This document shows positions 1 through 64,000 of a stretch of DNA of 64,000 nucleotides, piece after piece. Made by a program: the position numbers and the translations under genes. The stretch is from contig NZ_KE383972.1 of NCBI RefSeq assembly GCF_000423045.1, positions 143,670-207,669 of the forward strand, written 5' to 3'. Origin of the DNA: Christiangramia portivictoriae DSM 23547. Lineage in GTDB: Bacteria > Bacteroidota > Bacteroidia > Flavobacteriales > Flavobacteriaceae. Each line of letters begins with the position of its first letter. Within the stretch, counting starts at the first letter, position 1. Under the pieces are notes generated by a model. It searched no databases, was not told where the DNA came from, and saw nothing but the letters and a program-made list of their open reading frames with translations.

Positions 1-417
1 GGTGTAGGTGTAAGTCACCGCAAAAACCTTATTGTTTTTCTTCTGAAGTTCATTTAGAATCTTTGCTTCTTCAAAAGTGGTAGTGAGTGGTTTTTCACAG
101 ATCACATGATACTTGTTTTCCAGCAACTGTTTCGCCATTGGAAAATGCAGGAAATTAGGAGTGAGGACCGAAACTACCTGCATTCTTTCTTCTTCTGAAA
201 GCTTTGCTTCTTCTGCCACCAGGTGATCGAGGTCACGATAAACTCTATTTGGATCAAGCTGAAGTTTTCCACCAAAATCAAGACTTTTTTGATGATTGGT
301 ATCAAATACACCACCTACAATTTCAAACTGGTCGAACATATTTGCCGCGACTCTGTGCAGAATTCCTATCAGGGAATCTTCACCGCCACCTAATATTCCA
401 AGTTTGATCTTACTCAT
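1..417 (-). CDS. Gfo/Idh/MocA family oxidoreductase, N-terminal part (cut by window edge)
   Basis: Reading on the minus strand from the ATG at 417 gives 139 codons without a stop, so the C-terminus lies outside the window. The N-terminus is a Rossmann fold with a glycine-rich GILGGGEDS turn (residues 7-15), and the EKP motif typical of the family is at residues 108-110. These enzymes use NAD(P) to oxidise or reduce sugars and cyclitols; several act on the C3 hydroxyl of glycosides. It is the third gene of a minus-strand operon: the permease gene stops at 428, only 10 bases upstream. The neighbouring GMC oxidoreductase and TIM-barrel isomerase fit a role in 3-keto-sugar metabolism, but the substrate is inference. 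Confidence 0.85.
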   Translation of the reverse strand, partial: MSKIKLGILGGGEDSLIGILHRVAANMFDQFEIVGGVFDTNHQKSLDFGGKLQLDPNRVYRDLDHLVAEEAKLSEEERMQVVSVLTPNFLHFPMAKQLLENKYHVICEKPLTTTFEEAKILNELQKKNNKVFAVTYTYT

Positions 418-427
418 AATTCATTAT

Positions 428-1666
428 TTAAATTTCAATATCTTTTTTATCGATCTTTTCGTTCCTGAAAAATAAGGCAAAAAGCAGCAGGACTCCAAAT
501 GCAAAAGCTGCAGGATATACCCAAATCGTTTCCCATTCATGCATTTTATCACCGGTAACGTAGGCATTCGTAATTAAGCCTGCTACATAAAAACCTATCA
601 GCATTCCCACACCATAAGTGGCGAGAGTGATCAATCCCTGTGCAGAACTCTTATATTTTGAACCGGCTTTAAAATCTGTATAGATCTGTCCTGAGACAAA
701 GAAAAAATCATAGCAAATCCCATGTAGCGCTATTCCAGTAATAAGCATAAAGATAAGTTCGCCGGAATTGCCGTAGGCGAAAAGCAGATATCTCAAGGTC
801 CAGGCCAGCATTCCCGCAATGATCGTTAACTTAAAGCCAAATCTTTTAAAGAAGAAGGGTAGAAGCAGCAGAAATAATACTTCAGAAGCCTGGCCGATGG
901 TCATTAAACCGGTTGGGTTTTCCACGCCAACTTCAGAAAGGAATGGATTTGTATTCTGGTAATAAAAGGCAAGAGGGATGCATATAAGTACAGATGCCAG
1001 AAAGAACATCAGGAAATTTCTGTCCTTCAGTAATCCTAGTGCATCCAGTCCTAATGTTTCCACCACACTTACTTTTTTTGATTTGTCTGCAGATGGTGGG
1101 GTTTTAGGTAATGTAAAACTGAATACCCCGAGAAATGCTGAAGCTATACTTACCATTAAAAAGGTATTTTTCAGCATTCCTTCCTGTCTGGATTCGGGAG
1201 AATCCCAGAAAAATATATAGCTAATTACCAGGCCTGCGATGATCCATCCAATAGTTCCAAACACACGAATAAAGGAAAATTCTTTTGCCGGATCTTTCAT
1301 CTGGGCAAAGCTTACTGAATTTACCAGCGCCAGCGTGGGCATGTAGGCGATCATATAAGCGAGTACAAGCGGATAAAATTCAGCAAAATCTGTGCTTTGA
1401 TACATGAAGTACATCAACACCGCTCCGGTAAGATGAAGGATTCCAAGGATTTTTTCAGCATTAAAGAACCTGTCGGCAATCATTCCCACAATAAACGGGG
1501 CGATGATAGCTCCCCAGGATTGGGTCGAGAACGCGGTGGAGATCTGAACATCTGTTGCATCTAAATTATAACCGAGATAGGTTCCCAGTGTAACGAACCA
1601 GCCACCCCAAATGAAAAATTCTAAAAACATCATCAGGGATAATTGGAAGCGGACTAATTTGCTCAT
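428..1666 (-). CDS. MFS permease, NupG/XapB nucleoside:H+ symporter-like family
   Basis: The 412-residue protein has about 12 hydrophobic segments and starts with the conserved N-terminal helix of the nucleoside-H+ symporter family (LMMFLEFFIWGGWFVTLGTY, residues 11-30). Loop residues MIADRFF (about 61-67) match the MFS loop 2-3 signature. The family is named after E. coli NupG, but Bacteroidota members are commonly found beside sugar isomerase and oxidoreductase genes and may carry sugars or oxidised sugars instead of nucleosides. It is the middle gene of the minus-strand operon, 22 bases after the isomerase/epimerase lipoprotein and 10 bases before the Gfo/Idh oxidoreductase. Substrate unknown; the family call is firm. 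Confidence 0.85.
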   Translation of the reverse strand: MSKLVRFQLSLMMFLEFFIWGGWFVTLGTYLGYNLDATDVQISTAFSTQSWGAIIAPFIVGMIADRFFNAEKILGILHLTGAVLMYFMYQSTDFAEFYPLVLAYMIAYMPTLALVNSVSFAQMKDPAKEFSFIRVFGTIGWIIAGLVISYIFFWDSPESRQEGMLKNTFLMVSIASAFLGVFSFTLPKTPPSADKSKKVSVVETLGLDALGLLKDRNFLMFFLASVLICIPLAFYYQNTNPFLSEVGVENPTGLMTIGQASEVLFLLLLPFFFKRFGFKLTIIAGMLAWTLRYLLFAYGNSGELIFMLITGIALHGICYDFFFVSGQIYTDFKAGSKYKSSAQGLITLATYGVGMLIGFYVAGLITNAYVTGDKMHEWETIWVYPAAFAFGVLLLFALFFRNEKIDKKDIEI

Positions 1667-1688
1667 AAAAAGGATTTGTGGAGTTGGT

Positions 1689-2687
1689 TTAAATTTGCTT
1701 TCCTGCTTTGATTAGAAGATCTCGGGTGGCTTTGATCCCTTTTTCAGGATCCATGTCTGTACCTTCATATTCGATACCTATAAAACCAGAATAACCACCA
1801 TCTTTTACGATCTGAAGCATTTTTTTATAATCAATGACTTCTTCATTTCCTTCGGTGTCGAAAGTATAAGACTTGGCGCTTACCGCCATTGCGTGTTTCA
1901 TCATTTTCTCCACGCCTTCATATTTTGGAAATTCCTCGATACATGCGGCCTGCCATCTGGCTCCACCTTCACGTTTCAAACAGAAATTTCCGAAATCTGG
2001 CAGAGTTCCGCAGTTTTCCATATTTACAGCGTCCATTACACTAACCAGAAGATCTGCATCTGAGGATAAATAGCCGTGATTTTCAACCAAAACATTAATG
2101 TCTTTGGTAGCTGCGTATTTAGAAAGCTTTTTAAGAGCATCAATAGAATTGTTTTTCCAGTTCTCTCTGTCCTCGTCACCAAAAAGATTCACTCTTATGG
2201 AATGACATCCAAGGAACTGAGCGGCATCTACCCATTTTTTATGATTTTCTACTGCCTGGTTTCTGGCTATAGAATCGTTGGTGGCAAGATCTCCTTCACC
2301 ATCGATCATAAGTAGTAAGTTTTGAACTCCAAATTCTTCACTTCTGTTTTTAAGCGTGTCCAGTACTTTTTGCAGGTCGTCTTCAGGAGTTTTGGAATCC
2401 TTTACTTTTTCAGCGTAAAAACTTGTAACATATTCTATTCCTTCAAAACCCATTTCACTGGATTTTTCAGCAAAATCCATCGGGTCCAGAGTGCCTTCAA
2501 AAATCGGGCGGTGCAGGGACCATTGTGCTAAAGAAATCTTGAAAAATAGGGAGTCATTTGTTTTTTCTGCGACTGTCTGTGTGTCATTCTCCTTACTGGT
2601 TTCAGCATGATCTTTACAGGAAATTATGGATAATGAAAGGCTAATGGCAAAAAAGAGACAGCAGGCTCTAAGTAATTTATAATTCAT
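1689..2687 (-). CDS. Sugar phosphate isomerase/epimerase-like TIM-barrel lipoprotein
   Basis: The protein has 332 residues. A hydrophobic signal ends in a lipobox (SIISC, Cys24), so it is probably an exported lipoprotein, unlike cytoplasmic xylose isomerase-like enzymes. The rest matches the AP-endonuclease-2/xylose-isomerase-like TIM barrel: AQWSLHRP near residue 54, GFEGIEY, a VENHG metal-ligand strand, LPDFGNF, and GFIGIEYEG near the C-terminus. Family members isomerise, epimerise or, as described for some 3-keto-glycoside enzymes, cleave sugars. It is first in the minus operon and divergent from the GMC oxidoreductase gene. A periplasmic enzyme acting on the product of the GMC dehydrogenase is a reasonable inference, not shown by the sequence. 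Confidence 0.85.
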   Translation of the reverse strand: MNYKLLRACCLFFAISLSLSIISCKDHAETSKENDTQTVAEKTNDSLFFKISLAQWSLHRPIFEGTLDPMDFAEKSSEMGFEGIEYVTSFYAEKVKDSKTPEDDLQKVLDTLKNRSEEFGVQNLLLMIDGEGDLATNDSIARNQAVENHKKWVDAAQFLGCHSIRVNLFGDEDRENWKNNSIDALKKLSKYAATKDINVLVENHGYLSSDADLLVSVMDAVNMENCGTLPDFGNFCLKREGGARWQAACIEEFPKYEGVEKMMKHAMAVSAKSYTFDTEGNEEVIDYKKMLQIVKDGGYSGFIGIEYEGTDMDPEKGIKATRDLLIKAGKQI

Positions 2688-2784
2688 TTTTGGTGCGCTT
2701 AGGTTGTATGGTTAATACCATTGAATGATTGAAAATTAAATGTAGTCTTTTTTTTAAAGATGTAAAATTATAGGCATTAATTTA

Positions 2785-2792
2785 TATATTTG
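2785..2792 (+). promoter_or_regulatory. Bacteroidota -7 element for the GMC oxidoreductase gene
   Basis: TATATTTG exactly matches the TAnnTTTG -7 element of Bacteroidota promoters, 41 bases before the GTG start. I see no good TTTG about 19 bases upstream, so this rests on the -7 element alone. The divergent operon's promoter must also lie in this 146-bp gap; no clear element for it was seen. Confidence 0.45.
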
Positions 2793-2833
2793 GTAGACTT
2801 CGAACTATTTTTTCAACGATAAATCAATGAATT

Positions 2834-4534
2834 GTGAGTAACTATTATGAAAATGACAGCTATGACGCTATAGTTGTTGGAACAGGTATTAGTGGTGGCT
2901 GGGCAGCCAAAGAACTTACCGAAAAGGGCTTCAAAACCCTTGTGCTGGAACGTGGTCGCATGGTCGAACACGTAAAGGACTATCCTACGATGAACGATGA
3001 TCCCTGGGACTATAAGTTTAAAGGCCAGGTTCCAAGAGAAGAGAAAAAGCGACAGTTAAAACAGGCAAGAACCGGTTATACGGTGGCTGAGCCTAGCAAG
3101 CATTGGTTTGTAGATGATATCAAACATCCTTATAACGAAACTAAAAGATTCGACTGGATGCGTGGTTACCATGTAGGAGGCAGGTCGATCATGTGGGGAA
3201 GGCATAGTTACAGATTAAGCGATCTTGATTTTGAGGCGAATAAGAAAGATGGAATGGGTGTGGACTGGCCTATTCGATATAAAGATATTGCTCCGTGGTA
3301 TGATTATGTTGAATCATATATTGGTGTTTGCGGTGAAAAATTAGGATTGAGTCAATTGCCAGATGGACAGTTCCTTCCTCCAATGGATTTAAATTGCGTG
3401 GAAGATCATCTTAGACAAAGCATTTCTGAAAATTTTGACGGTCGTGTGATGACCTCCGGTCGTGTAGCTCATATTACCGGAGACAAGAAGTTCGAAGGCC
3501 GTTCAAAATGTCAGTTTAGAAACCGATGTATTCGCGGATGTCCTTACGGAGGCTACTTCAGCAGTAATTCATCTACATTACCGGCGGCGGAAAGAACCGG
3601 AAATATGACCCTTAGACCAAACTCCATTGTGAGCGAGGTTATCTATGATGCAGATACCAAACTTGCTACTGGTGTAAAAGTGGTGGATACCGAGAGCGGA
3701 GAAACCATGGAATTCAAAGCGAACGTAGTTTTCCTTTGTGCTTCAGCAGTTGCATCCACCAGTGTCCTGATGCAATCAAAATCTGATCGTTTTCCAGATG
3801 GAATGGGCAACGACTCTGGAGAACTGGGACATAATGTGATGGATCATCACTTTAAAGCCGGTGCTTCCGGAAATTTTGATGGTTTCCAGGATATGTATTA
3901 TAAGGGAAGAAAACCAAACGGAATCTACCTTCCAAGGTTTAGAAACCTGGATGGAAGTAGTGAGGTTGATTTCCTAAGAGGTTATGGATACCAGGGTGGA
4001 GCCAGCCGTACGAACTGGACAGATGCCGTTGCAGAAGCTGGGTATGGTGAAGATCTTAAAAAAGCGGTGACCTCTCCAGGAGGCTGGAATATGGGACTAA
4101 TGGGCTTTGGAGAAACACTTCCTTATCATGAAAACAAAATGAGTCTCGACTACAACAAACTGGATGAATGGGGGCTGCCTACGGTAACCTTTGATGCCGA
4201 GTTTAAAGAGAATGAACTGAAAATGCGTAAGGATATGGTGGACCAGGCCGTACAAATGCTGGAAAAAGCCGGATTCAAAGATGTTAGTGGTTATGATGAT
4301 ATTGGTGCTCCCGGTCTTGGTATCCACGAGATGGGAATGGCCAGAATGGGTAGAGATCCAAAAACATCTGTTCTTAATGGTAATAACCAGGTTCACGAAG
4401 CTAAGAATGTATATGTGACAGACGGTGCATTTATGACCTCTGCCGGATGCCAGAACCCGTCCTTAACTTATATGGCCATGACTGCTAGAGCGGCAGATCA
4501 TGCTTCAAAAAACTTTAAAAAGTCTAATGCATAA
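2834..4534 (+). CDS. GMC family oxidoreductase (FAD-dependent sugar/glucoside dehydrogenase-like)
   Basis: This 566-residue flavoprotein has an FAD Rossmann motif GTGISG (residues 16-21), a GGRSIMWG stretch, and the C-terminal GMC domain with the catalytic pair His498 (IHEMG) and Asn541 (QNPSLT). Three cysteines at 226, 232 and 236 recall the Cys-rich stretch that carries an iron-sulfur cluster in catalytic subunits of bacterial FAD glucose/glucoside dehydrogenases. It has no signal peptide of its own; the Tat-type partner 12 bases downstream would carry it across the membrane. The start is GTG 2834: an ATG at 2827 is out of frame and opens a four-codon ORF overlapping this start. Glucoside 3-dehydrogenase activity is the likeliest role by family and neighbours. 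Confidence 0.88.
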   Translation: MSNYYENDSYDAIVVGTGISGGWAAKELTEKGFKTLVLERGRMVEHVKDYPTMNDDPWDYKFKGQVPREEKKRQLKQARTGYTVAEPSKHWFVDDIKHPYNETKRFDWMRGYHVGGRSIMWGRHSYRLSDLDFEANKKDGMGVDWPIRYKDIAPWYDYVESYIGVCGEKLGLSQLPDGQFLPPMDLNCVEDHLRQSISENFDGRVMTSGRVAHITGDKKFEGRSKCQFRNRCIRGCPYGGYFSSNSSTLPAAERTGNMTLRPNSIVSEVIYDADTKLATGVKVVDTESGETMEFKANVVFLCASAVASTSVLMQSKSDRFPDGMGNDSGELGHNVMDHHFKAGASGNFDGFQDMYYKGRKPNGIYLPRFRNLDGSSEVDFLRGYGYQGGASRTNWTDAVAEAGYGEDLKKAVTSPGGWNMGLMGFGETLPYHENKMSLDYNKLDEWGLPTVTFDAEFKENELKMRKDMVDQAVQMLEKAGFKDVSGYDDIGAPGLGIHEMGMARMGRDPKTSVLNGNNQVHEAKNVYVTDGAFMTSAGCQNPSLTYMAMTARAADHASKNFKKSNA

Positions 4535-4546
4535 AAGTTTTAAATT

Positions 4547-5191
4547 ATGAATAGAAGACAATTAATAAAAAATCTGGGATTGGGTGCAGGAGTTTTTGTA
4601 GTAGGACCTTCAGCATTGAGTCTGTTACAAAGTTGCAAGAATGAGCCGGAATATGACTGGCAGCCAGTATACCTTAGCGCTTCAAACGGTAACGCGTTAA
4701 AGCAGGTACTAGATACTATCTTACCCGCGACAGATACGCCAGGGGCATCAGATCTCAATATCGCACAGTTTATAGATTCTTATATGGATACTGTAGCTGA
4801 GCCAGAGAGAGCGAAAGAATTTAACAGGTCTGCAGATGCATTTGCCAGGGCTTTTGAAAGAGATTTCGAAAAATCTCAGGATGACGGAGGGAAAGATGAT
4901 TACAATGCTATCGTTAAAAAATACCTGAAAGCGACTCCGGCAGATAAGGAAAAATATATGAAACGTAATACAGAAACTCAGGATGCTCAAAATCAAGAAC
5001 CTGAAGTGGAGATGGATTCTGATGCCGGAGCATATGCCTATCTAAATAATGTTAGAGATATGGCGATTTGGGCCTGGAAGAATAGTGAGGAAGTTGGAGA
5101 AAATGTAATGTGGTACGATCCGGTTCCAGGTGAGTATATTCCATGTGGACCCGTAAGTGAACTTGGAGGTGGCAAAGCCATGTCTTTATAG
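4547..5191 (+). CDS. Gluconate 2-dehydrogenase subunit 3 family protein (Tat lipoprotein partner of the GMC enzyme)
   Basis: This 214-residue protein begins with a twin-arginine signal (NRRQLIKNLG) followed by a hydrophobic stretch and a lipobox (SLLQSC, Cys30), so it should be exported folded and lipid-anchored. The mature part carries the subunit-3 pattern: LKQVLDTILPATDTPGASD near residues 50-68, then a helical domain, and a C-terminal WYDPVPGEYIPCGP segment. In known GMC dehydrogenases this small subunit carries the catalytic subunit through Tat and stabilises it. The gene follows the GMC gene by 12 bases and is followed by a strong terminator, so the two form a transcript. No cytochrome c subunit is encoded next to them. 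Confidence 0.88.
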   Translation: MNRRQLIKNLGLGAGVFVVGPSALSLLQSCKNEPEYDWQPVYLSASNGNALKQVLDTILPATDTPGASDLNIAQFIDSYMDTVAEPERAKEFNRSADAFARAFERDFEKSQDDGGKDDYNAIVKKYLKATPADKEKYMKRNTETQDAQNQEPEVEMDSDAGAYAYLNNVRDMAIWAWKNSEEVGENVMWYDPVPGEYIPCGPVSELGGGKAMSL

Positions 5192-5273
5192 ATTCTCAGT
5201 CTTATTCCTAAAAATTTGAGATTTATCAACAGTTGTTGGTAAAAAAAATCAAATTATGAATTTTTTAATATTG

Positions 5274-5315
5274 TGGCGATAATGCTCTTTTCTTTGCATT
5301 ATCGCCATCTTTTTG
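5274..5315 (+). terminator. Rho-independent terminator after the GMC/subunit 3 pair
   Basis: Perfect 11-bp stem TGGCGATAATG (5274-5284) with CATTATCGCCA (5297-5307), a 12-base loop, then TCTTTTT. It separates the dehydrogenase genes from susC. Confidence 0.85.
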
Positions 5316-5360
5316 TGGAATTCATAAAAATAGCTTTAATAATTTGAGGTTTAAAAATTT

Positions 5361-5370
5361 CAAACGTTTG
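5361..5370. promoter_or_regulatory. CAAACGTTTG palindrome upstream of susC, possible operator
   Basis: A perfect 10-bp palindrome with a central CpG lies 106 bases before the susC start and about 30 bases upstream of the likely promoter. LacI-family operators often have this central CG layout. No LacI-type gene is present in the window, so the regulator, if any, lies elsewhere. A palindrome this short can arise by chance. Confidence 0.35.
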
Positions 5371-5397
5371 CGAAATACCATGAATTAAGAATATCAA

Positions 5398-5429
5398 TTG
5401 TTTTGTTAACTATAAATTATATAAATTTA
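5398..5429 (+). promoter_or_regulatory. Probable susC promoter
   Basis: TTG (5398-5400), 21-base spacer, TAAATTTA (5422-5429), one base off TAnnTTTG. It lies about 47 bases before the susC ATG. Confidence 0.4.
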
Positions 5430-5475
5430 ACGGACTCAACCTGTGTTTGAGCGATTCCAACTAAAACTTTAACTT

Positions 5476-8400
5476 ATGAGAAAATTGATTTTCAGGAGCC
5501 TTTTGTTTATCGGAGCACTTATTACCTTCGGTATGGCAAATGCGCAAACTGTAACCGGAACAGTGACAGATGAGAGTGGTCCGCTGCCCGGTGCAACTGT
5601 TTCTATCAAAGGAACATCGACGGGTACCACTACAGATTTTGATGGTAATTACACTATCAACAACGTTCCGGCAGATGCTACACTTATGTATAGCTTTGTT
5701 GGGTATGTTACACAGGAGATCAAGGTGAGTGGGCGTCAAACGATCGATGTCAACCTTGAAACCGATGCATCTGAACTGGAAGAAGTAGTTTTAATTGGTT
5801 ATGGAACCACGACCGTTAGGGATGCAACGGGTGCTGTTGCGTCGGTAACTTCCGAAGAATTTAATAAAGGTAACATTTCTTCTCCTGAAGAATTAATACA
5901 GGGTAAAACTGCTGGTGTGCAGATCACTCAGGCCAGTGGGGAACCAGGAGCTGGAATAGCGCTTCGTATTCGAGGAACAACTTCTGTAAGATCCAACAAC
6001 AACCCATTGTTCGTTGTAGATGGTGTGCCGCTGGCCGGTGACGCTACTGCAGCAGGTGGTGGTGACCTTGGGATTGGTTCCAGCTCTTCCAGAAACCCAT
6101 TGAACTTCTTAAACCCGAGTGATATTGAGAGCATCAGTGTTCTGAAAGATGCTTCGGCAACCGCTATCTATGGTTCCAGGGGTGCGAATGGTGTTGTGAT
6201 TATACAAACCAAGTCTGGTAGAGGAGTGCAGGGTGGTTCTTTTACTTATGATGGTTCTGTAAGTATTGCGAACGCTGCCAATGAATTTGACCTTCTAAAC
6301 GCTGAGCAATTTCTTGACGCCGTAGAGCAATATGGTGGAGATAGAGAAGCTCAGGACTTCGGTGCAGATACAGACTGGCAGGATCAGATCCTTAGAACGG
6401 CGATCTCTCAAAATCATGCATTGTCTTATATGAATAGCTACAGTTCTGGTAACCTTCGTTTATCTTTAGGATATAATGACATTGAAGGGGTTGTGGAGAA
6501 CTCGAATATGGAAAGACTTACGGGTCGTTTAAATGCGAATCAGAGATTTTTTGATGACAGATTAAACCTTGGACTACAGTTAACGCTTTCTAATGTAAAA
6601 GATGAAGCTGCACCTATTGGTAACGATGGTCCTTCTACAGGAGATTTACTTGGAGCAGCATACTACGCCAATCCAACCTGGCCAGCCGAGGTAAGTTTCG
6701 ATCCGGTTGGAAATAGCAGAAATCCACTTGAGATTCTTGAGTACGTTAAGAATGAAACAGAAACCGACAGAATTCTTGTAAACCTTTCTGCAGATTATGA
6801 TATCCTGGAAAACCTGAATGCTAAAATCACCTTAGGTTATGACCGTGCAGAATCTGAGCAGAACGCTTCAGTTTCAGGAAATGTTATAAACTTTGACAAT
6901 GGATCACCAGGAAACGGTCGTGCTCAGTTAAACGATCTTGAAGCTACCAATAGATTAATGGAATTTGTAGTAAACTACGACAAGCAGTTTGACAATTCTA
7001 CTTTTTCTGCCTTATTAGGTTATTCTTTCCAGGATTTCCAGAGAGAAGGACGCTATGCCAATGGTTTTGGATTTGTATCTACAGATAATGGTGCCATGTC
7101 TTCTGAATTAAGAGGAGATATCGACGCACTATACGGAGCAGTAAATGGTGGTTTTAACCAGTTGCGATACAATGCAGATGGTCTTTTGGTAGACAGACTG
7201 TTTACAGATAATGGACCTGTACTAGGGGAATCTGTAAATGCGCCGGGAGGAATCAATACCAGAGTACTTACAAGTGGTACTTATGACAATACAGATGAAA
7301 TCCAGTCTTTCTTTACAAGATTGAACTATTCCCTGGCAGATAAATACTTATTCACTTTTACCATGAGAGCTGATGGTTCTTCAAGATTTGGTCCAGATAA
7401 TCGATATGGTTACTTCCCTTCAGGAGCATTTGCCTGGAAGATCGACCAGGAAGATTTCTCTCCAGATGCCCTATCCACTTTAAAGCTTAGACTTGGATAT
7501 GGTATTACAGGTAACCAGGAAGGTCTTGGATATGGAAACTTTACTATTCGTCGTGTGCTTAATGGCTATGGTATTGACAATGGTGGAAACATAAATGGTG
7601 GAGGACTTGGAACTGCAGGATTTGCTAACCCAGGATTGAAATGGGAAGAAACTGCTCAGGCTAACGTCGGGATCGATTATGGATTCATGAATGATAGATT
7701 ATCTGGTAGTCTTGATTTTTACTATAAGGATACACAGGATCTTCTTCTTGTGGCAGAACAGGCTCAGCCTTCACCGGTACCATTTACATTCCAGAATCTA
7801 GATGCCAGCGTGATCAACAAAGGTGTTGAATTTGCGATTGATTATGATATCATTGATAATGAAAACTTCTTCTGGAACTTTGGATTCAACGTTGCTTACA
7901 ATGACAACGAACTTCAGGATTTCGATGGTTTAATTCAAACCGCTCAGATTTCTGGACAGGGACTTACCGGAGCTTTTGCCCAGTTATTGGCAGAAGGCCG
8001 TCCATTGTTTTCTTACTACTTGAGAGAATTTGGTGGATTTGATGAAAATGGTCTTTCTATCTATCCTAATGGAGATGAGCAGCAGTTCGTTGATAAGAGT
8101 GCACTTCCAACTACAAACCTTGGTATTAATACCAGAGCTGAATTTGGAAACTTTGATGCCTCAATTTTCTTTGCAGGACAGTTTGGTCACTATATCTATA
8201 ACAATACTGCCAATGCATTCTTTACTGCTGGTAGTATAAACAGTGGTAGAAACGTAACTACAGATGTACTTACAAACGGAGAACTTCCAGCGAATGCTCC
8301 AGATGTATCTACAAGATTTCTTGAAAAAGGTGATTTCTTAAGATTACAAAATGCAAGTCTTGGTTATACTATTCCTCTTGCTGAAGACTCTTTCGTAGAA

Positions 8401-8574
8401 AATCTAAGAGTTTATGTAAACGGTCAAAACCTTTTCGTGATCACAGACTATTCAGGTCTTGATCCGGAAGTTAGTGTAGATAAGTCACTAAATGGTTTAC
8501 CAACAGCTGGTATCGATTATACAGCATTCCCTAGACCTAGAACGGTAACATTTGGATTAAATGCTAAATTTTAA
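5476..8574 (+). CDS. susC: SusC/RagA family TonB-dependent outer membrane transporter
   Basis: The 1032-residue protein has a signal peptide cleaved after ANA (residue 23), a CarboxypepD_reg-like N-terminal extension (about 25-105, beginning VTGTVTDESGPLPGATVSI), a plug domain with ALRIRGTTSV and the SusC hallmark GSRGANGVVIIQTK near 235, then a 22-strand-type barrel ending in a C-terminal aromatic (KF). It imports a nutrient across the outer membrane with energy from TonB; the SusD encoded next acts as the lid. Unlike a standard polysaccharide locus, no glycoside hydrolase, lyase or sulfatase is adjacent. The downstream partners are FG-GAP/ASPIC lipoproteins and a haloperoxidase-type protein, so the substrate cannot be guessed from context. 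Confidence 0.95.
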   Translation: MRKLIFRSLLFIGALITFGMANAQTVTGTVTDESGPLPGATVSIKGTSTGTTTDFDGNYTINNVPADATLMYSFVGYVTQEIKVSGRQTIDVNLETDASELEEVVLIGYGTTTVRDATGAVASVTSEEFNKGNISSPEELIQGKTAGVQITQASGEPGAGIALRIRGTTSVRSNNNPLFVVDGVPLAGDATAAGGGDLGIGSSSSRNPLNFLNPSDIESISVLKDASATAIYGSRGANGVVIIQTKSGRGVQGGSFTYDGSVSIANAANEFDLLNAEQFLDAVEQYGGDREAQDFGADTDWQDQILRTAISQNHALSYMNSYSSGNLRLSLGYNDIEGVVENSNMERLTGRLNANQRFFDDRLNLGLQLTLSNVKDEAAPIGNDGPSTGDLLGAAYYANPTWPAEVSFDPVGNSRNPLEILEYVKNETETDRILVNLSADYDILENLNAKITLGYDRAESEQNASVSGNVINFDNGSPGNGRAQLNDLEATNRLMEFVVNYDKQFDNSTFSALLGYSFQDFQREGRYANGFGFVSTDNGAMSSELRGDIDALYGAVNGGFNQLRYNADGLLVDRLFTDNGPVLGESVNAPGGINTRVLTSGTYDNTDEIQSFFTRLNYSLADKYLFTFTMRADGSSRFGPDNRYGYFPSGAFAWKIDQEDFSPDALSTLKLRLGYGITGNQEGLGYGNFTIRRVLNGYGIDNGGNINGGGLGTAGFANPGLKWEETAQANVGIDYGFMNDRLSGSLDFYYKDTQDLLLVAEQAQPSPVPFTFQNLDASVINKGVEFAIDYDIIDNENFFWNFGFNVAYNDNELQDFDGLIQTAQISGQGLTGAFAQLLAEGRPLFSYYLREFGGFDENGLSIYPNGDEQQFVDKSALPTTNLGINTRAEFGNFDASIFFAGQFGHYIYNNTANAFFTAGSINSGRNVTTDVLTNGELPANAPDVSTRFLEKGDFLRLQNASLGYTIPLAEDSFVENLRVYVNGQNLFVITDYSGLDPEVSVDKSLNGLPTAGIDYTAFPRPRTVTFGLNAKF

Positions 8575-8587
8575 AAAAAAATTAATG

Positions 8588-10189
8588 ATGAAAAATAGAA
8601 AGTATTTTACTTTAATTCCAGCCTGCGCACTGTTCGTCTTTAGTGCATGTACAGACCTGGAAATTGAGGAAACAGATTCGATCATCGTCAACCAGACCGG
8701 AGAATTTACCGGAGTTGGTGACGTAGATGCGACCTTGAGCGGTATCTATGATGCTGTACGGGGACAATTAGAAAATCAGGCTAACCTTTACGCTCTTAAC
8801 GAGGTAAGTACAGATGAATTCCTTGTGCCAACCAGAGGAACAGACTGGGGTGATAATGGTGTTTGGAGAACATTACATCAGCACAGCTGGTCTCCAATTC
8901 ATCAGCACGTGAGAGATACCTGGAACGAACAGAACTCTATCATTTTCAGAACTACTGAAATCATTGACGAGAGGAGTAATGCTACTCCACAACAGGAAGC
9001 AGAAGCAAGGTTTTTAAGAGCTTTCGCTACATTCTGGGTGATGGATCTTTATGGCCAGGTGCCATTTAGAGGACCAGATGAAGGGATCGAAGTAGATCCA
9101 TCGGTAATGTCCAGAGCTGAAGCTTTTGATTTCATCATGGAAGATCTTAACACAGCTGCAGCGAATATCGCTACTGCTGCTCCCGGAAGTGAAGCTACCA
9201 ACCGTGCAACAAAAGCAGCTGTTCATTTCATGCTGGCAAAGATGTATTTGAATAAGCATATCTATACAGGAACTGGATCACCAGATGCAGGAGACATGCA
9301 ACAGGTAATTAGTAATGTAGATGCTATTAGCAGTATGGGCTTTGGGCTGGAAGAAGGATATTTTGGTATCTTCTCTCCTAAGCTGGATAACGAAACTATC
9401 TGGTATACCAACTCCGGAGTAGGAAACGTGATGTGGCATACATTACACTACAACCAGAATACCCCTGCCAATGGTGGAGGTGGTTGGAATGGATTTACCA
9501 CATTGGCTGAGTTCTACGATCTTTTTGAAGGTGATCCAAATTCAAACATGATAGGCGATGGCCAGGAAGAACGTAGAGGATTTGTACCAACTGAAGGTTC
9601 TCCTGTAGGAGTTGACTTTGATGGTGATGGCGAGTCAGATGATCTTGACGAGGATGGAGATGGAATGTTAGATGGTTCTCAAATAGGATTTGGGATGTTA
9701 ATAGGACAGCAATACGGGATCGATGGTTCTAAACTACAGGCTGAAGCTGGTAAAGATCTTAGTTTTACAAAAGAACTTCCTGGACTTTTAGGTAATGGTC
9801 AGTCTACCGGGGTTCGTGTGATCAAGTACCACCCAACGAATGGTTCTTTCACCGGGCACAAGATCGTTTTCAGATATGCAGATGCTCATCTCATGAAAGC
9901 TGAAGCTGCACTTAACGGCGGTGGTGGAGACGCTACAGAATTGGTGAATGAACTTAGAACGATACGTAGGGCTTCTCCTCTTAGTTCAGTTACTTCTGAA
10001 GATATTATCGATGAACGTGGTAGAGAACTTTACTCTGAATTCTGGAGAAGAAATGACCTGATCCGTTTTGGTAAGTTTACTGAAGCATGGGGTTATAAAG
10101 ATGCTTCTGAAGATTACAGAACATTATACCCAATCCCGGCATCGGCGATTATATCTAATCCGAATTTAACTCAGAACGAGGGTTACTAA
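8588..10189 (+). CDS. susD: RagB/SusD family nutrient-binding lipoprotein
   Basis: The start was placed at ATG 8588 because it gives a clean signal peptide ending in a lipobox (VFSAC); an in-frame ATG at 8561 would overlap the susC end. The 533-residue protein has SusD features: TPR-like helices with EARFLRAFATFWVMDLYGQVP, and the C-terminal RGRELYSEFWRRNDLIRFGKF segment. Acidic residues after the Cys fit surface export. An unusual calcium-binding-like insert rich in DxDxDG sits at residues 343-363. With SusC it forms the outer-membrane uptake complex. The susC stop is 14 bases upstream, and a terminator follows at 10208. Confidence 0.93.
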   Translation: MKNRKYFTLIPACALFVFSACTDLEIEETDSIIVNQTGEFTGVGDVDATLSGIYDAVRGQLENQANLYALNEVSTDEFLVPTRGTDWGDNGVWRTLHQHSWSPIHQHVRDTWNEQNSIIFRTTEIIDERSNATPQQEAEARFLRAFATFWVMDLYGQVPFRGPDEGIEVDPSVMSRAEAFDFIMEDLNTAAANIATAAPGSEATNRATKAAVHFMLAKMYLNKHIYTGTGSPDAGDMQQVISNVDAISSMGFGLEEGYFGIFSPKLDNETIWYTNSGVGNVMWHTLHYNQNTPANGGGGWNGFTTLAEFYDLFEGDPNSNMIGDGQEERRGFVPTEGSPVGVDFDGDGESDDLDEDGDGMLDGSQIGFGMLIGQQYGIDGSKLQAEAGKDLSFTKELPGLLGNGQSTGVRVIKYHPTNGSFTGHKIVFRYADAHLMKAEAALNGGGGDATELVNELRTIRRASPLSSVTSEDIIDERGRELYSEFWRRNDLIRFGKFTEAWGYKDASEDYRTLYPIPASAIISNPNLTQNEGY

Positions 10190-10207
10190 ACTTTTAAAAA
10201 TTGAATG

Positions 10208-10237
10208 AAAAGAGGGCTATTTTAGCCCTCTTTTTTT
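10208..10237 (+). terminator. Terminator/attenuator between susD and the ASPIC gene run
   Basis: Stem AGAGGGCTA (10211-10219) with TAGCCCTCT (10223-10231), loop TTT, extended by A/T pairs and followed by seven T. It should reduce read-through from susCD into the downstream lipoprotein genes. A reading frame running through it from TTG 10201 is therefore not a credible gene start. Confidence 0.85.
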
Positions 10238-10293
10238 GTTATACATGTGTTAAAATTATTTACCTTTCAACCTCCTCCTCAAAGCGATTTATT

Positions 10294-13200
10294 ATGGCAA
10301 AAGCCATTCGGCTTACATATTTCATTTTTATCTTTATCCTGTTCTCAGCCTGTGAGAAAAAGCAAACTCTTTTTCTTAAAAAAAGCAGTGAATCAACCGG
10401 AATTGATTTCAGTAATCAGCTTGATCCGGACTCTAACCTAAACATCCTTAATTATTTATATTACTATAATGGCGCTGGAGTGGCTACTGCAGATTATAAT
10501 AATGATGGACTTCCAGATCTATATTTCACCTCTAATGAAGCATCAGATAAATTATATGTAAATCTTGGGAATTTCAAATTCAAGGACGTCACCTCACAAA
10601 GCAATATTGAGAACTCTACCGGCTGGACCACGGGAGTTTCCAATATTGATATTAACAATGATGGACTCATGGACCTCTATATTTCGAAAGTTGCAGGAAT
10701 CGAAGATCTGGAAGGTCATAATTTGTTATATATCAATAATGGTATTGATTCAGATGGAAATTTGAAATTCAAGGAAAGTTCCAGGGAATATGGTCTGGAC
10801 TTCAGTGGCTATTCTACGCAATCGGTTTTTCTGGATTATGATCTGGATGGAGATCTGGACCTGTTCCTCCTAAATCACTCCATTCACCCAAATCGGAATT
10901 ATGGTCGTGGGAGCAAACGTTCTTCTTTCGATGCGAAAGCAGGAGACCGAATCTTCAGGAATGACGGAAGCTCTTTTGTAGATGTTTCCGCAGAAACCGG
11001 AATATTCCAGGGTCCTACGGGCTACGGTCTGGGCGTCGCAGTGGGAGATCTTAATAACGACGGTTATTCCGACATATATGTGGGAAATGATTTTTTTGAA
11101 AATGACTATGTATACATTAATCAGCAGGATGGTACTTTTCAGGAACTCATGACCGGTAGTCCGCAAAACCTGGGACATACTTCGCATTATTCCATGGGGA
11201 ACGATATTGCAGATATGAATAATGATGGTCTGGCTGATATTATTTCCCTGGATATGCTACCCGAAAATCTGGAAACCTATAAAACTTCGGGACTGGAATT
11301 TCCTTTTCAGACCTACGCGAATTACTTGAGAAATGGATTCGCGCCGCAGTATATGCAAAATACCCTGCATATCAATCTTGGGGATCTTAATTTTTCTGAG
11401 GTAGCCAATCTGAGTGGTGTCGCTGCGACCGAGTGGTCCTGGAGCGCATTATTTGCCGATTTTGATAATGATACGAACCAGGATTTGTTCATTACCAATG
11501 GAATCAAAGGTGCTACCAATGACATGGATTATATCAAATTCATTTCTACGGAAGAGATTCAGCAACAATTATCCAGTGGGGAGAAAATTGACCTCGAAAA
11601 TCTTACAAAGCGATTACCTGAAAAAAAGCTTGAAAATTATATTTTCAGGAATGATGGTACGCACAGCTTTACAAATGCATCTGAAGCCTGGCTTCCTGCT
11701 CAGGAAAGCTTTAGCCACGGGAGTGTTTATGTGGATCTGGATGATGATGGCGATTTGGATTTGGTGACCAACAACACCGATGACGCGGCTTTTGTCTATG
11801 AAAATACCACAGCAAAAAATAAGTTTTTAAAGGTTCAGCTGCAGGGGCCAGAAAACAATCGATTCGGCATTGGAGCCAAGGTAAGTGTTTATACAAAGTA
11901 TGGAATGCAAATGAAAGAGCAATACCTAAGTCGCGGCTATCTTTCTTCGCTCGCACCGGGATTGCATTTTGGTTTGGGTTCCAGCAAAATGGTAGATTCT
12001 GTCATCGTAAAATGGTTTGATGGCAGCCAGACAATTTTAAAAGATTTGAAGGCAGATCAAAAAGTTGTTGCCAAATATTCTGCTTCTGAAAAATTTGTAA
12101 CTCAAACGAAAGACGATCAGAAAGCTTATGATGCGACCGATTCTATCCTAAATTACCGACATACTGAACAGCCAAGTCTTGACTTTAACCGGCAACCGCT
12201 AGCGCTGTTTGCATATTCAAACCCTGGACCTACCATGGCGAATGGTGATCTAAATGGAGATGGATTGGAGGATCTTGTTCTTGGAGGAGGAAAGTCGCAG
12301 CCATTACAGATCTTTTTTCAGGATAATGCTGCTTTTAGCAAATTTGAAACTACAGCTTTTGAGGCTGATGCCATTTCAGAAAATACCGGAATCGCTTTGC
12401 TGGACTACGATAGGGATAGCGATCTGGACATACTGGTGGTAAGCGGTGGCAATGAATTTAAATCTGGAAAAGCGATCCAGCCCAAGCTTTATCGGAATGA
12501 AAACGGGCAGTTTATAAAAGATGAACGCGGTTTTAAAGGGGTGTCCCTAAATGCTTCAGGTGTAAGTGTGAAAGATTTCAATAAGGATGGCTATCCCGAT
12601 GTTTTCATTTCGTCCAATCTTAAACCCCACGAGTTTGGTTCTAGCACACAGCAATTTCTGTTTATTAATCAAAAAGGCAGGTTTGCGAATGTAACTCCCA
12701 AATATTTCAAGGAGCTGCCCGGTAGCGTACAAACTTCAGAATGGATTGATTTCAACAGGGACGGCTTTCCAGACCTGGTGCTGGCGGGACATTGGAATGC
12801 GCCAGAGATCTACCTCAATAATGGCGGCAAGTCCTTCTCGAAAATGAATAGTAATTTGTCAGATTTCAAAGGCTGGTGGAATGATCTAAAGATTGCCGAC
12901 TTTGATAATGACGGTGACCATGATCTTGTAGTGGCGAACTGGGGTCTTAATTCCAGACTTACGGCCTCTCGGGATGAGCCTGTAAATCTTTACCTGAACG
13001 ATTTTGATGAGAATGGAACTTCAGATCCTGTGCTTACTTATTTTCATAAGGGTGAAGAAACCGTATTTGCTTCTAAAGATGAACTGGACCAGCAATTGCC
13101 ATATTTAAAGAAAAAATTCACCACTTATAAAGATTTTGCTCATGCAGAGCTTTCAGAAATTTTTCCGAAGGAAAAATTAGCAGAAGCGCAACAGCAAAAC

Positions 13201-13578
13201 GTTACAGAACTAGCATCCTGTTATTTCGAAAATCTTGGAAATGGAAAATTTAAAAAACATCTATTGCCTTTTGAAGCTCAGGTTTCACCAATGATGTCTA
13301 TAGAAGTTTCAGACTATAATGCTGATGGTTTTCAGGATATTCTTTTGGCAGGAAATCACTATGAAATAAGCACTCAATTAGGTAGATTAGATGCTTCACA
13401 TGCTGTTTTGCTATTAAATGATGGAAGTGCAAATTTTAAAGTTTCGAAACAGTTTCCAGCGATTTCCGGGGCAGCACGTGACATCGGGAAAATATGTGTG
13501 GGAAACCAGGAATATGTGATCATCACCAGGAATGACGACACTCCTGTAATATTAAAATCAACGATCAAAAATGAATAG
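10294..13578 (+). CDS. FG-GAP/VCBS repeat and ASPIC/UnbV domain lipoprotein, paralog 1
   Basis: The start at ATG 10294 gives a signal peptide and lipobox (LFSAC) directly; the longer frame from TTG 10201 crosses a terminator. The 1094-residue protein has 14 FG-GAP-type calcium-binding motifs of the form DxNxDGxxD: seven before residue about 485 (first ADYNNDGLPD near 66) and seven after about 650. Between them lies an ASPIC/UnbV domain (about 510-585; NRFGIGAKV ... GLGSS). This suggests two seven-bladed integrin-like propellers joined by the ASPIC domain. It is probably a surface lipoprotein; no enzymatic motif was recognised. It overlaps the next gene by 8 bases, so translation is likely coupled. 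Function unknown; partner of the SusCD system by context. Confidence 0.9.
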   Translation: MAKAIRLTYFIFIFILFSACEKKQTLFLKKSSESTGIDFSNQLDPDSNLNILNYLYYYNGAGVATADYNNDGLPDLYFTSNEASDKLYVNLGNFKFKDVTSQSNIENSTGWTTGVSNIDINNDGLMDLYISKVAGIEDLEGHNLLYINNGIDSDGNLKFKESSREYGLDFSGYSTQSVFLDYDLDGDLDLFLLNHSIHPNRNYGRGSKRSSFDAKAGDRIFRNDGSSFVDVSAETGIFQGPTGYGLGVAVGDLNNDGYSDIYVGNDFFENDYVYINQQDGTFQELMTGSPQNLGHTSHYSMGNDIADMNNDGLADIISLDMLPENLETYKTSGLEFPFQTYANYLRNGFAPQYMQNTLHINLGDLNFSEVANLSGVAATEWSWSALFADFDNDTNQDLFITNGIKGATNDMDYIKFISTEEIQQQLSSGEKIDLENLTKRLPEKKLENYIFRNDGTHSFTNASEAWLPAQESFSHGSVYVDLDDDGDLDLVTNNTDDAAFVYENTTAKNKFLKVQLQGPENNRFGIGAKVSVYTKYGMQMKEQYLSRGYLSSLAPGLHFGLGSSKMVDSVIVKWFDGSQTILKDLKADQKVVAKYSASEKFVTQTKDDQKAYDATDSILNYRHTEQPSLDFNRQPLALFAYSNPGPTMANGDLNGDGLEDLVLGGGKSQPLQIFFQDNAAFSKFETTAFEADAISENTGIALLDYDRDSDLDILVVSGGNEFKSGKAIQPKLYRNENGQFIKDERGFKGVSLNASGVSVKDFNKDGYPDVFISSNLKPHEFGSSTQQFLFINQKGRFANVTPKYFKELPGSVQTSEWIDFNRDGFPDLVLAGHWNAPEIYLNNGGKSFSKMNSNLSDFKGWWNDLKIADFDNDGDHDLVVANWGLNSRLTASRDEPVNLYLNDFDENGTSDPVLTYFHKGEETVFASKDELDQQLPYLKKKFTTYKDFAHAELSEIFPKEKLAEAQQQNVTELASCYFENLGNGKFKKHLLPFEAQVSPMMSIEVSDYNADGFQDILLAGNHYEISTQLGRLDASHAVLLLNDGSANFKVSKQFPAISGAARDIGKICVGNQEYVIITRNDDTPVILKSTIKNE

Positions 13579-16500
13579 AACCAGTTACATTCAGGTTTTA
13601 GCTATTTGCTTTGTAATATTACTTAGCGCTTGCGATTCAGATAAAAAAAGGGAAGAGGATAATCCTGCAGAAAATAATCGCTCTCAGAATACTCTTTTTA
13701 CTGAAATGCTTCCGGAAGAAACAGGGATCGATTTTATAAACGAAGTTAAGAATCAGCCAGACTTCAATATTTTCAAATACCGGAACTTTTATAATGGTGG
13801 TGGTGTTGCCATTGGAGATATCAATAATGATGGACTCCCAGACATTTACCTAACCGCTAATATGAAACCGAATAAATTGTATCTCAACAAGGGGAACTTC
13901 GAGTTTGAAGATATTAGCGAATCTGCTGGCGTGGAAGGAAACAAACCCTGGTCTACCGGGGTCAATATGGTTGATATCAATAATGATGGTCTTCTGGATA
14001 TTTACGTGAGCAATGCCGGCAATATGGAAGGTGACAATCATGACAATGATTTATATATCAACAATGGTGATCTAACTTTTACTCAAAGAGCTAAGGAGTT
14101 TAACCTGGCAGAAACCGGATTTAGTACGCATGCGTCCTTCTTTGATTACGACAAGGATGGTGACCTTGATGCCTATATCCTGAATAATTCCAATATTCCA
14201 GTGAGTACACTTGGTTTTGCCGAGCAACGTAACATTCGCGCGCAGGATTGGGAAGGGGTCCCTAAGATCTTTAGGGGAGTGGGAGATATGCTGCTAAGAA
14301 ATGATGATGGCGTATTTACCGATGTAAGTGAGGACGCTGGTATCTTCGGAAGTTTGATTGGTTTTGGACTAGGAGTAATGGTGAGTGATTTTAATAATGA
14401 CCTGTATCCAGATATTTATGTGTCTAATGATTTCTACGAGCGTGATTATTTATACATCAATAACCAGGATGGCACTTTTACTGAAGAGATTGAAAACTGG
14501 ACTCAGCACTTATGTCTTTCGGCAATGGGAGTGGATATGGCAGATATCAACAATGATGGTTTCGCTGATATTTTTATCACCGATATGCTTCCCGATTCTG
14601 AAGAAAGGGTCAAATCTGTCATGGAATTTGAAGGTTATAACGTCTTTAAACTGAAGCAAAGCAAAGATTTTTTCCAGCAATACATTCATAATACGCTGCA
14701 GTTGAACAACGGCAACGAGTCATTTTCAGAGATCGCTCATTTTAGCGGAGTTGAAAGTACCGACTGGAGCTGGGCAGGCTTGATCTTTGACATGGACAAT
14801 GACGGGAACCGCGATATCTATGTGACCAATGGAATTAATCATGACCTAACCGATCTTGATTTTGTTGAATTTTTTGCCAATGAGATCATTCAGAAAATGG
14901 CCCTGACCGGAAAAAAAGAAGCGATTGATTCTATTATCAATAAAATGCCGGTTACAAAACTGCCTAATTATGCGTTTCAGAATCAGGGTAATCTGAAGTT
15001 CAAGAACAAAGCTGAAGAATGGGGATTAGGTTTGCCCAGTCTCAGCAATGGTTGTGCTTACGGGGATCTTGATAATGATGGAGACCTTGACCTGGTCGTA
15101 AACAATGTAAATATGAACTCCTTTATTTACAGAAACAATTCTGAGAAAATGGTTGACCATAATTACCTTAGAATTAAACTGGAAGGTGCAGATAAGAACA
15201 GGTTTGCTATTGGAGCAGTGGTAAGGATGTATGCAGGTGAAGATATCATTTTGCAGGATGAAAATCCATCTCGCGGTTTTCAGTCCTCCATGGATTATGT
15301 GCTGAATATAGGCTTAGGTAAGAAGAAGAATTTAGATTCCTTAAGAGTGATATGGCCAGACAATGCGACCCAGTTGCTTCAAAATGTGAAAGCAAATCAA
15401 ACGCTGGTATTGAATCATTCCGAAGCTAAAGATCAATTCAAGATCGGGAAGCAGGCAACATCAAAAACACTGCTTACCGAAGTTTCCAACGATAACCTGG
15501 AAAGTCATACTGAAAATCAGTACACCGATTTCGATTTTGAAGGGATGATCTATAAGAAATTAAGTCAGGAAGGACCAGCGATGGCAGTGGGTGATATCAA
15601 CAATGATGGTAATGAAGATGTATTTATAGGCGGTGCTAAAAAACAAACCGGAGCAATCTACCTTAACCGTGGAAACGGAAATTTGCAGAAGATGAATCAG
15701 CCTGCTTTGACCGCAGATGCCATGTTCGAGGATACCGCCGCTTCGTTCTTTGATGCAAATGGAGACGGAAAACTAGATCTTATGATTGGTTCCGGCGGAA
15801 ACGAGATTGGCGAATCCAGGAATTACCGTCCAAGACTTTATATCAACGATGGTCGTGGAAATTTTAAACCAACCGAAGCTAAGATCCCTTCCGTAGAACA
15901 GAATGTAGCGACGATCGCGCCATATGACTTTGACGATGATGGAGACGTGGATATTTTTATAGGATCCAGAAGTGTGGCAGTAAACTATGGAATTGACCCA
16001 CAGCATTTGTTTCTTGAAAACCAGGGAAATGGTGAATTTGTAAACGCTACAGAAAGGGTTGCCTACGATGTAAAATATGCTGGGATGATTACAGACGCTA
16101 CCTGGGAAGATATGGATGGTGATGGAAAGAAAGATCTCATCACTGTTTCAGACTGGGGTGCACCTCATGTTTATACCAATTCAGGGAAAAGACTGAACCT
16201 GCTTAAAAATGAACTGGAAAAGTATTCTGGATGGTGGAATACGGTGGAAACTGCAGATCTGGACAATGATGGTGACATGGATCTGGTTTTAGGAAATAAG
16301 GGAGCTAATCTGGCCTATGAGACAAGTTTTGAAAATCCTATGAAGTTATGGGTAAACGATTACGATGATAATGGAACTATCGAGCAGATCGTCACCCTGC
16401 ATAGTGATGGTAAGGACTATCCACTGCACATGAAGAAAGAGATGATTTCCCAGCTGGTTTTTCTGAAAAAGGAAAATTTAAAAGCTTCAGAATATGCGAA

Positions 16501-16942
16501 GAAAACCGTACAGGAGTTGATCCCGGATCAAAAAATCCAGAATTCTATAGTTAAGGAAGCGAATATTTCAGAAACCATTATTGCTATCAATGATGGGAAA
16601 GGTCAGTTTAAAATCAAAAAACTTCCGGGAAGAGTCCAGTTTTCTTGTGTTTGCGGAATTTCCTGTGTTGATGTTAATAACGACGGTAATCTTGACCTGG
16701 TAATGGCAGGTAATGATTTTGAATTTAAACCACAGTTTAGCCGACTCGATGCAGGCTATGGAAATGTACTGCTAGGCGATGGTAAGATGAATTTTGAATG
16801 GAAAGATTTTAAAGAAAGCGGTTTCCATATTCGGGATGAAGTGAAATTTCTGAAACGCATTCAGGATAAAGACGGTAAGACTTTTATAATCGCTGCTATT
16901 AACGACCAAAAACCTCGAATTTTTGAAATCAGCAATCTGTAG
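13571..16942 (+). CDS. FG-GAP/VCBS repeat and ASPIC/UnbV domain lipoprotein, paralog 2
   Basis: This is a 1123-residue paralog of the preceding protein. The signal peptide ends in LLSAC, followed by a charged DSDKKREED stretch that resembles the Bacteroidota surface-export signal. It has 14 DxNxDG-type motifs in the same order (for example GDINNDGLPD, ADINNDGFAD, GDLDNDGDLD, then GDINNDGNED and others after the central domain). The ASPIC/UnbV domain has NRFAIGAVV and a GLGKK turn near residues 530-605. The ATG overlaps the preceding stop by 8 bases, and its own end overlaps the next gene by 20 bases. The three paralogs are clearly diverged, so the duplication is old. Binding partner unknown. 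Confidence 0.9.
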   Translation: MNRTSYIQVLAICFVILLSACDSDKKREEDNPAENNRSQNTLFTEMLPEETGIDFINEVKNQPDFNIFKYRNFYNGGGVAIGDINNDGLPDIYLTANMKPNKLYLNKGNFEFEDISESAGVEGNKPWSTGVNMVDINNDGLLDIYVSNAGNMEGDNHDNDLYINNGDLTFTQRAKEFNLAETGFSTHASFFDYDKDGDLDAYILNNSNIPVSTLGFAEQRNIRAQDWEGVPKIFRGVGDMLLRNDDGVFTDVSEDAGIFGSLIGFGLGVMVSDFNNDLYPDIYVSNDFYERDYLYINNQDGTFTEEIENWTQHLCLSAMGVDMADINNDGFADIFITDMLPDSEERVKSVMEFEGYNVFKLKQSKDFFQQYIHNTLQLNNGNESFSEIAHFSGVESTDWSWAGLIFDMDNDGNRDIYVTNGINHDLTDLDFVEFFANEIIQKMALTGKKEAIDSIINKMPVTKLPNYAFQNQGNLKFKNKAEEWGLGLPSLSNGCAYGDLDNDGDLDLVVNNVNMNSFIYRNNSEKMVDHNYLRIKLEGADKNRFAIGAVVRMYAGEDIILQDENPSRGFQSSMDYVLNIGLGKKKNLDSLRVIWPDNATQLLQNVKANQTLVLNHSEAKDQFKIGKQATSKTLLTEVSNDNLESHTENQYTDFDFEGMIYKKLSQEGPAMAVGDINNDGNEDVFIGGAKKQTGAIYLNRGNGNLQKMNQPALTADAMFEDTAASFFDANGDGKLDLMIGSGGNEIGESRNYRPRLYINDGRGNFKPTEAKIPSVEQNVATIAPYDFDDDGDVDIFIGSRSVAVNYGIDPQHLFLENQGNGEFVNATERVAYDVKYAGMITDATWEDMDGDGKKDLITVSDWGAPHVYTNSGKRLNLLKNELEKYSGWWNTVETADLDNDGDMDLVLGNKGANLAYETSFENPMKLWVNDYDDNGTIEQIVTLHSDGKDYPLHMKKEMISQLVFLKKENLKASEYAKKTVQELIPDQKIQNSIVKEANISETIIAINDGKGQFKIKKLPGRVQFSCVCGISCVDVNNDGNLDLVMAGNDFEFKPQFSRLDAGYGNVLLGDGKMNFEWKDFKESGFHIRDEVKFLKRIQDKDGKTFIIAAINDQKPRIFEISNL

Positions 16943-19900
16943 ATATTTACTTTTCTTACTGGTAATCTTACTTTCCTCGTGTACCAAAGACTATAAAAAG
17001 GAAGAGGAGTGCCTCTTTTTTAGTAACCCAAAAGAGAAAGTAACCGGGATCGATTTTGTCAATGAACTTAAGGAAACCCGGGACCAGAACATTCTGGATT
17101 ATCTCTATTTCTACAATGGAGGAGGCGTAAGTATTGGAGATATCAATAACGACGGACTCCCGGATATCTATTTCACCGGAAACCAGGTTAAAAACAGGCT
17201 CTACCTCAATAAGGGTTCATTGCAATTTGAAGACATTACGCTAAAGGCGGGTGTTGGCGGCCAAAGCACCTGGAATACAGGGACGACCATGGCAGATGTT
17301 AACGGCGATGGATTGTTGGATATTTATGTTTCTGCGGTCGTTGGCGTAAATGGTTTTCAAGGTCACAACGAATTATTTATTAATAATGGAGATCTAAGCT
17401 TTACTGAAAGCGCTGCTGAATATGGTCTTGACCTGGATACTTACAGTTCGCAGGCTGCATTTTTCGATCTCGAAAATGATGGGGATCTTGATGTATTTAT
17501 TCTGAATCATGCGGTGCATACCAGCGAATCATTTGGCCCTGCAGAGATCCGGAATAACCGGGTGTACGAGAGTGGTGATAAATTGATGCTGAATGAGAAT
17601 GGAAAATTTAGAGATATAAGTGAACAGGCAGGAATCTATGCCGGAGCGAATTCTTACGGTTTAGGCATCACCACTGCCGATTTCAATAATGATGGCTTTA
17701 CAGATGTATATATTGGGAATGATTTTCACGAAGATGATTACTATTACGTGAACAACGGCGACGGTACCTTCAGCGAGCAGTTGAAGAGCAGGTTTGGGCA
17801 TACGTCCAGGTTTTCCATGGGAAATGACGCCGCAGATATTAATAATGATGGATTTGTGGACCTGATCACGCTGGATATGCTGCCCGAAGATGAAACTGTT
17901 TTAAAATCTTCCGCAGGAGATGATAATGTGAATCTGGACCGTTTTCGTATCGAAAAATTGGGGTATCATCCACAGTACACCCGCAACATGCTTCAGATCA
18001 ATAAAGGTGGGGAATACTTTGCTGAAACGGCACTCATGAGCGGCGTAGCGGCTACAGACTGGAGCTGGGGACCGGTATTTGCAGATTTTGATCAGGATGG
18101 CTCTCAGGATCTGTTTATTAGCAACGGCATTCCCAGACGCCCAAATGATCTGGATTATGTGAAATATACTTCTAATGAGCAAATTCAGAAAAAACTGGAT
18201 AAAACCACCATCGTGGATAATGAAGTGCTCGATAAAATGCCTTCTGGCGCTGTCACTAATTATATCTTTCGGGGTTCTGGAAATGGGCAGTTCGAAAATG
18301 TGACGAAGCGATGGATCTCGAATGATAGCATTATTTCAACCGGAGTGGCCTATGGCGACCTGGATAATGATGGTGACCTGGATATCGTTACCAACAACAT
18401 CAACCAGCCGGTAAGTGTTTATATCAATGATTTCGCGGAAGGAAATTATTTAAAAATCAAGCTTGAAGGGCCAGATAAGAATACCTTCGGAATAGGAGCA
18501 AATGCGATACTTTATACCTCTGAAGGCATACAATCCCGACAACTTTACAGTACAAAAGCTTTTCAGTCTTCCTCGGATCCGTTAATGCATTTCGGTTTAA
18601 AACAAGATGAAATTGCAGATAGTCTAAGGGTTATATGGCCAGGTGATCGTTCACAGCTTATACGCTCACCCAAACTAAACTCTAATTTTTTGCTGAAGTT
18701 TTCCAATGCAAAGGATAGTTTTAAAACTTCTGAAATACTTAAATCCCGAAGCAAACTTCCATTTAAAAGAACTGAAGACTTTGGGATTGATTATAAGCAT
18801 GAAGAGAATATTTATAATGATTTTGATATACAGAAATTGATACCACATCAAACTTCAGATCTTGGACCTGCGGTTCAGGTTGCAGATCTCAATAATGATG
18901 GGCTGGATGATATTATTTTTGGAGCTTCCAGGTTTAAACCAGCAGCGATATTTTATCAGAAAAATGGTGAATTTGTAAAACAGGAAATAGGCGCAATCAC
19001 CAAGGATTCTCTGGCTGAAGATGCCGCGATCACTATTGCAGACCTTGATAATGACGGATTACAAGACATTCTTATCGCCTCCGGTGGCGGAGAATCTGTC
19101 GGGAAAAATAAGCATCTGCTGGATAGGCTCTATTACAACTCAAAATCAGGTGAGTTCAGGAAGTCAGTTGATTTTCCAGAGTTGTACCTCAATTCCTCGG
19201 TCATTAAAACTGCCGACTATGATAATGACGGTGATTTGGATATTTTTATAGGCAGTAATGCACAGAATTACCAGTATGGTGCGATCCCGGAATCGGTATT
19301 ATTACATAATGACGATGGAAAATTTCAGAAAGTACAATCGAAGACCTTTCAGAATATTGGTATGATCACCGATATGATCTGGACAGACATTGATGCAGAT
19401 AATGATTTGGATATGATCATGGTAGGGGAGTGGATGCCTCCTGTGATCCTTGAAAATAACCAGGGAACTTTTGAAAAATCCACGAAGCTAGATAACAGGT
19501 CGTTAAACGGACTATGGCAAACTTTGATCGCTGCAGATATCGATCACGATGGTGATATGGATTATCTTCTGGGCAATTGGGGTCTGAACACAAAATTGAA
19601 AGCTTCAGCTGAACATCCTCTTAAATTATATTACAAAGATTTTGACCAAAACGGTTTAACCGAAACCATTCTTGCCATGGAAAAAGATGGCAAATATTAT
19701 ATGCCTTATGGCCTGGATGAGTTAAGTTCCCAGTTAAACCAGATGCGCAAGAAGTTCACTCAGTATAAGGATTTTGCTGGTAAAAGCATCGATGAAATAT
19801 TTTCTAAAGACGAATTGAATAGCGCAGATTTGCTGGAAGTACATACACTTTCATCTGGTTATCTGGATAATGATAAAGGTACTTTTAAGTTTAAAGCTTT

Positions 19901-20204
19901 TAAGAATGAGTTACAAACAGCCCCAATTAAAGCAATATTTAGTTACGATTTTAACGAGGATGGTAAAGAGGAGGTTCTGGTAGGAGGCAATTATTTTGGA
20001 GTGACCCCATACCATGGAAGATTTGATGCTATGGGTGGCGTGCTGATGTTAAATCAGGATAAAATTCTTGATTCTTATGAAATTGGTTTAAATTTATCAC
20101 AAAAATCTGTTAAAGATTTCTCGATAATTAAAATTGCCAATAGGCCCTATCTTATAGTGACCATCAATAATTCAGAAATTGAAATCTATGAATTCAGTTT
20201 TTAA
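16923..20204 (+). CDS. FG-GAP/VCBS repeat and ASPIC/UnbV domain lipoprotein, paralog 3
   Basis: The third paralog has 1093 residues and appears to start at TTG 16923, inside the end of paralog 2 (20-base overlap). This start gives a good signal peptide and lipobox (LLSSC) followed by TKDYKKEEE, a surface-export-like acidic stretch. No in-frame ATG gives a signal peptide, so TTG is the best choice. It has 14 DxNxDG-type motifs, seven on each side of an ASPIC/UnbV domain (NTFGIGANA, HFGLKQDE). The last two motifs are degenerate (KDFDQNGLTE, YDFNEDGKEE). The frame runs into the haloperoxidase-type gene with a 17-base overlap. No catalytic motif was recognised. Confidence 0.9.
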   Translation: MKSAICRYLLFLLVILLSSCTKDYKKEEECLFFSNPKEKVTGIDFVNELKETRDQNILDYLYFYNGGGVSIGDINNDGLPDIYFTGNQVKNRLYLNKGSLQFEDITLKAGVGGQSTWNTGTTMADVNGDGLLDIYVSAVVGVNGFQGHNELFINNGDLSFTESAAEYGLDLDTYSSQAAFFDLENDGDLDVFILNHAVHTSESFGPAEIRNNRVYESGDKLMLNENGKFRDISEQAGIYAGANSYGLGITTADFNNDGFTDVYIGNDFHEDDYYYVNNGDGTFSEQLKSRFGHTSRFSMGNDAADINNDGFVDLITLDMLPEDETVLKSSAGDDNVNLDRFRIEKLGYHPQYTRNMLQINKGGEYFAETALMSGVAATDWSWGPVFADFDQDGSQDLFISNGIPRRPNDLDYVKYTSNEQIQKKLDKTTIVDNEVLDKMPSGAVTNYIFRGSGNGQFENVTKRWISNDSIISTGVAYGDLDNDGDLDIVTNNINQPVSVYINDFAEGNYLKIKLEGPDKNTFGIGANAILYTSEGIQSRQLYSTKAFQSSSDPLMHFGLKQDEIADSLRVIWPGDRSQLIRSPKLNSNFLLKFSNAKDSFKTSEILKSRSKLPFKRTEDFGIDYKHEENIYNDFDIQKLIPHQTSDLGPAVQVADLNNDGLDDIIFGASRFKPAAIFYQKNGEFVKQEIGAITKDSLAEDAAITIADLDNDGLQDILIASGGGESVGKNKHLLDRLYYNSKSGEFRKSVDFPELYLNSSVIKTADYDNDGDLDIFIGSNAQNYQYGAIPESVLLHNDDGKFQKVQSKTFQNIGMITDMIWTDIDADNDLDMIMVGEWMPPVILENNQGTFEKSTKLDNRSLNGLWQTLIAADIDHDGDMDYLLGNWGLNTKLKASAEHPLKLYYKDFDQNGLTETILAMEKDGKYYMPYGLDELSSQLNQMRKKFTQYKDFAGKSIDEIFSKDELNSADLLEVHTLSSGYLDNDKGTFKFKAFKNELQTAPIKAIFSYDFNEDGKEEVLVGGNYFGVTPYHGRFDAMGGVLMLNQDKILDSYEIGLNLSQKSVKDFSIIKIANRPYLIVTINNSEIEIYEFSF

Positions 20205-21552
20205 AACTTACATACTCCTTGCATGCAGTCTGGTTCTATTCGTTTCCTGTGATCAGGAAGAGAAAGAAATCGTAGTTACACCAGATGATTTTCATGCAGC
20301 GAACGAGCACATTAGTAAAACAATGGTGCACGATATATTTTCTCCTCCTGTGGCAAGCAGAGTATATGCTTACTCAAATATTGCCGCTTACGAAGTAATG
20401 GCTCAGTTTGATGAAAATTATCAGAGCCTGGCAGGTCAACTAACCAACCTGGAAGAAGTACCAGCTCCAGAGTCTGATCTTACCAATCCTGAAGTTGCAG
20501 CCATCGTCGCTTTTTATGATATCGCAACCAGCCTGGTATTTTCAGAAGAAAGAGTGAAGATGAAAAGTGACAGCCTTTATAACAAGTGGAAAAATACCAA
20601 TGAGAGGTCCTTCAAAGTTTCTGAAACGTACGGGAAAAGAGTAGCCGCTCATATAAAGGACTGGTTAAAGCAGGACAATTATTCTGAGACTCGAACCATG
20701 CCTAAATTTTCAATTCTTACAGATGATGAGAGTAGATGGCAGCCAACACCTCCTTCCTATATGGATGGTATCGAACCACACTGGATGAAAATCAGGCCAT
20801 TTGTGATCAATAATGCAAACCAGTTCAAACCGGTACCGCCACCAGAATTTTCTATGGAAGAAGGCTCAAGATTTCATACTGAGCTTATGGAGGTCTATAA
20901 CATCAGGGAAAAGATCGCTCAGGATGAAGAGAACAGTGAAGAAATGGCTATCGCCAAATTCTGGGATTGTAATCCTTATGTTTCCATACTTAGAGGCCAT
21001 TTGATGTTTGCCACTAAAAAGATCACTCCGGGTGGTCACTGGATGGGTATTGTGAAAATTGCCTGCCAGAAGGACGAAGCGAACTTCAGCAAATCTGTTT
21101 ACGCCTATTCTAAGACCGCTATTGCTATTGCAGATGGTTTTATTAGTTGCTGGGATGAAAAATACCGTAGCAACCTTGTAAGACCTGAAACGGTGATCAA
21201 TAAATATATTGATGAGAACTGGACATCTGTTTTGCAAACACCACCATTTCCGGAATATACAAGTGGTCATTCTGTAATTTCTGCAGCTGCTGCCACAGCA
21301 TTGACAGATATTTTTGGTGATAACTTCGCCTTTGATGATGATACTGAAGTAGATTATGGACTACCGGTTAGAAGTTTTGAATCATTTAATAAGGCTTCAG
21401 AAGAGGCAGCAAACAGCAGATTATATGGTGGTATTCATTACCGCGCGGCAATCGAAGTGGGATTAAGCCAGGGCCAGGATCTTGGGAAATATGTGATCGA
21501 TAATCTTCACATGACAAAATCTTCTAATAAAACCGAATTAGCTTCCAACTAA
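20188..21552 (+). CDS. Vanadium-dependent haloperoxidase / PAP2-type phosphatase lipoprotein
   Basis: The start at ATG 20188 gives signal peptide plus lipobox (LFVSCDQEE); a TTG 20179 is possible. The 454-residue protein has the three PAP2/haloperoxidase signatures: KX6RP (K325-R332-P333), SGHS (S359-H361) and SR-X5-H (R411, H417 in YGGIHYR). These residues bind vanadate in haloperoxidases or phosphate in acid phosphatases; His361 and His417 would be the catalytic pair. The length and the KFWDCNP segment fit the large haloperoxidase-like branch rather than small PAP2 enzymes. The HX3D aspartate is replaced by Ala421. It overlaps paralog 3 by 17 bases and precedes the GyrI-like gene by one base. 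Halide oxidation versus phosphatase activity cannot be decided here. Confidence 0.85.
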   Translation: MNSVFKTYILLACSLVLFVSCDQEEKEIVVTPDDFHAANEHISKTMVHDIFSPPVASRVYAYSNIAAYEVMAQFDENYQSLAGQLTNLEEVPAPESDLTNPEVAAIVAFYDIATSLVFSEERVKMKSDSLYNKWKNTNERSFKVSETYGKRVAAHIKDWLKQDNYSETRTMPKFSILTDDESRWQPTPPSYMDGIEPHWMKIRPFVINNANQFKPVPPPEFSMEEGSRFHTELMEVYNIREKIAQDEENSEEMAIAKFWDCNPYVSILRGHLMFATKKITPGGHWMGIVKIACQKDEANFSKSVYAYSKTAIAIADGFISCWDEKYRSNLVRPETVINKYIDENWTSVLQTPPFPEYTSGHSVISAAAATALTDIFGDNFAFDDDTEVDYGLPVRSFESFNKASEEAANSRLYGGIHYRAAIEVGLSQGQDLGKYVIDNLHMTKSSNKTELASN

Positions 21553-21553
21553 C

Positions 21554-22477
21554 ATGATCAAGAAGTTCGTAACAATCCTGCTGGGTGTTCTACACCTCAG
21601 CCTGGGTTGGTTTTTATTTGTGAAAAAGTACGATTACCAGTTCAGGTTTCAGGCAAAGCATTCTCCTGCTCTGGTTCAGCAGGAAATCAAAGACATCGAA
21701 GCTTACAGTATTTTTAAGAGTCAGCCGAAAGTTGTATTTCAGCAAAACGAAGGTTACCAGGAAATTCTACAAACCCTGCAGTTTGGAGACGAAGAACTTC
21801 AGCTATTGTGGGAATTGGAAAATCATGCAGACAGCCTTACTAACATTTCCGTGAATGTTGCATCCAATAAATCAATTGGTAATAGACTTGCTCTGCTGAA
21901 TGTATTTGCTTATAGTGACTATATTGACAGTCTTGAAAACTCTTTTCTGAAATTTGGTAAGGAGTTGCTGAAAAGACAGTCGGCTTATAGGGTGCAGGTG
22001 ATCGATAGTATCGTGTATTCTCCCGCGCTCGATTGCATTTGCAAACCTGCTGAAGGTATTAAGGTTGAAAACAAAGCCATGCAAATGGTTAGAGATATTG
22101 GTTACCTGGAAGACTTCCAGATCGCCCATAAACTAAAACTGACGGCTTATCCATTCGTAAAGATCAAGGCCTGGGATGAACAGAACGGTACTATAGACTA
22201 TGACTTTTGCTTCCCGGTAAATCTTGCCCAGGATATAAGGCCCAATACGTTTATTGAATTTCAGCAATTTCCGGCAACGACTTCTTTGAAAGCGATTTAC
22301 AATGGAAATTACAGGAGTTCAGATCTTGCCTGGCATCAATTGCTTTCTGAAGCAAGTGAACGTAGTCTGAAAACCAGTAAATTGCCTCTTGAAATCTTCT
22401 GGAATAACCCTAAAACCGGAGGAGATGCTTTGAGTTGGAAAGCCGAAATCTTTATGCCGGTAGAGCCTCGGAAGTAA
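21554..22477 (+). CDS. Membrane-anchored protein with C-terminal GyrI-like (effector-binding) domain
   Basis: The 307-residue protein starts with one hydrophobic helix (about 5-23) and no lipobox, so it is probably anchored in the inner membrane. The middle part (about 35-150) is not recognised. The C-terminal 140 residues fit a GyrI-like/AraC effector-binding fold: YPFVKIKAWDEQNGTIDYDFCFPV, then an LKAIYNGNYRSSDLAWHQLL segment, and EIFWNNPKTGGDALSWKAEIFMPV at the end. Such domains bind small molecules. One base separates it from the haloperoxidase gene, so it is the last gene of the ASPIC operon. Its end overlaps the convergent lipid-kinase gene by 26 bases. Function unknown. Confidence 0.7.
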   Translation: MIKKFVTILLGVLHLSLGWFLFVKKYDYQFRFQAKHSPALVQQEIKDIEAYSIFKSQPKVVFQQNEGYQEILQTLQFGDEELQLLWELENHADSLTNISVNVASNKSIGNRLALLNVFAYSDYIDSLENSFLKFGKELLKRQSAYRVQVIDSIVYSPALDCICKPAEGIKVENKAMQMVRDIGYLEDFQIAHKLKLTAYPFVKIKAWDEQNGTIDYDFCFPVNLAQDIRPNTFIEFQQFPATTSLKAIYNGNYRSSDLAWHQLLSEASERSLKTSKLPLEIFWNNPKTGGDALSWKAEIFMPVEPRK

Positions 22478-23354
22478 AATCTGCAGGCACGAGAATCTTT
22501 AGTTTTTCATCCATGATACTAATTTTCACTTCAGAATTTTCACCTTTAAATTCTCCATCTATCTGAAATGCCACAGGTTTTTTACAGGTGATCCTGGCCT
22601 CTTTAACCTGAAAAGTTTCAACAACATCTGAATGAATATCGGTTTCATTGCGAATAGTCTTGATGATCTCTTTTATATCCAGTTTCTTATAGATAATAAT
22701 CTCGAACAACCCATCATTCATTTTTCCTGCAGGGTTGATGTTAGCACCGGTACCATACTTGTTTGCATTGGCTATGGCGAGTAAAGCGCCGCTGGTTTCG
22801 CGCTTCTTGAAATTGGTTTCCACTTCAAATTCAAAAGGGTATTCACTTTTAAGCAAAGTTGGAAGTGATTGTAGCAAATAACCAATTTTTCCTCGAAACC
22901 TGGATTCTTCATAATTCTGAATCAATTCAGCATTTAAACCAAGATCGCTTAGATGCAAACAAATATCATCATTGATCTTGAGGAGGTCCATTTCAAAGAT
23001 TGTACTGCCAAAGGCTATTTCCACCTGTTGATCCAGCGATTCCGGGATATTGAAATTTGTAGCTAGTCCATTGGCAGATCCAGCCGGGATAATTCCTAAT
23101 GGGATATCATAGTTTTTGATCGCATTGGCTACCAGGTTGATCGTACCGTCACCACCAATCGCCACAATCCTTTCAATTTTATGTGATTCTATACGCTGCT
23201 GAATTTTTTCGGTATCTTTCTTACCCGTTGTGGCAAACAAATGGAGAGTCAGGTCGTAAGTTTTAGCGTAGTTTCTAACCCTTTGTATTAGTTGCTTTTT
23301 ATCCAGATCACCAGATATTGGATTCACTATCAATAAAACTTGGTTAAAATTCAT
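22452..23354 (-). CDS. Diacylglycerol/lipid kinase family protein (YegS/DgkB-like)
   Basis: The 300-residue protein has the DAGK catalytic domain: LLIVNPISG at residues 7-15, the nucleotide-binding GGDGT at 67-71, GIIPAGSANGLA at about 87-98, and the C-terminal QIDGE motif. These soluble enzymes phosphorylate diacylglycerol or related lipids with ATP at the membrane face. It is transcribed divergently from an App1-like phosphatidate phosphatase, only 46 bases away, which suggests opposing reactions in the same lipid pool. Its 3' end overlaps the GyrI-like gene by 26 bases on the opposite strand. Exact lipid substrate unknown. Confidence 0.9.
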   Translation of the reverse strand: MNFNQVLLIVNPISGDLDKKQLIQRVRNYAKTYDLTLHLFATTGKKDTEKIQQRIESHKIERIVAIGGDGTINLVANAIKNYDIPLGIIPAGSANGLATNFNIPESLDQQVEIAFGSTIFEMDLLKINDDICLHLSDLGLNAELIQNYEESRFRGKIGYLLQSLPTLLKSEYPFEFEVETNFKKRETSGALLAIANANKYGTGANINPAGKMNDGLFEIIIYKKLDIKEIIKTIRNETDIHSDVVETFQVKEARITCKKPVAFQIDGEFKGENSEVKISIMDEKLKILVPADFTSEALPA

Positions 23355-23364
23355 ATAGATTTAG

Positions 23365-23393
23365 TTGAATTACCTCTAAAATTAACTATTTTG
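23365..23393 (+). promoter_or_regulatory. Promoter of the App1-like gene
   Basis: TTG (23365-23367), 19-base spacer, TATTTTG (23387-23393), a slightly short -7 element. Predicted transcription start is close to 23398, nearly at the GTG 23401, so the mRNA may be almost leaderless. Confidence 0.45.
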
Positions 23394-23400
23394 GAACGGA

Positions 23401-24390
23401 GTGATTTTAAAAAAAGGCCAAATTTTGAAGCTGGATCTAAAACTTTATCGAGGATATGTAAATGAAGAGGAACTGGTGGTTTTTGGACATCTTTTCCAGT
23501 CCTGGGCACCAGATAAGTATAGCATTGACAGGAAGGGAGTAAAGCATGCATATAGCCTGCTCCACAAATTTCGTATCGAACCCTTGCCAAATTATGAAGT
23601 TAAATTAAAGTTTCAGGACCTAGAGGTTACAACCAAAACACAGGATGATGGTTATTTTAGATTTACGGTTCCCTATAATTCTAAACTAGAACCAGGATGG
23701 CACGAATATGAGGTGATTTGTAATACTGGTGAAATTGGAATGGTAGAAAAGGGAGAGCTACTTAAACCACACCCAGGGAAGCTCGCTATCATCTCAGATA
23801 TTGATGATACGTTTCTGGTATCTCATAGCAGTAAGTTCTTTAAAAAGATTTACGTGATGCTTTCAAAGAACATCAACAACCGTAAAATTTTTGAGGAAGT
23901 TAAAGAACATTATCAAAGACTTAGTAAAGCGGGTAGAGATGAGGATGAATCTTTTAATTCTTTCTTTTATGTTTCTTCCAGCGAATGGAATCTGTACGAT
24001 TTTATTGATGAATTCGCTCGCTTGCACGATCTTCCAAAAGCTGTTATCAAATTAAAGCAGATCAAGACAGGCTTAATGGACTTTATCAAAACCGGAAGGG
24101 GAGATCATGATCATAAATTTGTAAAGATCAAGGATATAATTTCGTTTTATCCACATTTGCAATATGTTCTTTTAGGTGATGATTCTCAGCACGACCCTTA
24201 CCTATATGAACGAATCTGTAAAACATTTCCCAGGAATATCCGGGCGATCTATATACGCCAGACTTCCAGTTCACCTAAAACCAAGATACAGGAGGTTCTG
24301 GATAATATCGAGAGTATGGAGGTGAAAACCTGCTATTTCAAGGATAGTAAGCGGGCTATTGAACATTCAGAAGCCATCGGAATCCTGTAG
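23401..24390 (+). CDS. App1-like phosphatidate phosphatase domain protein (DUF2183)
   Basis: The 329-residue protein has a beta-rich N-terminal part (about 10-120) followed by an App1/DUF2183 catalytic domain. This includes the HAD-type DIDDT motif at residues 133-137 (IISDIDDTFLVSHS), a VSSSEWNLYDF segment, and the LGDDSQHDPYLYERI signature near residue 259. Yeast App1 dephosphorylates phosphatidate to diacylglycerol. Here it faces a diacylglycerol kinase-like gene that would run the reverse step. The start is GTG 23401, preceded by GGAACGGA; an in-frame TTG at 23425 is an alternative. A two-way terminator follows at 24421. Confidence 0.85.
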   Translation: MILKKGQILKLDLKLYRGYVNEEELVVFGHLFQSWAPDKYSIDRKGVKHAYSLLHKFRIEPLPNYEVKLKFQDLEVTTKTQDDGYFRFTVPYNSKLEPGWHEYEVICNTGEIGMVEKGELLKPHPGKLAIISDIDDTFLVSHSSKFFKKIYVMLSKNINNRKIFEEVKEHYQRLSKAGRDEDESFNSFFYVSSSEWNLYDFIDEFARLHDLPKAVIKLKQIKTGLMDFIKTGRGDHDHKFVKIKDIISFYPHLQYVLLGDDSQHDPYLYERICKTFPRNIRAIYIRQTSSSPKTKIQEVLDNIESMEVKTCYFKDSKRAIEHSEAIGIL

Positions 24391-24420
24391 AATTAAGATT
24401 GAAAAAATTGAGATAGAAAA

Positions 24421-24444
24421 AGCCCTTCTTTAGAAGGGCTTCTT
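24421..24444. terminator. Bidirectional terminator between convergent genes
   Basis: Perfect stem AGCCCTTCT (24421-24429) with AGAAGGGCT (24432-24440), two-base loop. T-rich downstream on plus (TCTTTC) and A-rich upstream, so it serves both the App1-like gene and the BNR gene. Confidence 0.85.
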
Positions 24445-24449
24445 TCATT

Positions 24450-27400
24450 CTAATCTAATTCGAATAATTCTGTTTCTCTAAAAGGTGACATCTCAATTTG
24501 TTTGATTTCGGTCATAAATGCCGGCCATTCATTTTTGTAAAAATCATTCGTTTTTTTCAAGGCATTCTCCAGTTCCTCACGAGCCTGCTCCATTAGCATT
24601 TCTTCAGTTCTGGTAATTCCATTTTGCCTGGAGCTCACGTAGCTCGATGCTGTTCCCAGCCTGGTCATTACCGTATTTTCTCTGTTCCTGGTAATTCCCT
24701 GCCTGTCATCCAGCTTACCTAAAAATAGTGCAATGTGTTCCTCCAGTTTCTTAGTAATAGAATCTACACTTTTCAAAGCCGACTTTCTCTCTTCAGTATC
24801 TTCCAGATTTTTCTTTAGATCATCCGCAATTTGTTCTGCAGTATTTTTGCTCTTTACAAGTTGCTCTGTAGCATCGGCAGCGGTTTGTTGCCATTTCTCT
24901 AATTTTTTGCTCGCATTGTAGATTGCTGAAATACTTTCTTCTGAAATTTCAAGACGAGGATCTGTTTTGACTTCGATCATTTCTTCTGAAGTCTCTCCAT
25001 CAAAACTGAGTTCAAGTTTGTAAGTTCCTGGCTTTACGGCTACACCGCCTGGTTCTCTTTTGGACTCCCTGATAGATCTTGAAGGCCTGTCAGCGCCTTT
25101 TTCATCCAGATTCCATCTAATTTTGTACAATCCAGTGCTGTCTGGAGCTTTTTCCTTCAAAGTCCTGATCAAACGCTCTGCATCATAGATTTTAAGGCTA
25201 ATACTGTCCTTATCAGTTTTTTTATCCTTGTCCTCACTACCAGATGGTTCTTCTGTATCATTTGCTGGTTCCGCCTTGTCTGGCGAAGAGTCTATTTTAA
25301 TAAAGTACGAAATGTGTGCTCCCTGGTCTCGATTTTCCCCCTGGTAGACCGCATCTCCACCAAATCTGCTACCCGTAGGCTGCTGTGTAGCGTTATGATA
25401 AGCAACCGGAGGTTCGAATAAGGTTAATTTATTCTCTGTAATATTAGGCGATCCGGCAAGTTTTCTAAAAGGTCTTATATCATCCAGTACCCAGGCTGCT
25501 CTACCAAATGTACCAATAACCAGATCATGTTCTCGTGGGTGGATTACCAGATCCTTTACAGATACTGTAGGGAACCCATGCGTGTATTTCTCCCAGTTGT
25601 TTCCGGCATCCAGCGAAATATATAAACCGTCATCTGTCCCCAGGAACATCAGGTTTTCTTCTTCAGGATCTTCTATGATGCTTAGGGCATAACTTTCTGT
25701 ATCCTCCTCATCAACGATACGCTCCCAACTTTTACCATAATTGCTGGTTCTGTAAGCATAAGGCTTATAATTAAATCGTCTGTAATCATTGGCAACCAGC
25801 AGGGCTTCGCCTTTTCGCTTATTACTGGCTTTGATCTGTACGATCCAGCTGCCTTCCGGTAATTTTGGTAAGTTACTGGAGACATCGGTCCAGTTTTTTC
25901 CTCCATCTCGGGTGTATTGGACTTTACCATCATCTGTTCCTACCCAAAGCATATTCTCTTCTAAAGGTGAAGGCTCGATGACTAGGATCGTTGTAAAATT
26001 TTCTGCTCCGGTGGCATCCATGGTAAGTCCGCCACTTTCAGTTTGTTTCTGTTTTTCAGGATCATTGGTGGTTAGATCTGGTGATATGATCTCCCAGGTT
26101 AAACCCTTATCTGTGCTTTTATGTACAAACTGACTTCCGAAGTAAATCGTACTGGTACTGAATGGGTCAATATTGATTGCTGAATTCCAGTTGAACCTTA
26201 GTTCTACATCTGGATCTGGATGCGTAGGTCTAACTGAATAATTATTTCCAGTGATATGATCATATCTGCTCACATAGCCTTGCTGACTCATACTCCAGCC
26301 GAATCTGCTGTCGTCCTGATCTGGAACGACGTCGAAGCCATCTCCAAAACTTATTTCCTGCCAGTAGGAATTGCGGATTCCCTGGGCCTTCCAGACGTAA
26401 GCAGGACCTCTCCAGCTACCATTATCCTGCATTCCACCATAAACATTATATGGGAATTCATTATCCACCGCGATATGATAAAATTGTGCAACTGGAAGAT
26501 TGGCTACGAATCTCCAGCTTTTCCCACGATCCTTAGAAATATTGAGTCCGCCATCGTTACCATCCATCAAAAAACTTCCATCTTCAGGGTGGATCCAGAA
26601 TGCATGATGATCTGGATGTATGCCATTATCCACCCCATAGGCTGGCATGAGCTCATTAAAACTCTTTCCTCCATCTTCAGAAACATTCACATAGGTAAAA
26701 ACAGAATATAGGCGATTCTCATTTTGAGGATCTACAAAAAGATCTGAATAATAAAATGGTCGGTTTCCAATTTCATCTTTATCATTCACCATGTTCCAGC
26801 TAAACCCGCCATCAAAAGATTTATACAGGGCGTTCTTTTTGGATTCCACCAGCGCATATATAATATCAGGATCTGATGGGGCAATGGCCAATCCAATTCT
26901 TCCCAGATCTCCTTTGGGCAGGCCATCTTTTTCGGTTTTTTTCTTCCAGGTCTTTCCTCCATCAAAAGTAATATATAGACCAGAACCTTCACCACCAGAT
27001 TTGAAAAACCAGGGATCTCTTTTATGTTCCCACATGGCAGCGACAAGCTTGTTAGGATTTTTTGGATCCATCACCAGATCTGCGGCACCCGAAAGTTCGT
27101 TGGTAAAAAGAATTTTATTCCAGGTCTCTCCGCCATCAGTCGTTTTATAAACGCCTCTTTCTTGGTGTGCACCCCAGGGTGAACCTATTGCTGCTGCATA
27201 TACAATATCAGGATTATCAGGGTGTATGATTACACGGTGAATATGCCTGGTCTTCTCCAGGCCCATACTGTTCCAGGTCCTTCCACCATCCAGGCTTTTG
27301 TAAATTCCATAACCGCCATTCAGGCTATTTCTGGGATTACCTTCCCCGGTTCCTACCCAGATCACAGAAGGGTTGGATTGCTGTACTGCAACCGCTCCAA

Positions 27401-27665
27401 TAGAAGCAGTGACTTCGTTATCAAATATTGGTTCCCACTTGATACCGGCACTTGAAGATTTCCATAAACCACCGGAAGCAGTACCGGCATACATAATATT
27501 AGGATCACTCTCCACGACATCGATTGAAGTAACTCGACCGCTCATCCCGGCGGGACCTATATTTCGTGGCGTTTTATTTTTAAAAAGTTCAAGATCGAAG
27601 TTCTGTGCAGTAAGATTGGTGGTAATTATTAAAGCAAAAAGCCTTAACAGATAAGAATATCTCAT
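24450..27665 (-). CDS. Large exported BNR/Asp-box repeat protein (sortilin/VPS10-like, 'glycosyl hydrolase' family)
   Basis: The 1071-residue protein has a signal peptide (cleavage near LTAQ, residue 21) and about nine Asp-box repeats of the S/T-x-D-x-G-x-x-W type (for example YKSLDGGRTW, YKTTDGGETW, YKSFDGGFSW, YISLDAGNNW) over residues about 50-700, which form a multi-bladed propeller. The C-terminal 300 residues are charged and partly coiled-coil, with a beta segment for ligand-binding-like KPGTYKLELSFDGE. Automated names call the family glycosyl hydrolase or photosynthesis-type BNR, but no catalytic residues are evident. Role unknown; possibly binding of peptides or glycans in the periplasm. 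It stands alone on the minus strand. Confidence 0.85.
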   Translation of the reverse strand: MRYSYLLRLFALIITTNLTAQNFDLELFKNKTPRNIGPAGMSGRVTSIDVVESDPNIMYAGTASGGLWKSSSAGIKWEPIFDNEVTASIGAVAVQQSNPSVIWVGTGEGNPRNSLNGGYGIYKSLDGGRTWNSMGLEKTRHIHRVIIHPDNPDIVYAAAIGSPWGAHQERGVYKTTDGGETWNKILFTNELSGAADLVMDPKNPNKLVAAMWEHKRDPWFFKSGGEGSGLYITFDGGKTWKKKTEKDGLPKGDLGRIGLAIAPSDPDIIYALVESKKNALYKSFDGGFSWNMVNDKDEIGNRPFYYSDLFVDPQNENRLYSVFTYVNVSEDGGKSFNELMPAYGVDNGIHPDHHAFWIHPEDGSFLMDGNDGGLNISKDRGKSWRFVANLPVAQFYHIAVDNEFPYNVYGGMQDNGSWRGPAYVWKAQGIRNSYWQEISFGDGFDVVPDQDDSRFGWSMSQQGYVSRYDHITGNNYSVRPTHPDPDVELRFNWNSAINIDPFSTSTIYFGSQFVHKSTDKGLTWEIISPDLTTNDPEKQKQTESGGLTMDATGAENFTTILVIEPSPLEENMLWVGTDDGKVQYTRDGGKNWTDVSSNLPKLPEGSWIVQIKASNKRKGEALLVANDYRRFNYKPYAYRTSNYGKSWERIVDEEDTESYALSIIEDPEEENLMFLGTDDGLYISLDAGNNWEKYTHGFPTVSVKDLVIHPREHDLVIGTFGRAAWVLDDIRPFRKLAGSPNITENKLTLFEPPVAYHNATQQPTGSRFGGDAVYQGENRDQGAHISYFIKIDSSPDKAEPANDTEEPSGSEDKDKKTDKDSISLKIYDAERLIRTLKEKAPDSTGLYKIRWNLDEKGADRPSRSIRESKREPGGVAVKPGTYKLELSFDGETSEEMIEVKTDPRLEISEESISAIYNASKKLEKWQQTAADATEQLVKSKNTAEQIADDLKKNLEDTEERKSALKSVDSITKKLEEHIALFLGKLDDRQGITRNRENTVMTRLGTASSYVSSRQNGITRTEEMLMEQAREELENALKKTNDFYKNEWPAFMTEIKQIEMSPFRETELFELD

Positions 27666-27730
27666 GAAAATGTTGAAATTTAAAATATGATTTCAAGTTA
27701 GTAATTTTCTCTGAATCAAATTTTATCCCC

Positions 27731-27763
27731 AAAATAAAGCAAGGGACCGTTTAAAGTCCCTTT
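27731..27763 (-). terminator. Terminator of the PRC-barrel operon
   Basis: Stem AAGGGAC (27741-27747) with GTCCCTT (27756-27762); on the minus strand it is followed by GCTTTATTTT. It lies 4 bases past the PRC-barrel stop. Confidence 0.7.
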
Positions 27764-27766
27764 TGT

Positions 27767-28675
27767 CTATTTCCTTCTATTGAATTCTCTGCGATTATAG
27801 AAATCATCGTTGTCGTCAAAATTACGATCATCATGTTGCCAGTGTCGATCTTCGTCTATCGACTTTTCTGGTTTAAATCCAGTATTGCGGTCATGGAAAT
27901 CCTGAGATCTATGGTGATCATCTACGGGACGTCTGGAGTCTTTGTGAGAGGACCCAATTCGATCGGGATCGCTAAAAGTTCCTTGTCCCGAAGAATCATA
28001 TTTTTCACTCGCCCTACGATCTAAGTTTTCAGTATCGAAATGGCTGGTAGTACGACGCTCATCTATCGCAGCTTTACGGTCATTGGACGAATATTTTAAA
28101 TTCTGCCTTTCCTGTTCCAGTCTTCTTTCTTCTGCTGAAAGTCTTTCGTAACCATAGTCCCGTTCCTCATCTAAGCTGGTTTCATCTCTATAGGCACTTT
28201 CAGTTCTATGCAATTTTTCCTGGTTATTGTAATTCTTGTCTCTGTTATAAGAACCCAGAACATGATGTTCATAGTTTCTGCTAATGTCTGTACCGGAGCG
28301 ATAGCGTTTGGTTTCAGCAAAAGTTTGATAATTTATGCCATCTGTATATACATATTTTTCAGAAGCATTAATGTCTATAAGTCCAATGGGGATAATGATA
28401 TGATTCTCTCCTTCCTTATTGATAAATTCTTTGAATTTACTTTGATGCTCAATGGAATATGGATCATGGTTTTTGTCAATGATGTCCTGTTCTACCTGAA
28501 CATCCACATATACAACCTTTCCCAGCTCTTTGTTCACCAGAAGATTGTCTACTTTTCCTATTGTTTTTTTATCTCGATCCAATAGCTTCCAGCCGCGAAT
28601 ATCATGATCATGGCTATCTACTTTATATCCTTTTAGCTGGCTTAAATGCACCAGGTGTTTATCTTTCGTACTCAT
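27767..28675 (-). CDS. PRC-barrel domain protein with long charged C-terminal tail
   Basis: The start was set at ATG 28675 (MSTKDKHLVHL); the longer frame would run into the small gene upstream. The 302-residue protein has an N-terminal PRC-barrel (about 5-100; GYKVDSHDHDIRGWKLLDRD, GKVDNLLVN, YVDVQVEQ, IIPIGLIDI). The remaining 200 residues are low-complexity and rich in Asp, Arg, His, Tyr and Ser, probably disordered. No signal peptide. Bacteroidota PRC-barrel proteins of this kind are linked to envelope or general stress. It follows a small membrane protein by 10 bases, so they are probably co-transcribed. Function unknown. Confidence 0.8.
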   Translation of the reverse strand: MSTKDKHLVHLSQLKGYKVDSHDHDIRGWKLLDRDKKTIGKVDNLLVNKELGKVVYVDVQVEQDIIDKNHDPYSIEHQSKFKEFINKEGENHIIIPIGLIDINASEKYVYTDGINYQTFAETKRYRSGTDISRNYEHHVLGSYNRDKNYNNQEKLHRTESAYRDETSLDEERDYGYERLSAEERRLEQERQNLKYSSNDRKAAIDERRTTSHFDTENLDRRASEKYDSSGQGTFSDPDRIGSSHKDSRRPVDDHHRSQDFHDRNTGFKPEKSIDEDRHWQHDDRNFDDNDDFYNRREFNRRK

Positions 28676-28685
28676 AATCGGTTCT

Positions 28686-28871
28686 TTAAATATGGAGTTT
28701 ATTTTCTTCATTAGAGTGTGGATGTATCCATGTGATATCATCGGTCTCATCAATTTCATCGTTCTCATCCATGCTTCCATAGAAGTATAAGAACGCAACG
28801 ATCGCAAGGATTATCACTAAGAGAATCCATGGCCATACAGGTTTTTTCTTTCTGATTTTGATTTCTGCCAT
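28686..28871 (-). CDS. Small single-pass membrane protein
   Basis: This 61-residue protein has a basic N-terminus (MAEIKIRKKKPVWPW), one strongly hydrophobic helix (about 14-31) and an acidic C-terminal tail (DENDEIDETDD). The charge pattern predicts N-in, C-out. It is placed 10 bases upstream of the PRC-barrel gene on the same strand, and similar short basic-TM-acidic proteins are seen near stress genes in flavobacteria. Not recognised as a named family. The coding call rests on composition and operon position. Confidence 0.7.
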   Translation of the reverse strand: MAEIKIRKKKPVWPWILLVIILAIVAFLYFYGSMDENDEIDETDDITWIHPHSNEENKLHI

Positions 28872-28964
28872 ATTGTTGATTTTTTGGTTATTCTAAAGTA
28901 CTATAGAGGAGTGCCAAAAAGATTTAAGTATTGTGTAAAGTATTGTTAATTAGAAACAAAGCAT

Positions 28965-28991
28965 AAAAAAAGCCAGGACTAATGCCTGGCT
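28965..28991 (-). terminator. Terminator of the M28 peptidase gene
   Basis: Stem AGCCAGG (28971-28977) with CCTGGCT (28985-28991), seven-base loop; followed on the minus strand by a T run. Confidence 0.8.
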
Positions 28992-29019
28992 GTTCAAATA
29001 TGAAGCGATAAACTAGTAA

Positions 29020-30375
29020 TTATCTAAAGGTACCACTTGGAAAAACCACAAGACTTTCATGTCCATTCTTACCTACTGCAGCAACTCCAAACAGGTAATT
29101 ATCTATAACTATACCATCGAGGGTAAACTCGGTGACGTCTCCAACAAATCTTGAGTATTGCCATTGGGGAGAAGTAGTATCTCTCCAATAGATCTTGTAG
29201 CCAGCGATCTCACCATCCACCGCTTCCCATCTCAACCTGGTATTTGGTTCAACGATTCCACCAATTTCAACCTTTGCAGGAGATGGTGGTGCCCAGGCCA
29301 GGGCGGCGAGATTAATAGCGTTTACTGCGGTCAACTTTTCAGCATAGTCAAAATTTACTCCATCAACAACATCACCGTACTCAATTCCATTTTCAGTTCT
29401 AATATCCTGGTGCTGCCTGTTATAATTTTCATGAGCCTCCATGATACGCACTCCGGCAAAGCCCAGGTCATTAAATGGTCTATGATGACCTCCACGTCCA
29501 AATCTATCCAGCCTGTAGATCATCATTGGATTCATTTCCGGCATATAGCTTTTTACATTAGAATGAATGTACCGGGCGAGTTGTCTGGAGATGCCATCAA
29601 CTTCTCCGCCATAAAATCTTCTCATTCTTCTTTCGTTTTCAGTTTCGGTAGGGGGAACGGGTTCAGAAAAAATTCTGAAACTGCGGTTATCGATTACCCC
29701 ATCCACTCCTTCAATGTTTCCAATCATATCATTGTTCAGAATTCCAATGATATCCCAGCCTTCCTTTTTGGCATATTCAGCCAGACCTTTACCGCCAAAT
29801 AAGCCCTGTTCCTCTCCAGAAAGTCCTATATAAATGATACTGCTTTCAAAGTCATATTTGGATAATACCCTGGCAGCTTCTATGGTTCCAGCCATTCCGC
29901 TGGCATTGTCATTTGCTCCGGGAGCATCGGTCGTAAAATCCATAGTGTCACTGTTCCTTGAATCTATATCACCACTCATGATGACATAGCGATTTGGATA
30001 CTTGCTGCCTTTCTGAATGGCAACTACATTAACTATCCATGCTTCTTTTGGAATTCTCTGGCCGTCCTCCGGGGTCACATAATCCTTTTGATAAAACACA
30101 TCGAGGCATTTATTGCAATTTGCGGATATGCTATCGAATTCAGATTTGATCCAGCGCCTGGCAGCACCAATTCCGCGTGTATTCGATACAGTGTCGCTAA
30201 AAGTATTTCTTGTACCAAATCCTGCAAGTTTTCTAATATCACTTTCTATTCGATCTGCACTTACGTCGTCAATAATCTCATAGATCTTTTGATCTGTATC
30301 TTGAGCTTCAGAAGTCATAGAGAGTGTACTTAGACCAAAGCAGAGAATAGCGGTTTTTAGAGTAGTTTTTATCAT
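29020..30375 (-). CDS. Secreted M28 family metallopeptidase with C-terminal fibronectin III-like domain
   Basis: The 451-residue protein has a signal peptide (to about residue 24, SEA-Q). The M28 zinc-peptidase core includes Asp156 (GANDNASG), Glu188/Glu189 (SGEEQG), Asp216 (NNDMIG) and a histidine in EAHENYNRQH near residue 317. The first metal ligand, normally His in GHxD, is replaced by Asp136 (SGDIDSR). A fibronectin III-like beta domain follows (about 370-450). Family members are aminopeptidases or carboxypeptidases acting outside the cytoplasm. It stands between its own terminator and the YtxH gene's terminator, so it is likely a single-gene unit. Confidence 0.9.
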   Translation of the reverse strand: MIKTTLKTAILCFGLSTLSMTSEAQDTDQKIYEIIDDVSADRIESDIRKLAGFGTRNTFSDTVSNTRGIGAARRWIKSEFDSISANCNKCLDVFYQKDYVTPEDGQRIPKEAWIVNVVAIQKGSKYPNRYVIMSGDIDSRNSDTMDFTTDAPGANDNASGMAGTIEAARVLSKYDFESSIIYIGLSGEEQGLFGGKGLAEYAKKEGWDIIGILNNDMIGNIEGVDGVIDNRSFRIFSEPVPPTETENERRMRRFYGGEVDGISRQLARYIHSNVKSYMPEMNPMMIYRLDRFGRGGHHRPFNDLGFAGVRIMEAHENYNRQHQDIRTENGIEYGDVVDGVNFDYAEKLTAVNAINLAALAWAPPSPAKVEIGGIVEPNTRLRWEAVDGEIAGYKIYWRDTTSPQWQYSRFVGDVTEFTLDGIVIDNYLFGVAAVGKNGHESLVVFPSGTFR

Positions 30376-30428
30376 AAATGAGAATTTCTTTTAAAAATAG
30401 GGAAGTTATTTAATTCTATAAAATAAGA

Positions 30429-30456
30429 AAGCTCCGGGAGTACCGGAGCTTCAATT
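30429..30456. terminator. Terminator after the YtxH gene
   Basis: Stem AAGCTCCGG (30429-30437) with CCGGAGCTT (30443-30451), loop GAGTA. T-rich on the minus strand (TTTCTTATTTTAT) and on plus (CAATTTTTT). Confidence 0.8.
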
Positions 30457-30481
30457 TTTTGATCTTTAAGACCTCACTAAA

Positions 30482-30766
30482 TTAAGCCTGCATTTCGTGC
30501 ATTTCTGCTTTAGCCTGGTTGATCTTTTCTTCAGATTTGTTGCTAGCGAAACCAGCTTTAGTCTTAGATTTAAGCGCTTCCATTTTGTGGTTCAAAGAAT
30601 CTGTAAAATCGTTGATTCCTCTGTTCGCGTCTTTGATATAACTGTTGCTGGTATCAGCAATAGTTTTTCTTGTTTCTGTTCCTTTTTTCGGTGCGTATAG
30701 TAAGCCAAGTACTGCTCCAGCAGCTGCTCCTGATACTAGTCCTAACAATAATTTACCTGATTTCAT
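30482..30766 (-). CDS. YtxH domain-containing small membrane protein
   Basis: This 94-residue protein starts with a glycine/alanine-rich hydrophobic helix (LLLGLVSGAAAGAVLGLLYAP, about 6-26) followed by the YtxH hallmark PKKGTETRKTI and an amphipathic, coiled-coil-like helical tail. YtxH proteins belong to general-stress regulons in Firmicutes and are common in Bacteroidota stress clusters; the molecular role is unknown. The neighbours (trehalose synthesis, PRC-barrel, mechanosensitive channels) fit a stress setting. It has its own terminator at 30429. Confidence 0.85.
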   Translation of the reverse strand: MKSGKLLLGLVSGAAAGAVLGLLYAPKKGTETRKTIADTSNSYIKDANRGINDFTDSLNHKMEALKSKTKAGFASNKSEEKINQAKAEMHEMQA

Positions 30767-30853
30767 AGAATTTGGTTTTAAATTGGTTCGATTTAAATTC
30801 AGCTGCTAAATTACAGAGATTTTGAACCTACGGCGACTTCTGCTAGTTAATGT

Positions 30854-30872
30854 ATATTTAAACTTTAAATAT
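30854..30872. repeat. AT-rich 19-bp inverted repeat between otsAB and the YtxH gene
   Basis: ATATTTAAA (30854-30862) and TTTAAATAT (30864-30872) around a single C. It may be an operator or a weak hairpin after otsAB. The composition makes chance occurrence plausible. Confidence 0.25.
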
Positions 30873-30903
30873 TATTCACAAATTATTTAACACCTAAATC
30901 TAA

Positions 30904-33117
30904 TCAGCTGTTAGACCTGAATTTTTCAAGTAAAGTTCTAACTTTTGGAGTGCCTTCCACATAGTATCTAGCACTCGTTTTCTTGATACCCACTTTTACG
31001 GTTACACTATCTTCCGGAAGATCTTCGAACATATATTCATCTGTCCAGTCATCACCGATGGCAAATATGAAATCGTAGTCATTTCCAACCAGTTTCTTTG
31101 TCGATGCCTTTCCTTTATTCACGCCACTACTTTTTATCTCAAGAACCTTATTACCTTCCAGAACACTTAGACCACGATTGGAAATAAGCTCTTTCAAAGT
31201 TGTACTTAACTCATTGGCACGAATCTCTCCTAGTTCAGGATCTGCTTTTCGATAGTGCCAGGCCAGCGAATAATTTTTCTCTTCAATGAAAGTTCCTGGA
31301 GTTCTGTCAACAAAATTTTCTATCACCGGTCTTACGGCATCCATCCATTCACTTTTCACGTTTTCAGATAATTCCCATTCACCGTCAATCTGTCTCATCC
31401 ACACACCATGCTCAGAAATCAATTCAACAGGTACGTCTTTCCACCAGGTTCCTAAAGTATCCTTATCCCGGCCGCTTATGAGAATAACATCTGTTCTCTC
31501 ATCTGCATTTAGCTCACGGATAAGTTCCTTAAGATCAGCATCAGGACGGGCATTTTCCGGCTTGTCTGTAAAGTTTACCAGCGTACCATCATAATCGATA
31601 AACAGGATTCTTCTCTTAGCATTGCTGAACCTTTTCATGATATCTTCTGAAATTTCAGAATTGATCTTGATGGACTGAAAAGAATCTCTGTTCTCCTGTG
31701 TAGAAGTCAAGGATTTCATAAAATCACCAGCCCATTTTTCTACACTATATCGTCTTAAACGCTTCTGAAGCATTTTGTTTCTCTCGATCTGCTCTTCTTT
31801 AGGCATCTCAAAAGCGGTTTTCAGAGCTTCTGCAACCTGTTCAAAATTGTTAGGATTAATGATCAGCGCTTCGTTCATCTCATGTGCTGCACCCGCCATT
31901 TCACTCAAAATCAAGACGCCTGTATGATCTGTTCGTGTTGCAATATACTCCTTGGCTACCAGGTTCATACCGTCACGTATTGGTGTTAGCAGCGCTATTT
32001 CACAGGTAGTATATAGGTCGATCAAATTTTCAAAAGGCATGGAACGATAAAAATACCAGATAGGCGTCCAGCTCACCGTAGAGAATTTACCGTTAATACG
32101 GCCAACCAGTTCATCGATCTCCCTTTTCAGTCTTCGGTATTGAGGTACATTGGATCTTGATGGCACGGCGAGCATCACCAGCCGTACTTTCTCGATATAT
32201 TCAGGGTTCTTATCCAGAAAATATTCGTAAGCTCTTATACGGTGTGCAATTCCTTTCGTATAATCAAGCCGGTCTATGCTAAGGATCAACTTGGCATCTG
32301 GAGTGGATTCCAAATGATGATCCAGTCTTTTCTGTAATTCAGACTGGTCTGCGGAAGTGCTCTCGAAATGGTCCATCGCAGCCTGCTCGAACTTCCTGTA
32401 ATCGATACCCATGGGGAACGAATCTACTTTTACGATCCTGTCTGGAAGAGTGATCTGGTTAAAATCTACCTGGTGTCGTAAAATACGGCTTACAGAACTT
32501 AAGAAATGTCTTTCATAATCATAGGTGTGGAATCCTATAAGATCTGCTCCCAGCATGCCTTTTAAAACTTCATCTCTCCAGGGTAATGTTCTAAAGACTT
32601 CATAAGACGGGAAAGGAATATGATTGAAGAATCCAATGATAGCATCTGGTGCCTGTTCCCTTACCATATTTGGAACCAGTAACAGCTGGTAATCGTGCAC
32701 CCAAATGACGTCACCTTCTTTATAATGTCTTAAAATCTCGTCTGCGTACTTTTGATTTACTTCCTTATAAGTATGCCAGTAGTTATCGTCAGATTCGGTG
32801 TATTCCATAAAGTAATGGAAGAGTGGCCAGATCGTACGATTGCTAAAGCCATAATAAAAGCCGTCGATCTCTTTGGCATTTAGATGGACGGCTACACAAT
32901 TTTCTTCCCTGGCCTTTTGTTGCACTTTATCCTTCAGATTTTCGGGGATTTCTTCTTCGGTCATCCCGGGCCATCCTATCCATATACTGTCGCCATCCTT
33001 GTGAAATGATTTGAGGCCTGTGGCCAGTCCTCCTACGCTGGGCGTCACTTCGAGATGATCTTCAGAAATGGAAATTTGCAATGGTAAGCGGTTGGAAATA
33101 ATGATTGTTTTGCTCAT
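30904..33117 (-). CDS. otsAB: Bifunctional alpha,alpha-trehalose-6-phosphate synthase / trehalose-6-phosphate phosphatase
   Basis: The 737-residue fusion has an N-terminal GT20 trehalose-6-phosphate synthase (about 1-465; IIISNRLP start, SVGGLATGL, WVHDYQLLLVP, GIDYRKF, DRLDYTKGI, DGMNLVAKEY) and a C-terminal HAD trehalose-phosphatase (about 490-737) with DYDGTLVNF near 505, SGRDKDTL and GDDWTDEYMF. It makes trehalose from UDP-glucose and glucose-6-phosphate in one polypeptide, giving an osmoprotectant. It is divergent from a GH15 enzyme likely to degrade trehalose or alpha-glucans, and close to two MscS channels. The 95-bp intergenic region shows no clear TAnnTTTG element. Confidence 0.95.
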   Translation of the reverse strand: MSKTIIISNRLPLQISISEDHLEVTPSVGGLATGLKSFHKDGDSIWIGWPGMTEEEIPENLKDKVQQKAREENCVAVHLNAKEIDGFYYGFSNRTIWPLFHYFMEYTESDDNYWHTYKEVNQKYADEILRHYKEGDVIWVHDYQLLLVPNMVREQAPDAIIGFFNHIPFPSYEVFRTLPWRDEVLKGMLGADLIGFHTYDYERHFLSSVSRILRHQVDFNQITLPDRIVKVDSFPMGIDYRKFEQAAMDHFESTSADQSELQKRLDHHLESTPDAKLILSIDRLDYTKGIAHRIRAYEYFLDKNPEYIEKVRLVMLAVPSRSNVPQYRRLKREIDELVGRINGKFSTVSWTPIWYFYRSMPFENLIDLYTTCEIALLTPIRDGMNLVAKEYIATRTDHTGVLILSEMAGAAHEMNEALIINPNNFEQVAEALKTAFEMPKEEQIERNKMLQKRLRRYSVEKWAGDFMKSLTSTQENRDSFQSIKINSEISEDIMKRFSNAKRRILFIDYDGTLVNFTDKPENARPDADLKELIRELNADERTDVILISGRDKDTLGTWWKDVPVELISEHGVWMRQIDGEWELSENVKSEWMDAVRPVIENFVDRTPGTFIEEKNYSLAWHYRKADPELGEIRANELSTTLKELISNRGLSVLEGNKVLEIKSSGVNKGKASTKKLVGNDYDFIFAIGDDWTDEYMFEDLPEDSVTVKVGIKKTSARYYVEGTPKVRTLLEKFRSNS

Positions 33118-33212
33118 AATTAATTATAAATGCCGTGGTCGCGAAATTGATTTTTATTAAATTTCCGAAAATCATTTAAGACAGCCATTGATTTATAAGA
33201 TTTTTAAGATAT

Positions 33213-35009
33213 ATGGATAATCTCGACTACGGAATAATAAGCAATTGTAAAAGCGCGGCATTGATCTCAAAAACAGGTTCTCTGGATTGGTGTTGTATGC
33301 CCAATTTTAACTCCTCAGCAGTTTTCGCGAAATTACTTGACGATGAAATTGGAGGAAGTTTTGAAATACAGATAGGTGATGACTATAAGATTACACAGGA
33401 ATACCTTTGGGAAACCAATATTTTAAGTACGGTATTTGACAATGGCACCGATGCCTTTCAGCTCATAGACTTTATGCCAAGGTATCCCCGTGAAGATGGT
33501 TCTTACTATGCTCCGCCGGATGTTATCAGGTTTTTCAGATTGATAAAAGGCACGCCAAAATTCAGCATTAAATATGATCCAAAACTGGACTTTGCCAGGG
33601 AAAAGACTTATAATGAAAACAAAGGTGATTATATAAAGAGTTTTACAAAAGAAGGTAAATATGACTCTGCCTATTTGTATTCAAGCTTCAGCCTAAATGA
33701 TATTTTGGAGCAGAGGGAGATTACATTGACCGGAAACGCATATTGCCTGGTAGGTTATCATGAAAAACTGGTAGAACAAACGCTGGACAGGTCCTATCTT
33801 AAATTCCAGAGAACAAAGGTTTATTGGATGAACTGGGCAGACAACACCACCAGGTATACACATTACGGTAATGAGATCATGAGAAGTGCCCTGGTCCTTA
33901 AAGCATTGAGTTATAAAAAATCTGGAGCGGTGCTCGCCGCAGCCACTACTAGTTTACCGGAGACTATAGGAGAAGAGCGAAACTGGGATTATCGCTTCTG
34001 CTGGATTCGTGATGCTTCTATGGTAATCAAAGTGATGGCCGGTCTTGGACATATTAAATCTGCAAAGGATTTCCTTCAGTTCATCATTGACATCATTCCA
34101 CATAAGGATGAAAAGATCCAGATCATGTACGGCATCAATGGTGAAAAAGAACTAACAGAACATATTCTAAGCCATTTAAAAGGCTATTCGGGATCCAGTC
34201 CTGTACGTACAGGAAATGCTGCATATATTCAGAAGCAGAACGATATCTACGGAATATTAATGGAAGTGATCTACCAGCAATTCCTAATGTTTGAGACTTC
34301 GCTTGAAAATTCTGAAGCGCTTTGGACCGTAGTTCGGGGTATTGTCATGATCGTTGAAGAGAACTGGAAAAAACCAGATAAAGGGATCTGGGAACTTAGA
34401 ACAGAAGACCGACATTTCGTATTTTCGAAATTACTTTGCTGGGTAGCAGTAGACAGGGCTATAAAGATTGGTGAGGTCTTAAGAATGGGAATTAACGATA
34501 CCAAATGGATCGCCCTTAGAGAAGAGATTTACCAGGACATTTACGAGAATGGCTGGAATGAAGAAAAGCAGGCCTATACCCAATCTTATGGTTCAGCAGA
34601 CCTGGACGCATCTACTTTGTTAATGCAACCTTATGGTTTTATTGAAGCAGATGATCCAAGATTTGTGAGTACAGTTCAGGCTACTGAAAGAGAATTGTGT
34701 GAAGATGGTCTTATGTACAGATACAAAAATAACGATGACTTTGGAAAACCAACCTCTTCATTTACAATCTGTACCTTCTGGTTGATCGATAGCCTTTATA
34801 AAATAGGGGAGAAGAAGAAGGCTAAGGATATGTTTGATCAATTATTGTCTTATAGTAATCACCTGGGATTATTTAGTGAGGATATTGATTTTAAAACAAA
34901 ACGTTTGCTGGGAAATTTCCCGCAGGCCTATTCACATCTTGCCCTCATAGAAACTGCAGCTAATTTCTCCAAGGGAATTTCAGCTGAAAATGCTTTATTT
35001 CATGATTAA
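33213..35009 (+). CDS. Glycoside hydrolase family 15 protein (trehalase/glucoamylase-like)
   Basis: The 598-residue cytoplasmic-type enzyme has an N-terminal beta-sandwich (DYGIISNCKSAALISKTGSL, typical of the trehalase-like subgroup) and an (alpha/alpha)6 catalytic barrel. Motifs include WDYRFCWIRDASM near residue 258, the general-acid region GIWELR followed by HFVFSKLLCWVA, and the base region FSEDIDFKTKRLLGNFPQAYSH near the C-terminus. Bacterial GH15 proteins of this form include trehalases and dextran glucosidases. Divergent pairing with the trehalose synthase/phosphatase favours trehalose turnover. Its stop overlaps the convergent mscS gene by 4 bases. Confidence 0.9.
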   Translation: MDNLDYGIISNCKSAALISKTGSLDWCCMPNFNSSAVFAKLLDDEIGGSFEIQIGDDYKITQEYLWETNILSTVFDNGTDAFQLIDFMPRYPREDGSYYAPPDVIRFFRLIKGTPKFSIKYDPKLDFAREKTYNENKGDYIKSFTKEGKYDSAYLYSSFSLNDILEQREITLTGNAYCLVGYHEKLVEQTLDRSYLKFQRTKVYWMNWADNTTRYTHYGNEIMRSALVLKALSYKKSGAVLAAATTSLPETIGEERNWDYRFCWIRDASMVIKVMAGLGHIKSAKDFLQFIIDIIPHKDEKIQIMYGINGEKELTEHILSHLKGYSGSSPVRTGNAAYIQKQNDIYGILMEVIYQQFLMFETSLENSEALWTVVRGIVMIVEENWKKPDKGIWELRTEDRHFVFSKLLCWVAVDRAIKIGEVLRMGINDTKWIALREEIYQDIYENGWNEEKQAYTQSYGSADLDASTLLMQPYGFIEADDPRFVSTVQATERELCEDGLMYRYKNNDDFGKPTSSFTICTFWLIDSLYKIGEKKKAKDMFDQLLSYSNHLGLFSEDIDFKTKRLLGNFPQAYSHLALIETAANFSKGISAENALFHD

Positions 35010-36055
35010 GTTAGTTCCTGATCTTTTTCTATACTTACCCGGGCCTTCGGAAGATGTCCCGGGTAATTTTTTTGAATGAAATCCAGTAATTTTTCTCTTA
35101 AATATACCCGAAGGTCCCAGGCTGTTGGAGAGTTTCTGGCACTTACCAGTATTCTTAGCTCCACGGTTTTTTCCGAAGCATTTGTTACCTGGAGAACATT
35201 CACGTTCCCATCCCAGAGCGGGGTTCCGTTCAATAATCTGGTGAGTTCCTCCCGGAGAGGTTCTAAAGGCAATCCATAATCAGCATAAATAAATACAGTT
35301 CCCAAGATATCTGCAGAACTTCTCGTCCAGTTCTGAAAGGTTTTCTCGATAAAATAGGTGGTAGGCACTACCAGTCTTCTTTTGTCCCAAACCCGAACCA
35401 CCACGTAGGTAAGATTGATCTCTTCAATCCAGCCCCATTCACCCTCGACGATCACCACGTCATCCAGGCGTATGGGTTGTGTAATAGCGATCTGTATCCC
35501 TGCCAGCAGGGTAGCAATGGCTTTCTGGGCAGCAAGCCCTATGATAATCCCCGCAATACCGGCTGAGGTTAGTACACTTATTCCCACAGAACGTATACTT
35601 TCAAAACTCATCAGGGCAATTCCAACGGCAAGGATGATGATGATAAAGATGACAATGTTCTCCAGGATCATATACTGCGTATAGACTTTCCTGGCCTTGA
35701 GATTATCGTCACTAGCCATATCATACTTCTTGAGCATTCTCTTCTTAACTACTCTGAACAGAAGTATAAGAAACCAGGCAACACTCAGGATGATGCCCAC
35801 CGTACTCAAATGACCTACGATTTCATAAGTAGCTTCAAACCTAAAGATCTTGCTGATAATCGCAATTCTGGCGATGATCGAGGAGAGGAAGATCAATAAT
35901 GGCAACCTTATCCTATAGGCAAAATCAACCGGCAGAATATTCCTGGGATTTTTACCGAGCTTCCTGATTATATAAAACGCCAGACCAAAACTCAGCATTA
36001 ATATGATAAGTCCAGACACGAGATATAGGAGTCCGCTTTTTTCCAGTTCGAGCAT
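35006..36055 (-). CDS. MscS-family mechanosensitive ion channel
   Basis: The 349-residue protein has about five N-terminal transmembrane helices, then the MscS pore helix TM3 (VLTSAGIAGIIIGLAAQKAIATLL near 165-187) and the beta domain (IQIAITQPIRLDDVVIVEGEWG), ending in the alpha/beta vestibule. MscS channels open when membrane tension rises and release solutes on hypo-osmotic shock. It follows the larger mscS-type gene by 81 bases on the same strand. The extended N-terminal helix set is typical of the MscM/YnaI-sized class. It lies beside trehalose genes, which gives a coherent osmotic module. Confidence 0.9.
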   Translation of the reverse strand: MLELEKSGLLYLVSGLIILMLSFGLAFYIIRKLGKNPRNILPVDFAYRIRLPLLIFLSSIIARIAIISKIFRFEATYEIVGHLSTVGIILSVAWFLILLFRVVKKRMLKKYDMASDDNLKARKVYTQYMILENIVIFIIIILAVGIALMSFESIRSVGISVLTSAGIAGIIIGLAAQKAIATLLAGIQIAITQPIRLDDVVIVEGEWGWIEEINLTYVVVRVWDKRRLVVPTTYFIEKTFQNWTRSSADILGTVFIYADYGLPLEPLREELTRLLNGTPLWDGNVNVLQVTNASEKTVELRILVSARNSPTAWDLRVYLREKLLDFIQKNYPGHLPKARVSIEKDQELT

Positions 36056-36136
36056 ATTCCACAGTTTAAGATATTCTAAATTAAAATTTTAAGAAAGGAG
36101 TCTCCTTGGGTTCACAGAAGATTAACCTACAACGTT

Positions 36137-37921
36137 TTAGCTCTTTTCGTCCTCTTTTGCTTCTTCTGAATGCTTATGATCCATTGCGATACGTTCCTTT
36201 TTAAGGTAGATTCCGTCTTCCAGTTCACTAATGTAACGCATGATATTTTCCCTAAGCTCGCAGTGAAGTGTCCAGGCGGTTGGAAAGTCTTTTGCACTTA
36301 CCAGGCATCTTAATTTAAGGTAATTATGATCCATTCCAGATGCTTCTACCAGCGGCGACCTGTCTTCATCTCCATCCCAGTTGTCTGACGCTTTTAATAA
36401 TTCGGAAAATTTCTCACGCACCTTCTGAACATCCACCCGGTGATCTACAAACAATTCAATCTCCATGATGTTCTGTGGATTAGACATGGACAGGTTTTCA
36501 AAACTTTCAGTAATCACATCAGATAAAGGAATCACCAGTCTTCTCAATTTAAAGGTATTAACAACCATATAGGTAAAGGTAATATCTTCCACAAATCCAT
36601 ATTCCCCTTCCATAATAACAGCATCACCAATCTTGGCAGGACGGGTTAAAGCAATTTGGATACCAGCTATAATATTACCCAAAGTACTTTGCGCAGCAAT
36701 ACCCACTACCACGGTGGCGATTCCTGCGGAAGCCATCAAAGAAATTCCCAACTTCTCAAGAGAAGGAAACTGGGAAAAGATGACCGACGCTCCAATGATC
36801 ACTACAATGAAAATAAATATTCTTCTACCCACAGAAATGTAGGTCATCAAACTTTTCGCCTGATTATCCTCTTCCGTTCTTACATCTCCCACTTTATGGA
36901 CGGCAAAGAAATCCATCACATAATCAATTACCCGCATAATCAACCAGGTAAATATTGATATGAGAACGATCAGGATGAAAGTATAAATGCCTTTAGCCAG
37001 CGATCCAGTAAAAGATATAAGATTATTAAGCAATAAATAGAATGCCAGGATTCCAACTGCTGCTCCGGCCGGAGAGGCGAGTCTGTAAGCGATATTTCTT
37101 ATCCAGTAACGATCTACACCAGCAAAAGCTTTTCTTATTAATGCACTGATGACTTTCGCTATTAGATAGCAGATCAGGATTAGTAACAAAGTACCAATAA
37201 CCTTCCAGATTGGAATTCCCAGAAACTCGAAGCTTATCCAGTCTGGGATCATTCTATCCAGTCTTCTTGGACCATAAGCGGTATAAAGAGGTTCTGTGTT
37301 CTCCACCGTTTGAGATGAAATTAACCATATTGGATGTTCATCTTTATATTTTACTCGTTGTACCCTGAAAGCGATATCCCTGTTGTCCAGGGTAGTGGTT
37401 CCAAACAGAATACTTCGCCTGGGTTTTCCTGCCACAGCTTTGTTTGTTGAGGTACTAACATCAATCTGCCCATCTGGACGATCTGGCAATCCATCCCAGC
37501 CAATTGAAATTCGTTGCTCGAGAACGAAATGTAGTTTTTCAGCAAGAATTGCTGCGTCTGCTTTAGAGATATTATCAGGCAATAAATTGAAGTTCATGGC
37601 ATATAAAGCCTCTTCGTAATTGCCATTTCTGGACTGCACTATAAATTGCTCAAGGGCTGCCTGTGGAGATTGAAGATTGATCGTATTAGGAGGAAATCCA
37701 ATTCCATCATTCCATTGCTGCGTTTTGTAATAGGCGTCTGCATATTTACCAATATCATTCGTAGCGACAGCTGCAGAGTCGCTAAGAACCGTTTCCTTGC
37801 TAGGTAGTTCCTGATCTTCGGATTTACGAATCTCTTGATTCTGCTGTAAAGCAAAAGCCGATTGGTTTAAAAAAAATAAAATAGAAAGACACAGCCATAG
37901 CCGTGTGAAGGAGCGGTTCAT
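36137..37921 (-). CDS. MscS-family mechanosensitive channel with N-terminal periplasmic domain
   Basis: The start was set at ATG 37921 (MNRSFTRLW); this gives a signal peptide ending near SAFA-LQ. The mature protein (594 residues in all) has a periplasmic domain of about 200 residues, then about five membrane helices and the MscS core: TM3 SLMASAGIATVVVGIAAQSTLG near 405-426, IQIALTRPAKIGDAVIMEGEYG, and a vestibule domain. It resembles the MscK/MscM-like extended channels, though shorter than MscK. The C-terminus is highly charged. With the next mscS gene 81 bases downstream, it probably forms an operon. Likely role: hypo-osmotic shock release. Confidence 0.9.
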   Translation of the reverse strand: MNRSFTRLWLCLSILFFLNQSAFALQQNQEIRKSEDQELPSKETVLSDSAAVATNDIGKYADAYYKTQQWNDGIGFPPNTINLQSPQAALEQFIVQSRNGNYEEALYAMNFNLLPDNISKADAAILAEKLHFVLEQRISIGWDGLPDRPDGQIDVSTSTNKAVAGKPRRSILFGTTTLDNRDIAFRVQRVKYKDEHPIWLISSQTVENTEPLYTAYGPRRLDRMIPDWISFEFLGIPIWKVIGTLLLILICYLIAKVISALIRKAFAGVDRYWIRNIAYRLASPAGAAVGILAFYLLLNNLISFTGSLAKGIYTFILIVLISIFTWLIMRVIDYVMDFFAVHKVGDVRTEEDNQAKSLMTYISVGRRIFIFIVVIIGASVIFSQFPSLEKLGISLMASAGIATVVVGIAAQSTLGNIIAGIQIALTRPAKIGDAVIMEGEYGFVEDITFTYMVVNTFKLRRLVIPLSDVITESFENLSMSNPQNIMEIELFVDHRVDVQKVREKFSELLKASDNWDGDEDRSPLVEASGMDHNYLKLRCLVSAKDFPTAWTLHCELRENIMRYISELEDGIYLKKERIAMDHKHSEEAKEDEKS

Positions 37922-37993
37922 GAGTTCTTTTTTGGTCGGTCCACTAAGATACAGAATTTTAAATTTCAAATACAATCCTGATATCTCCAAACG

Positions 37994-38019
37994 AAAAAAG
38001 CCACCTTTATGGTGGCTTT
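37994..38019 (-). terminator. Terminator of the M43 protease gene
   Basis: Stem AAAGCCACC (37997-38005) with GGTGGCTTT (38011-38019), loop TTTAT; T run on the minus strand. The stem core repeats that of the terminator at 39208. Confidence 0.85.
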
Positions 38020-38043
38020 CATTGTGGTTATAATTATAGCTAA

Positions 38044-39099
38044 TTAGTTCACGAAACCAGTTCTTGGTCCGCCACTGGCAAAAACTGTTCTCATTCGAGC
38101 TTTCTGACCTTCAGAGAACATGTACATACATGCATCATTCGTGTAATCCATGTAGTTCATTGTCATATCTGTAGATCTACAGTTAACAGTTGGGTAAGAA
38201 GGACAGCTGTAGTTTGGTCCATCAGAAGATGGAGTGTCGGCTACAAAGTCATCTTGTCTACATCTTCCATCACCCCAGATATGACGCAGGTTTAAGTAGT
38301 GTCCCACTTCGTGAGTCGCTGTTCTACCTTTATTGAATGGAGCCGCTACATAACCAGTTGTTCCAAAATACTGTGGAGAAATTACAACACCATCAGTTGA
38401 TGCCGGTCCACCAGGGAATTGAGCATATCCAAGGATTCCACCACCAATATTACAAACCCAGATATTTAATGTATTAGATGGAGATGTTGGAGGATACGCA
38501 TATTTCATATCGTCTCTTGTTCCCCATTCTGCTCTTGAATTGCTGTATCTATTCACTCCAGCCAAAGAGAAGGAAATTTCAGAATCTGCTACAAGACCTG
38601 CGAATTCGCTAGGGACGTTGCTTACATCACCATTAGAAGCTCTGAAATCGTCATTTAATACAGCGATTTGAGAGTTGATCTGAGCATCTGAAATGTTTTG
38701 TTGCGAATTGCTGTAAATTACATGAACCACAACTGGAATATTTACTACTCCAAGATTATCACCAGCTGGCGGCTCGGTAGTTCCGCCACCACCAGATCCT
38801 GGTTTGCCCTTGCCATTAGTACTTTTCGCCAGGATAGATCGTGTGTTTTGTTCCACGTCATACATTTTCTTGTGCAATCCAGGGTTCTCGTTTAGTAAGC
38901 GATTAAGGTTCCTCATAGAGTAACACTTCGTTTTGTCATCTTCCGTCTTTTTGCCGTCTGCCTCGGCATCTGTGTAAAGATAAAAATCACTCATGTCCAC
39001 CTGAGCTACTTCCTGGTCAACATTGTTTTCTGTAGGGTCTTGCTCACAAGAAGCAAATAGGAAGGCCATAGCTGCCATTCCAAGAAAAACTTTTTTCAT
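38044..39099 (-). CDS. M43 (pappalysin/cytophagalysin-type) zinc metalloprotease lipoprotein
   Basis: The 351-residue protein has a signal peptide and lipobox (LFASC, about Cys18) followed by acidic residues. The catalytic zinc motif is HEVGHYLNLRH at residues 263-273 (His263, Glu264, His267, His273), followed by the Met-turn (TMNYMDYTNDACMYMF) typical of M43 cytophagalysins. A glycine-rich linker (GKGKPGSGGGGT) separates the N-terminal region from the catalytic domain. It probably degrades proteins at the cell surface. The gene is isolated: terminators lie on both sides, and a 14-bp palindrome is found upstream. Confidence 0.92.
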   Translation of the reverse strand: MKKVFLGMAAMAFLFASCEQDPTENNVDQEVAQVDMSDFYLYTDAEADGKKTEDDKTKCYSMRNLNRLLNENPGLHKKMYDVEQNTRSILAKSTNGKGKPGSGGGGTTEPPAGDNLGVVNIPVVVHVIYSNSQQNISDAQINSQIAVLNDDFRASNGDVSNVPSEFAGLVADSEISFSLAGVNRYSNSRAEWGTRDDMKYAYPPTSPSNTLNIWVCNIGGGILGYAQFPGGPASTDGVVISPQYFGTTGYVAAPFNKGRTATHEVGHYLNLRHIWGDGRCRQDDFVADTPSSDGPNYSCPSYPTVNCRSTDMTMNYMDYTNDACMYMFSEGQKARMRTVFASGGPRTGFVN

Positions 39100-39134
39100 A
39101 ATGTTAAGTTATTGTTTGATTTATGGCCAATATA

Positions 39135-39148
39135 TCTAAATATTTAGA
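39135..39148. promoter_or_regulatory. 14-bp palindrome upstream of the M43 protease gene
   Basis: TCTAAATATTTAGA is a perfect palindrome 36 bases upstream of the start codon. It could be an operator, but AT-rich palindromes occur by chance. Confidence 0.25.
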
Positions 39149-39207
39149 AACAATTAACTATAAAGACATCAAATTATAACATTATTGAAACAAATATTGT
39201 AAAAATA

Positions 39208-39235
39208 AAAAAGCCACCCGATCAGGTGGCTTTTT
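39208..39235 (-). terminator. Terminator of the fad operon
   Basis: Perfect 11-bp stem AAAAAGCCACC (39208-39218) with GGTGGCTTTTT (39225-39235), six-base loop; flanked by A run and T run, so it works in both directions. It ends the acyl-CoA dehydrogenase transcript. Confidence 0.88.
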
Positions 39236-39255
39236 CTCAGTTTAAAAGAATGTTT

Positions 39256-41064
39256 CTAAAAACAGTATTTGTTCTCAGAAGTTAATTTCTCAGCAATCGT
39301 ATTACGAAGTGCTACAATATTTGGCAAATTCGTATACTTTGTATATCTCTTAAGACCCATAAGCATCATACGCTGTTCATCCCCTTCAGCAAAAGAAGCG
39401 ATTCCTTCCTTCGCCTTTGTGTTCACAGTATCTACTGCATGGTAAAGATAAAGTTTCGCCATGGCGATCTGCTCTTTTTGAGAATCTGCACCAAATCTTT
39501 TAGCATTCTTTTCAGCTCTAAGAATTCCAGATTCAGCCATATAAACTTCAATTAGAATATCTGCTGCAGCCAATAATAATTGTTGGTGTTCTTCTAATTG
39601 CGGACCGAATTTCTGTACGGCACTACCGGCAACCATCAAGAAAACCTTCTTCAGTTTACCGATCATTTCTTTCTCTTCAGCGAACAATTCAGAATAATCT
39701 GGTTTGTCCATGGAAGGAATTCCAGTAAGCTCATCTGCTACGGCCGTTGCCGGACCAAGAAGGTCTACATGACCTTTCATAGCTTTCTTTACCAGCATAC
39801 CTACAGACAACATTCTGTTGATCTCGTTGGTACCCTCATAGATACGAGCAATTCTGGCATCTCTCCAGGCAGATTCCATTGGAGTGTCTGCAGAGAATCC
39901 CATTCCACCAAACACCTGGATACCTTCATCTGCACAATTCTGTACATCTTCTGAACAGGCTACCTTCAGAATAGAACATTCGATCGCATATTCCTCAACA
40001 CCTTTTAATTCAGCTTCAGCATGAGAACTACCTTCAGAAAGCCTGATATTGATACGATCCTCGATATTCTTAGCCGCACGATAGGAAGCAGCTTCCCCTA
40101 CGTAGGCTGAAGTTGCCATTTCAGCAAGCTTAGATTTTATCGCTCCAAATTTTGCAATAGGAGTATTAAACTGTACTCTGTCATTCGCATATTTAACAGA
40201 AAGATCTGTTACACGACGCTGTGCATCTAAAGAAGCTGCGGCAAGTTTTATACGTCCTACGTTCAAAGCGTTCATTGCGATCTTGAAGCCGTTTCCACGA
40301 TCTGAAAGCATGTTTTCAACCGGAACCTTGGTTTCATTAAAGAATACCTGGCGGGTCGAGGAGGAGTGAATCCCCAGTTTCTTTTCTTCTTCTCCAAAGC
40401 TAATACCGTTGCCTTCCTCGTTCTCTACGATAAAACCGGTAATATTCTTATCATCTTCAATTCTGGTAAAAACGATAAACACATCTGCAAAACCAGCATT
40501 GGAAATCCACATTTTCTGTCCGCTAATGCTATAATATTTTCCATCTTCTGAAAGTACCGCCTTTGTTTTTCCAGAGTTGGCATCAGATCCAGCACCTGGT
40601 TCTGTAAGACAGTAAGCCCCGAACCATTCGCCTGTCGCTAATTTTGGTACATATTTTTTCTTCTGCTCTTCGTTACCGTATAGAGTAATAGGCATGGTTC
40701 CAATTCCCGTATGCGCACCAAAAGCGGTTGCCACAGATCCCGTTGCTCCAGAAATATAATCACAAACAAGCATGGTGGAAACAAAGCCCATTCCTAAGCC
40801 ATCGTACTCCTCAGGTACAGCAACACCCAGGAAACCTAATTCTCCGGCTTTGCGCATTACCTCTTCAGTTAGAGCATAATTTTTCTTTTCAAATTCTTCT
40901 TTATGAGGCCAGATCTCGCGCTCTACAAATTCCTGAACGGAATCACGCATCATTTTCTGCTCCTCGTTGAAATCTTCCGGCGTGAAAACGTCTTCACTTT
41001 TAGTTTCCTTTACAAGAAACTGACCACCGCGAAGAAGATCTTTTTTTGTTGTATCTGTACTCAT
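39256..41064 (-). CDS. Acyl-CoA dehydrogenase (long form, beta-oxidation)
   Basis: The 602-residue flavoenzyme has the three acyl-CoA dehydrogenase domains (about 35-430; ITxxGxGS-like YCLTEPGAGSD, KMWISNAGFADVF, VFGGMGFSADTPMESAWRDARI) with the catalytic glutamate in IYEGTNEINR. A C-terminal extension of about 150 helical residues resembles the very-long-chain/ACAD9-type enzymes. It catalyses the first step of fatty-acid beta-oxidation and passes electrons to ETF. It is the last gene of the marR-fadB-fadA-acyl-CoA dehydrogenase operon, 44 bases after fadA. Confidence 0.93.
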   Translation of the reverse strand: MSTDTTKKDLLRGGQFLVKETKSEDVFTPEDFNEEQKMMRDSVQEFVEREIWPHKEEFEKKNYALTEEVMRKAGELGFLGVAVPEEYDGLGMGFVSTMLVCDYISGATGSVATAFGAHTGIGTMPITLYGNEEQKKKYVPKLATGEWFGAYCLTEPGAGSDANSGKTKAVLSEDGKYYSISGQKMWISNAGFADVFIVFTRIEDDKNITGFIVENEEGNGISFGEEEKKLGIHSSSTRQVFFNETKVPVENMLSDRGNGFKIAMNALNVGRIKLAAASLDAQRRVTDLSVKYANDRVQFNTPIAKFGAIKSKLAEMATSAYVGEAASYRAAKNIEDRINIRLSEGSSHAEAELKGVEEYAIECSILKVACSEDVQNCADEGIQVFGGMGFSADTPMESAWRDARIARIYEGTNEINRMLSVGMLVKKAMKGHVDLLGPATAVADELTGIPSMDKPDYSELFAEEKEMIGKLKKVFLMVAGSAVQKFGPQLEEHQQLLLAAADILIEVYMAESGILRAEKNAKRFGADSQKEQIAMAKLYLYHAVDTVNTKAKEGIASFAEGDEQRMMLMGLKRYTKYTNLPNIVALRNTIAEKLTSENKYCF

Positions 41065-41108
41065 TATAATTTTAATATTGACAGTTAACCTGCCTGTTAG
41101 TTAATTTA

Positions 41109-42296
41109 CTAGTTTAAAAATTCGAAAACTCCGGCAGCGCCCTGTCCAGTTCCAACACACATGGTCACCATACAATGTTTGTTTTTCAGGTCACGCTTAC
41201 GCATTTCATCGAAAATCTGCACTGAAAGTTTTGCTCCGGTACAACCAAGAGGGTGTCCCATGGAGATTGCACCACCATTTACATTCAATTTGTCCTTGTC
41301 CAGTCCAAGTTCGCGAATAACTGCCAGTGATTGCGAAGCGAAAGCTTCGTTCAATTCGATAAGCTCGAGGTCATCCTGTTTCAGGCCTGCCTGTTTTAAG
41401 GCCTTCGGAATTGCATGAACCGGTCCAATACCCATAATTCTAGGTTCAACACCCACGGCTGAATAACTAACCATTCTCGCAATTGGCTCAAGATTTAATT
41501 CCTTAACCATGTCTTCACTCATAACCATTACAAAAGCAGCACCATCACTCATTTGTGATGAGTTACCTGCAGTGACACTTCCGCCTTCTGCAAAAACAGG
41601 TCTCAATTTATTCAGAACTTCTACTGAAGTATCTTTTCTTGGACCTTCATCTTTATTTACGGTATAAGATCTTGTTTTCTTCTTACCATCTTCCACATAA
41701 GTCTCATCGATGGTTATGGGAACGATCTGGTCTTGAAAACGATCTTCCTGCTGAGCTCTGATCGCTTTCTGGTGAGAATCATAAGCGAACTGATCCTGAT
41801 CTTCTCTGGATACATTGTACTTATTCGCTACCGCTTCCGCAGTAAGACCCATTCCCCAGTAATAATCTTCATTGCCATTTTTGGCAACTTCATAATTAGG
41901 AACTGGCTTATAGCCTCCCATAGGAATATAACTCATACTTTCTGCACCACCTGCGATCACACAGTCTGCCATGCCCATCTGGATTTTAGCGGTTGCGATG
42001 GAAATTGTCTCGAGACCTGAAGCACAATACCTGTTTACGGTCATACCTGGAACATCTTCGATCTTCAATCCCATTAATGAGATCAATCTACCTACGTTCA
42101 ATCCCTGTTCTGCTTCTGGCATCGCATTACCTACCATGACATCGTCAATACGAGTCTTATCAAAATCTGGTAGTTTGTCCATCATGTACTGGATGGTTTC
42201 TGCAGCAAGTTCATCAGGTCTTTTGAATCTAAAAACACCTCGGGGAGCTTTCCCAACTGCTGTTCTATATGCTTTAACTATATATGCTGTTTTCAT
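41109..42296 (-). CDS. fadA: Acetyl-CoA C-acyltransferase (3-ketoacyl-CoA thiolase)
   Basis: The 395-residue thiolase has the nucleophilic Cys in [12 protein letters not shown] (about residue 89), the His in [15 protein letters not shown] (about 350) and the second Cys in [13 protein letters not shown] (about 380). It cleaves 3-ketoacyl-CoA with CoA to give acetyl-CoA and a shortened acyl-CoA, the last step of beta-oxidation. It lies 36 bases downstream of the fadB stop and upstream of the acyl-CoA dehydrogenase gene in one operon. With the fadB product it should form the trifunctional system. Confidence 0.95.
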
Positions 42297-42332
42297 TTTT
42301 TACTTTTTAATTGTTAGAACTTGACTTTCTGC

Positions 42333-44738
42333 TTAGTTTCTTAAAGGTTTTCCTTTTTTCAACATATGCTGAAGACGTTCCAGCGTTTTTCTCTCTCCGG
42401 TTAAGGACAGGAATGCTTCTCTTTCAAGATCAAGTAAATATTGCTCACTTACCAGCTGGCTGGATGATAAATCCCCACCGGCCATCACATATGCCAGTTT
42501 ATTAGCGATCTTGTGATCATGTTCACTTATGTATTTACCTGCAGCCATCTGGTCTGTTCCTACCATAAATGCTCCAAGAGCCTGTTTTCCTAATACCTTG
42601 ATATCTGAACGTTTGATTGGCATGGTATACCCATTTTCTGCCATTAGCAAGGCGTGTTTTTTGGCAATGGCCAATTGCCTGTCTGGATTGATCACTACGA
42701 TGTCTTTTCCCTTCTGAAGAATATTAAGGTCGAATGCTTCATAAGCTGAAGTAGATACCTTTGCCATTCCAATTGCCAGGAAATGTTCTCTTAATCGGTT
42801 CAATTCCACATCGTCCTTCTCAAATGTATTGGAAGCTCGAAGTGTCATCTCCTTGGTTCCACCACCGCCAGGTATGACTCCAACACCAAATTCAACAAGT
42901 CCGGTATAAGTTTCTGCAGCGGCGACAACCTTGTCTGCATGCAGAGAAAGTTCACAACCTCCTCCTAAAGTCATTCCGTGTGGAGCGGCTACCGTTGGAA
43001 TAGAGGAGTAGCGCATTCTCATCATGGTATCCTGGAAGTATTTGATAGCCATGTTCAATTCTTCATATTCCTGCTCTACCGCCATCATAAAGATCATCCC
43101 AATATTCGCTCCTACAGAAAAGTTCTTCCCATTATTTGCCACTACCAGACCCTGATAATCTTTTTCAGCCATATCAATGGCTTTGTTGAGCCCGTCAAGA
43201 ACGTCACCACCAATAGAATTCATTTTACTTCTGAATTCTACGTTAAGGATCCCGTCGCCAAGATCTTCTACCACGACTCCGCTATTCTTGAATACCTGCT
43301 TGGATTCCCTGATATTGTCCAGGATGATAAAACTGTCCTGACCAGGAATTTTCACCTGATTCTTGTCTCCTATATTGTAGTAGTACGTATTGCCTTCTTT
43401 TACACTATAAAAACTTTTACTACCATTCTCCAGCATTTCATTGACCCAGGCCGCAGGTTCATAACCTTCAGCTTTCATCATTTCAATACCCTTTTCCACA
43501 CCAATGGCGTCCCAGATCTGGAATGGTCCATGTTCCCATCCAAAACCAGCTTTCATCGCATCATCGATCTTATATAGTTCGTCTGATATTTCAGGAATAC
43601 GATTGGATACATATGCGAACAAAGCAGAGAAATTCTTTCTATAAAATTCGCCGGCTTTGTCTTTACCTTTTATAAGTACCTTAAAACGATCTGCAACATT
43701 ATCTATCGTTTTGGTCATTTCCAGAGTAGCGAAAGATGCACTCTTTCGGTCGCGATACTCCATGGTATCAAGATCGAGAGATTTGATCTCACTGGAACCG
43801 TCTTTATTCTTTACTTTTTTATAGAATCCCTGACCAGTTTTACTTCCAAGCCATTTGTTCTCCATCATAGTGTCGATAAAGTTAGGCAGGGCAAATAGGT
43901 CATGCTGCTCATCGTTTGGAACATTTTCGTGAAGTCCGTTAGCAACATGAACTAAAGTATCCAAACCAACAACATCTACAGTTCTAAAGGTTGCCGACTT
44001 CTGGCGTCCTATCACAGGACCGGTTAATTTATCAACTTCCTCGATGGTCATTCCCATATCCTTAACGGTATGGAACAAACTCATAATCGAGAAGATACCA
44101 ATTCTATTACCAATAAAAGCAGGGGTGTCCTTTGCTAAAACAGCATTTTTTCCAAGGAATTTCTCTCCATACATCTTCAGAAACTCCAAAACTTCAGAAG
44201 AAGTTTCTTTACCTGGGATGATCTCAAATAACCTTAAATATCTTGGTGGATTAAAGAAGTGAGTTCCGCAGAAATGCTTTTTAAAATCATCAGATCTTCC
44301 CTCGGTCATAAAGTTGATAGGAATACCAGATGTATTGGTAGTAATCAGCGTTCCAGGCTTTCTGTGTTTTTCAAGATTTTCGAACACTTGCTTTTTGATG
44401 TCAAGACGTTCAACAACCACCTCAATGATCCAGTCTACTTCTGAAACTTTTGAAATATCATCTTCCAAATTACCTGTAGTAATGCGGTTTACAAAGTCTT
44501 TGTGATAGATTGGAGATGGTTTGGATTTTACTGAAGCTGTTAAGGCATCATTTACGATCCTGTTTCTAACAACCTTGTCATCCAGGCTTAGCCCTTTTTT
44601 CTGTTCTTTTTCATTGAGCTCACGGGGAACGATATCAAGTAGAAGTACTTCCACTCCAATATTGGCAAAGTGACAAGCAATACCACTTCCCATAATACCG
44701 GACCCAATAACTGCAACTTTATTAATCCTTCTTTTCAT
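42333..44738 (-). CDS. fadB: 3-hydroxyacyl-CoA dehydrogenase / enoyl-CoA hydratase fusion
   Basis: The start at ATG 44738 (MKRRINKVAVIGSG) places the Rossmann motif GSGIMG at residues 12-17. The 801-residue protein has the 3-hydroxyacyl-CoA dehydrogenase domains first (about 7-300) and the enoyl-CoA hydratase domain later (about 500-700), the reverse of E. coli FadB. The hydratase glutamates are in MTLGGGCELS and GLVEFGVGVIPGGGGT. It hydrates enoyl-CoA and oxidises the hydroxyacyl-CoA with NAD+. It is the second gene of the operon, 46 bases after marR. Confidence 0.94.
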   Translation of the reverse strand: MKRRINKVAVIGSGIMGSGIACHFANIGVEVLLLDIVPRELNEKEQKKGLSLDDKVVRNRIVNDALTASVKSKPSPIYHKDFVNRITTGNLEDDISKVSEVDWIIEVVVERLDIKKQVFENLEKHRKPGTLITTNTSGIPINFMTEGRSDDFKKHFCGTHFFNPPRYLRLFEIIPGKETSSEVLEFLKMYGEKFLGKNAVLAKDTPAFIGNRIGIFSIMSLFHTVKDMGMTIEEVDKLTGPVIGRQKSATFRTVDVVGLDTLVHVANGLHENVPNDEQHDLFALPNFIDTMMENKWLGSKTGQGFYKKVKNKDGSSEIKSLDLDTMEYRDRKSASFATLEMTKTIDNVADRFKVLIKGKDKAGEFYRKNFSALFAYVSNRIPEISDELYKIDDAMKAGFGWEHGPFQIWDAIGVEKGIEMMKAEGYEPAAWVNEMLENGSKSFYSVKEGNTYYYNIGDKNQVKIPGQDSFIILDNIRESKQVFKNSGVVVEDLGDGILNVEFRSKMNSIGGDVLDGLNKAIDMAEKDYQGLVVANNGKNFSVGANIGMIFMMAVEQEYEELNMAIKYFQDTMMRMRYSSIPTVAAPHGMTLGGGCELSLHADKVVAAAETYTGLVEFGVGVIPGGGGTKEMTLRASNTFEKDDVELNRLREHFLAIGMAKVSTSAYEAFDLNILQKGKDIVVINPDRQLAIAKKHALLMAENGYTMPIKRSDIKVLGKQALGAFMVGTDQMAAGKYISEHDHKIANKLAYVMAGGDLSSSQLVSEQYLLDLEREAFLSLTGERKTLERLQHMLKKGKPLRN

Positions 44739-44784
44739 TATTTGATTTTTATGGTTCAAAAAAACCAAACCTTTAAGGCCTGGC

Positions 44785-45243
44785 TTATGATTGTTTTACA
44801 CTAATTTCTTCTGTATAAATTTTTTTCTCACTAATTAGACCGGTGATCGTATTCGCAACCTGAATGAAAGTTCTTAAGTCTTTATCTGAAACATTTTCTT
44901 TTACACATTCATCAAATCTTAAAACCACTCTCTTGGAATAATCGCGCATTTCTTTTCCAAAATCTGTTAGATAGATGAGTACGCTACGTCCATCGTGCGG
45001 GTTACGTTTTCTTTCTATTAAACCTTTTTCTTCCATTGTTTTCAATATGCGAGAAAGACTTGTAGCCTCCATGCCCATCTTGGGACCTAACGAAGTGGAG
45101 GGAGTTCCTTCTTCCGGATCTATACTTAATAAGGCAAAACCAGTTGCCATCGTACTCCCGGCTTTGCCTGCTTCCTCATTATACATTTTAGAAACAGCCA
45201 TCCAGGTGGCACGCAACACATAGTCTATGGTTTTCTCCTTCAT
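44785..45243 (-). CDS. MarR family transcriptional regulator of the beta-oxidation operon
   Basis: The 152-residue protein has a winged helix-turn-helix of the MarR type: MEATSLSRILKTMEEKGLIERKRNPHDGRSVLIYLTD at about 60-97, with the conserved wing DGRS. The start was set at ATG 45243, because the predicted transcription start from the -7 element lies at about 45258, after the alternative start at 45267. It is the first gene of the fadB-fadA-acyl-CoA dehydrogenase operon, and a perfect palindrome overlaps its promoter. Autoregulation relieved by fatty acids or acyl-CoA is likely but inferred. Confidence 0.9.
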   Translation of the reverse strand: MKEKTIDYVLRATWMAVSKMYNEEAGKAGSTMATGFALLSIDPEEGTPSTSLGPKMGMEATSLSRILKTMEEKGLIERKRNPHDGRSVLIYLTDFGKEMRDYSKRVVLRFDECVKENVSDKDLRTFIQVANTITGLISEKKIYTEEISVKQS

Positions 45244-45264
45244 GAGGGAATTTTGGATTGATCC

Positions 45265-45272
45265 CAAAGTTA
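45265..45272 (-). promoter_or_regulatory. -7 element of the marR-fad operon
   Basis: The minus strand reads TAACTTTG, an exact TAnnTTTG. The palindrome at 45281-45298 occupies the spacer and -33 region. Confidence 0.5.
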
Positions 45273-45280
45273 GGAAAAAA

Positions 45281-45298
45281 TATTATGCATGCATAATA
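45281..45298. promoter_or_regulatory. Probable MarR operator: perfect 18-bp palindrome
   Basis: TATTATGCATGCATAATA is a perfect inverted repeat 38 bases before the marR start, right behind the -7 element, in the position expected for repression. Length and symmetry match MarR-type operators. I did not find a second copy in the window. Confidence 0.7.
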
Positions 45299-45355
45299 AA
45301 ATGTGTTTAAAAATATTAATATGTTGTTTTAATGCTATTTAAATTCCTAAAACAA

Positions 45356-45386
45356 AAAAACTCCCCGGTAAATGGGGAGTTTTTAT
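45356..45386 (-). terminator. Terminator of the acyl-CoA ligase gene
   Basis: Perfect 11-bp stem AAAAACTCCCC (45356-45366) with GGGGAGTTTTT (45374-45384), seven-base loop; T run on the minus strand. Confidence 0.88.
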
Positions 45387-45407
45387 TAGCATATTCTTAA
45401 TGGCAGT

Positions 45408-47189
45408 TTAGAATCTACCATATAATTTTTCATATAGATCCTGGTAACGATCTCGAATATTTCGACGCTTTAGCTTCATCGTAGGAGTGAGGTGTTCATC
45501 TTCGATCGTCCAGGGTTCAGGGGTGAGCTCAAAAGTTTTTACTCTTTCCCATTTTCCAAATTTCTGATTATAAAAATCCACTTCTTCCTGGATACGTTCA
45601 CGCACCATTTTATTCCTGGAAATATCTTCAGGTTTTCCATTCCCTATATCAATGTTCTTTCGCTGAGCCCAGTCTGTAATGAACTCGTAGTTTGGCTGAA
45701 TCAAAGCTGCCGGCATTTTCTCACCATCTCCAACAACCATGATTTGCTCAATAAACCTGGATTGTTTCATGGTATTTTCGATTAGCTGTGGAGCCACATA
45801 TTTTCCACCAGAAGTTTTGAACATTTCCTTTTTACGGTCGGTAATTCTTAAGAATCCATCTTTATCGATCTCGCCAATATCACCTGTATGAAAATATCCT
45901 TCAGCATTGATCACTTCCCTGGTCTTTTCTTCGTCCTTATAGTATCCCTTCATAACGTTAGGACCTTTCGTAAGGATTTCTCCATCTTCAGCAATTTTCA
46001 CTTCCACGTTGTCCAGCACTTTTCCAACGGTCCCAATTCTAAAGCCACCGTTGCGTTCGTCATTCACGGCGATTACGGGAGATGTCTCTGTAAGGCCATA
46101 ACCTTCCATCACTGGAATTTCAGCAGCAGCGAACACTCTTGCAAGTCTTGGTTGCAATGCAGCACTCCCGGAAACAATAAGTTCAATATTACCACCCAGA
46201 CCTTCTTTCCATTTTGAAAAGATCAGCTTGCGGGCAAGTTTTAATTTGGTTTCATACCACCAGCCGTTCTGGCCGTATGGCTCATATTCCAGACCCAGCT
46301 CTACCGCCCAGTAGAATAATTTCTGTTTTACTCCACCAAGTGCAGTTCCTTTGGCGATGATCTTATCATATACTTTTTCCAGCAATCTTGGAACGGCAGT
46401 GATTACATGTGGTTTTACCTCTTTCAGGTTGTCGCTTATCTTTTCGATAGACTCGGCAAAGTATACCGAAACAGAATAGTACTGGTACAGGTAAAGAATC
46501 ATTCGCTCGAATATATGACATACAGGTAGAAAGCTCAGGCCTACATAAGTTCCTATATCAAAGGGTACTCGTGGTGCACTTCCTAATACATCACTTACAA
46601 TATTCTTATGCGTTAGCATAACACCTTTAGGTCTGCCGGTTGTACCAGAGGTATATATTAAGGTAGCAAGATCATCTTCTGTAACCGCTTTCTTAAGTTT
46701 TTCTACTTCGTCCTGGTTGGCTTTGTCTTCTCCAGAGCTTAATATTTCCTTCCAGTTCTTGCATCCTGGGATCTCATCAAAACTATATACTTCCAGCAGG
46801 CTGGTTGTCGCTTTGATACTGTTTAGTTTTTCAAGAATCTCTTTATCTGAAACGAAGCAATAAGTTGCTCCGCTGTGATTTAGAACATATTCGTAATCTT
46901 CTTCTGAAATGGTTGGATAAATTGGAACATTTTGAGCTCCAATCTGAAGTATTCCAATATCCATTATATTCCACTCGGTTCTATTGTTCGTGGAGATCAC
47001 CGCAATTTTATCGTTTGGTTTTACGCCCAGTCGAAGAAGACCCCGACTAATTGCATTTGCCTTATCAATATATTGCTGAGTAGATACAGTTTCCCATTTT
47101 CCATCATATTTTGTTGCAAAAGCAACATCCAGTGGATGATTCGCTAATTGATAGTAAGGAAAGTCAAATAGACGTTTAATGTCGTTCAT
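45408..47189 (-). CDS. Long-chain fatty acid-CoA ligase (AMP-binding)
   Basis: The start was set at ATG 47189 (MNDIKRLFDFPYYQ), since the predicted transcription start is near 47211. The 593-residue enzyme has the AMP-binding P-loop TSGTTGRPKGVMLTH, the A5 motif EGYGLTETSP, the A7 GYFHTGDIGEID and the A8 DRKKEMFKTSGGKYVAP. It activates fatty acids to acyl-CoA using ATP, feeding the beta-oxidation operon next door. It has its own promoter, separated from marR by a terminator. The long-chain FadD/FAA type is favoured by context and length. Confidence 0.93.
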   Translation of the reverse strand: MNDIKRLFDFPYYQLANHPLDVAFATKYDGKWETVSTQQYIDKANAISRGLLRLGVKPNDKIAVISTNNRTEWNIMDIGILQIGAQNVPIYPTISEEDYEYVLNHSGATYCFVSDKEILEKLNSIKATTSLLEVYSFDEIPGCKNWKEILSSGEDKANQDEVEKLKKAVTEDDLATLIYTSGTTGRPKGVMLTHKNIVSDVLGSAPRVPFDIGTYVGLSFLPVCHIFERMILYLYQYYSVSVYFAESIEKISDNLKEVKPHVITAVPRLLEKVYDKIIAKGTALGGVKQKLFYWAVELGLEYEPYGQNGWWYETKLKLARKLIFSKWKEGLGGNIELIVSGSAALQPRLARVFAAAEIPVMEGYGLTETSPVIAVNDERNGGFRIGTVGKVLDNVEVKIAEDGEILTKGPNVMKGYYKDEEKTREVINAEGYFHTGDIGEIDKDGFLRITDRKKEMFKTSGGKYVAPQLIENTMKQSRFIEQIMVVGDGEKMPAALIQPNYEFITDWAQRKNIDIGNGKPEDISRNKMVRERIQEEVDFYNQKFGKWERVKTFELTPEPWTIEDEHLTPTMKLKRRNIRDRYQDLYEKLYGRF

Positions 47190-47217
47190 GAAAAGGAAAG
47201 ATTTTAGATATACCTTG

Positions 47218-47247
47218 CAAAATAGCAATTTTACAAGCTCATTCAAA
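47218..47247 (-). promoter_or_regulatory. Promoter of the acyl-CoA ligase gene
   Basis: On the minus strand: TTTG (47247-47244), exactly 19 bases, TATTTTG (47224-47218). Predicted start near 47211, 22 bases before the ATG. Confidence 0.55.
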
Positions 47248-47258
47248 TCAAATTTGAT
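47247..47258. promoter_or_regulatory. 12-bp palindrome abutting the -33 box of the acyl-CoA ligase promoter
   Basis: ATCAAATTTGAT is a perfect palindrome that begins at the -33 element. The sequence differs from the marR palindrome, so a different regulator would be needed. Confidence 0.3.
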
Positions 47259-47559
47259 AAAAAAAATTCTGATTGATTGAGTATTACCTAAATGGAGCTA
47301 CAACAAGGGTTGCTTTCAAAAACTGTTAATAATTCCTTAAACTATTCAGTATCAGCTAAAATTCCTCATCACTTTTCCATCAAATCTGGTATTCTTACCC
47401 TTAATCTATGAGATGATTTTTTCTGATTAAACCTCAAAACTTTTCGTTTTTAGACAGCAGTTCTGGATTGAGCTAGCTGTATAATGAAAATACACTAATT
47501 AGAATATACATTTTCACACTCAAAAAACGAATTATAAACGTTCACATTCCTAAGCGGAA

Positions 47560-47590
47560 CAAAAAAAGGAACCAGTCGGTTCCTTTTATC
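47560..47590 (-). terminator. Terminator of purL
   Basis: Perfect stem AAAAGGAACC (47564-47573) with GGTTCCTTTT (47578-47587), loop AGTC; T run on the minus strand. Confidence 0.88.
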
Positions 47591-47594
47591 TTTT

Positions 47595-50500
47595 TTATTT
47601 CTCCAGCCATTTCCTGGCATTTACAAATCCTTCCAGCCATGGTGACACTTCATCCTTGCGTCCATCCGGATAATGAGCCCAGTTCCACTGGAAAGTAGAT
47701 CGCTCCATGTGAGGCATCATAACCAGGTGCCTGCCGCTGGCATCTGTAAGTGCTGCTGCGTTATAATGTGAACCGTTTGGATTCGCCGGGTAGCCTTCGT
47801 AAGCATACTTTCCTACAATATGATACCTGTCTTCTTCGTAAGGGAAACTGAATTTTCCCTCACCGTGCGCAGCCCAGATTCCAAGCTTACTACCTGCGAG
47901 AGTTGATAACATCACAGAGTTGTTTTCTGGAATTTCTACGGAAGTAAAATTGCACTCGAACTTATGCGACTCATTATGCAACATTTTGGGTTTTTGCTCG
48001 TGCTCAGCATTGATAAGACCAAGTTCGATGAATAACTGGCATCCATTGCAAACCCCAAGACTGAGAGTATCTTCTCTTTTAAAGAAATTTTCCAGGGCCG
48101 CCTTTGCTTTTTCATTATACAGGAATGCTCCTGCCCAACCTTTTGCACTTCCAAGAACGTCTGAATTGGAGAATCCTCCAACTGCCGCAATAAATTGAAT
48201 ATCTTCCAGGTTTTCTCTTCCAGAGATCAGGTCGGTCATATGCACGTCTTTCACATCAAAACCTGCGAGGTACATAGCCCTTGCCATTTCTCTTTCAGAA
48301 TTGGAACCTTTCTCACGAATGATCGCTGCCTTTACACGCGATACACCGGCGTCCAGCACAGGTAATTTTCCAGTAAAATGTTCCGGAAACTTAAATTCCA
48401 GCGGTTGATTTTTATAATTATTGAATCGTTCAGTGGCTTTGTCGATCCCGCTTTGACGTTCATCCAGCAGGAAGCTGGTTTTGTACCAGGAATCCCTTAA
48501 TTTAGCAATATGAAAATGGAACTCATCTGCACCTACCTTTATATTGAGTGCGGACCCTTCAGTCACAGTTCCAATTCGATGGTATTCAATTCCAAGCTCC
48601 TTCATAAAAGCTTCCGCAGTATCATCTTTCGCCTGGAATACAATTCCGCAGTTTTCATTAAAGAACAGTTTGATAATATCCTGTTCGCCCAGATGGCTCA
48701 GGTCAAGATTTGCACCTAAATTGACATCTGCAAAACACATTTCCAGCAACGTAGTGATCAATCCGCCAGATGCCACATCATGACCAGCTGCAATCATATC
48801 GCTCTTGATCATGGACTGCACGGCGTTAAAGATCTTACTGAAGCGTTCCTCATCCTTAACCGTAGGAGCCTCATCACCAATTCTGTTCAAAATCTGGGCA
48901 AAAGTAGAGCCTCCCAGTTTATAATCATCTCCGGAAAGGTTGATATAATAGATACTTCCGGCATTCTTCTTAAGTACCGGTTCCACGACAGATTTGATAT
49001 CATCACAGTGTCCAGCCGCTGATATGATAACTGTTCCCGGAGATAGAACATCACCATCTTTATACTTCTGTTTCATGGAAAGCGAATCTTTTCCAGTAGG
49101 TACATTAATTCCCAGTGAGATTGCGAAATCTGAAATACCTTTTACCGCTTCGTAGAGCCTAGCGTCTTCACCTTCATTGTTGCAAGGCCACATCCAGTTC
49201 GCTGAAAGTGATATGGATTTAAGCCCTTTCTCTAAAGGAGCCCAGATGATATTAGACAATGCCTCTGCAATAGAATTACGCGAGCCAGCTACAGGATCTA
49301 TTAGTGCAGAAACAGGGGAGTGCCCAATAGAGGTGGCAACCCCTTCCTTACCGTTGTAATCAAGCGCCATAACCCCGCAATTATTCAAAGGCAATTGCAA
49401 TGGTCCTACCGTTTGCTGTTTCGCGACACGTCCTGAAACGCAACGATCTACTTTGTTGGTAAGCCAGTCTTTGCAGGCAACCGCTTCCAGTTGAAGGACC
49501 TGTTGTAAATATTCATGAACTTTCTCCTGCTGGTAATCCAGCTTCATATATTGGCGATTCACGGTGCTGTCTTCCATGATCGTTTTGGGGGAGCTCCCGA
49601 ACATGTCTGCCAGTGCAAGATCCATTGGCTTGTCACCAGACTTCATACCCTCGAACGTGAACCTGTAATCACCGGTTACCTTTCCAACCTCAAAGATAGG
49701 AGAACGCTCGCGGTCTGCCACCCTCTTTAAAGTATCCAGGTCTTTCTGCCCAATAACCAGCCCCATTCTTTCCTGGGATTCATTTCCTATGATCTCCTTG
49801 GCTGAAAGAGTAGGATCACCAACAGGTAAACTATCGAGATCAATCTTTCCTCCTTTTTCTTCGACCAGTTCACTCAAACAGTTCAAGTGACCGCCTGCAC
49901 CATGATCGTGAATGGAAACTATAGGGTTATGCTCGCTTTCAACCATACCTCGAACAGCATTTGCTGCTCTTTTCTGCATTTCGGGATTGGAGCGCTGTAT
50001 GGCATTTAGTTCTATACCGCTGCTAAATGCTCCAGTATCTGCGGAAGAAACGGCTGCACCGCCCATTCCAATTCTATAATTTTCTCCTCCAAGAACAACG
50101 ATACTGTCATTTTCTTCGGGAATGTCTTTTAAAGCCTGGTCTTTTTTTCCGTAGCCAATACCACCAGCAAGCATGATCACCTTGTCATAACCCAATGAGC
50201 GGTCATGTTCGGTGTGTTCGAAAGTAAGTACAGACCCAGAAATTAATGGCTGACCAAATTTATTTCCGAAATCTGAAGCTCCGTTCGATGCCTTGATCAA
50301 TATATCCATGGGTGTCTGGTATAACCACTCACGTTCCTTCATCGCTTTTTCCCACGGCCTGTCATTTTCAAGCCTTGAATAAGAAGTCATGTATACAGAA
50401 GTTCCTGCCAGAGGAAGTGAGCCCTTACCACCAGCCAGCCTGTCTCTAATTTCTCCACCACTACCAGTGGCAGCTCCATTAAAAGGTTCTACCGTGGTTG

Positions 50501-51254
50501 GGAAGTTATGAGTTTCAGCTTTGAGGGAAATAACAGATTCAAAATCCTTAATTTCATAGTATTCCGGTACGTCGGGCGCTTTTGGGGCAAACTGTTCAAC
50601 GACAGGTCCGTTTATAAAAGCGACATTATCCTTGTATGCTGAAACGATCTCGTTAGGATGCTCTTCAGAAGTTTTCCTGATTAGTTTAAAAAGGGATACC
50701 GGTTTTTCTTCGCCATCGATAACGAAAGTCCCGTTAAAGATCTTGTGCCTGCAATGTTCTGAATTCACCTGGGAAAAACCAAAAACTTCAGAATCTGTAA
50801 GTTTTCGACCTAATTTTTCTGAAAGTAGCTCCAGATATTGAACTTCTTCAGTATTTAATGCTAAACCTTCCTGTTTATTATAGGCTGCGATATCATCGAT
50901 TTCCAGGATAGGTTTTGGCTCCACATGAATGTCAAAAATTTCCTGATCCAGTTGCTTGTATTTTTGTGAAAGCATTGGATCAAAATCTGAGAAATTTTCG
51001 TCTACTCTAAGAAATTCCTCAATTCTTACGATCCCGGTAATGCCCATATTCTGGGTGATCTCTACCGCATTCGTACTCCACGGAGTGATCATTGCGGCAC
51101 GTGGGCCAACAAAAAAATCTGCAAAAGCAGATTTATTTATTTGAAGGGTGTTTCCAAAAAGCCAGTTTAATTTCGAAATAGACTGGGCAGAAAGGTTAGA
51201 ATGCGTTTCAACCGCAAAAACCTTGGTAGTTTGATTTCCGAAGAAAAGGATCAT
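47595..51254 (-). CDS. purL: Phosphoribosylformylglycinamidine synthase (large single-chain type)
   Basis: The start was set at ATG 51254 (MILFFGNQTTKVFAVE). At 1219 residues this is the long PurL. It has the N-terminal linker, two AIRS-type synthase halves (SEHCRHKIFNG, ETHNFPTTVEPFNGAATGSGG, GGIGYGKKDQ), and a C-terminal class I glutaminase (VGGFSNSDVLGSAKGWA, nucleophile in GVCNGCQLF near 1067, His/Glu in the C-terminal region). It converts FGAR and glutamine to FGAM with ATP, the fourth step of purine synthesis. It is a single-gene unit here. Confidence 0.96.
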   Translation of the reverse strand: MILFFGNQTTKVFAVETHSNLSAQSISKLNWLFGNTLQINKSAFADFFVGPRAAMITPWSTNAVEITQNMGITGIVRIEEFLRVDENFSDFDPMLSQKYKQLDQEIFDIHVEPKPILEIDDIAAYNKQEGLALNTEEVQYLELLSEKLGRKLTDSEVFGFSQVNSEHCRHKIFNGTFVIDGEEKPVSLFKLIRKTSEEHPNEIVSAYKDNVAFINGPVVEQFAPKAPDVPEYYEIKDFESVISLKAETHNFPTTVEPFNGAATGSGGEIRDRLAGGKGSLPLAGTSVYMTSYSRLENDRPWEKAMKEREWLYQTPMDILIKASNGASDFGNKFGQPLISGSVLTFEHTEHDRSLGYDKVIMLAGGIGYGKKDQALKDIPEENDSIVVLGGENYRIGMGGAAVSSADTGAFSSGIELNAIQRSNPEMQKRAANAVRGMVESEHNPIVSIHDHGAGGHLNCLSELVEEKGGKIDLDSLPVGDPTLSAKEIIGNESQERMGLVIGQKDLDTLKRVADRERSPIFEVGKVTGDYRFTFEGMKSGDKPMDLALADMFGSSPKTIMEDSTVNRQYMKLDYQQEKVHEYLQQVLQLEAVACKDWLTNKVDRCVSGRVAKQQTVGPLQLPLNNCGVMALDYNGKEGVATSIGHSPVSALIDPVAGSRNSIAEALSNIIWAPLEKGLKSISLSANWMWPCNNEGEDARLYEAVKGISDFAISLGINVPTGKDSLSMKQKYKDGDVLSPGTVIISAAGHCDDIKSVVEPVLKKNAGSIYYINLSGDDYKLGGSTFAQILNRIGDEAPTVKDEERFSKIFNAVQSMIKSDMIAAGHDVASGGLITTLLEMCFADVNLGANLDLSHLGEQDIIKLFFNENCGIVFQAKDDTAEAFMKELGIEYHRIGTVTEGSALNIKVGADEFHFHIAKLRDSWYKTSFLLDERQSGIDKATERFNNYKNQPLEFKFPEHFTGKLPVLDAGVSRVKAAIIREKGSNSEREMARAMYLAGFDVKDVHMTDLISGRENLEDIQFIAAVGGFSNSDVLGSAKGWAGAFLYNEKAKAALENFFKREDTLSLGVCNGCQLFIELGLINAEHEQKPKMLHNESHKFECNFTSVEIPENNSVMLSTLAGSKLGIWAAHGEGKFSFPYEEDRYHIVGKYAYEGYPANPNGSHYNAAALTDASGRHLVMMPHMERSTFQWNWAHYPDGRKDEVSPWLEGFVNARKWLEK

Positions 51255-51287
51255 GTAAGTTGTGTTAGTGTTGTTTTGAACAGGACA

Positions 51288-51295
51288 CAAATTTA
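51288..51295 (-). promoter_or_regulatory. -7 element of purL
   Basis: The minus strand reads TAAATTTG, an exact TAnnTTTG, 33 bases before the ATG. A TTTC about 20 bases upstream is a weak -33 candidate. Confidence 0.4.
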
Positions 51296-51384
51296 CTTTT
51301 TTGCCTTCAATCCATGAAATTAAAATCTGTCAATATCGAATCTGTACATTGACAAATTTTATGTACTAATTGAATGCTGGATTT

Positions 51385-52599
51385 TTAGGCCTGTTTTTCC
51401 AATAGCGCCATATAGAATCCATCATAGCCGCTTTCGCTGGACAGTATTTTCTTTTCCCTTAGTAGACGGAATTCTTTCCCTTCTTCCGTTTTAAGAAACT
51501 TCTGAACCTGTCTGTCATTTTCTGAAGGTAGAATGGAACAGGTGGCATACACCATTTTTCCACCTTTTTTCAGGATTCTGGAGTATTGCTGAAGGATCTC
51601 TGCCTGAGTATCATTGATTCTGGCAAGAAATTCTGGCTGAAGTTTCCATTTCGCATCTGGATTTCTGCTAAGAACTCCAAGTCCGCTACAAGGTGCGTCA
51701 ATAAGAACCCTGTCTGCTGAATTGTAAAGTTTCTTAATCACTTTCGTAGTGTCGATACTCCTGGTCTCTACATTATGAGCTCCAGCTCGCTTTGCGCGTC
51801 TCTTTAGTTCCTTTAATTTATTTCCGTAGATATCAAGGGCAATGATCTGACCTTTATTTTCCATGAGTGCTGCCAAATGAAGGGTCTTTCCACCTGCGCC
51901 TGCGCAAGTATCTACAACTCTCATTCCTGGTTGTACATCGAGAAATTCTGCCACTCTTTGAGAACTGGCGTCCTGAACTTCAAAAAGACCATCCTGGAAA
52001 GCTTTAGTTCTAAAAATATTAGAACGCACCTTGAGCTCCAGCGCTTCGGGGTAATTTCTAACTTTGTTGGTTTCGATACCTTCTTCCAGTAAAATAGCCG
52101 CAAGCTTATCTGGAGTTGTTTTTAAACTATTTGCCCGTAAGACTACCGGTGCCTGTGAATTCAGGGCGCTTAATTCCTGAGTCCATATTTTTTCACCTAA
52201 CTCTTTTACACCAAGTTCGTCCAGCCAGTCTGGTACAGATTCCCTGAACTTGCGGGTTCTGCTAAGCTCATCAAATTTTCCTTTGATCCTTCTTACCGGG
52301 GTACCTTCCAGCTGTGGCCAGTCTGGAATTTTGACGCCTCGCAGCACACACCAGACTGCAAAAATCCTGAATAGATCTTCTCTGGAAAATGGTTCTTTTA
52401 CTTCAGCGATCTCAGCATATAATCTTTTCCAGCGAACAATATCATAAGTGGTTTCAGCAATAAAACTGCGATCTCTGGATCCCCATCTTTTATCACGTTT
52501 CAGCGTTTTCTCGATAACTTTATCAGCATATTTCCCATCGTTGAAAATTTCAGCAAGAGCATCGATAGTTGCAAAAACGAGATTTCTGTGTAAGCGCAT
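51385..52599 (-). CDS. rsmB: RsmB/NOP family class I SAM-dependent RNA (cytosine-C5) methyltransferase
   Basis: The 404-residue protein has an N-terminal NusB-like helical region (about 1-140) and the RsmB-type methyltransferase core: VQDASSQRVAEFLDVQPGMRVVDTCAGAGGKTLHLA near 215-250, motif IV DAPCSGLGVLSRNPDAKW (near 300) and motif VI TCSILPSEN with the catalytic cysteine (near 358). RsmB methylates C967 of 16S rRNA in E. coli; the target here is inferred. It is divergent from the YCF48-like gene, the two promoters lying back to back. Confidence 0.88.
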   Translation of the reverse strand: MRLHRNLVFATIDALAEIFNDGKYADKVIEKTLKRDKRWGSRDRSFIAETTYDIVRWKRLYAEIAEVKEPFSREDLFRIFAVWCVLRGVKIPDWPQLEGTPVRRIKGKFDELSRTRKFRESVPDWLDELGVKELGEKIWTQELSALNSQAPVVLRANSLKTTPDKLAAILLEEGIETNKVRNYPEALELKVRSNIFRTKAFQDGLFEVQDASSQRVAEFLDVQPGMRVVDTCAGAGGKTLHLAALMENKGQIIALDIYGNKLKELKRRAKRAGAHNVETRSIDTTKVIKKLYNSADRVLIDAPCSGLGVLSRNPDAKWKLQPEFLARINDTQAEILQQYSRILKKGGKMVYATCSILPSENDRQVQKFLKTEEGKEFRLLREKKILSSESGYDGFYMALLEKQA

Positions 52600-52617
52600 A
52601 ATTCTTCTTTAAGCCGG

Positions 52618-52625
52618 CAAAGTTA
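52618..52625 (-). promoter_or_regulatory. -7 element for the RsmB-type gene
   Basis: The minus strand reads TAACTTTG, an exact TAnnTTTG, 19 bases from the ATG. No clear -33 was seen. Confidence 0.4.
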
Positions 52626-52648
52626 CGTTTTTTTGATTCGGAAAAATC

Positions 52649-52656
52649 TATATTTG
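52649..52656 (+). promoter_or_regulatory. -7 element for the YCF48-like gene
   Basis: TATATTTG, exact TAnnTTTG, 15 bases before ATG 52672. This supports the shorter start, since the ORF's earlier codon at 52633 would lie upstream of it. Confidence 0.45.
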
Positions 52657-52671
52657 AATCAAATCTATTTT

Positions 52672-53739
52672 ATGAAAAAACTGGTACTTCTTCTATTAGT
52701 CCTTTCTACAGGTTGCAAAAACAACGATTCGTCTGAAGCTGAAGATTCAGCTTCCAAAAGTAACAGGACAACTTTCAGTGAAGTTCATGTTGAAAACATA
52801 CTGGAGGACGACTCTTTGAGTATTAGAGCAATCGAGGTGATTGGGGAAAACCTGGCTATTGCCGCTAATAAGGGAACGTATGGTCTGTACAATGCAACTA
52901 CGAATTCCTGGAAAACCAATACCCAGGCTTACGACAGCATCTATCCAGAGTTTCGATCCATTGCCAGCACTTCCAACGATTTTTTCATGCTGAGTGTGGG
53001 AAGTCCGGCATTATTGTATAAAACCGGAAACAATGGCAAGTTGGAACTTGTTTATAAGGAAGATGATGCCAAAGCTTTCTATGATTCCATGACTTTCTGG
53101 AATGACACGGAAGGTATTGCCATGGGCGATCCTACCAAAACCTGTATTTCCATCATTGTTACAAGAGACGCAGGTAAAACCTGGAAGAAAATTGACTGTG
53201 AAAAGCTTCCGGCAGCTGCAGAGGGAGAAGCCGCTTATGCCGCCAGTAATTCAAACATAGCGACATATAAAGATGAAACCTGGATCATTACAGGAGGAAT
53301 GAAATCCAGAATTTTATATTCTCCAGACAAGGGGAGTAGCTGGGAGGTATTCGATACGCCACTTATTCAGGGAACTGCTACCACTGGAGGTTACAGTATT
53401 GACTTTCTTGACTCCGAAACCGGTTTTGTAATAGGAGGTGATTATACCAAATCCAGGGATAATCAAGCAAATAAAGCAATTACTACAGATGGTGGCAGAA
53501 CCTGGAAACTGGTAGCTCAAGGGCAGGAGCCTGGTTACAGGAGTTCAGTTCGATTTGTTCCCGGTAGTGCAGGGCAGGAACTCATTGCGGTGGGATTCGA
53601 AGGCATTGATTATAGTGAGAACAGGGGAGAAACCTGGTCAAAGTTGAGCGATGAAGGATTTTTTACGATTCGATTCATCAACGATTCGACTGCTTACGCG
53701 GCAGGAAGTGGAAGAGTGGCGAAACTTAGGTTTAAATAA
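52672..53739 (+). CDS. YCF48/BNR-type beta-propeller lipoprotein
   Basis: The start was set at ATG 52672, giving a signal peptide with lipobox (LSTGC, Cys14). The 355-residue protein has repeated Asp-box-like motifs (VTRDAGKTWKK, YSPDKGSSWEV, TTDGGRTWKL, YSENRGETWSK) and GYSIDFLDSETGFVIGG, typical of YCF48-related propellers. YCF48 assists photosystem II assembly in cyanobacteria; in this non-phototroph the role is unknown and probably binding or assembly at the cell surface or periplasm. It is a single gene, followed by a convergent terminator shared with the CpxP-like gene. Confidence 0.85.
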   Translation: MKKLVLLLLVLSTGCKNNDSSEAEDSASKSNRTTFSEVHVENILEDDSLSIRAIEVIGENLAIAANKGTYGLYNATTNSWKTNTQAYDSIYPEFRSIASTSNDFFMLSVGSPALLYKTGNNGKLELVYKEDDAKAFYDSMTFWNDTEGIAMGDPTKTCISIIVTRDAGKTWKKIDCEKLPAAAEGEAAYAASNSNIATYKDETWIITGGMKSRILYSPDKGSSWEVFDTPLIQGTATTGGYSIDFLDSETGFVIGGDYTKSRDNQANKAITTDGGRTWKLVAQGQEPGYRSSVRFVPGSAGQELIAVGFEGIDYSENRGETWSKLSDEGFFTIRFINDSTAYAAGSGRVAKLRFK

Positions 53740-53770
53740 AAAAGCCCGACTTCTACAGCCGGGCTTAATC
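53736..53770 (-). terminator. Terminator between the YCF48-like and CpxP-like genes
   Basis: Stem AAGCCCG (53742-53748) with CGGGCTT (53760-53766), 11-base loop. The T run is on the minus strand, so it mainly ends the sigma-factor operon. Confidence 0.7.
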
Positions 53771-53791
53771 AAACTAAATACTTAACCAATC

Positions 53792-54250
53792 TTAATCGTC
53801 ACTTGAGTTGTTATTTCCCTTTTTCGCTCGGTATTCACGTATGAGCTTTTTATGAAATTCATCCTCCAGCTTATGTAATTTTATAATGTCTTTAGCAGTT
53901 ATGATCTGTTTTAAATCCCTGAAAAGTTGCTTTTTGATTTTATACTCTTCATTTTCTACAGCAAGAAATTCATTTAAAAGTTCATCGGCCTGCTCCTCAT
54001 TATAGCAGCTAACATCCTCCAGTTCTATATGTTCACGTTCGTGTAACTTGCGTTTTTTTATTTCATACTCATTGTAAATAGGCCAGAATTGCTGCGCAAG
54101 TTTATCTGTAAGCTCAAGCTCCTGGGTAATAAAAGCCACTTTCAATGCTTTTATTCGTTTGTGTTGCGCTTCCCGATCTTCGTTTTTTTCCTGTGCCAGG
54201 ACAATATTGGCTGGCAGTAGAAACAATATTATTAGTAGGTATCTTTTCAT
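53792..54250 (-). CDS. CpxP/Spy-like periplasmic protein ('sensor of ECF-type sigma factor' type)
   Basis: The 152-residue protein has a signal peptide (to about ANIVLA-Q, residue 19) followed by an all-helical, highly charged mature part (HKRIKALKVAFITQELELTDKLAQQFWPIYNEYE) like CpxP/Spy proteins. Its place as third gene after an ECF sigma factor and an anti-sigma-like protein, with a 2-base gap, suggests it senses envelope state in the periplasm. CpxP-type proteins bind misfolded proteins in E. coli; here this is inferred. It ends in a charged Lys/Asn/Asp tail. Confidence 0.8.
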   Translation of the reverse strand: MKRYLLIILFLLPANIVLAQEKNEDREAQHKRIKALKVAFITQELELTDKLAQQFWPIYNEYEIKKRKLHEREHIELEDVSCYNEEQADELLNEFLAVENEEYKIKKQLFRDLKQIITAKDIIKLHKLEDEFHKKLIREYRAKKGNNNSSDD

Positions 54251-54252
54251 AA

Positions 54253-54774
54253 TTAGTCCATTATATAAGATGGATCTTCAACATTCTCATCGATATATTC
54301 AAAAGCCGCTTCAGTATCAATCTCGGTAAAGTCGGCTTCCAGATCACCATCTGTTATCAAATCTGAATATTCAACACTATTCAGGTCGATACTTCCCATT
54401 TCATAACTATCATAGAGGTAGTTTTCCAGGGCAGTAACCTCGATATCTTCCCATCCCAGTTCGTTCGTTTGAGTGGAAGGAAAAAAATTACCCAGCATAA
54501 TAACCAAAATTGCAGCAATGGCTGAAGCGTACAACCAGTACTCTTTCTTAAACAATTGTACAACCTTAGTTTCAGGATTAGCGGTCTTTGCCAGGATGCT
54601 ATCTTCCAGCTCGTCGAAGTATTTATCGGGCGTAGTAAATCCAGGCTTTCCCGAATCTGGCAATTCATTATGTATAAAAATTTTATCCATAAGACTATTT
54701 TCCAGATCCTGGAAATAGGTTTCCGGGACTTTGAATCCGGAGTTATTCTTATGTCTAAAATGTTCAGTTTTCAT
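54253..54774 (-). CDS. Putative anti-sigma factor, single-pass membrane protein
   Basis: The 173-residue protein has a cytoplasmic N-terminal part with two short repeats (GFKVPETYFQDLENSLMDKI, PGFTTPDKYFDELEDSILAK; about 14-66), one transmembrane helix (WLYASAIAAILVIMLGNFF, about 80-98) and an acidic periplasmic tail. This is the layout of anti-sigma factors, though no ZAS/HXXXCXXC motif is present. It lies 31 bases after the ECF sigma gene and is followed at 2 bases by the CpxP-like gene. Role as anti-sigma factor is inferred from topology and position. Confidence 0.7.
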   Translation of the reverse strand: MKTEHFRHKNNSGFKVPETYFQDLENSLMDKIFIHNELPDSGKPGFTTPDKYFDELEDSILAKTANPETKVVQLFKKEYWLYASAIAAILVIMLGNFFPSTQTNELGWEDIEVTALENYLYDSYEMGSIDLNSVEYSDLITDGDLEADFTEIDTEAAFEYIDENVEDPSYIMD

Positions 54775-54805
54775 CGTGTTTATGACTTCCTATTTGGATA
54801 AAGGT

Positions 54806-55360
54806 TTAATGTGACTTTAAAAATTCTTCGATCTTTTTGGTCGCAATATGATACGAAGCTTTCAAAGCTCCTTCACTGGTACTCAAAATTTCTGCCATTT
54901 CTCTGTATTTGAGTTCCTCGAAATATTTCATATTGAAGACCTGTTGCTGTTTCTGCGGAAGTGTGGCGATCGCTTTTTGCAACTTCAACTGGATCTCACT
55001 TCCTTCGAAATAAACGTCACTCTCGAGATTGTCAATAATCTGGTCCTGCAATTCTTCCGAAGTAATTTTTAATCGGCGCGCTTTCTTATTGATAAAGGTG
55101 ATCGCCTCATTTGTTGCGATACGGTACATCCAGCTGTATAGTTTACTATCACCTTTAAATTTGTCAATATTTCTAAAGATCTTTATAAAGGTGTTTTGCA
55201 AAATATCATCAGTATCATCATGACTTTTTGCAATATTCCTTATATGCCAGTATAATCGCTCCTTGTAAAGCGTGATCAATTCCCTGAAAGCCTCCTGGGA
55301 AGTTGATTGCTTCTGCAATCTTAGGATAAGATCTTGTTCAGCTTCTTGTATTTTGGACAT
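54806..55360 (-). CDS. ECF-type RNA polymerase sigma factor
   Basis: The start was set at ATG 55360 (MSKIQEAEQDL). A longer frame begins at 55375, but the predicted transcription start is near 55373, so that codon is unlikely to be used. The 184-residue protein has region 2 (DILQNTFIKIFRNIDKFKGDSKLYSWMYRIATNEAITF, about 52-90) and region 4 (LPQKQQQVFNMKYFEELKYREMAEIL followed by the HTH TSEGALKASYHIATKKI). It probably directs transcription of an envelope-stress set. It heads an operon with the anti-sigma-like and CpxP-like genes. Confidence 0.9.
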   Translation of the reverse strand: MSKIQEAEQDLILRLQKQSTSQEAFRELITLYKERLYWHIRNIAKSHDDTDDILQNTFIKIFRNIDKFKGDSKLYSWMYRIATNEAITFINKKARRLKITSEELQDQIIDNLESDVYFEGSEIQLKLQKAIATLPQKQQQVFNMKYFEELKYREMAEILSTSEGALKASYHIATKKIEEFLKSH

Positions 55361-55376
55361 AGTTGGACGTTCCATA

Positions 55377-55406
55377 CAAAGATATTCAATTCAACGATCG
55401 GTCAAA
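55377..55406 (-). promoter_or_regulatory. Promoter of the ECF sigma operon
   Basis: On the minus strand: TTTG (55406-55403), 18-base spacer, TATCTTTG (55384-55377), an exact -7 match. Housekeeping type, so the operon need not be solely autoregulated. It decides the sigma start at 55360. Confidence 0.6.
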
Positions 55407-55500
55407 ACAGAGAATAAAATTATAGATGGTAAGTAATAACCTACAAAAAATAAAAAATCACGGTTGAAAGTTAAAAATATCAGATAAAATGCAATTTTAA

Positions 55501-55531
55501 TTTGGACAAACGGTTTTTAAACGTATATTTA
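55501..55531 (+). promoter_or_regulatory. Promoter of the candidate small RNA
   Basis: TTTG (55501-55504), exactly 19 bases, TATATTTA (55524-55531), one base off TAnnTTTG. There is no plus-strand gene downstream before a strong terminator. Confidence 0.5.
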
Positions 55532-55536
55532 CGACA

Positions 55537-55660
55537 GTTAAAAGATTTAATCCTTTTTTTGCCCCTTAAAAATTGAATTATTTCTAAATATTCTTACTGC
55601 CCCAAGTGAGAATATTCATTAAAAAAAGGATGATATCTATGTAGTCATCCTTTTTTTTAT
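55537..55660 (+). ncRNA. Candidate structured small RNA (about 120 nt), 6S-like layout
   Basis: This segment lies between a promoter and a 13-bp terminator on the plus strand, with no ORF. ATCCTTTTTTT (55550-55560) can pair perfectly with AAAAAAAGGAT (55621-55631). Inside is a 12-bp stem, AATATTCTTACT (55587-55598) with AGTGAGAATATT (55605-55616), one G-U pair, loop GCCCCA. The 5' side leaves a 26-base unpaired strand opposite four bases. A closing stem, large bubble and apical hairpin recall 6S RNA. The A7GGATGA strand can instead pair with the terminator arm 55645-55657. GCCCC occurs in both unpaired parts. It could alternatively be the 3' regulatory end of nearby genes. Expression is unproven. 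Confidence 0.4.
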
Positions 55661-55661
55661 G
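55621..55661. terminator. Bidirectional terminator downstream of the ABC exporter gene
   Basis: Perfect 13-bp stem AAAAAAAGGATGA (55621-55633) with TCATCCTTTTTTT (55645-55657), 11-base loop. It ends the exporter operon on minus and the candidate small RNA on plus. Confidence 0.88.
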
Positions 55662-55678
55662 CCTGAATTTTTTCAGGA

Positions 55679-57502
55679 TCATTCGAATGACTGCATCGCT
55701 ACCAGTTTCTTATAAGTCCCATTGGCATCAATCAATTCCTGGTGTTTGCCCTGCTCAACAATTTCGCCTTTTTGCATCACCACAATCTTATCGGCATTTT
55801 GAATTGTAGATAATCTGTGGGCGATCACTATGGAAGTACGGTTTTTCATCATGTTCTCCAGTGCCTTCTGAACCAGTTTTTCACTTTCAGTATCCAGGGC
55901 AGAGGTCGCTTCATCCAAGATCATCACCGGTGGATTTTTTAATACTGCTCTCGCAATGGATAAGCGTTGCTTCTGGCCACCACTCAGTTTATTACCACTA
56001 TCCCCAATATTAGTGTCCAGTTGTTTGGGTAGATCCTGTACGAATTCCCAGGCATTAGCAATCTTCAGAGCATCAATAATTTCCTCATCTGTAGCACCCA
56101 CTTTGCCCAGGGCTATGTTGTTACGAATGCTATCATTGAATAAAATGGAATCCTGAGTCACTAGTCCAAGAAGATCACGGAGATCAGATTTCTTTATTTT
56201 CCTGATATCGATGCCGTCAATTTTAATGGTTCCCGCGTTTACATCATAGAACCTGGTGATCAAATTGGCAATCGTGGATTTTCCTGAACCCGATTGACCT
56301 ACCAGCGCAACCGTTTCACCTTTTTGCACATTGATGGAAAATTGCTTCAGAACCATTTCTTCTTCATAAGCGAAGTCTACCTTCGAAATCTCAATACCAG
56401 ATTCAAAATTCTTTTTATTCACTGCTTCCGGATGATCGGTGATCGTTGATGGAGTTTCAAGTACCTGCAGGATTCTCTCTGCTGCCGCGTCACCTTTTTT
56501 AACGCTATAGGTGGCTTTTGAAATTTGTTTGGCTGGTGTCAGGATATTATAAGCTAAACCAAGAAATGCTATAAAAGTCGCGGCGTCCAGAGATTCTTCA
56601 ACCAGGACCATATTTCCACCAAACCACAGAATGACCACAATCACAAAGATCCCCAGGAATTCACTGGTAGGCGAAGCCAGGTTCTGCCTGTTTATAAGGC
56701 TATTTAGAATTTCTTTGAGTCTGTTAGTACTCTGCTGGAACCTGTTGTAGAATTTACCTTCAGCATTAAAACCTTTGACGATTTTTAAACTGGAGAGTGT
56801 TTCTTCAACAATACTTAAAAAATGACCATTTTCTTCCTGTGCAAGATTGGATTTCCTTTTGAGCTGTTTTCCAATCAAACTAATAATAAAACCAGCGATT
56901 GGCAGAAATATAAATACAAAAAGTGTCAATTGCGCGCTCATCACCAACATGGCCATGATCGTAAATAATATTGTGAGCGGTTCCCGTACAATAAGTTCCA
57001 GAATAGAAAGGAACGAGGTTTGAACCTCGTTTACATCAGCCGTAATTCGTGATATAGTATCACCTTTTCTTTTTTCTGAAAAGTAGGCAACAGGTAAAGC
57101 AAGAATCTTTTTGTACATCGCATCACGAAGATCTCGAAGTACACCATTCCGAAGAAATGTTAGAAAGAAAGAACTTAGATAACCGAATAGGTTTTTCAGA
57201 AAGAAAAGAAGTACCACGATACCGCAGATGAAAACAAGAGCAGCGACTTCATCCTTATTCACTCTCTGCGTGACCTCGTAATTGAAATAATCTGTTACAT
57301 AATCCTTTGCATTGGAAATCCCATTATAAACCGGTTTCTCTGTAACTCTTTTGGTTTTATCAAAGAGTACCTGTATTACTGGTATAAGCGCGATAAATGA
57401 TAAAGTGCTGAATATCGCGTAAAAGACATTGCAAATAATATTGAGGATCGCAAACTTCCTGTACGGCATTGCGAACATCATGATCTTCTTAAAATAGGTC
57501 AT
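55679..57502 (-). CDS. ABC transporter ATP-binding/permease protein (MsbA-like exporter half)
   Basis: The 607-residue protein has an N-terminal six-helix transmembrane domain (about 1-340; coupling helix region SRITADVNEVQTSF) and a C-terminal ATPase with Walker A GQSGSGKST (near 400), a Q-loop VTQDSILF, the signature LSGGQKQRLSIARA, Walker B VMILDEATSALD and the H-loop IAHRLST. It works as a dimer to export a hydrophobic substrate; MsbA-type lipid A flipping is possible but not shown. It is the last gene of an operon, 10 bases after the phosphohexomutase. Confidence 0.93.
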   Translation of the reverse strand: MTYFKKIMMFAMPYRKFAILNIICNVFYAIFSTLSFIALIPVIQVLFDKTKRVTEKPVYNGISNAKDYVTDYFNYEVTQRVNKDEVAALVFICGIVVLLFFLKNLFGYLSSFFLTFLRNGVLRDLRDAMYKKILALPVAYFSEKRKGDTISRITADVNEVQTSFLSILELIVREPLTILFTIMAMLVMSAQLTLFVFIFLPIAGFIISLIGKQLKRKSNLAQEENGHFLSIVEETLSSLKIVKGFNAEGKFYNRFQQSTNRLKEILNSLINRQNLASPTSEFLGIFVIVVILWFGGNMVLVEESLDAATFIAFLGLAYNILTPAKQISKATYSVKKGDAAAERILQVLETPSTITDHPEAVNKKNFESGIEISKVDFAYEEEMVLKQFSINVQKGETVALVGQSGSGKSTIANLITRFYDVNAGTIKIDGIDIRKIKKSDLRDLLGLVTQDSILFNDSIRNNIALGKVGATDEEIIDALKIANAWEFVQDLPKQLDTNIGDSGNKLSGGQKQRLSIARAVLKNPPVMILDEATSALDTESEKLVQKALENMMKNRTSIVIAHRLSTIQNADKIVVMQKGEIVEQGKHQELIDANGTYKKLVAMQSFE

Positions 57503-57512
57503 CTAAAGAAAT

Positions 57513-59243
57513 TTAGCCCAGTTTTAGTTCTTCTTTGATACGGGCAATCTTATCACTTAATTTCTGATCTTCAGCATCATAATTCTGAATGTCATTCAAT
57601 TCAGAATTCACGCTGATGTAGAACTTGATCTTTGGTTCTGTACCGCTTGGCCTTGCCGCGATCTTCGTTCCGTTTTCAGTATAGTAAATGAGTACATTTG
57701 ATTTAGGAATGTTAATGACAGATTCATTATGTTCCAAAGTGTTCTTAGCAGTAGAACTGTGGTAATCCTCGATAAGTACAACTTTTTCCCCGTCAATCTC
57801 CTGCCATGGGTTTTCTCTAAGATCAATTAGCATTCGTTTGATCTCCTGTTCACCCTGTATTCCTTTCTTGACCAGCGAAATAAGTTCCTCTCGAAAAAGA
57901 CCATGCTCTACATAAAGCTCCAGTAGTTTTTCATAAAAAGACTTTCCGTCTGCCTTCATTTTTGCTGCGATTTCACAGGCGAGTAGGGTAGCGGTTACGG
58001 CATCTTTGTCTCTAACAAAATCACCAACCATATAACCGAAACTTTCTTCTCCACCTCCAATGAAATTCATCTCAGGATGGTCTTTGATCAATTTTGCGAT
58101 CCATTTAAATCCTGTTAGAACTTCTTTGTATTCTACTCCGTACGATTCGGTTAAATTCTTCATCATTGGAGTAGATACAATGGTAGAAGCAACGAATTCT
58201 GATCCTTTGATCCTATCCTGCTTTTTCCATTCCTCGAGTAGAAACCAGGTCATCACCAGCATGGTTTGATTTCCATTTAGAAGTACCATCTTACCGCTTA
58301 AATCACGAACGGCAACTCCCAGCCTGTCGCAATCGGGATCTGTGCCAATTACAATATCGGCATTGATTTCTTCAGCCTTTTCCAAAGCCATTTTTAGCGC
58401 TTCTGGTTCTTCCGGGTTTGGCGATTTCACGGTTGGAAAATTGCCATCCGGCTGGCGCTGTTCCTCTACGATATGGACATTACTAAAGCCTGCCTTATCC
58501 AGAACTTCAGGAACCATGGTGATCGAAGTTCCGTGCAGGGAAGTAAATACAACTTTGAGATCACTCTTAGCGGTAGCTGAAGTATCAAAACTCCCATTTT
58601 CTACGGAAGCTTTTGCAAAGGATTCATCAACTTTTTTATCAATCTTTTCGATCAGCGATTCGTTCGCTTCGAATTTAACTTCTGTGTAGTCTAGATTATT
58701 AATGGTTTGAATTACTTCCTTATCCTGTGGCGGAACTAACTGGCCACCATCCTGCCAGTAAACCTTGTAGCCATTATATTCTGGTGGATTATGACTTGCC
58801 GTAAGCACGATCCCGCAATGACAATCCAATTCCTTAACTGCGAAGGATAATTCAGGAGTAGGTCTTAATTCAGAAAATAAATAAACTTTGATGTCATTTG
58901 CTGAAAATACATCTGCCACTACTTTAGCAAGGGTATCACTGTTATTTCTACAATCATAGGCAATGGCCACCTTGATCTGTTCTCCAGGAAAAGATTTCTT
59001 TAAATAATCTGAAAGTCCCTGGGTGTTTTTCCCTAAGGTGTATTTGTTGATGCGGTTTGTACCAACTCCCATGACACCCCGCATTCCACCGGTACCAAAT
59101 TCAGCATTCTTATAAAAGCTTTCTTCCAGTTCGCCGGGATCATCGCTTATGAGTCGGTTGATCTCAGCTTTAGTGTCTGCATCAAATATATCAGTTAGCC
59201 ACGCCTGTGCTTTCTGAAGAATTTCAGGTTTATTAGTTGCCAT
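57513..59243 (-). CDS. Phospho-sugar mutase (phosphoglucomutase/phosphomannomutase family)
   Basis: The 576-residue enzyme has the alpha-D-phosphohexomutase domains: GTGGMRGVMGVGTNRIN near 48-64, the phosphoserine loop TASHNPPEYNGYK near 143-155, the metal loop GTDPDCDRLGV near 303, the sugar loop GGEESFGYM near 395, and the phosphate loop RPSGTEPKIKFY near 535. It interconverts hexose-1- and hexose-6-phosphates, feeding sugar-nucleotide synthesis. It lies between the GT2 gene (49 bases) and the ABC exporter gene (10 bases). Confidence 0.94.
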   Translation of the reverse strand: MATNKPEILQKAQAWLTDIFDADTKAEINRLISDDPGELEESFYKNAEFGTGGMRGVMGVGTNRINKYTLGKNTQGLSDYLKKSFPGEQIKVAIAYDCRNNSDTLAKVVADVFSANDIKVYLFSELRPTPELSFAVKELDCHCGIVLTASHNPPEYNGYKVYWQDGGQLVPPQDKEVIQTINNLDYTEVKFEANESLIEKIDKKVDESFAKASVENGSFDTSATAKSDLKVVFTSLHGTSITMVPEVLDKAGFSNVHIVEEQRQPDGNFPTVKSPNPEEPEALKMALEKAEEINADIVIGTDPDCDRLGVAVRDLSGKMVLLNGNQTMLVMTWFLLEEWKKQDRIKGSEFVASTIVSTPMMKNLTESYGVEYKEVLTGFKWIAKLIKDHPEMNFIGGGEESFGYMVGDFVRDKDAVTATLLACEIAAKMKADGKSFYEKLLELYVEHGLFREELISLVKKGIQGEQEIKRMLIDLRENPWQEIDGEKVVLIEDYHSSTAKNTLEHNESVINIPKSNVLIYYTENGTKIAARPSGTEPKIKFYISVNSELNDIQNYDAEDQKLSDKIARIKEELKLG

Positions 59244-59292
59244 AATTAGTTGGTTTTGCTAAACAAAAATAATGATTAATAACAGAAAGGTA

Positions 59293-60252
59293 CTAAATAT
59301 TACTGGTGGTTTTTCGAATTAGGTAGCGCTCTTTCTCTCGCTTTGAACGAAGAATAAGTTCTCCCAGAAATCCTGCAAGAAAAAATTGAGTTCCTATGAT
59401 CATTACCGCAAGTGAAATATAGAACCAGGGATTTTGAGTTACCAGCACATTTGGTAAGCCATGATAAAGTTTATAAAGCTTGGAGACACCAATAAGGAAG
59501 GCTGAAATAAAGCCAATGATAAACATTAGAACTCCCAAAGCACCAAAAAGATGCATGGGTCTTCGTCCAAATTTGGATAAAAACCAGATGCTGATAAGAT
59601 CTAGAAACCCGTTGATAAACCTACTGGCACCAAATTTTGTCTTGCCGTACTTCCTGACCTGGTGCTTCACTTCTTTTTCGGTGATTTTGTTAAAGCCAGC
59701 ATTTTTTGCAAGAACAGGGATGTAACGATGCATTTCTCCGTACACATCGATATTTTTAATCACCTCTTTTCTGTAAGCCTTGAGTCCGCAGTTAAAATCA
59801 TTCAGTTTGACCCCTGAAGTTTTCCTTGCCGCGGCATTAAACAATTTGGAAGGAAGGTTTTTGGTGATCACATTATCGTAGCGTTTCTTCTTCCATCCTG
59901 AAACCAGGTCATATTTCTGCTCCTTGATAAGGGCATATAATTCAGGAATTTCATCTGGATTATCCTGAAGGTCGGCATCCATGGTAATGATCACGTCACC
60001 CTGAGCTTCTATAAAGCCTGCATGCAAGGCCTGGGATTTCCCGTAATTTCTATTAAAACGTATTCCTTTTACACGATCATCGGCTTCAGAAAGTGATTCG
60101 ATGGTTTTCCATGAACCATCTGTGCTGCCATCATCAATAAAAATGATCTCGTAAGAAAAGGAATTGGATCGCAATACTTTTGCGATCCAATTATATAATT
60201 CAGCCAAAGATTGCTCTTCGTTGAGTAATGGTATAACTACCGATATCTGCAT
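59293..60252 (-). CDS. Glycosyltransferase family 2 (dolichol-phosphate-mannose synthase-like, membrane)
   Basis: The 319-residue enzyme starts with SVVIPLLNEEQSLAEL, followed by the nucleotide-binding DDGSTDGSW (about 41-49) and the DADLQDNPDEIPEL metal motif (about 92-105). Two transmembrane helices lie in the C-terminal part (LGVLMFIIGFISAFLIGVSKL and a helix near WFYISLAVMIIGTQFFLAGFL). This matches GtrB/DPM1-like enzymes that make a polyprenyl-phosphate-linked sugar. It follows DUF4199 by 3 bases. Sugar identity unknown. Confidence 0.92.
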   Translation of the reverse strand: MQISVVIPLLNEEQSLAELYNWIAKVLRSNSFSYEIIFIDDGSTDGSWKTIESLSEADDRVKGIRFNRNYGKSQALHAGFIEAQGDVIITMDADLQDNPDEIPELYALIKEQKYDLVSGWKKKRYDNVITKNLPSKLFNAAARKTSGVKLNDFNCGLKAYRKEVIKNIDVYGEMHRYIPVLAKNAGFNKITEKEVKHQVRKYGKTKFGASRFINGFLDLISIWFLSKFGRRPMHLFGALGVLMFIIGFISAFLIGVSKLYKLYHGLPNVLVTQNPWFYISLAVMIIGTQFFLAGFLGELILRSKREKERYLIRKTTSNI

Positions 60253-60255
60253 GTA

Positions 60256-60786
60256 TTATGCGTTTGTCTTATCTTTTTCTCTAAAGATCAAAGCTACGAT
60301 TAATCCTATAATTGAAAAGAAAATCAATTGTCCTCCAAAACTAATAGCAATATTTTTGAGCGAAAAGTTGTCCTGCTTTGCAGCTTCAGCCATTCCTGCA
60401 TTGATCTGCTCTTCCGTCATTCCGAAGCCTTCCAGCATTTCAACTTGCTTTTCCAGAGATAATTCTTTTACTGTTTCTGCAGCTTCCGGGTCTATGACAT
60501 TGAATAGAAGCAGAGTAAACACGGTAGCCAGGAGCATACCAATAAAAACAGTTAGAAAATAAGGAGTAAATGCCTCTTTAAAGGTGAATAGTGAGGTACT
60601 GGCCGCTTTGGATTTTTTGACAGCCATGGTCGCAAGAGTCACGATCAAAATTAAATTTACGAAAAACATATACCATTCGGTCATCAAAGAGACATCGAAG
60701 GCATAGATAAGTACAGTAATTAAGATTAAGGCGATCCCAAGATACATTCCGTAACTGGTTCCTAACTTTTTAGTTGATTGTTCCAT
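60256..60786 (-). CDS. DUF4199 domain membrane protein
   Basis: The 176-residue protein has four predicted transmembrane helices: IALILITVLIYAF (about 17-29), WYMFFVNLILIVTLATMAV, YFLTVFIGMLLATVFTLLLF and a C-terminal LIFFSIIGLIVALIF. The loop between helices 3 and 4 is polar (PEAAETVKELSLEKQVEMLEG). This is the DUF4199 pattern, of unknown function, often before a GT2 gene in Bacteroidota. It is first in the operon with GT2, phosphohexomutase and ABC exporter. Confidence 0.85.
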   Translation of the reverse strand: MEQSTKKLGTSYGMYLGIALILITVLIYAFDVSLMTEWYMFFVNLILIVTLATMAVKKSKAASTSLFTFKEAFTPYFLTVFIGMLLATVFTLLLFNVIDPEAAETVKELSLEKQVEMLEGFGMTEEQINAGMAEAAKQDNFSLKNIAISFGGQLIFFSIIGLIVALIFREKDKTNA

Positions 60787-60823
60787 TGTAAGTTGTAGAT
60801 TGATTAATTTAGCAGTTAGTTAA

Positions 60824-60831
60824 CAAATATA
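60824..60831 (-). promoter_or_regulatory. -7 element of the DUF4199-GT2 operon
   Basis: The minus strand reads TATATTTG, an exact TAnnTTTG, 37 bases before the ATG. No clear -33 was seen. Confidence 0.4.
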
Positions 60832-60877
60832 AGCAAACGTTACACTCGATAATAAATAAAAACTTTTTCCGATTTTA

Positions 60878-60908
60878 TTTGTTGGTAAGTTGTAATTAGT
60901 TAAATTTG
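60878..60908 (+). promoter_or_regulatory. rpmE promoter, consensus Bacteroidota form
   Basis: TTTG (60878-60881), exactly 19 bases, TAAATTTG (60901-60908): full match to the consensus. The start codon follows 27 bases later. Confidence 0.75.
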
Positions 60909-60935
60909 CACCTCGAAAATTAAAAGATCAAAGCG

Positions 60936-61190
60936 ATGAAGCAGGGAATCCATCCGGAAAATTATAGATTAGTTGCATTTAAAGATATGTCTAACGAAGA
61001 CGTATTTTTGACTAAATCTACAGCAAAAACAAAAGAAACTATTGAAGTTGACGGAACTGAATACCCGTTGGTAAAACTGGAAATCTCCAGAACTTCTCAT
61101 CCATACTACACTGGACAAACCAAATTACTGGATACTGCAGGTAGAATTGATAAGTTCAAAAACAAATACTCTAAGTTCAAGAAGAAGTAA
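60936..61190 (+). CDS. rpmE2: 50S ribosomal protein L31 type B
   Basis: The 84-residue protein is of the type B (zinc-independent) L31 form. It starts [19 protein letters not shown], has [24 protein letters not shown] in the second half, and lacks the CxxC pairs of the zinc-binding type A form. It sits on the large subunit, forming a bridge with the 30S head. It has a consensus promoter and its own terminator, so it is a single-gene unit. I use rpmE2 only because the B form is meant. Confidence 0.95.
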
Positions 61191-61212
61191 TTCTCTTGAG
61201 TTTTCGATATAC

Positions 61213-61236
61213 AAAGCCGCTTTTAGCGGCTTTTTT
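61213..61236 (+). terminator. Terminator of rpmE2
   Basis: Perfect stem AAAGCCGCT (61213-61221) with AGCGGCTTT (61225-61233), loop TTT, followed by T run. Confidence 0.9.
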
Positions 61237-61268
61237 CATTTTACCACCAATCGTTTCCAGGGAAATTT

Positions 61269-61276
61269 TATTTTTG
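61269..61276 (+). promoter_or_regulatory. -7 element of the GlmU-like gene
   Basis: TATTTTTG matches TAnnTTTG, 19 bases before the ATG. No TTTG about 19 bases upstream. Confidence 0.4.
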
Positions 61277-61295
61277 CTGAATCAATGCAAACGCC

Positions 61296-62468
61296 ATGAA
61301 CTATATTCTTTTTGACGGAGCTTTCCGTAATAACCTATTGCCATTTACATTCACCAGGCCAGTAGCCGATCTACGGATTGGAATACTCACTATTCGTGAA
61401 AAATGGGAGCAGCGATTAAATGCTACTACGTCAACTAAAACTGAAGACTATCTTTCCGAAAAATGGCCTTTAGAATTAGAGACGTCCAATATATTTATAA
61501 ATGCTTCGGTACTGCCGAGTGATACACTGGTTGAGGAAATTTCAGCACTTCAGCATGGCGAAAAATTAGTTTTTAAAGACATCTTAATAGCTTATAAATT
61601 TGAAGGGAATGCTGAACCGTCTCCTGAAGATCTACAGCTTAAAGAATCGTCCAGAAAACCTTTTGTCGTTGCCCATACCTGGGATATATTTTCTAAAAAT
61701 GCAGAGGCTATCCAGATAGACTTTGATCTTCTAACCAAGGAAAGAACTTCTCAAAAAATAGATTCTTCTAATTATGTCAAGGCTCAGGACAATATTTTTA
61801 TTGAGGAAGGTGCAAGCGTAGAGAACTGCTCACTTAATGCCAGCGAGGGACCAATTTATATTGGGAAAAATGCAACAGTTATGGAAGGATCCCTGATCAA
61901 AGGCCCTTTCGCACTTGGAGATTCTGCCACGATAAAAATGGGAGCTAAGATATATGGTGCAACAACCATTGGACCTTCCTGCAAAGCCGGAGGTGAGATA
62001 AGCAACTCGGTGATGTTTCAGAATTCCAATAAAGGACATGACGGATTTTTAGGGAATTCTGTCCTTGGGGAATGGTGTAACATAGGGGCCGACTCCAATA
62101 ACAGCAACTTAAAGAATAATTATGCTGCCGTTCGTTTATGGGATTATGAGCAGGAGCGTTTTGCCGATACCGGGTTACAATTTTGCGGCCTAATCATGGG
62201 CGATCACAGTAAATGTGGGATTAATACCATGTTCAATACCGGAACCGTAGTAGGAGTGAGTGCTAATATTTTTGGAAGTGGTTTCCCTAGGAATTTCATT
62301 CCATCATTTAGCTGGGGCGGCAGTGCAGGAACTACAACTTACAAGCTAACTAAGGTTTTTGAGACTGCCAGGCTGGTTATGCAGCGCAGGGGAGTAGAGC
62401 TGACTTCAGCCGATGAGAAAATCATGGAATATATTTATGATTATTCTGCGAAATGGAGGAGGGATTAA
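61296..62468 (+). CDS. GlmU-like putative sugar nucleotidyltransferase (Bacteroidota type)
   Basis: The 390-residue protein starts with YILFDGAFRNNLLPFTFTRP, the N-terminal signature of the GlmU-like/NTP_transf_4 family. The canonical GxGTRM nucleotide loop of GlmU is absent. The C-terminal half (about 160-350) is a left-handed beta-helix built of hexapeptide repeats (for example IGKNATVMEGSLIKGPF, IGADSNNSNLKNNYAAV). It may transfer a nucleotide to, or acetylate, a sugar phosphate for cell-wall or LPS synthesis. It precedes mtaB by 111 bases. Substrate unknown. Confidence 0.85.
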   Translation: MNYILFDGAFRNNLLPFTFTRPVADLRIGILTIREKWEQRLNATTSTKTEDYLSEKWPLELETSNIFINASVLPSDTLVEEISALQHGEKLVFKDILIAYKFEGNAEPSPEDLQLKESSRKPFVVAHTWDIFSKNAEAIQIDFDLLTKERTSQKIDSSNYVKAQDNIFIEEGASVENCSLNASEGPIYIGKNATVMEGSLIKGPFALGDSATIKMGAKIYGATTIGPSCKAGGEISNSVMFQNSNKGHDGFLGNSVLGEWCNIGADSNNSNLKNNYAAVRLWDYEQERFADTGLQFCGLIMGDHSKCGINTMFNTGTVVGVSANIFGSGFPRNFIPSFSWGGSAGTTTYKLTKVFETARLVMQRRGVELTSADEKIMEYIYDYSAKWRRD

Positions 62469-62539
62469 ATTCCAGAAAGCAGGGTTGATCATTTGATTTT
62501 CAGCCTAATAATTGATTTTTTTACAAGACTTTAAGTTGG

Positions 62540-62547
62540 TATCTTTG
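62540..62547 (+). promoter_or_regulatory. -7 element of mtaB
   Basis: TATCTTTG, exact TAnnTTTG, 32 bases before ATG 62580. A T run occupies the -33 position. Confidence 0.45.
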
Positions 62548-62579
62548 CAGCCCGAATTACAGGATTAGACGAATTGATC

Positions 62580-63908
62580 ATGAGCGCAAAAAAAGTAGCA
62601 TTTTATACCCTTGGCTGTAAGCTGAATTTTTCTGAAACTTCCACGATCGCAAGATCTTTTGAAAATGAAGGATTCCAGAGGGTGGAGTTCGAGGAAGCGG
62701 CAGATATCTACGTGATCAATACCTGTTCTGTCACTGAAAATGCCGATAAGCGATTTAAAACGATCGTGAAACAGGCGCAGAGGGCAAATGAGGATGCGTT
62801 TCTTATAGCTGTAGGCTGTTACGCTCAATTAAAACCCGAGGAACTGGCTGCGGTAGAAGGTGTGGACCTGGTGCTGGGTGCCACTGAAAAATTTAAAATC
62901 ACAGACTATTTGAACGATCTCACCAAGAACGATCATGGAGAAGTTCATAGTTGTGAGATCAACGAAGCAGATTTCTATGTGGGTTCTTATTCTATAGGCG
63001 ATCGTACCCGGGCATTTTTAAAAGTCCAGGATGGTTGTGATTATAAATGTACCTACTGTACAATTCCCCTGGCCAGAGGGATTTCTAGAAGTGATCGCTT
63101 GGAAAATGTCCTTCAGAATGCTTCTGAAATTTCAGAACAGGGAATTAAAGAGATCGTTCTTACGGGAGTAAATATTGGTGATTACGGAAAAGGTGAGTTC
63201 GGCAATAAAAAACATGAGCATACTTTTCTTGAGCTTGTACAGGCACTAGACGAAGTTGAAGGTATTGAAAGACTCAGAATATCCTCAATAGAGCCAAATC
63301 TACTGAAAAATGAAACGATCGATTTTGTTGCATCCAGTAAAACTTTTGTGCCGCATTTCCATATTCCATTACAAAGTGGAAGCGATGATATGCTGAAGCG
63401 TATGCGCCGGCGATATCTTAGCGATCTTTATGTAGATCGTGTGAATAAGATTAAAGCTGTGATGCCCAATGCGTGTATTGGTGTGGATGTCATTGTTGGA
63501 TTCCCGGGTGAAACTGATGAGCATTTTCTGGAAACTTATAATTTTCTTCAGGAGCTGGATATTTCCTACCTGCATGTATTCACTTATTCAGAAAGAGATA
63601 ATACACCGGCAGCAGAGATGGACGGTGTGGTAGCTCTGAAAGTTAGAAAGAAAAGGAGTAAAATGCTAAGAGGTTTATCTGCCAAAAAACGCCGGGCATT
63701 TTATGAAAGTCAGATGGGAAATACCGCAACGGTTCTTTTTGAAGGGGAGAACAAATCAGGATATATTCATGGATTCACCGAAAACTATGTAAAGGTGAAG
63801 GCGCCATGGAATCCAAAATTGGTAAATACCCTGAAAAAAGTGAATCTTACCAAGATCGATGAAGATGGCCTGGTAAGATTCGAAATGCTTCAGGAAGAAC
63901 TGGTTTAA
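62580..63908 (+). CDS. mtaB: tRNA (N6-threonylcarbamoyladenosine(37)-C2)-methylthiotransferase
   Basis: The start at ATG 62580 was preferred to TTG 62574. The 442-residue radical-SAM enzyme has the N-terminal UPF0004 domain with Cys13 (TLGCKLN), NTCSVTE and AVGCYAQ, which bind an auxiliary 4Fe-4S cluster, then the radical-SAM motif C153-x3-C157-x2-C160 (CDYKCTYC), then a TRAM-like C-terminal domain. It adds the methylthio group to t6A37 of tRNAs reading ANN codons. The GlmU-like gene is upstream. It ends 4 bases into a possible minus-strand frame. Confidence 0.94.
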   Translation: MSAKKVAFYTLGCKLNFSETSTIARSFENEGFQRVEFEEAADIYVINTCSVTENADKRFKTIVKQAQRANEDAFLIAVGCYAQLKPEELAAVEGVDLVLGATEKFKITDYLNDLTKNDHGEVHSCEINEADFYVGSYSIGDRTRAFLKVQDGCDYKCTYCTIPLARGISRSDRLENVLQNASEISEQGIKEIVLTGVNIGDYGKGEFGNKKHEHTFLELVQALDEVEGIERLRISSIEPNLLKNETIDFVASSKTFVPHFHIPLQSGSDDMLKRMRRRYLSDLYVDRVNKIKAVMPNACIGVDVIVGFPGETDEHFLETYNFLQELDISYLHVFTYSERDNTPAAEMDGVVALKVRKKRSKMLRGLSAKKRRAFYESQMGNTATVLFEGENKSGYIHGFTENYVKVKAPWNPKLVNTLKKVNLTKIDEDGLVRFEMLQEELV

Positions 63909-64000
63909 ATGTTCATGCCCACAGGGAGCAGATCTTTATATTTTCTTCTGTTTTTGCGCATAAAGCCAGCGATCGCCGGGTTTGTTGGAACCACTCTCAT
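63905..64000 (-). other. Window end, possible 3' end of a minus-strand gene
   Basis: Two minus-strand frames are open at the window edge: one with stop at 63905-63907 (about 31 residues, ending DLLPVGMNI) and one with stop at 63936-63938 (ending WLYAQKQKKI). Neither can be assigned to a family from this length. A gene end here is plausible because mtaB has no terminator, but I cannot choose the frame. Confidence 0.25.

Follow-up and report, generated by a model that had tools for sequence, protein, structure and literature searches.

Iodine uptake by Arenibacter sp. C-21 requires glucose, O2 and Ca2+, but glucose can be dispensed with if a system that generates peroxide or oxidises iodide is added (PMC5064120). 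The genome of this strain encodes five or more homologues of the Zobellia enzyme (PMC5064120). In Zobellia itself, upregulation on Ascophyllum is reported for the vanadium iodoperoxidase (vIPO) vIPO3 (PMC9296495). In SusCD utilisomes and polysaccharide utilisation loci, an adjacent SusC–SusD pair shares an operon with accessory proteins that carry lipoboxes, an organisation also found here. In CRTAC1 (9etn), an ASPIC/UnbV domain comes after an FG-GAP propeller, and FG-GAP repeats are described as calcium-binding (PMC2668756). We analysed a 64,000-nucleotide stretch of the genome of Christiangramia portivictoriae DSM 23547 (the window), in which a SusCD pair is followed by giant ASPIC/FG-GAP lipoproteins, a vanadium-iodoperoxidase-type lipoprotein and a GyrI-like protein.

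All genes of this cassette lie on the forward strand. The SusC-type TonB-dependent outer-membrane channel (5476–8574; TIGR04056, 717 bits, above cut-off), which also carries Plug and CarboxypepD_reg-like domains by Pfam, precedes a SusD-type lipoprotein (8561–10189; PF07980, 79.9 bits). A terminator- or attenuator-like hairpin on the same strand (10207–10235; 13-pair stem, 3-base loop, T tail) separates susD from three FG-GAP/ASPIC lipoprotein genes: ASPIC1 (10294–13578; PF07593 69 bits, seven PF13517 matches), which occupies position 3 and is found in three-ASPIC operons; ASPIC2 (13571–16942; PF07593 68 bits) in position 2; and ASPIC3 (16923–20204; PF07593 55 bits), which falls in the position 1 group and adjoins the iodoperoxidase-type gene (20179–21552, or from an ATG at 20188). 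The GyrI-like protein (21554–22477), with one N-terminal hydrophobic segment by eye, completes the set. The mechanical open reading frame of ASPIC1 starts at a TTG at 10201, just 5′ of the hairpin; the ATG at 10294 is the better start. Overlaps of 8, 20 and 17 bases, then a 1-base gap before the last gene, had been claimed from the sequence alone and were confirmed from the open reading frames, the ASPIC3–haloperoxidase overlap being 17 bases with ATG 20188 and 26 with TTG 20179. Pfam and NCBIfam identify three UnbV_ASPIC and FG-GAP_3 proteins at the locus, and these are the only ASPIC matches in the whole genome. The lipoboxes proposed for the giant lipoproteins and the haloperoxidase are seen on ASPIC1–3 and the haloperoxidase, as well as on SusD; these proteins may be displayed at the cell surface. 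The reported absence of glycoside hydrolases, lyases and sulfatases also held, as Pfam found none in the 13 genes scanned (428–24390). No linked regulator was found among these 13 genes either, so that the locus differs from polysaccharide utilisation loci in having no degradative enzyme or regulator among the scanned genes, and propellers and a haloperoxidase as its accessories. A scan with a consensus pattern found no Bacteroidota-type promoter 5′ of susC.

The predicted vanadium haloperoxidase-type lipoprotein was borne out and can be narrowed down. Its PAP2 domain scores 32 bits (cut-off 27.2), and the full-length protein is 58% identical to the crystallised Zobellia protein 4usz/4cit (phmmer E 4e-192), which we take to be ZgVIPO1. 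The structural model (pLDDT 78.8) matches 4usz/4cit with a TM-score of 0.82 by query and 0.90–0.91 by target. The vanadate-site residues K328, R335, S362, G363, H364, R414 and H420 are the same in all 92 near sequences, the window included; across 19 distant sequences the K, R, H, R and H are invariant, while S is replaced by A once and G by A four times. By sequence, the window enzyme belongs to the ZgVIPO1 vanadium-iodoperoxidase family, sharing its full-length fold and vanadate-site residues. The PDB titles of 4usz/4cit read "first bacterial vanadium dependant iodoperoxidase". Whereas ZgVIPO1 appears as a single enzyme in the literature examined, its putative iodoperoxidase relative in the window sits in an operon with SusCD, ASPIC and GyrI-like genes.

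The ASPIC proteins adopt a CRTAC1-like propeller fold. An AlphaFold2 model of ASPIC2 (pLDDT 89.9) matches 9etn in Foldseek (TMt 0.71), a profile search links 9etn to the ASPIC protein at E 7e-28, and both defining elements of CRTAC1-like proteins, the FG-GAP propeller and the PF07593 domain, are present. The window proteins differ from CRTAC1 in being bacterial lipoproteins of roughly double its length; they have a second propeller-like half, which in ASPIC2 follows the ASPIC domain. ASPIC1 contains 12 DxDxDG-type loops. ASPIC2 is 95% identical in the nearest relative (L050), the other two 83 and 85%. In the ASPIC tree, 7 label changes separate the five groups, where 4 is the minimum and shuffled labels need 107.7 on average; the position groups are imperfect clades (2 changes for position 1, 4 for position 2 and 3 for position 3), and the ASPIC genes are thus nearly position-specific orthologues.

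The gene order is conserved beyond close relatives, as the sequence-only reading had required of a real system: it holds across genera of Flavobacteriaceae. Among 80 named loci, the top 80 by score from 581 confirmed candidates and hence near relatives, an ASPIC gene lies directly upstream of the enzyme in 70 and a GyrI-like gene directly downstream in 68; ten have no adjacent ASPIC, and six have none anywhere in the stretch. Outside the order, the enzyme adjoins ASPIC in 12 of 20 loci chosen by hand, not at random, and the other 8 have no ASPIC (for genome G355, with long antisense frames at L160/L240, adjacency was taken from match coordinates). The enzyme therefore also occurs without the module. 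Across 395 Bacteroidota genomes, ASPIC is present in 76 of the 78 with the enzyme versus 108 of the 317 without (Fisher p 2e-27, which ignores relatedness); the 78 were set at E 1e-30, and some hold only distant relatives, such as G072 at 28% identity. A Zobellia uliginosa locus (L099) has three ASPIC genes, enzyme and GyrI-like gene in the order of the window, and three Arenibacter loci (L059, L061 and L122) read ASPIC–ASPIC–enzyme–GyrI-like. The distance between susCD and the first ASPIC gene is ~5 kb in G167, ~5 kb in G102 and ~11 kb in the Zobellia genome G133, where susCD, unlike in the window, does not directly adjoin the ASPIC and enzyme genes. Because the arrangement recurs in many genera and enzyme–ASPIC adjacency extends beyond the order, it is more than chance: a conserved system exists.

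A second, diverged haloperoxidase type (DUF6851, PF21167) keeps similar company. In the order sample, ASPIC lies within 7 kb in 6 of 10 full-length places, and the PF21167 type occupies the same chromosomal slot in G567, a genome without a ZgVIPO-type match at E 1e-60. In G163, one protein of 1346 amino acids fuses a PF21167 haloperoxidase to FG-GAP/ASPIC. BLAST at E 1e-8 found no ASPIC half in five other long DUF6851 frames (three in G236, one each in G253 and G336), so the count of such fusions is one.

For the SusCD pair, the evidence leans towards a sugar, and the earlier proposal of a cargo other than an ordinary glycan was not supported. The best solved match of SusD is the starch-binding SusD 3ck7 (E 1e-29). 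In a SusD tree with 33 rows labelled as cassette, none of them dropped, 29 fall into a single group that also takes in one control row (its support of 94 is below the starred level) and stands beside SusDs of alpha-glucan-type loci. Members of this group accompany the enzyme in other orders as well (L157, L161 and L165). The exceptions are two alpha-glucan-type SusDs that merely fall inside the fetched stretch (L182 11987 and L183 11693), a row on a very long branch that may not be a SusD (L183 10286), and L184, the second copy of G573, which falls elsewhere. Six control loci in the sister group carry GH65, LacI, bPGM and MFS genes. The sequence-only reading had also named an outcome that would speak against it, SusCD clustering with a known polysaccharide while the other genes vary freely. 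Half of this came out: the sister SusDs belong to alpha-glucan-type loci, whereas the cassette genes show no such free variation.

Sugar genes adjoin the cassette in several lineages (an SGLT-like symporter, xylose isomerase, trehalase and kojibiose hydrolase), carbohydrate-active enzymes in some relatives, and a LacI-type regulator stands beside SusCD in some. Compared with 40 control SusD loci, chosen by hand and not at random, the symporter is found in 28 of 94 cassette loci versus none, xylose isomerase in 13 versus none and trehalase in 5 versus none; these counts are neither independent nor unbiased, because the queries were drawn from cassette loci, which are moreover related to one another. 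Alpha-glucosidic hydrolases stand beside 5 of 80, 6 of 10 and 2 of 4 members of three cassette sets (13/94), 1 of 11 distant cassette loci and 6 of 40 controls. We therefore rejected an alpha-glucoside as an established substrate, despite trehalase, kojibiose hydrolase, GH97 and GH65 neighbours: this class is not clearly enriched over controls, even though the query enzymes themselves originate from cassette loci. By kinship and neighbourhood, the ligand is likely a sugar. A role of the SSF symporter in iodide transport was also rejected: the two proteins compared, from L017 (E 6e-65) and L154 (E 9e-92), have sodium/glucose cotransporters as their closest solved structures, and the sodium/iodide cotransporter ranks far lower. 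Beside a Zobellia SusCD, a HAD-family protein (L181:12222–12884) matches the dehalogenase-like superfamily; from its GH65 context we take it to be beta-phosphoglucomutase-like. A stem of at least 9 pairs within 160 nt 3′ of susD occurs in 15 of 18 cassette loci versus 10 of 40 control SusD genes, and in 14 of 400 random stretches; terminator-like sites in the whole scan show no excess (11 versus 12.7 in shuffles).

The window GyrI-like protein scores 23.4 bits against PF06445, below the cut-off of 26, and the family is matched by 6 of 9 aligned members, the window included, at E 0.01 (best E 5e-10). Upstream of susC lie, on the same strand, a GMC oxidoreductase (2834–4534) and a Gluconate_2-dh3-type small subunit (4547–5191; PF13618 69 bits), likely its partner, with a twin-arginine-like NRRQ and a lipobox-like LQSC at its N-terminus by eye. 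Of the 20 genus genomes with the enzyme, 17 have the GMC gene at a distance of 12–16 kb from it; the gene adjoins the cassette in Salegentibacter (L125) too, and is possibly linked to it functionally. As a peroxide source the protein is a weakened candidate, since its closest solved relatives are fructose and glucose dehydrogenases, pyranose oxidases match more weakly, and the gene is present in G553, G563 and G567, all without an enzyme match at E 1e-60.

We tentatively favour, at somewhat below even chances, a sugar SusCD combined with a surface iodide-oxidising module, as a candidate genetic basis of Arenibacter-type glucose-, oxygen- and calcium-dependent iodine uptake. The SusCD complex would import a small, probably alpha-glucosidic sugar; two or three giant propeller lipoproteins may cover the channel as a scaffold or clamp, and their FG-GAP loops could account for the calcium requirement. 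With vanadate and hydrogen peroxide, the iodoperoxidase lipoprotein would oxidise iodide on the cell surface, yielding hypoiodous acid or I2, so that during sugar uptake oxidised iodine might be captured, peroxide detoxified or competitors hit. The GyrI-like protein may serve as a small-molecule sensor or sink. Arenibacter genomes other than that of C-21 hold the cassette, and the haloperoxidase, calcium and glucose needs fit, whereas the glucose oxidase proposed for C-21 has no clear counterpart in the window. Also counting against this reading are the enzyme loci without an adjacent ASPIC gene, the lack of clear enrichment of alpha-glucosidic hydrolases, the dehydrogenase kinship of the GMC protein and the report of vIPO3 as the vIPO induced on Ascophyllum. 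In a stronger form, sugar and iodine uptake would be a single process: the enzyme oxidises iodide, calcium-loaded propellers retain the reactive iodine, or a carrier sugar that has been iodinated, above the channel, and import is through the cassette SusCD. This form seems decidedly improbable.

The PAP2-fold enzyme might instead be a phosphatase that dephosphorylates a sugar phosphate or a phosphorylated glycoside on the cell surface before SusCD imports the sugar. ZgVIPO1 relatives could act in this way in vivo: the lower-ranked Foldseek matches include acid phosphatases as well as 3bb0, which is titled an apochloroperoxidase caught dephosphorylating, and the sugar-type SusD kinship and nearby sugar genes would suit such a role. 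We consider it unlikely, given that the 58% full-length identity to the deposited iodoperoxidase stands far above any phosphatase (E 1e-40 versus 3e-3) and that the second haloperoxidase type likewise adjoins ASPIC. An ordinary sugar importer might also merely share an operon with a peroxide-scavenging or antagonistic surface haloperoxidase useful during algal feeding. The loci without an adjacent ASPIC gene (10 of the best 80 named) or without ASPIC (8 of the 20 distant), the hairpin dividing susCD from the remaining genes and the distant susCD in G167, G102 and G133 point that way; the overlapping genes, position-specific ASPIC orthologues, natural fusion and the presence of the cassette SusD group alongside the enzyme in other orders point to a joint machine, and we regard independent functions as rather unlikely. 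A module for halogenated or phenolic organics such as algal defence chemicals, with propellers binding them, the enzyme halogenating or dehalogenating them and SusCD importing the product, would make use of the same parts, but the SusD groups beside alpha-glucan-type SusDs and, of the neighbours that could be assigned to a family, most are sugar genes, which makes this reading distinctly doubtful.

The sequence-only reading had singled out the locus as the strongest candidate in the window for an undescribed system. The conserved set of SusCD, giant lipoproteins and haloperoxidase lipoprotein agrees with this, and we found no description of the operon in the literature searched, outside which most subscription journals lie; nor did the literature examined tie any locus to iodine uptake in marine Flavobacteriaceae. 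Some members of this group are iodine accumulators with several vanadium-haloperoxidase genes, and a conserved operon of SusCD importer, propeller lipoproteins and iodoperoxidase-type enzyme makes iodine uptake a question for gene deletion. The widespread giant ASPIC/FG-GAP lipoproteins gain a testable role as SusCD accessories and haloperoxidase partners, because one natural fusion and two diverged haloperoxidase types keep ASPIC company. The cassette is a testable genetic lead on how marine bacteria might take up iodine.

Seven genes on the forward strand of the window form an operon: susC (5476–8574), susD (8561–10189), three genes for giant lipoproteins termed ASPIC1 (10294–13578), ASPIC2 (13571–16942) and ASPIC3 (16923–20204), an enzyme gene (20179–21552) and a gene for a GyrI-like protein (21554–22477). 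The sequence-only reading had described these genes and their overlaps, and the ORF coordinates bear it out; the lipoboxes it reported were found on ASPIC1–3 and the enzyme, and SusD also carries one. In profile searches, SusC and SusD gave clear family matches, all three large proteins contain UnbV_ASPIC and FG-GAP repeats, and the sixth and seventh gene products are a PAP2-type protein and a weakly matching GyrI-like protein. The window's three ASPIC proteins are the only ASPIC matches in the whole genome.

The enzyme is a lipoprotein of the iodoperoxidase (ZgVIPO1) family. The PDB entries 4usz and 4cit, both titled "first bacterial vanadium dependant iodoperoxidase", were matched at E = 3e-252 with a profile built from 12 enzyme homologues and at E = 4e-192 with the single window sequence. 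Using Foldseek on an AlphaFold2 model of the enzyme (pLDDT 78.8), we obtained 4usz and 4cit at ranks 1 and 2 (identity 58%; TM 0.82 by query and 0.90–0.91 by target), while acid phosphatases in the same list reached E = 3e-3 or weaker. Residues K328, R335, P336, S362, G363, H364, R414 and H420 are unchanged in 92 of 92 near sequences, window counted. The 19 distant sequences all keep K, R, P, H, R and H, whereas A replaces S in one and G in four.

The ASPIC2 model (pLDDT 89.9) is most similar to murine CRTAC1 (9etn; TM 0.71 by target length, identity 19%). A profile search agrees (E = 7e-28), with integrin alpha-V as the next match, and pattern counting located 12, 12 and 10 DxDxDG-type loops in the three window proteins. 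A 214-protein ASPIC tree sorts the operon members by position into three orthologous groups with few exceptions: five labels required 7 changes, against a possible minimum of 4 and a mean of 107.7 after shuffling. All 18 giant ASPICs from enzyme-less loci lie on one side of a single branch. Among the 21 other fetched ASPIC loci, nine have a SusC-like gene near the giant ASPIC (L029, L030, L034, L035, L038, L039, L040, L043 and L045), and giant ASPIC proteins may therefore be general SusCD accessories.

The gene set recurs well beyond the genus. Enzyme matches at E ≤1e-20 occur in 13 of 196 genomes of the order, one being a 28% relative (G072); in 11 of the remaining 12, window counted, an ASPIC gene adjoins the enzyme gene or is separated from it by one small gene (L027), the exception being G079. 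Among 80 named loci, the best-scoring of 581 confirmed candidates, an ASPIC gene lies directly upstream of the enzyme in 70 and anywhere in the stretch in 74, and the GyrI-like gene follows immediately downstream in 68. It is absent from all 10 loci lacking an adjoining ASPIC, and from two with ASPIC (L108 and L129), both close to a contig edge. Those 10 loci (L056, L070, L072, L073, L082, L087, L111, L114, L115 and L118) all have an SdiA-regulated-type gene immediately downstream of the enzyme; in the majority, an SGLT-like symporter gene lies upstream. In a phylum sample of 395 genomes, the enzyme or a relative (E 1e-30) was present in 78 and ASPIC (E 1e-8) in 184; ASPIC accompanied 76 of 78 enzyme-bearing genomes versus 108 of 317 enzyme-less ones. 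ORFs place ASPIC next to the enzyme or one gene off in 11 of 20 hand-picked loci outside the order (L154, L157, L161–L166, L169, L170 and L173), and match coordinates do so in L160, the twelfth. No ASPIC was found in the other eight (L155, L156, L158, L159, L167, L168, L171 and L172), of which the L171 and L172 stretches end at contig ends. At two distant loci (L154:10918–12582 and L165:9813–12524), an amidase or GH116/GDE-like protein is encoded between ASPIC and the iodoperoxidase-type gene.

The SusD tree comprised 85 proteins: 33 labelled as cassette, window counted, 40 hand-picked controls and 12 from enzyme-less ASPIC loci. One group (support 94, drawn open) holds 29 cassette rows, including SusDs from other orders (L157, L161 and L165), and one long-branch control. 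Its sister group (joint support 99) consists of six control SusDs, whose loci carry GH65, LacI, bPGM-type and MFS genes (the alpha-glucan type), and two SusDs of L182 and L183, both from this kind of locus. Of the two other cassette-labelled rows, L184, which is the diverged second copy of one genus member, falls elsewhere, and L183 10286 has a very long branch. The best solved match of the window SusD is a starch-binding SusD. Together, the tree and this match indicate, with moderate support, that the SusCD pair travels with the cassette and is of sugar type by kinship. In Zobellia-like genomes, susCD lies about 5–11 kb from the first ASPIC gene.

A hairpin with a T tail (10207–10235) separates susD from the first ASPIC gene. 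Under a fixed rule (stem ≥9, ≤1 mismatch, ≤160 nt past susD), 15 of the 18 cassette loci examined have such a hairpin, against 10 of 40 SusD genes used as controls and 14 of 400 stretches taken at random; L125, L165 and L188 are the cassette loci with no hairpin fitting the rule. Partial termination here would keep the giant proteins below the level of SusCD.

A second haloperoxidase type is also found near ASPIC. PF21167 (DUF6851) proteins occupy 15 places in 12 of the 196 order genomes, 10 of them full-length (over 170 bits). ASPIC lies within 7 kb of six of these (G143, G059, G111, G163, G105 and G128) and is lacking within that distance in four (G133, G150, G188 and G095). G163 additionally encodes a 1,346-residue fusion (L233:5166–9206, reverse strand) of a CRTAC1-like FG-GAP/ASPIC half with a DUF6851-type haloperoxidase, which also bears a type IX secretion tail; its DUF6851 part is one of the five weaker PF21167 matches, with SGH and SR...H motifs readable in the sequence. 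The ASPIC part is absent from five further long DUF6851 frames.

Upstream of susC, a genus-conserved set (428–2687 and 2834–5191) encodes a nucleoside-symporter-like MFS protein, a xylose-isomerase-like TIM barrel lipoprotein, a GMC protein and Gluconate_2-dh3. This set could be a sugar-oxidation pathway of the 3-keto-glycoside type. Twenty genus genomes carry the enzyme at E 1e-60. In 17 of them, the GMC gene lies 12–16 kb upstream of it, as in the window; the GMC gene lies elsewhere in G554 and on a separate contig in G570 and G561. Three genomes have the GMC gene and lack the enzyme at this threshold, and their slot holds a different SusCD with one ASPIC (G563), SusCD and ASPIC alongside a haloperoxidase of the DUF6851 type (G567) or nothing (G553). 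Across Christiangramia species, the slot between Gluconate_2-dh3 (4547–5191) and a diacylglycerol-kinase-type gene (22452–23354, reverse strand) contains differing SusCD/ASPIC/haloperoxidase sets or none (L174/L229, L175/L230 and L232). The kinase-type gene is convergent with the GyrI-like gene, ending 26 bases inside it, and adjoins an APP1 phosphatidate-phosphatase-type gene (23401–24390, forward strand); both occupy the same place in other genus members. In Salegentibacter (L125), the GMC pair flanks the cassette on the opposite side.

Sugar-related genes beside the cassette in other lineages include those for trehalase (detected by Pfam in L022 and L027 and by BLAST in L105, L120 and L188), kojibiose hydrolase (by NCBIfam in L025 and by BLAST in L023 and L024), GH97 (L026) and xylose isomerase together with an SGLT-like symporter (L017 and others). 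Alpha-glucosidic enzymes, present at 13 of 94 cassette loci and 6 of 40 control SusD loci, show no clear enrichment. More common at the cassette are the symporter (28 of 94 versus 0 of 40) and xylose isomerase (13 of 94 versus 0 of 40), with query proteins drawn from cassette loci.

The cassette is a SusCD locus carrying a haloperoxidase module, with all parts from known families. Its lipoproteins would be displayed at the surface in a joint complex, its SusCD would bind a sugar, and the enzyme may oxidise iodide in vivo. A tie to iodine uptake is suggested by findings in Arenibacter C-21, in which uptake occurs with glucose, oxygen and calcium, glucose can be replaced by a peroxide-generating or iodide-oxidising system, and at least five 4USZ homologues are present (PMC5064120). 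Three other Arenibacter loci carry the cassette. PMC9296495 reports higher expression of Zobellia vIPO3 on Ascophyllum than on alginate; PMC8490876, PMC10643221 and PMC12188728 offer background only. We found no description of the operon in the literature searched, which misses most subscription journals; in one of these searches, the sole paper to mention haloperoxidase as well as SusD was PMC5064120, which lists them apart. What is new is the conserved combination of these parts and its possible tie to iodine.
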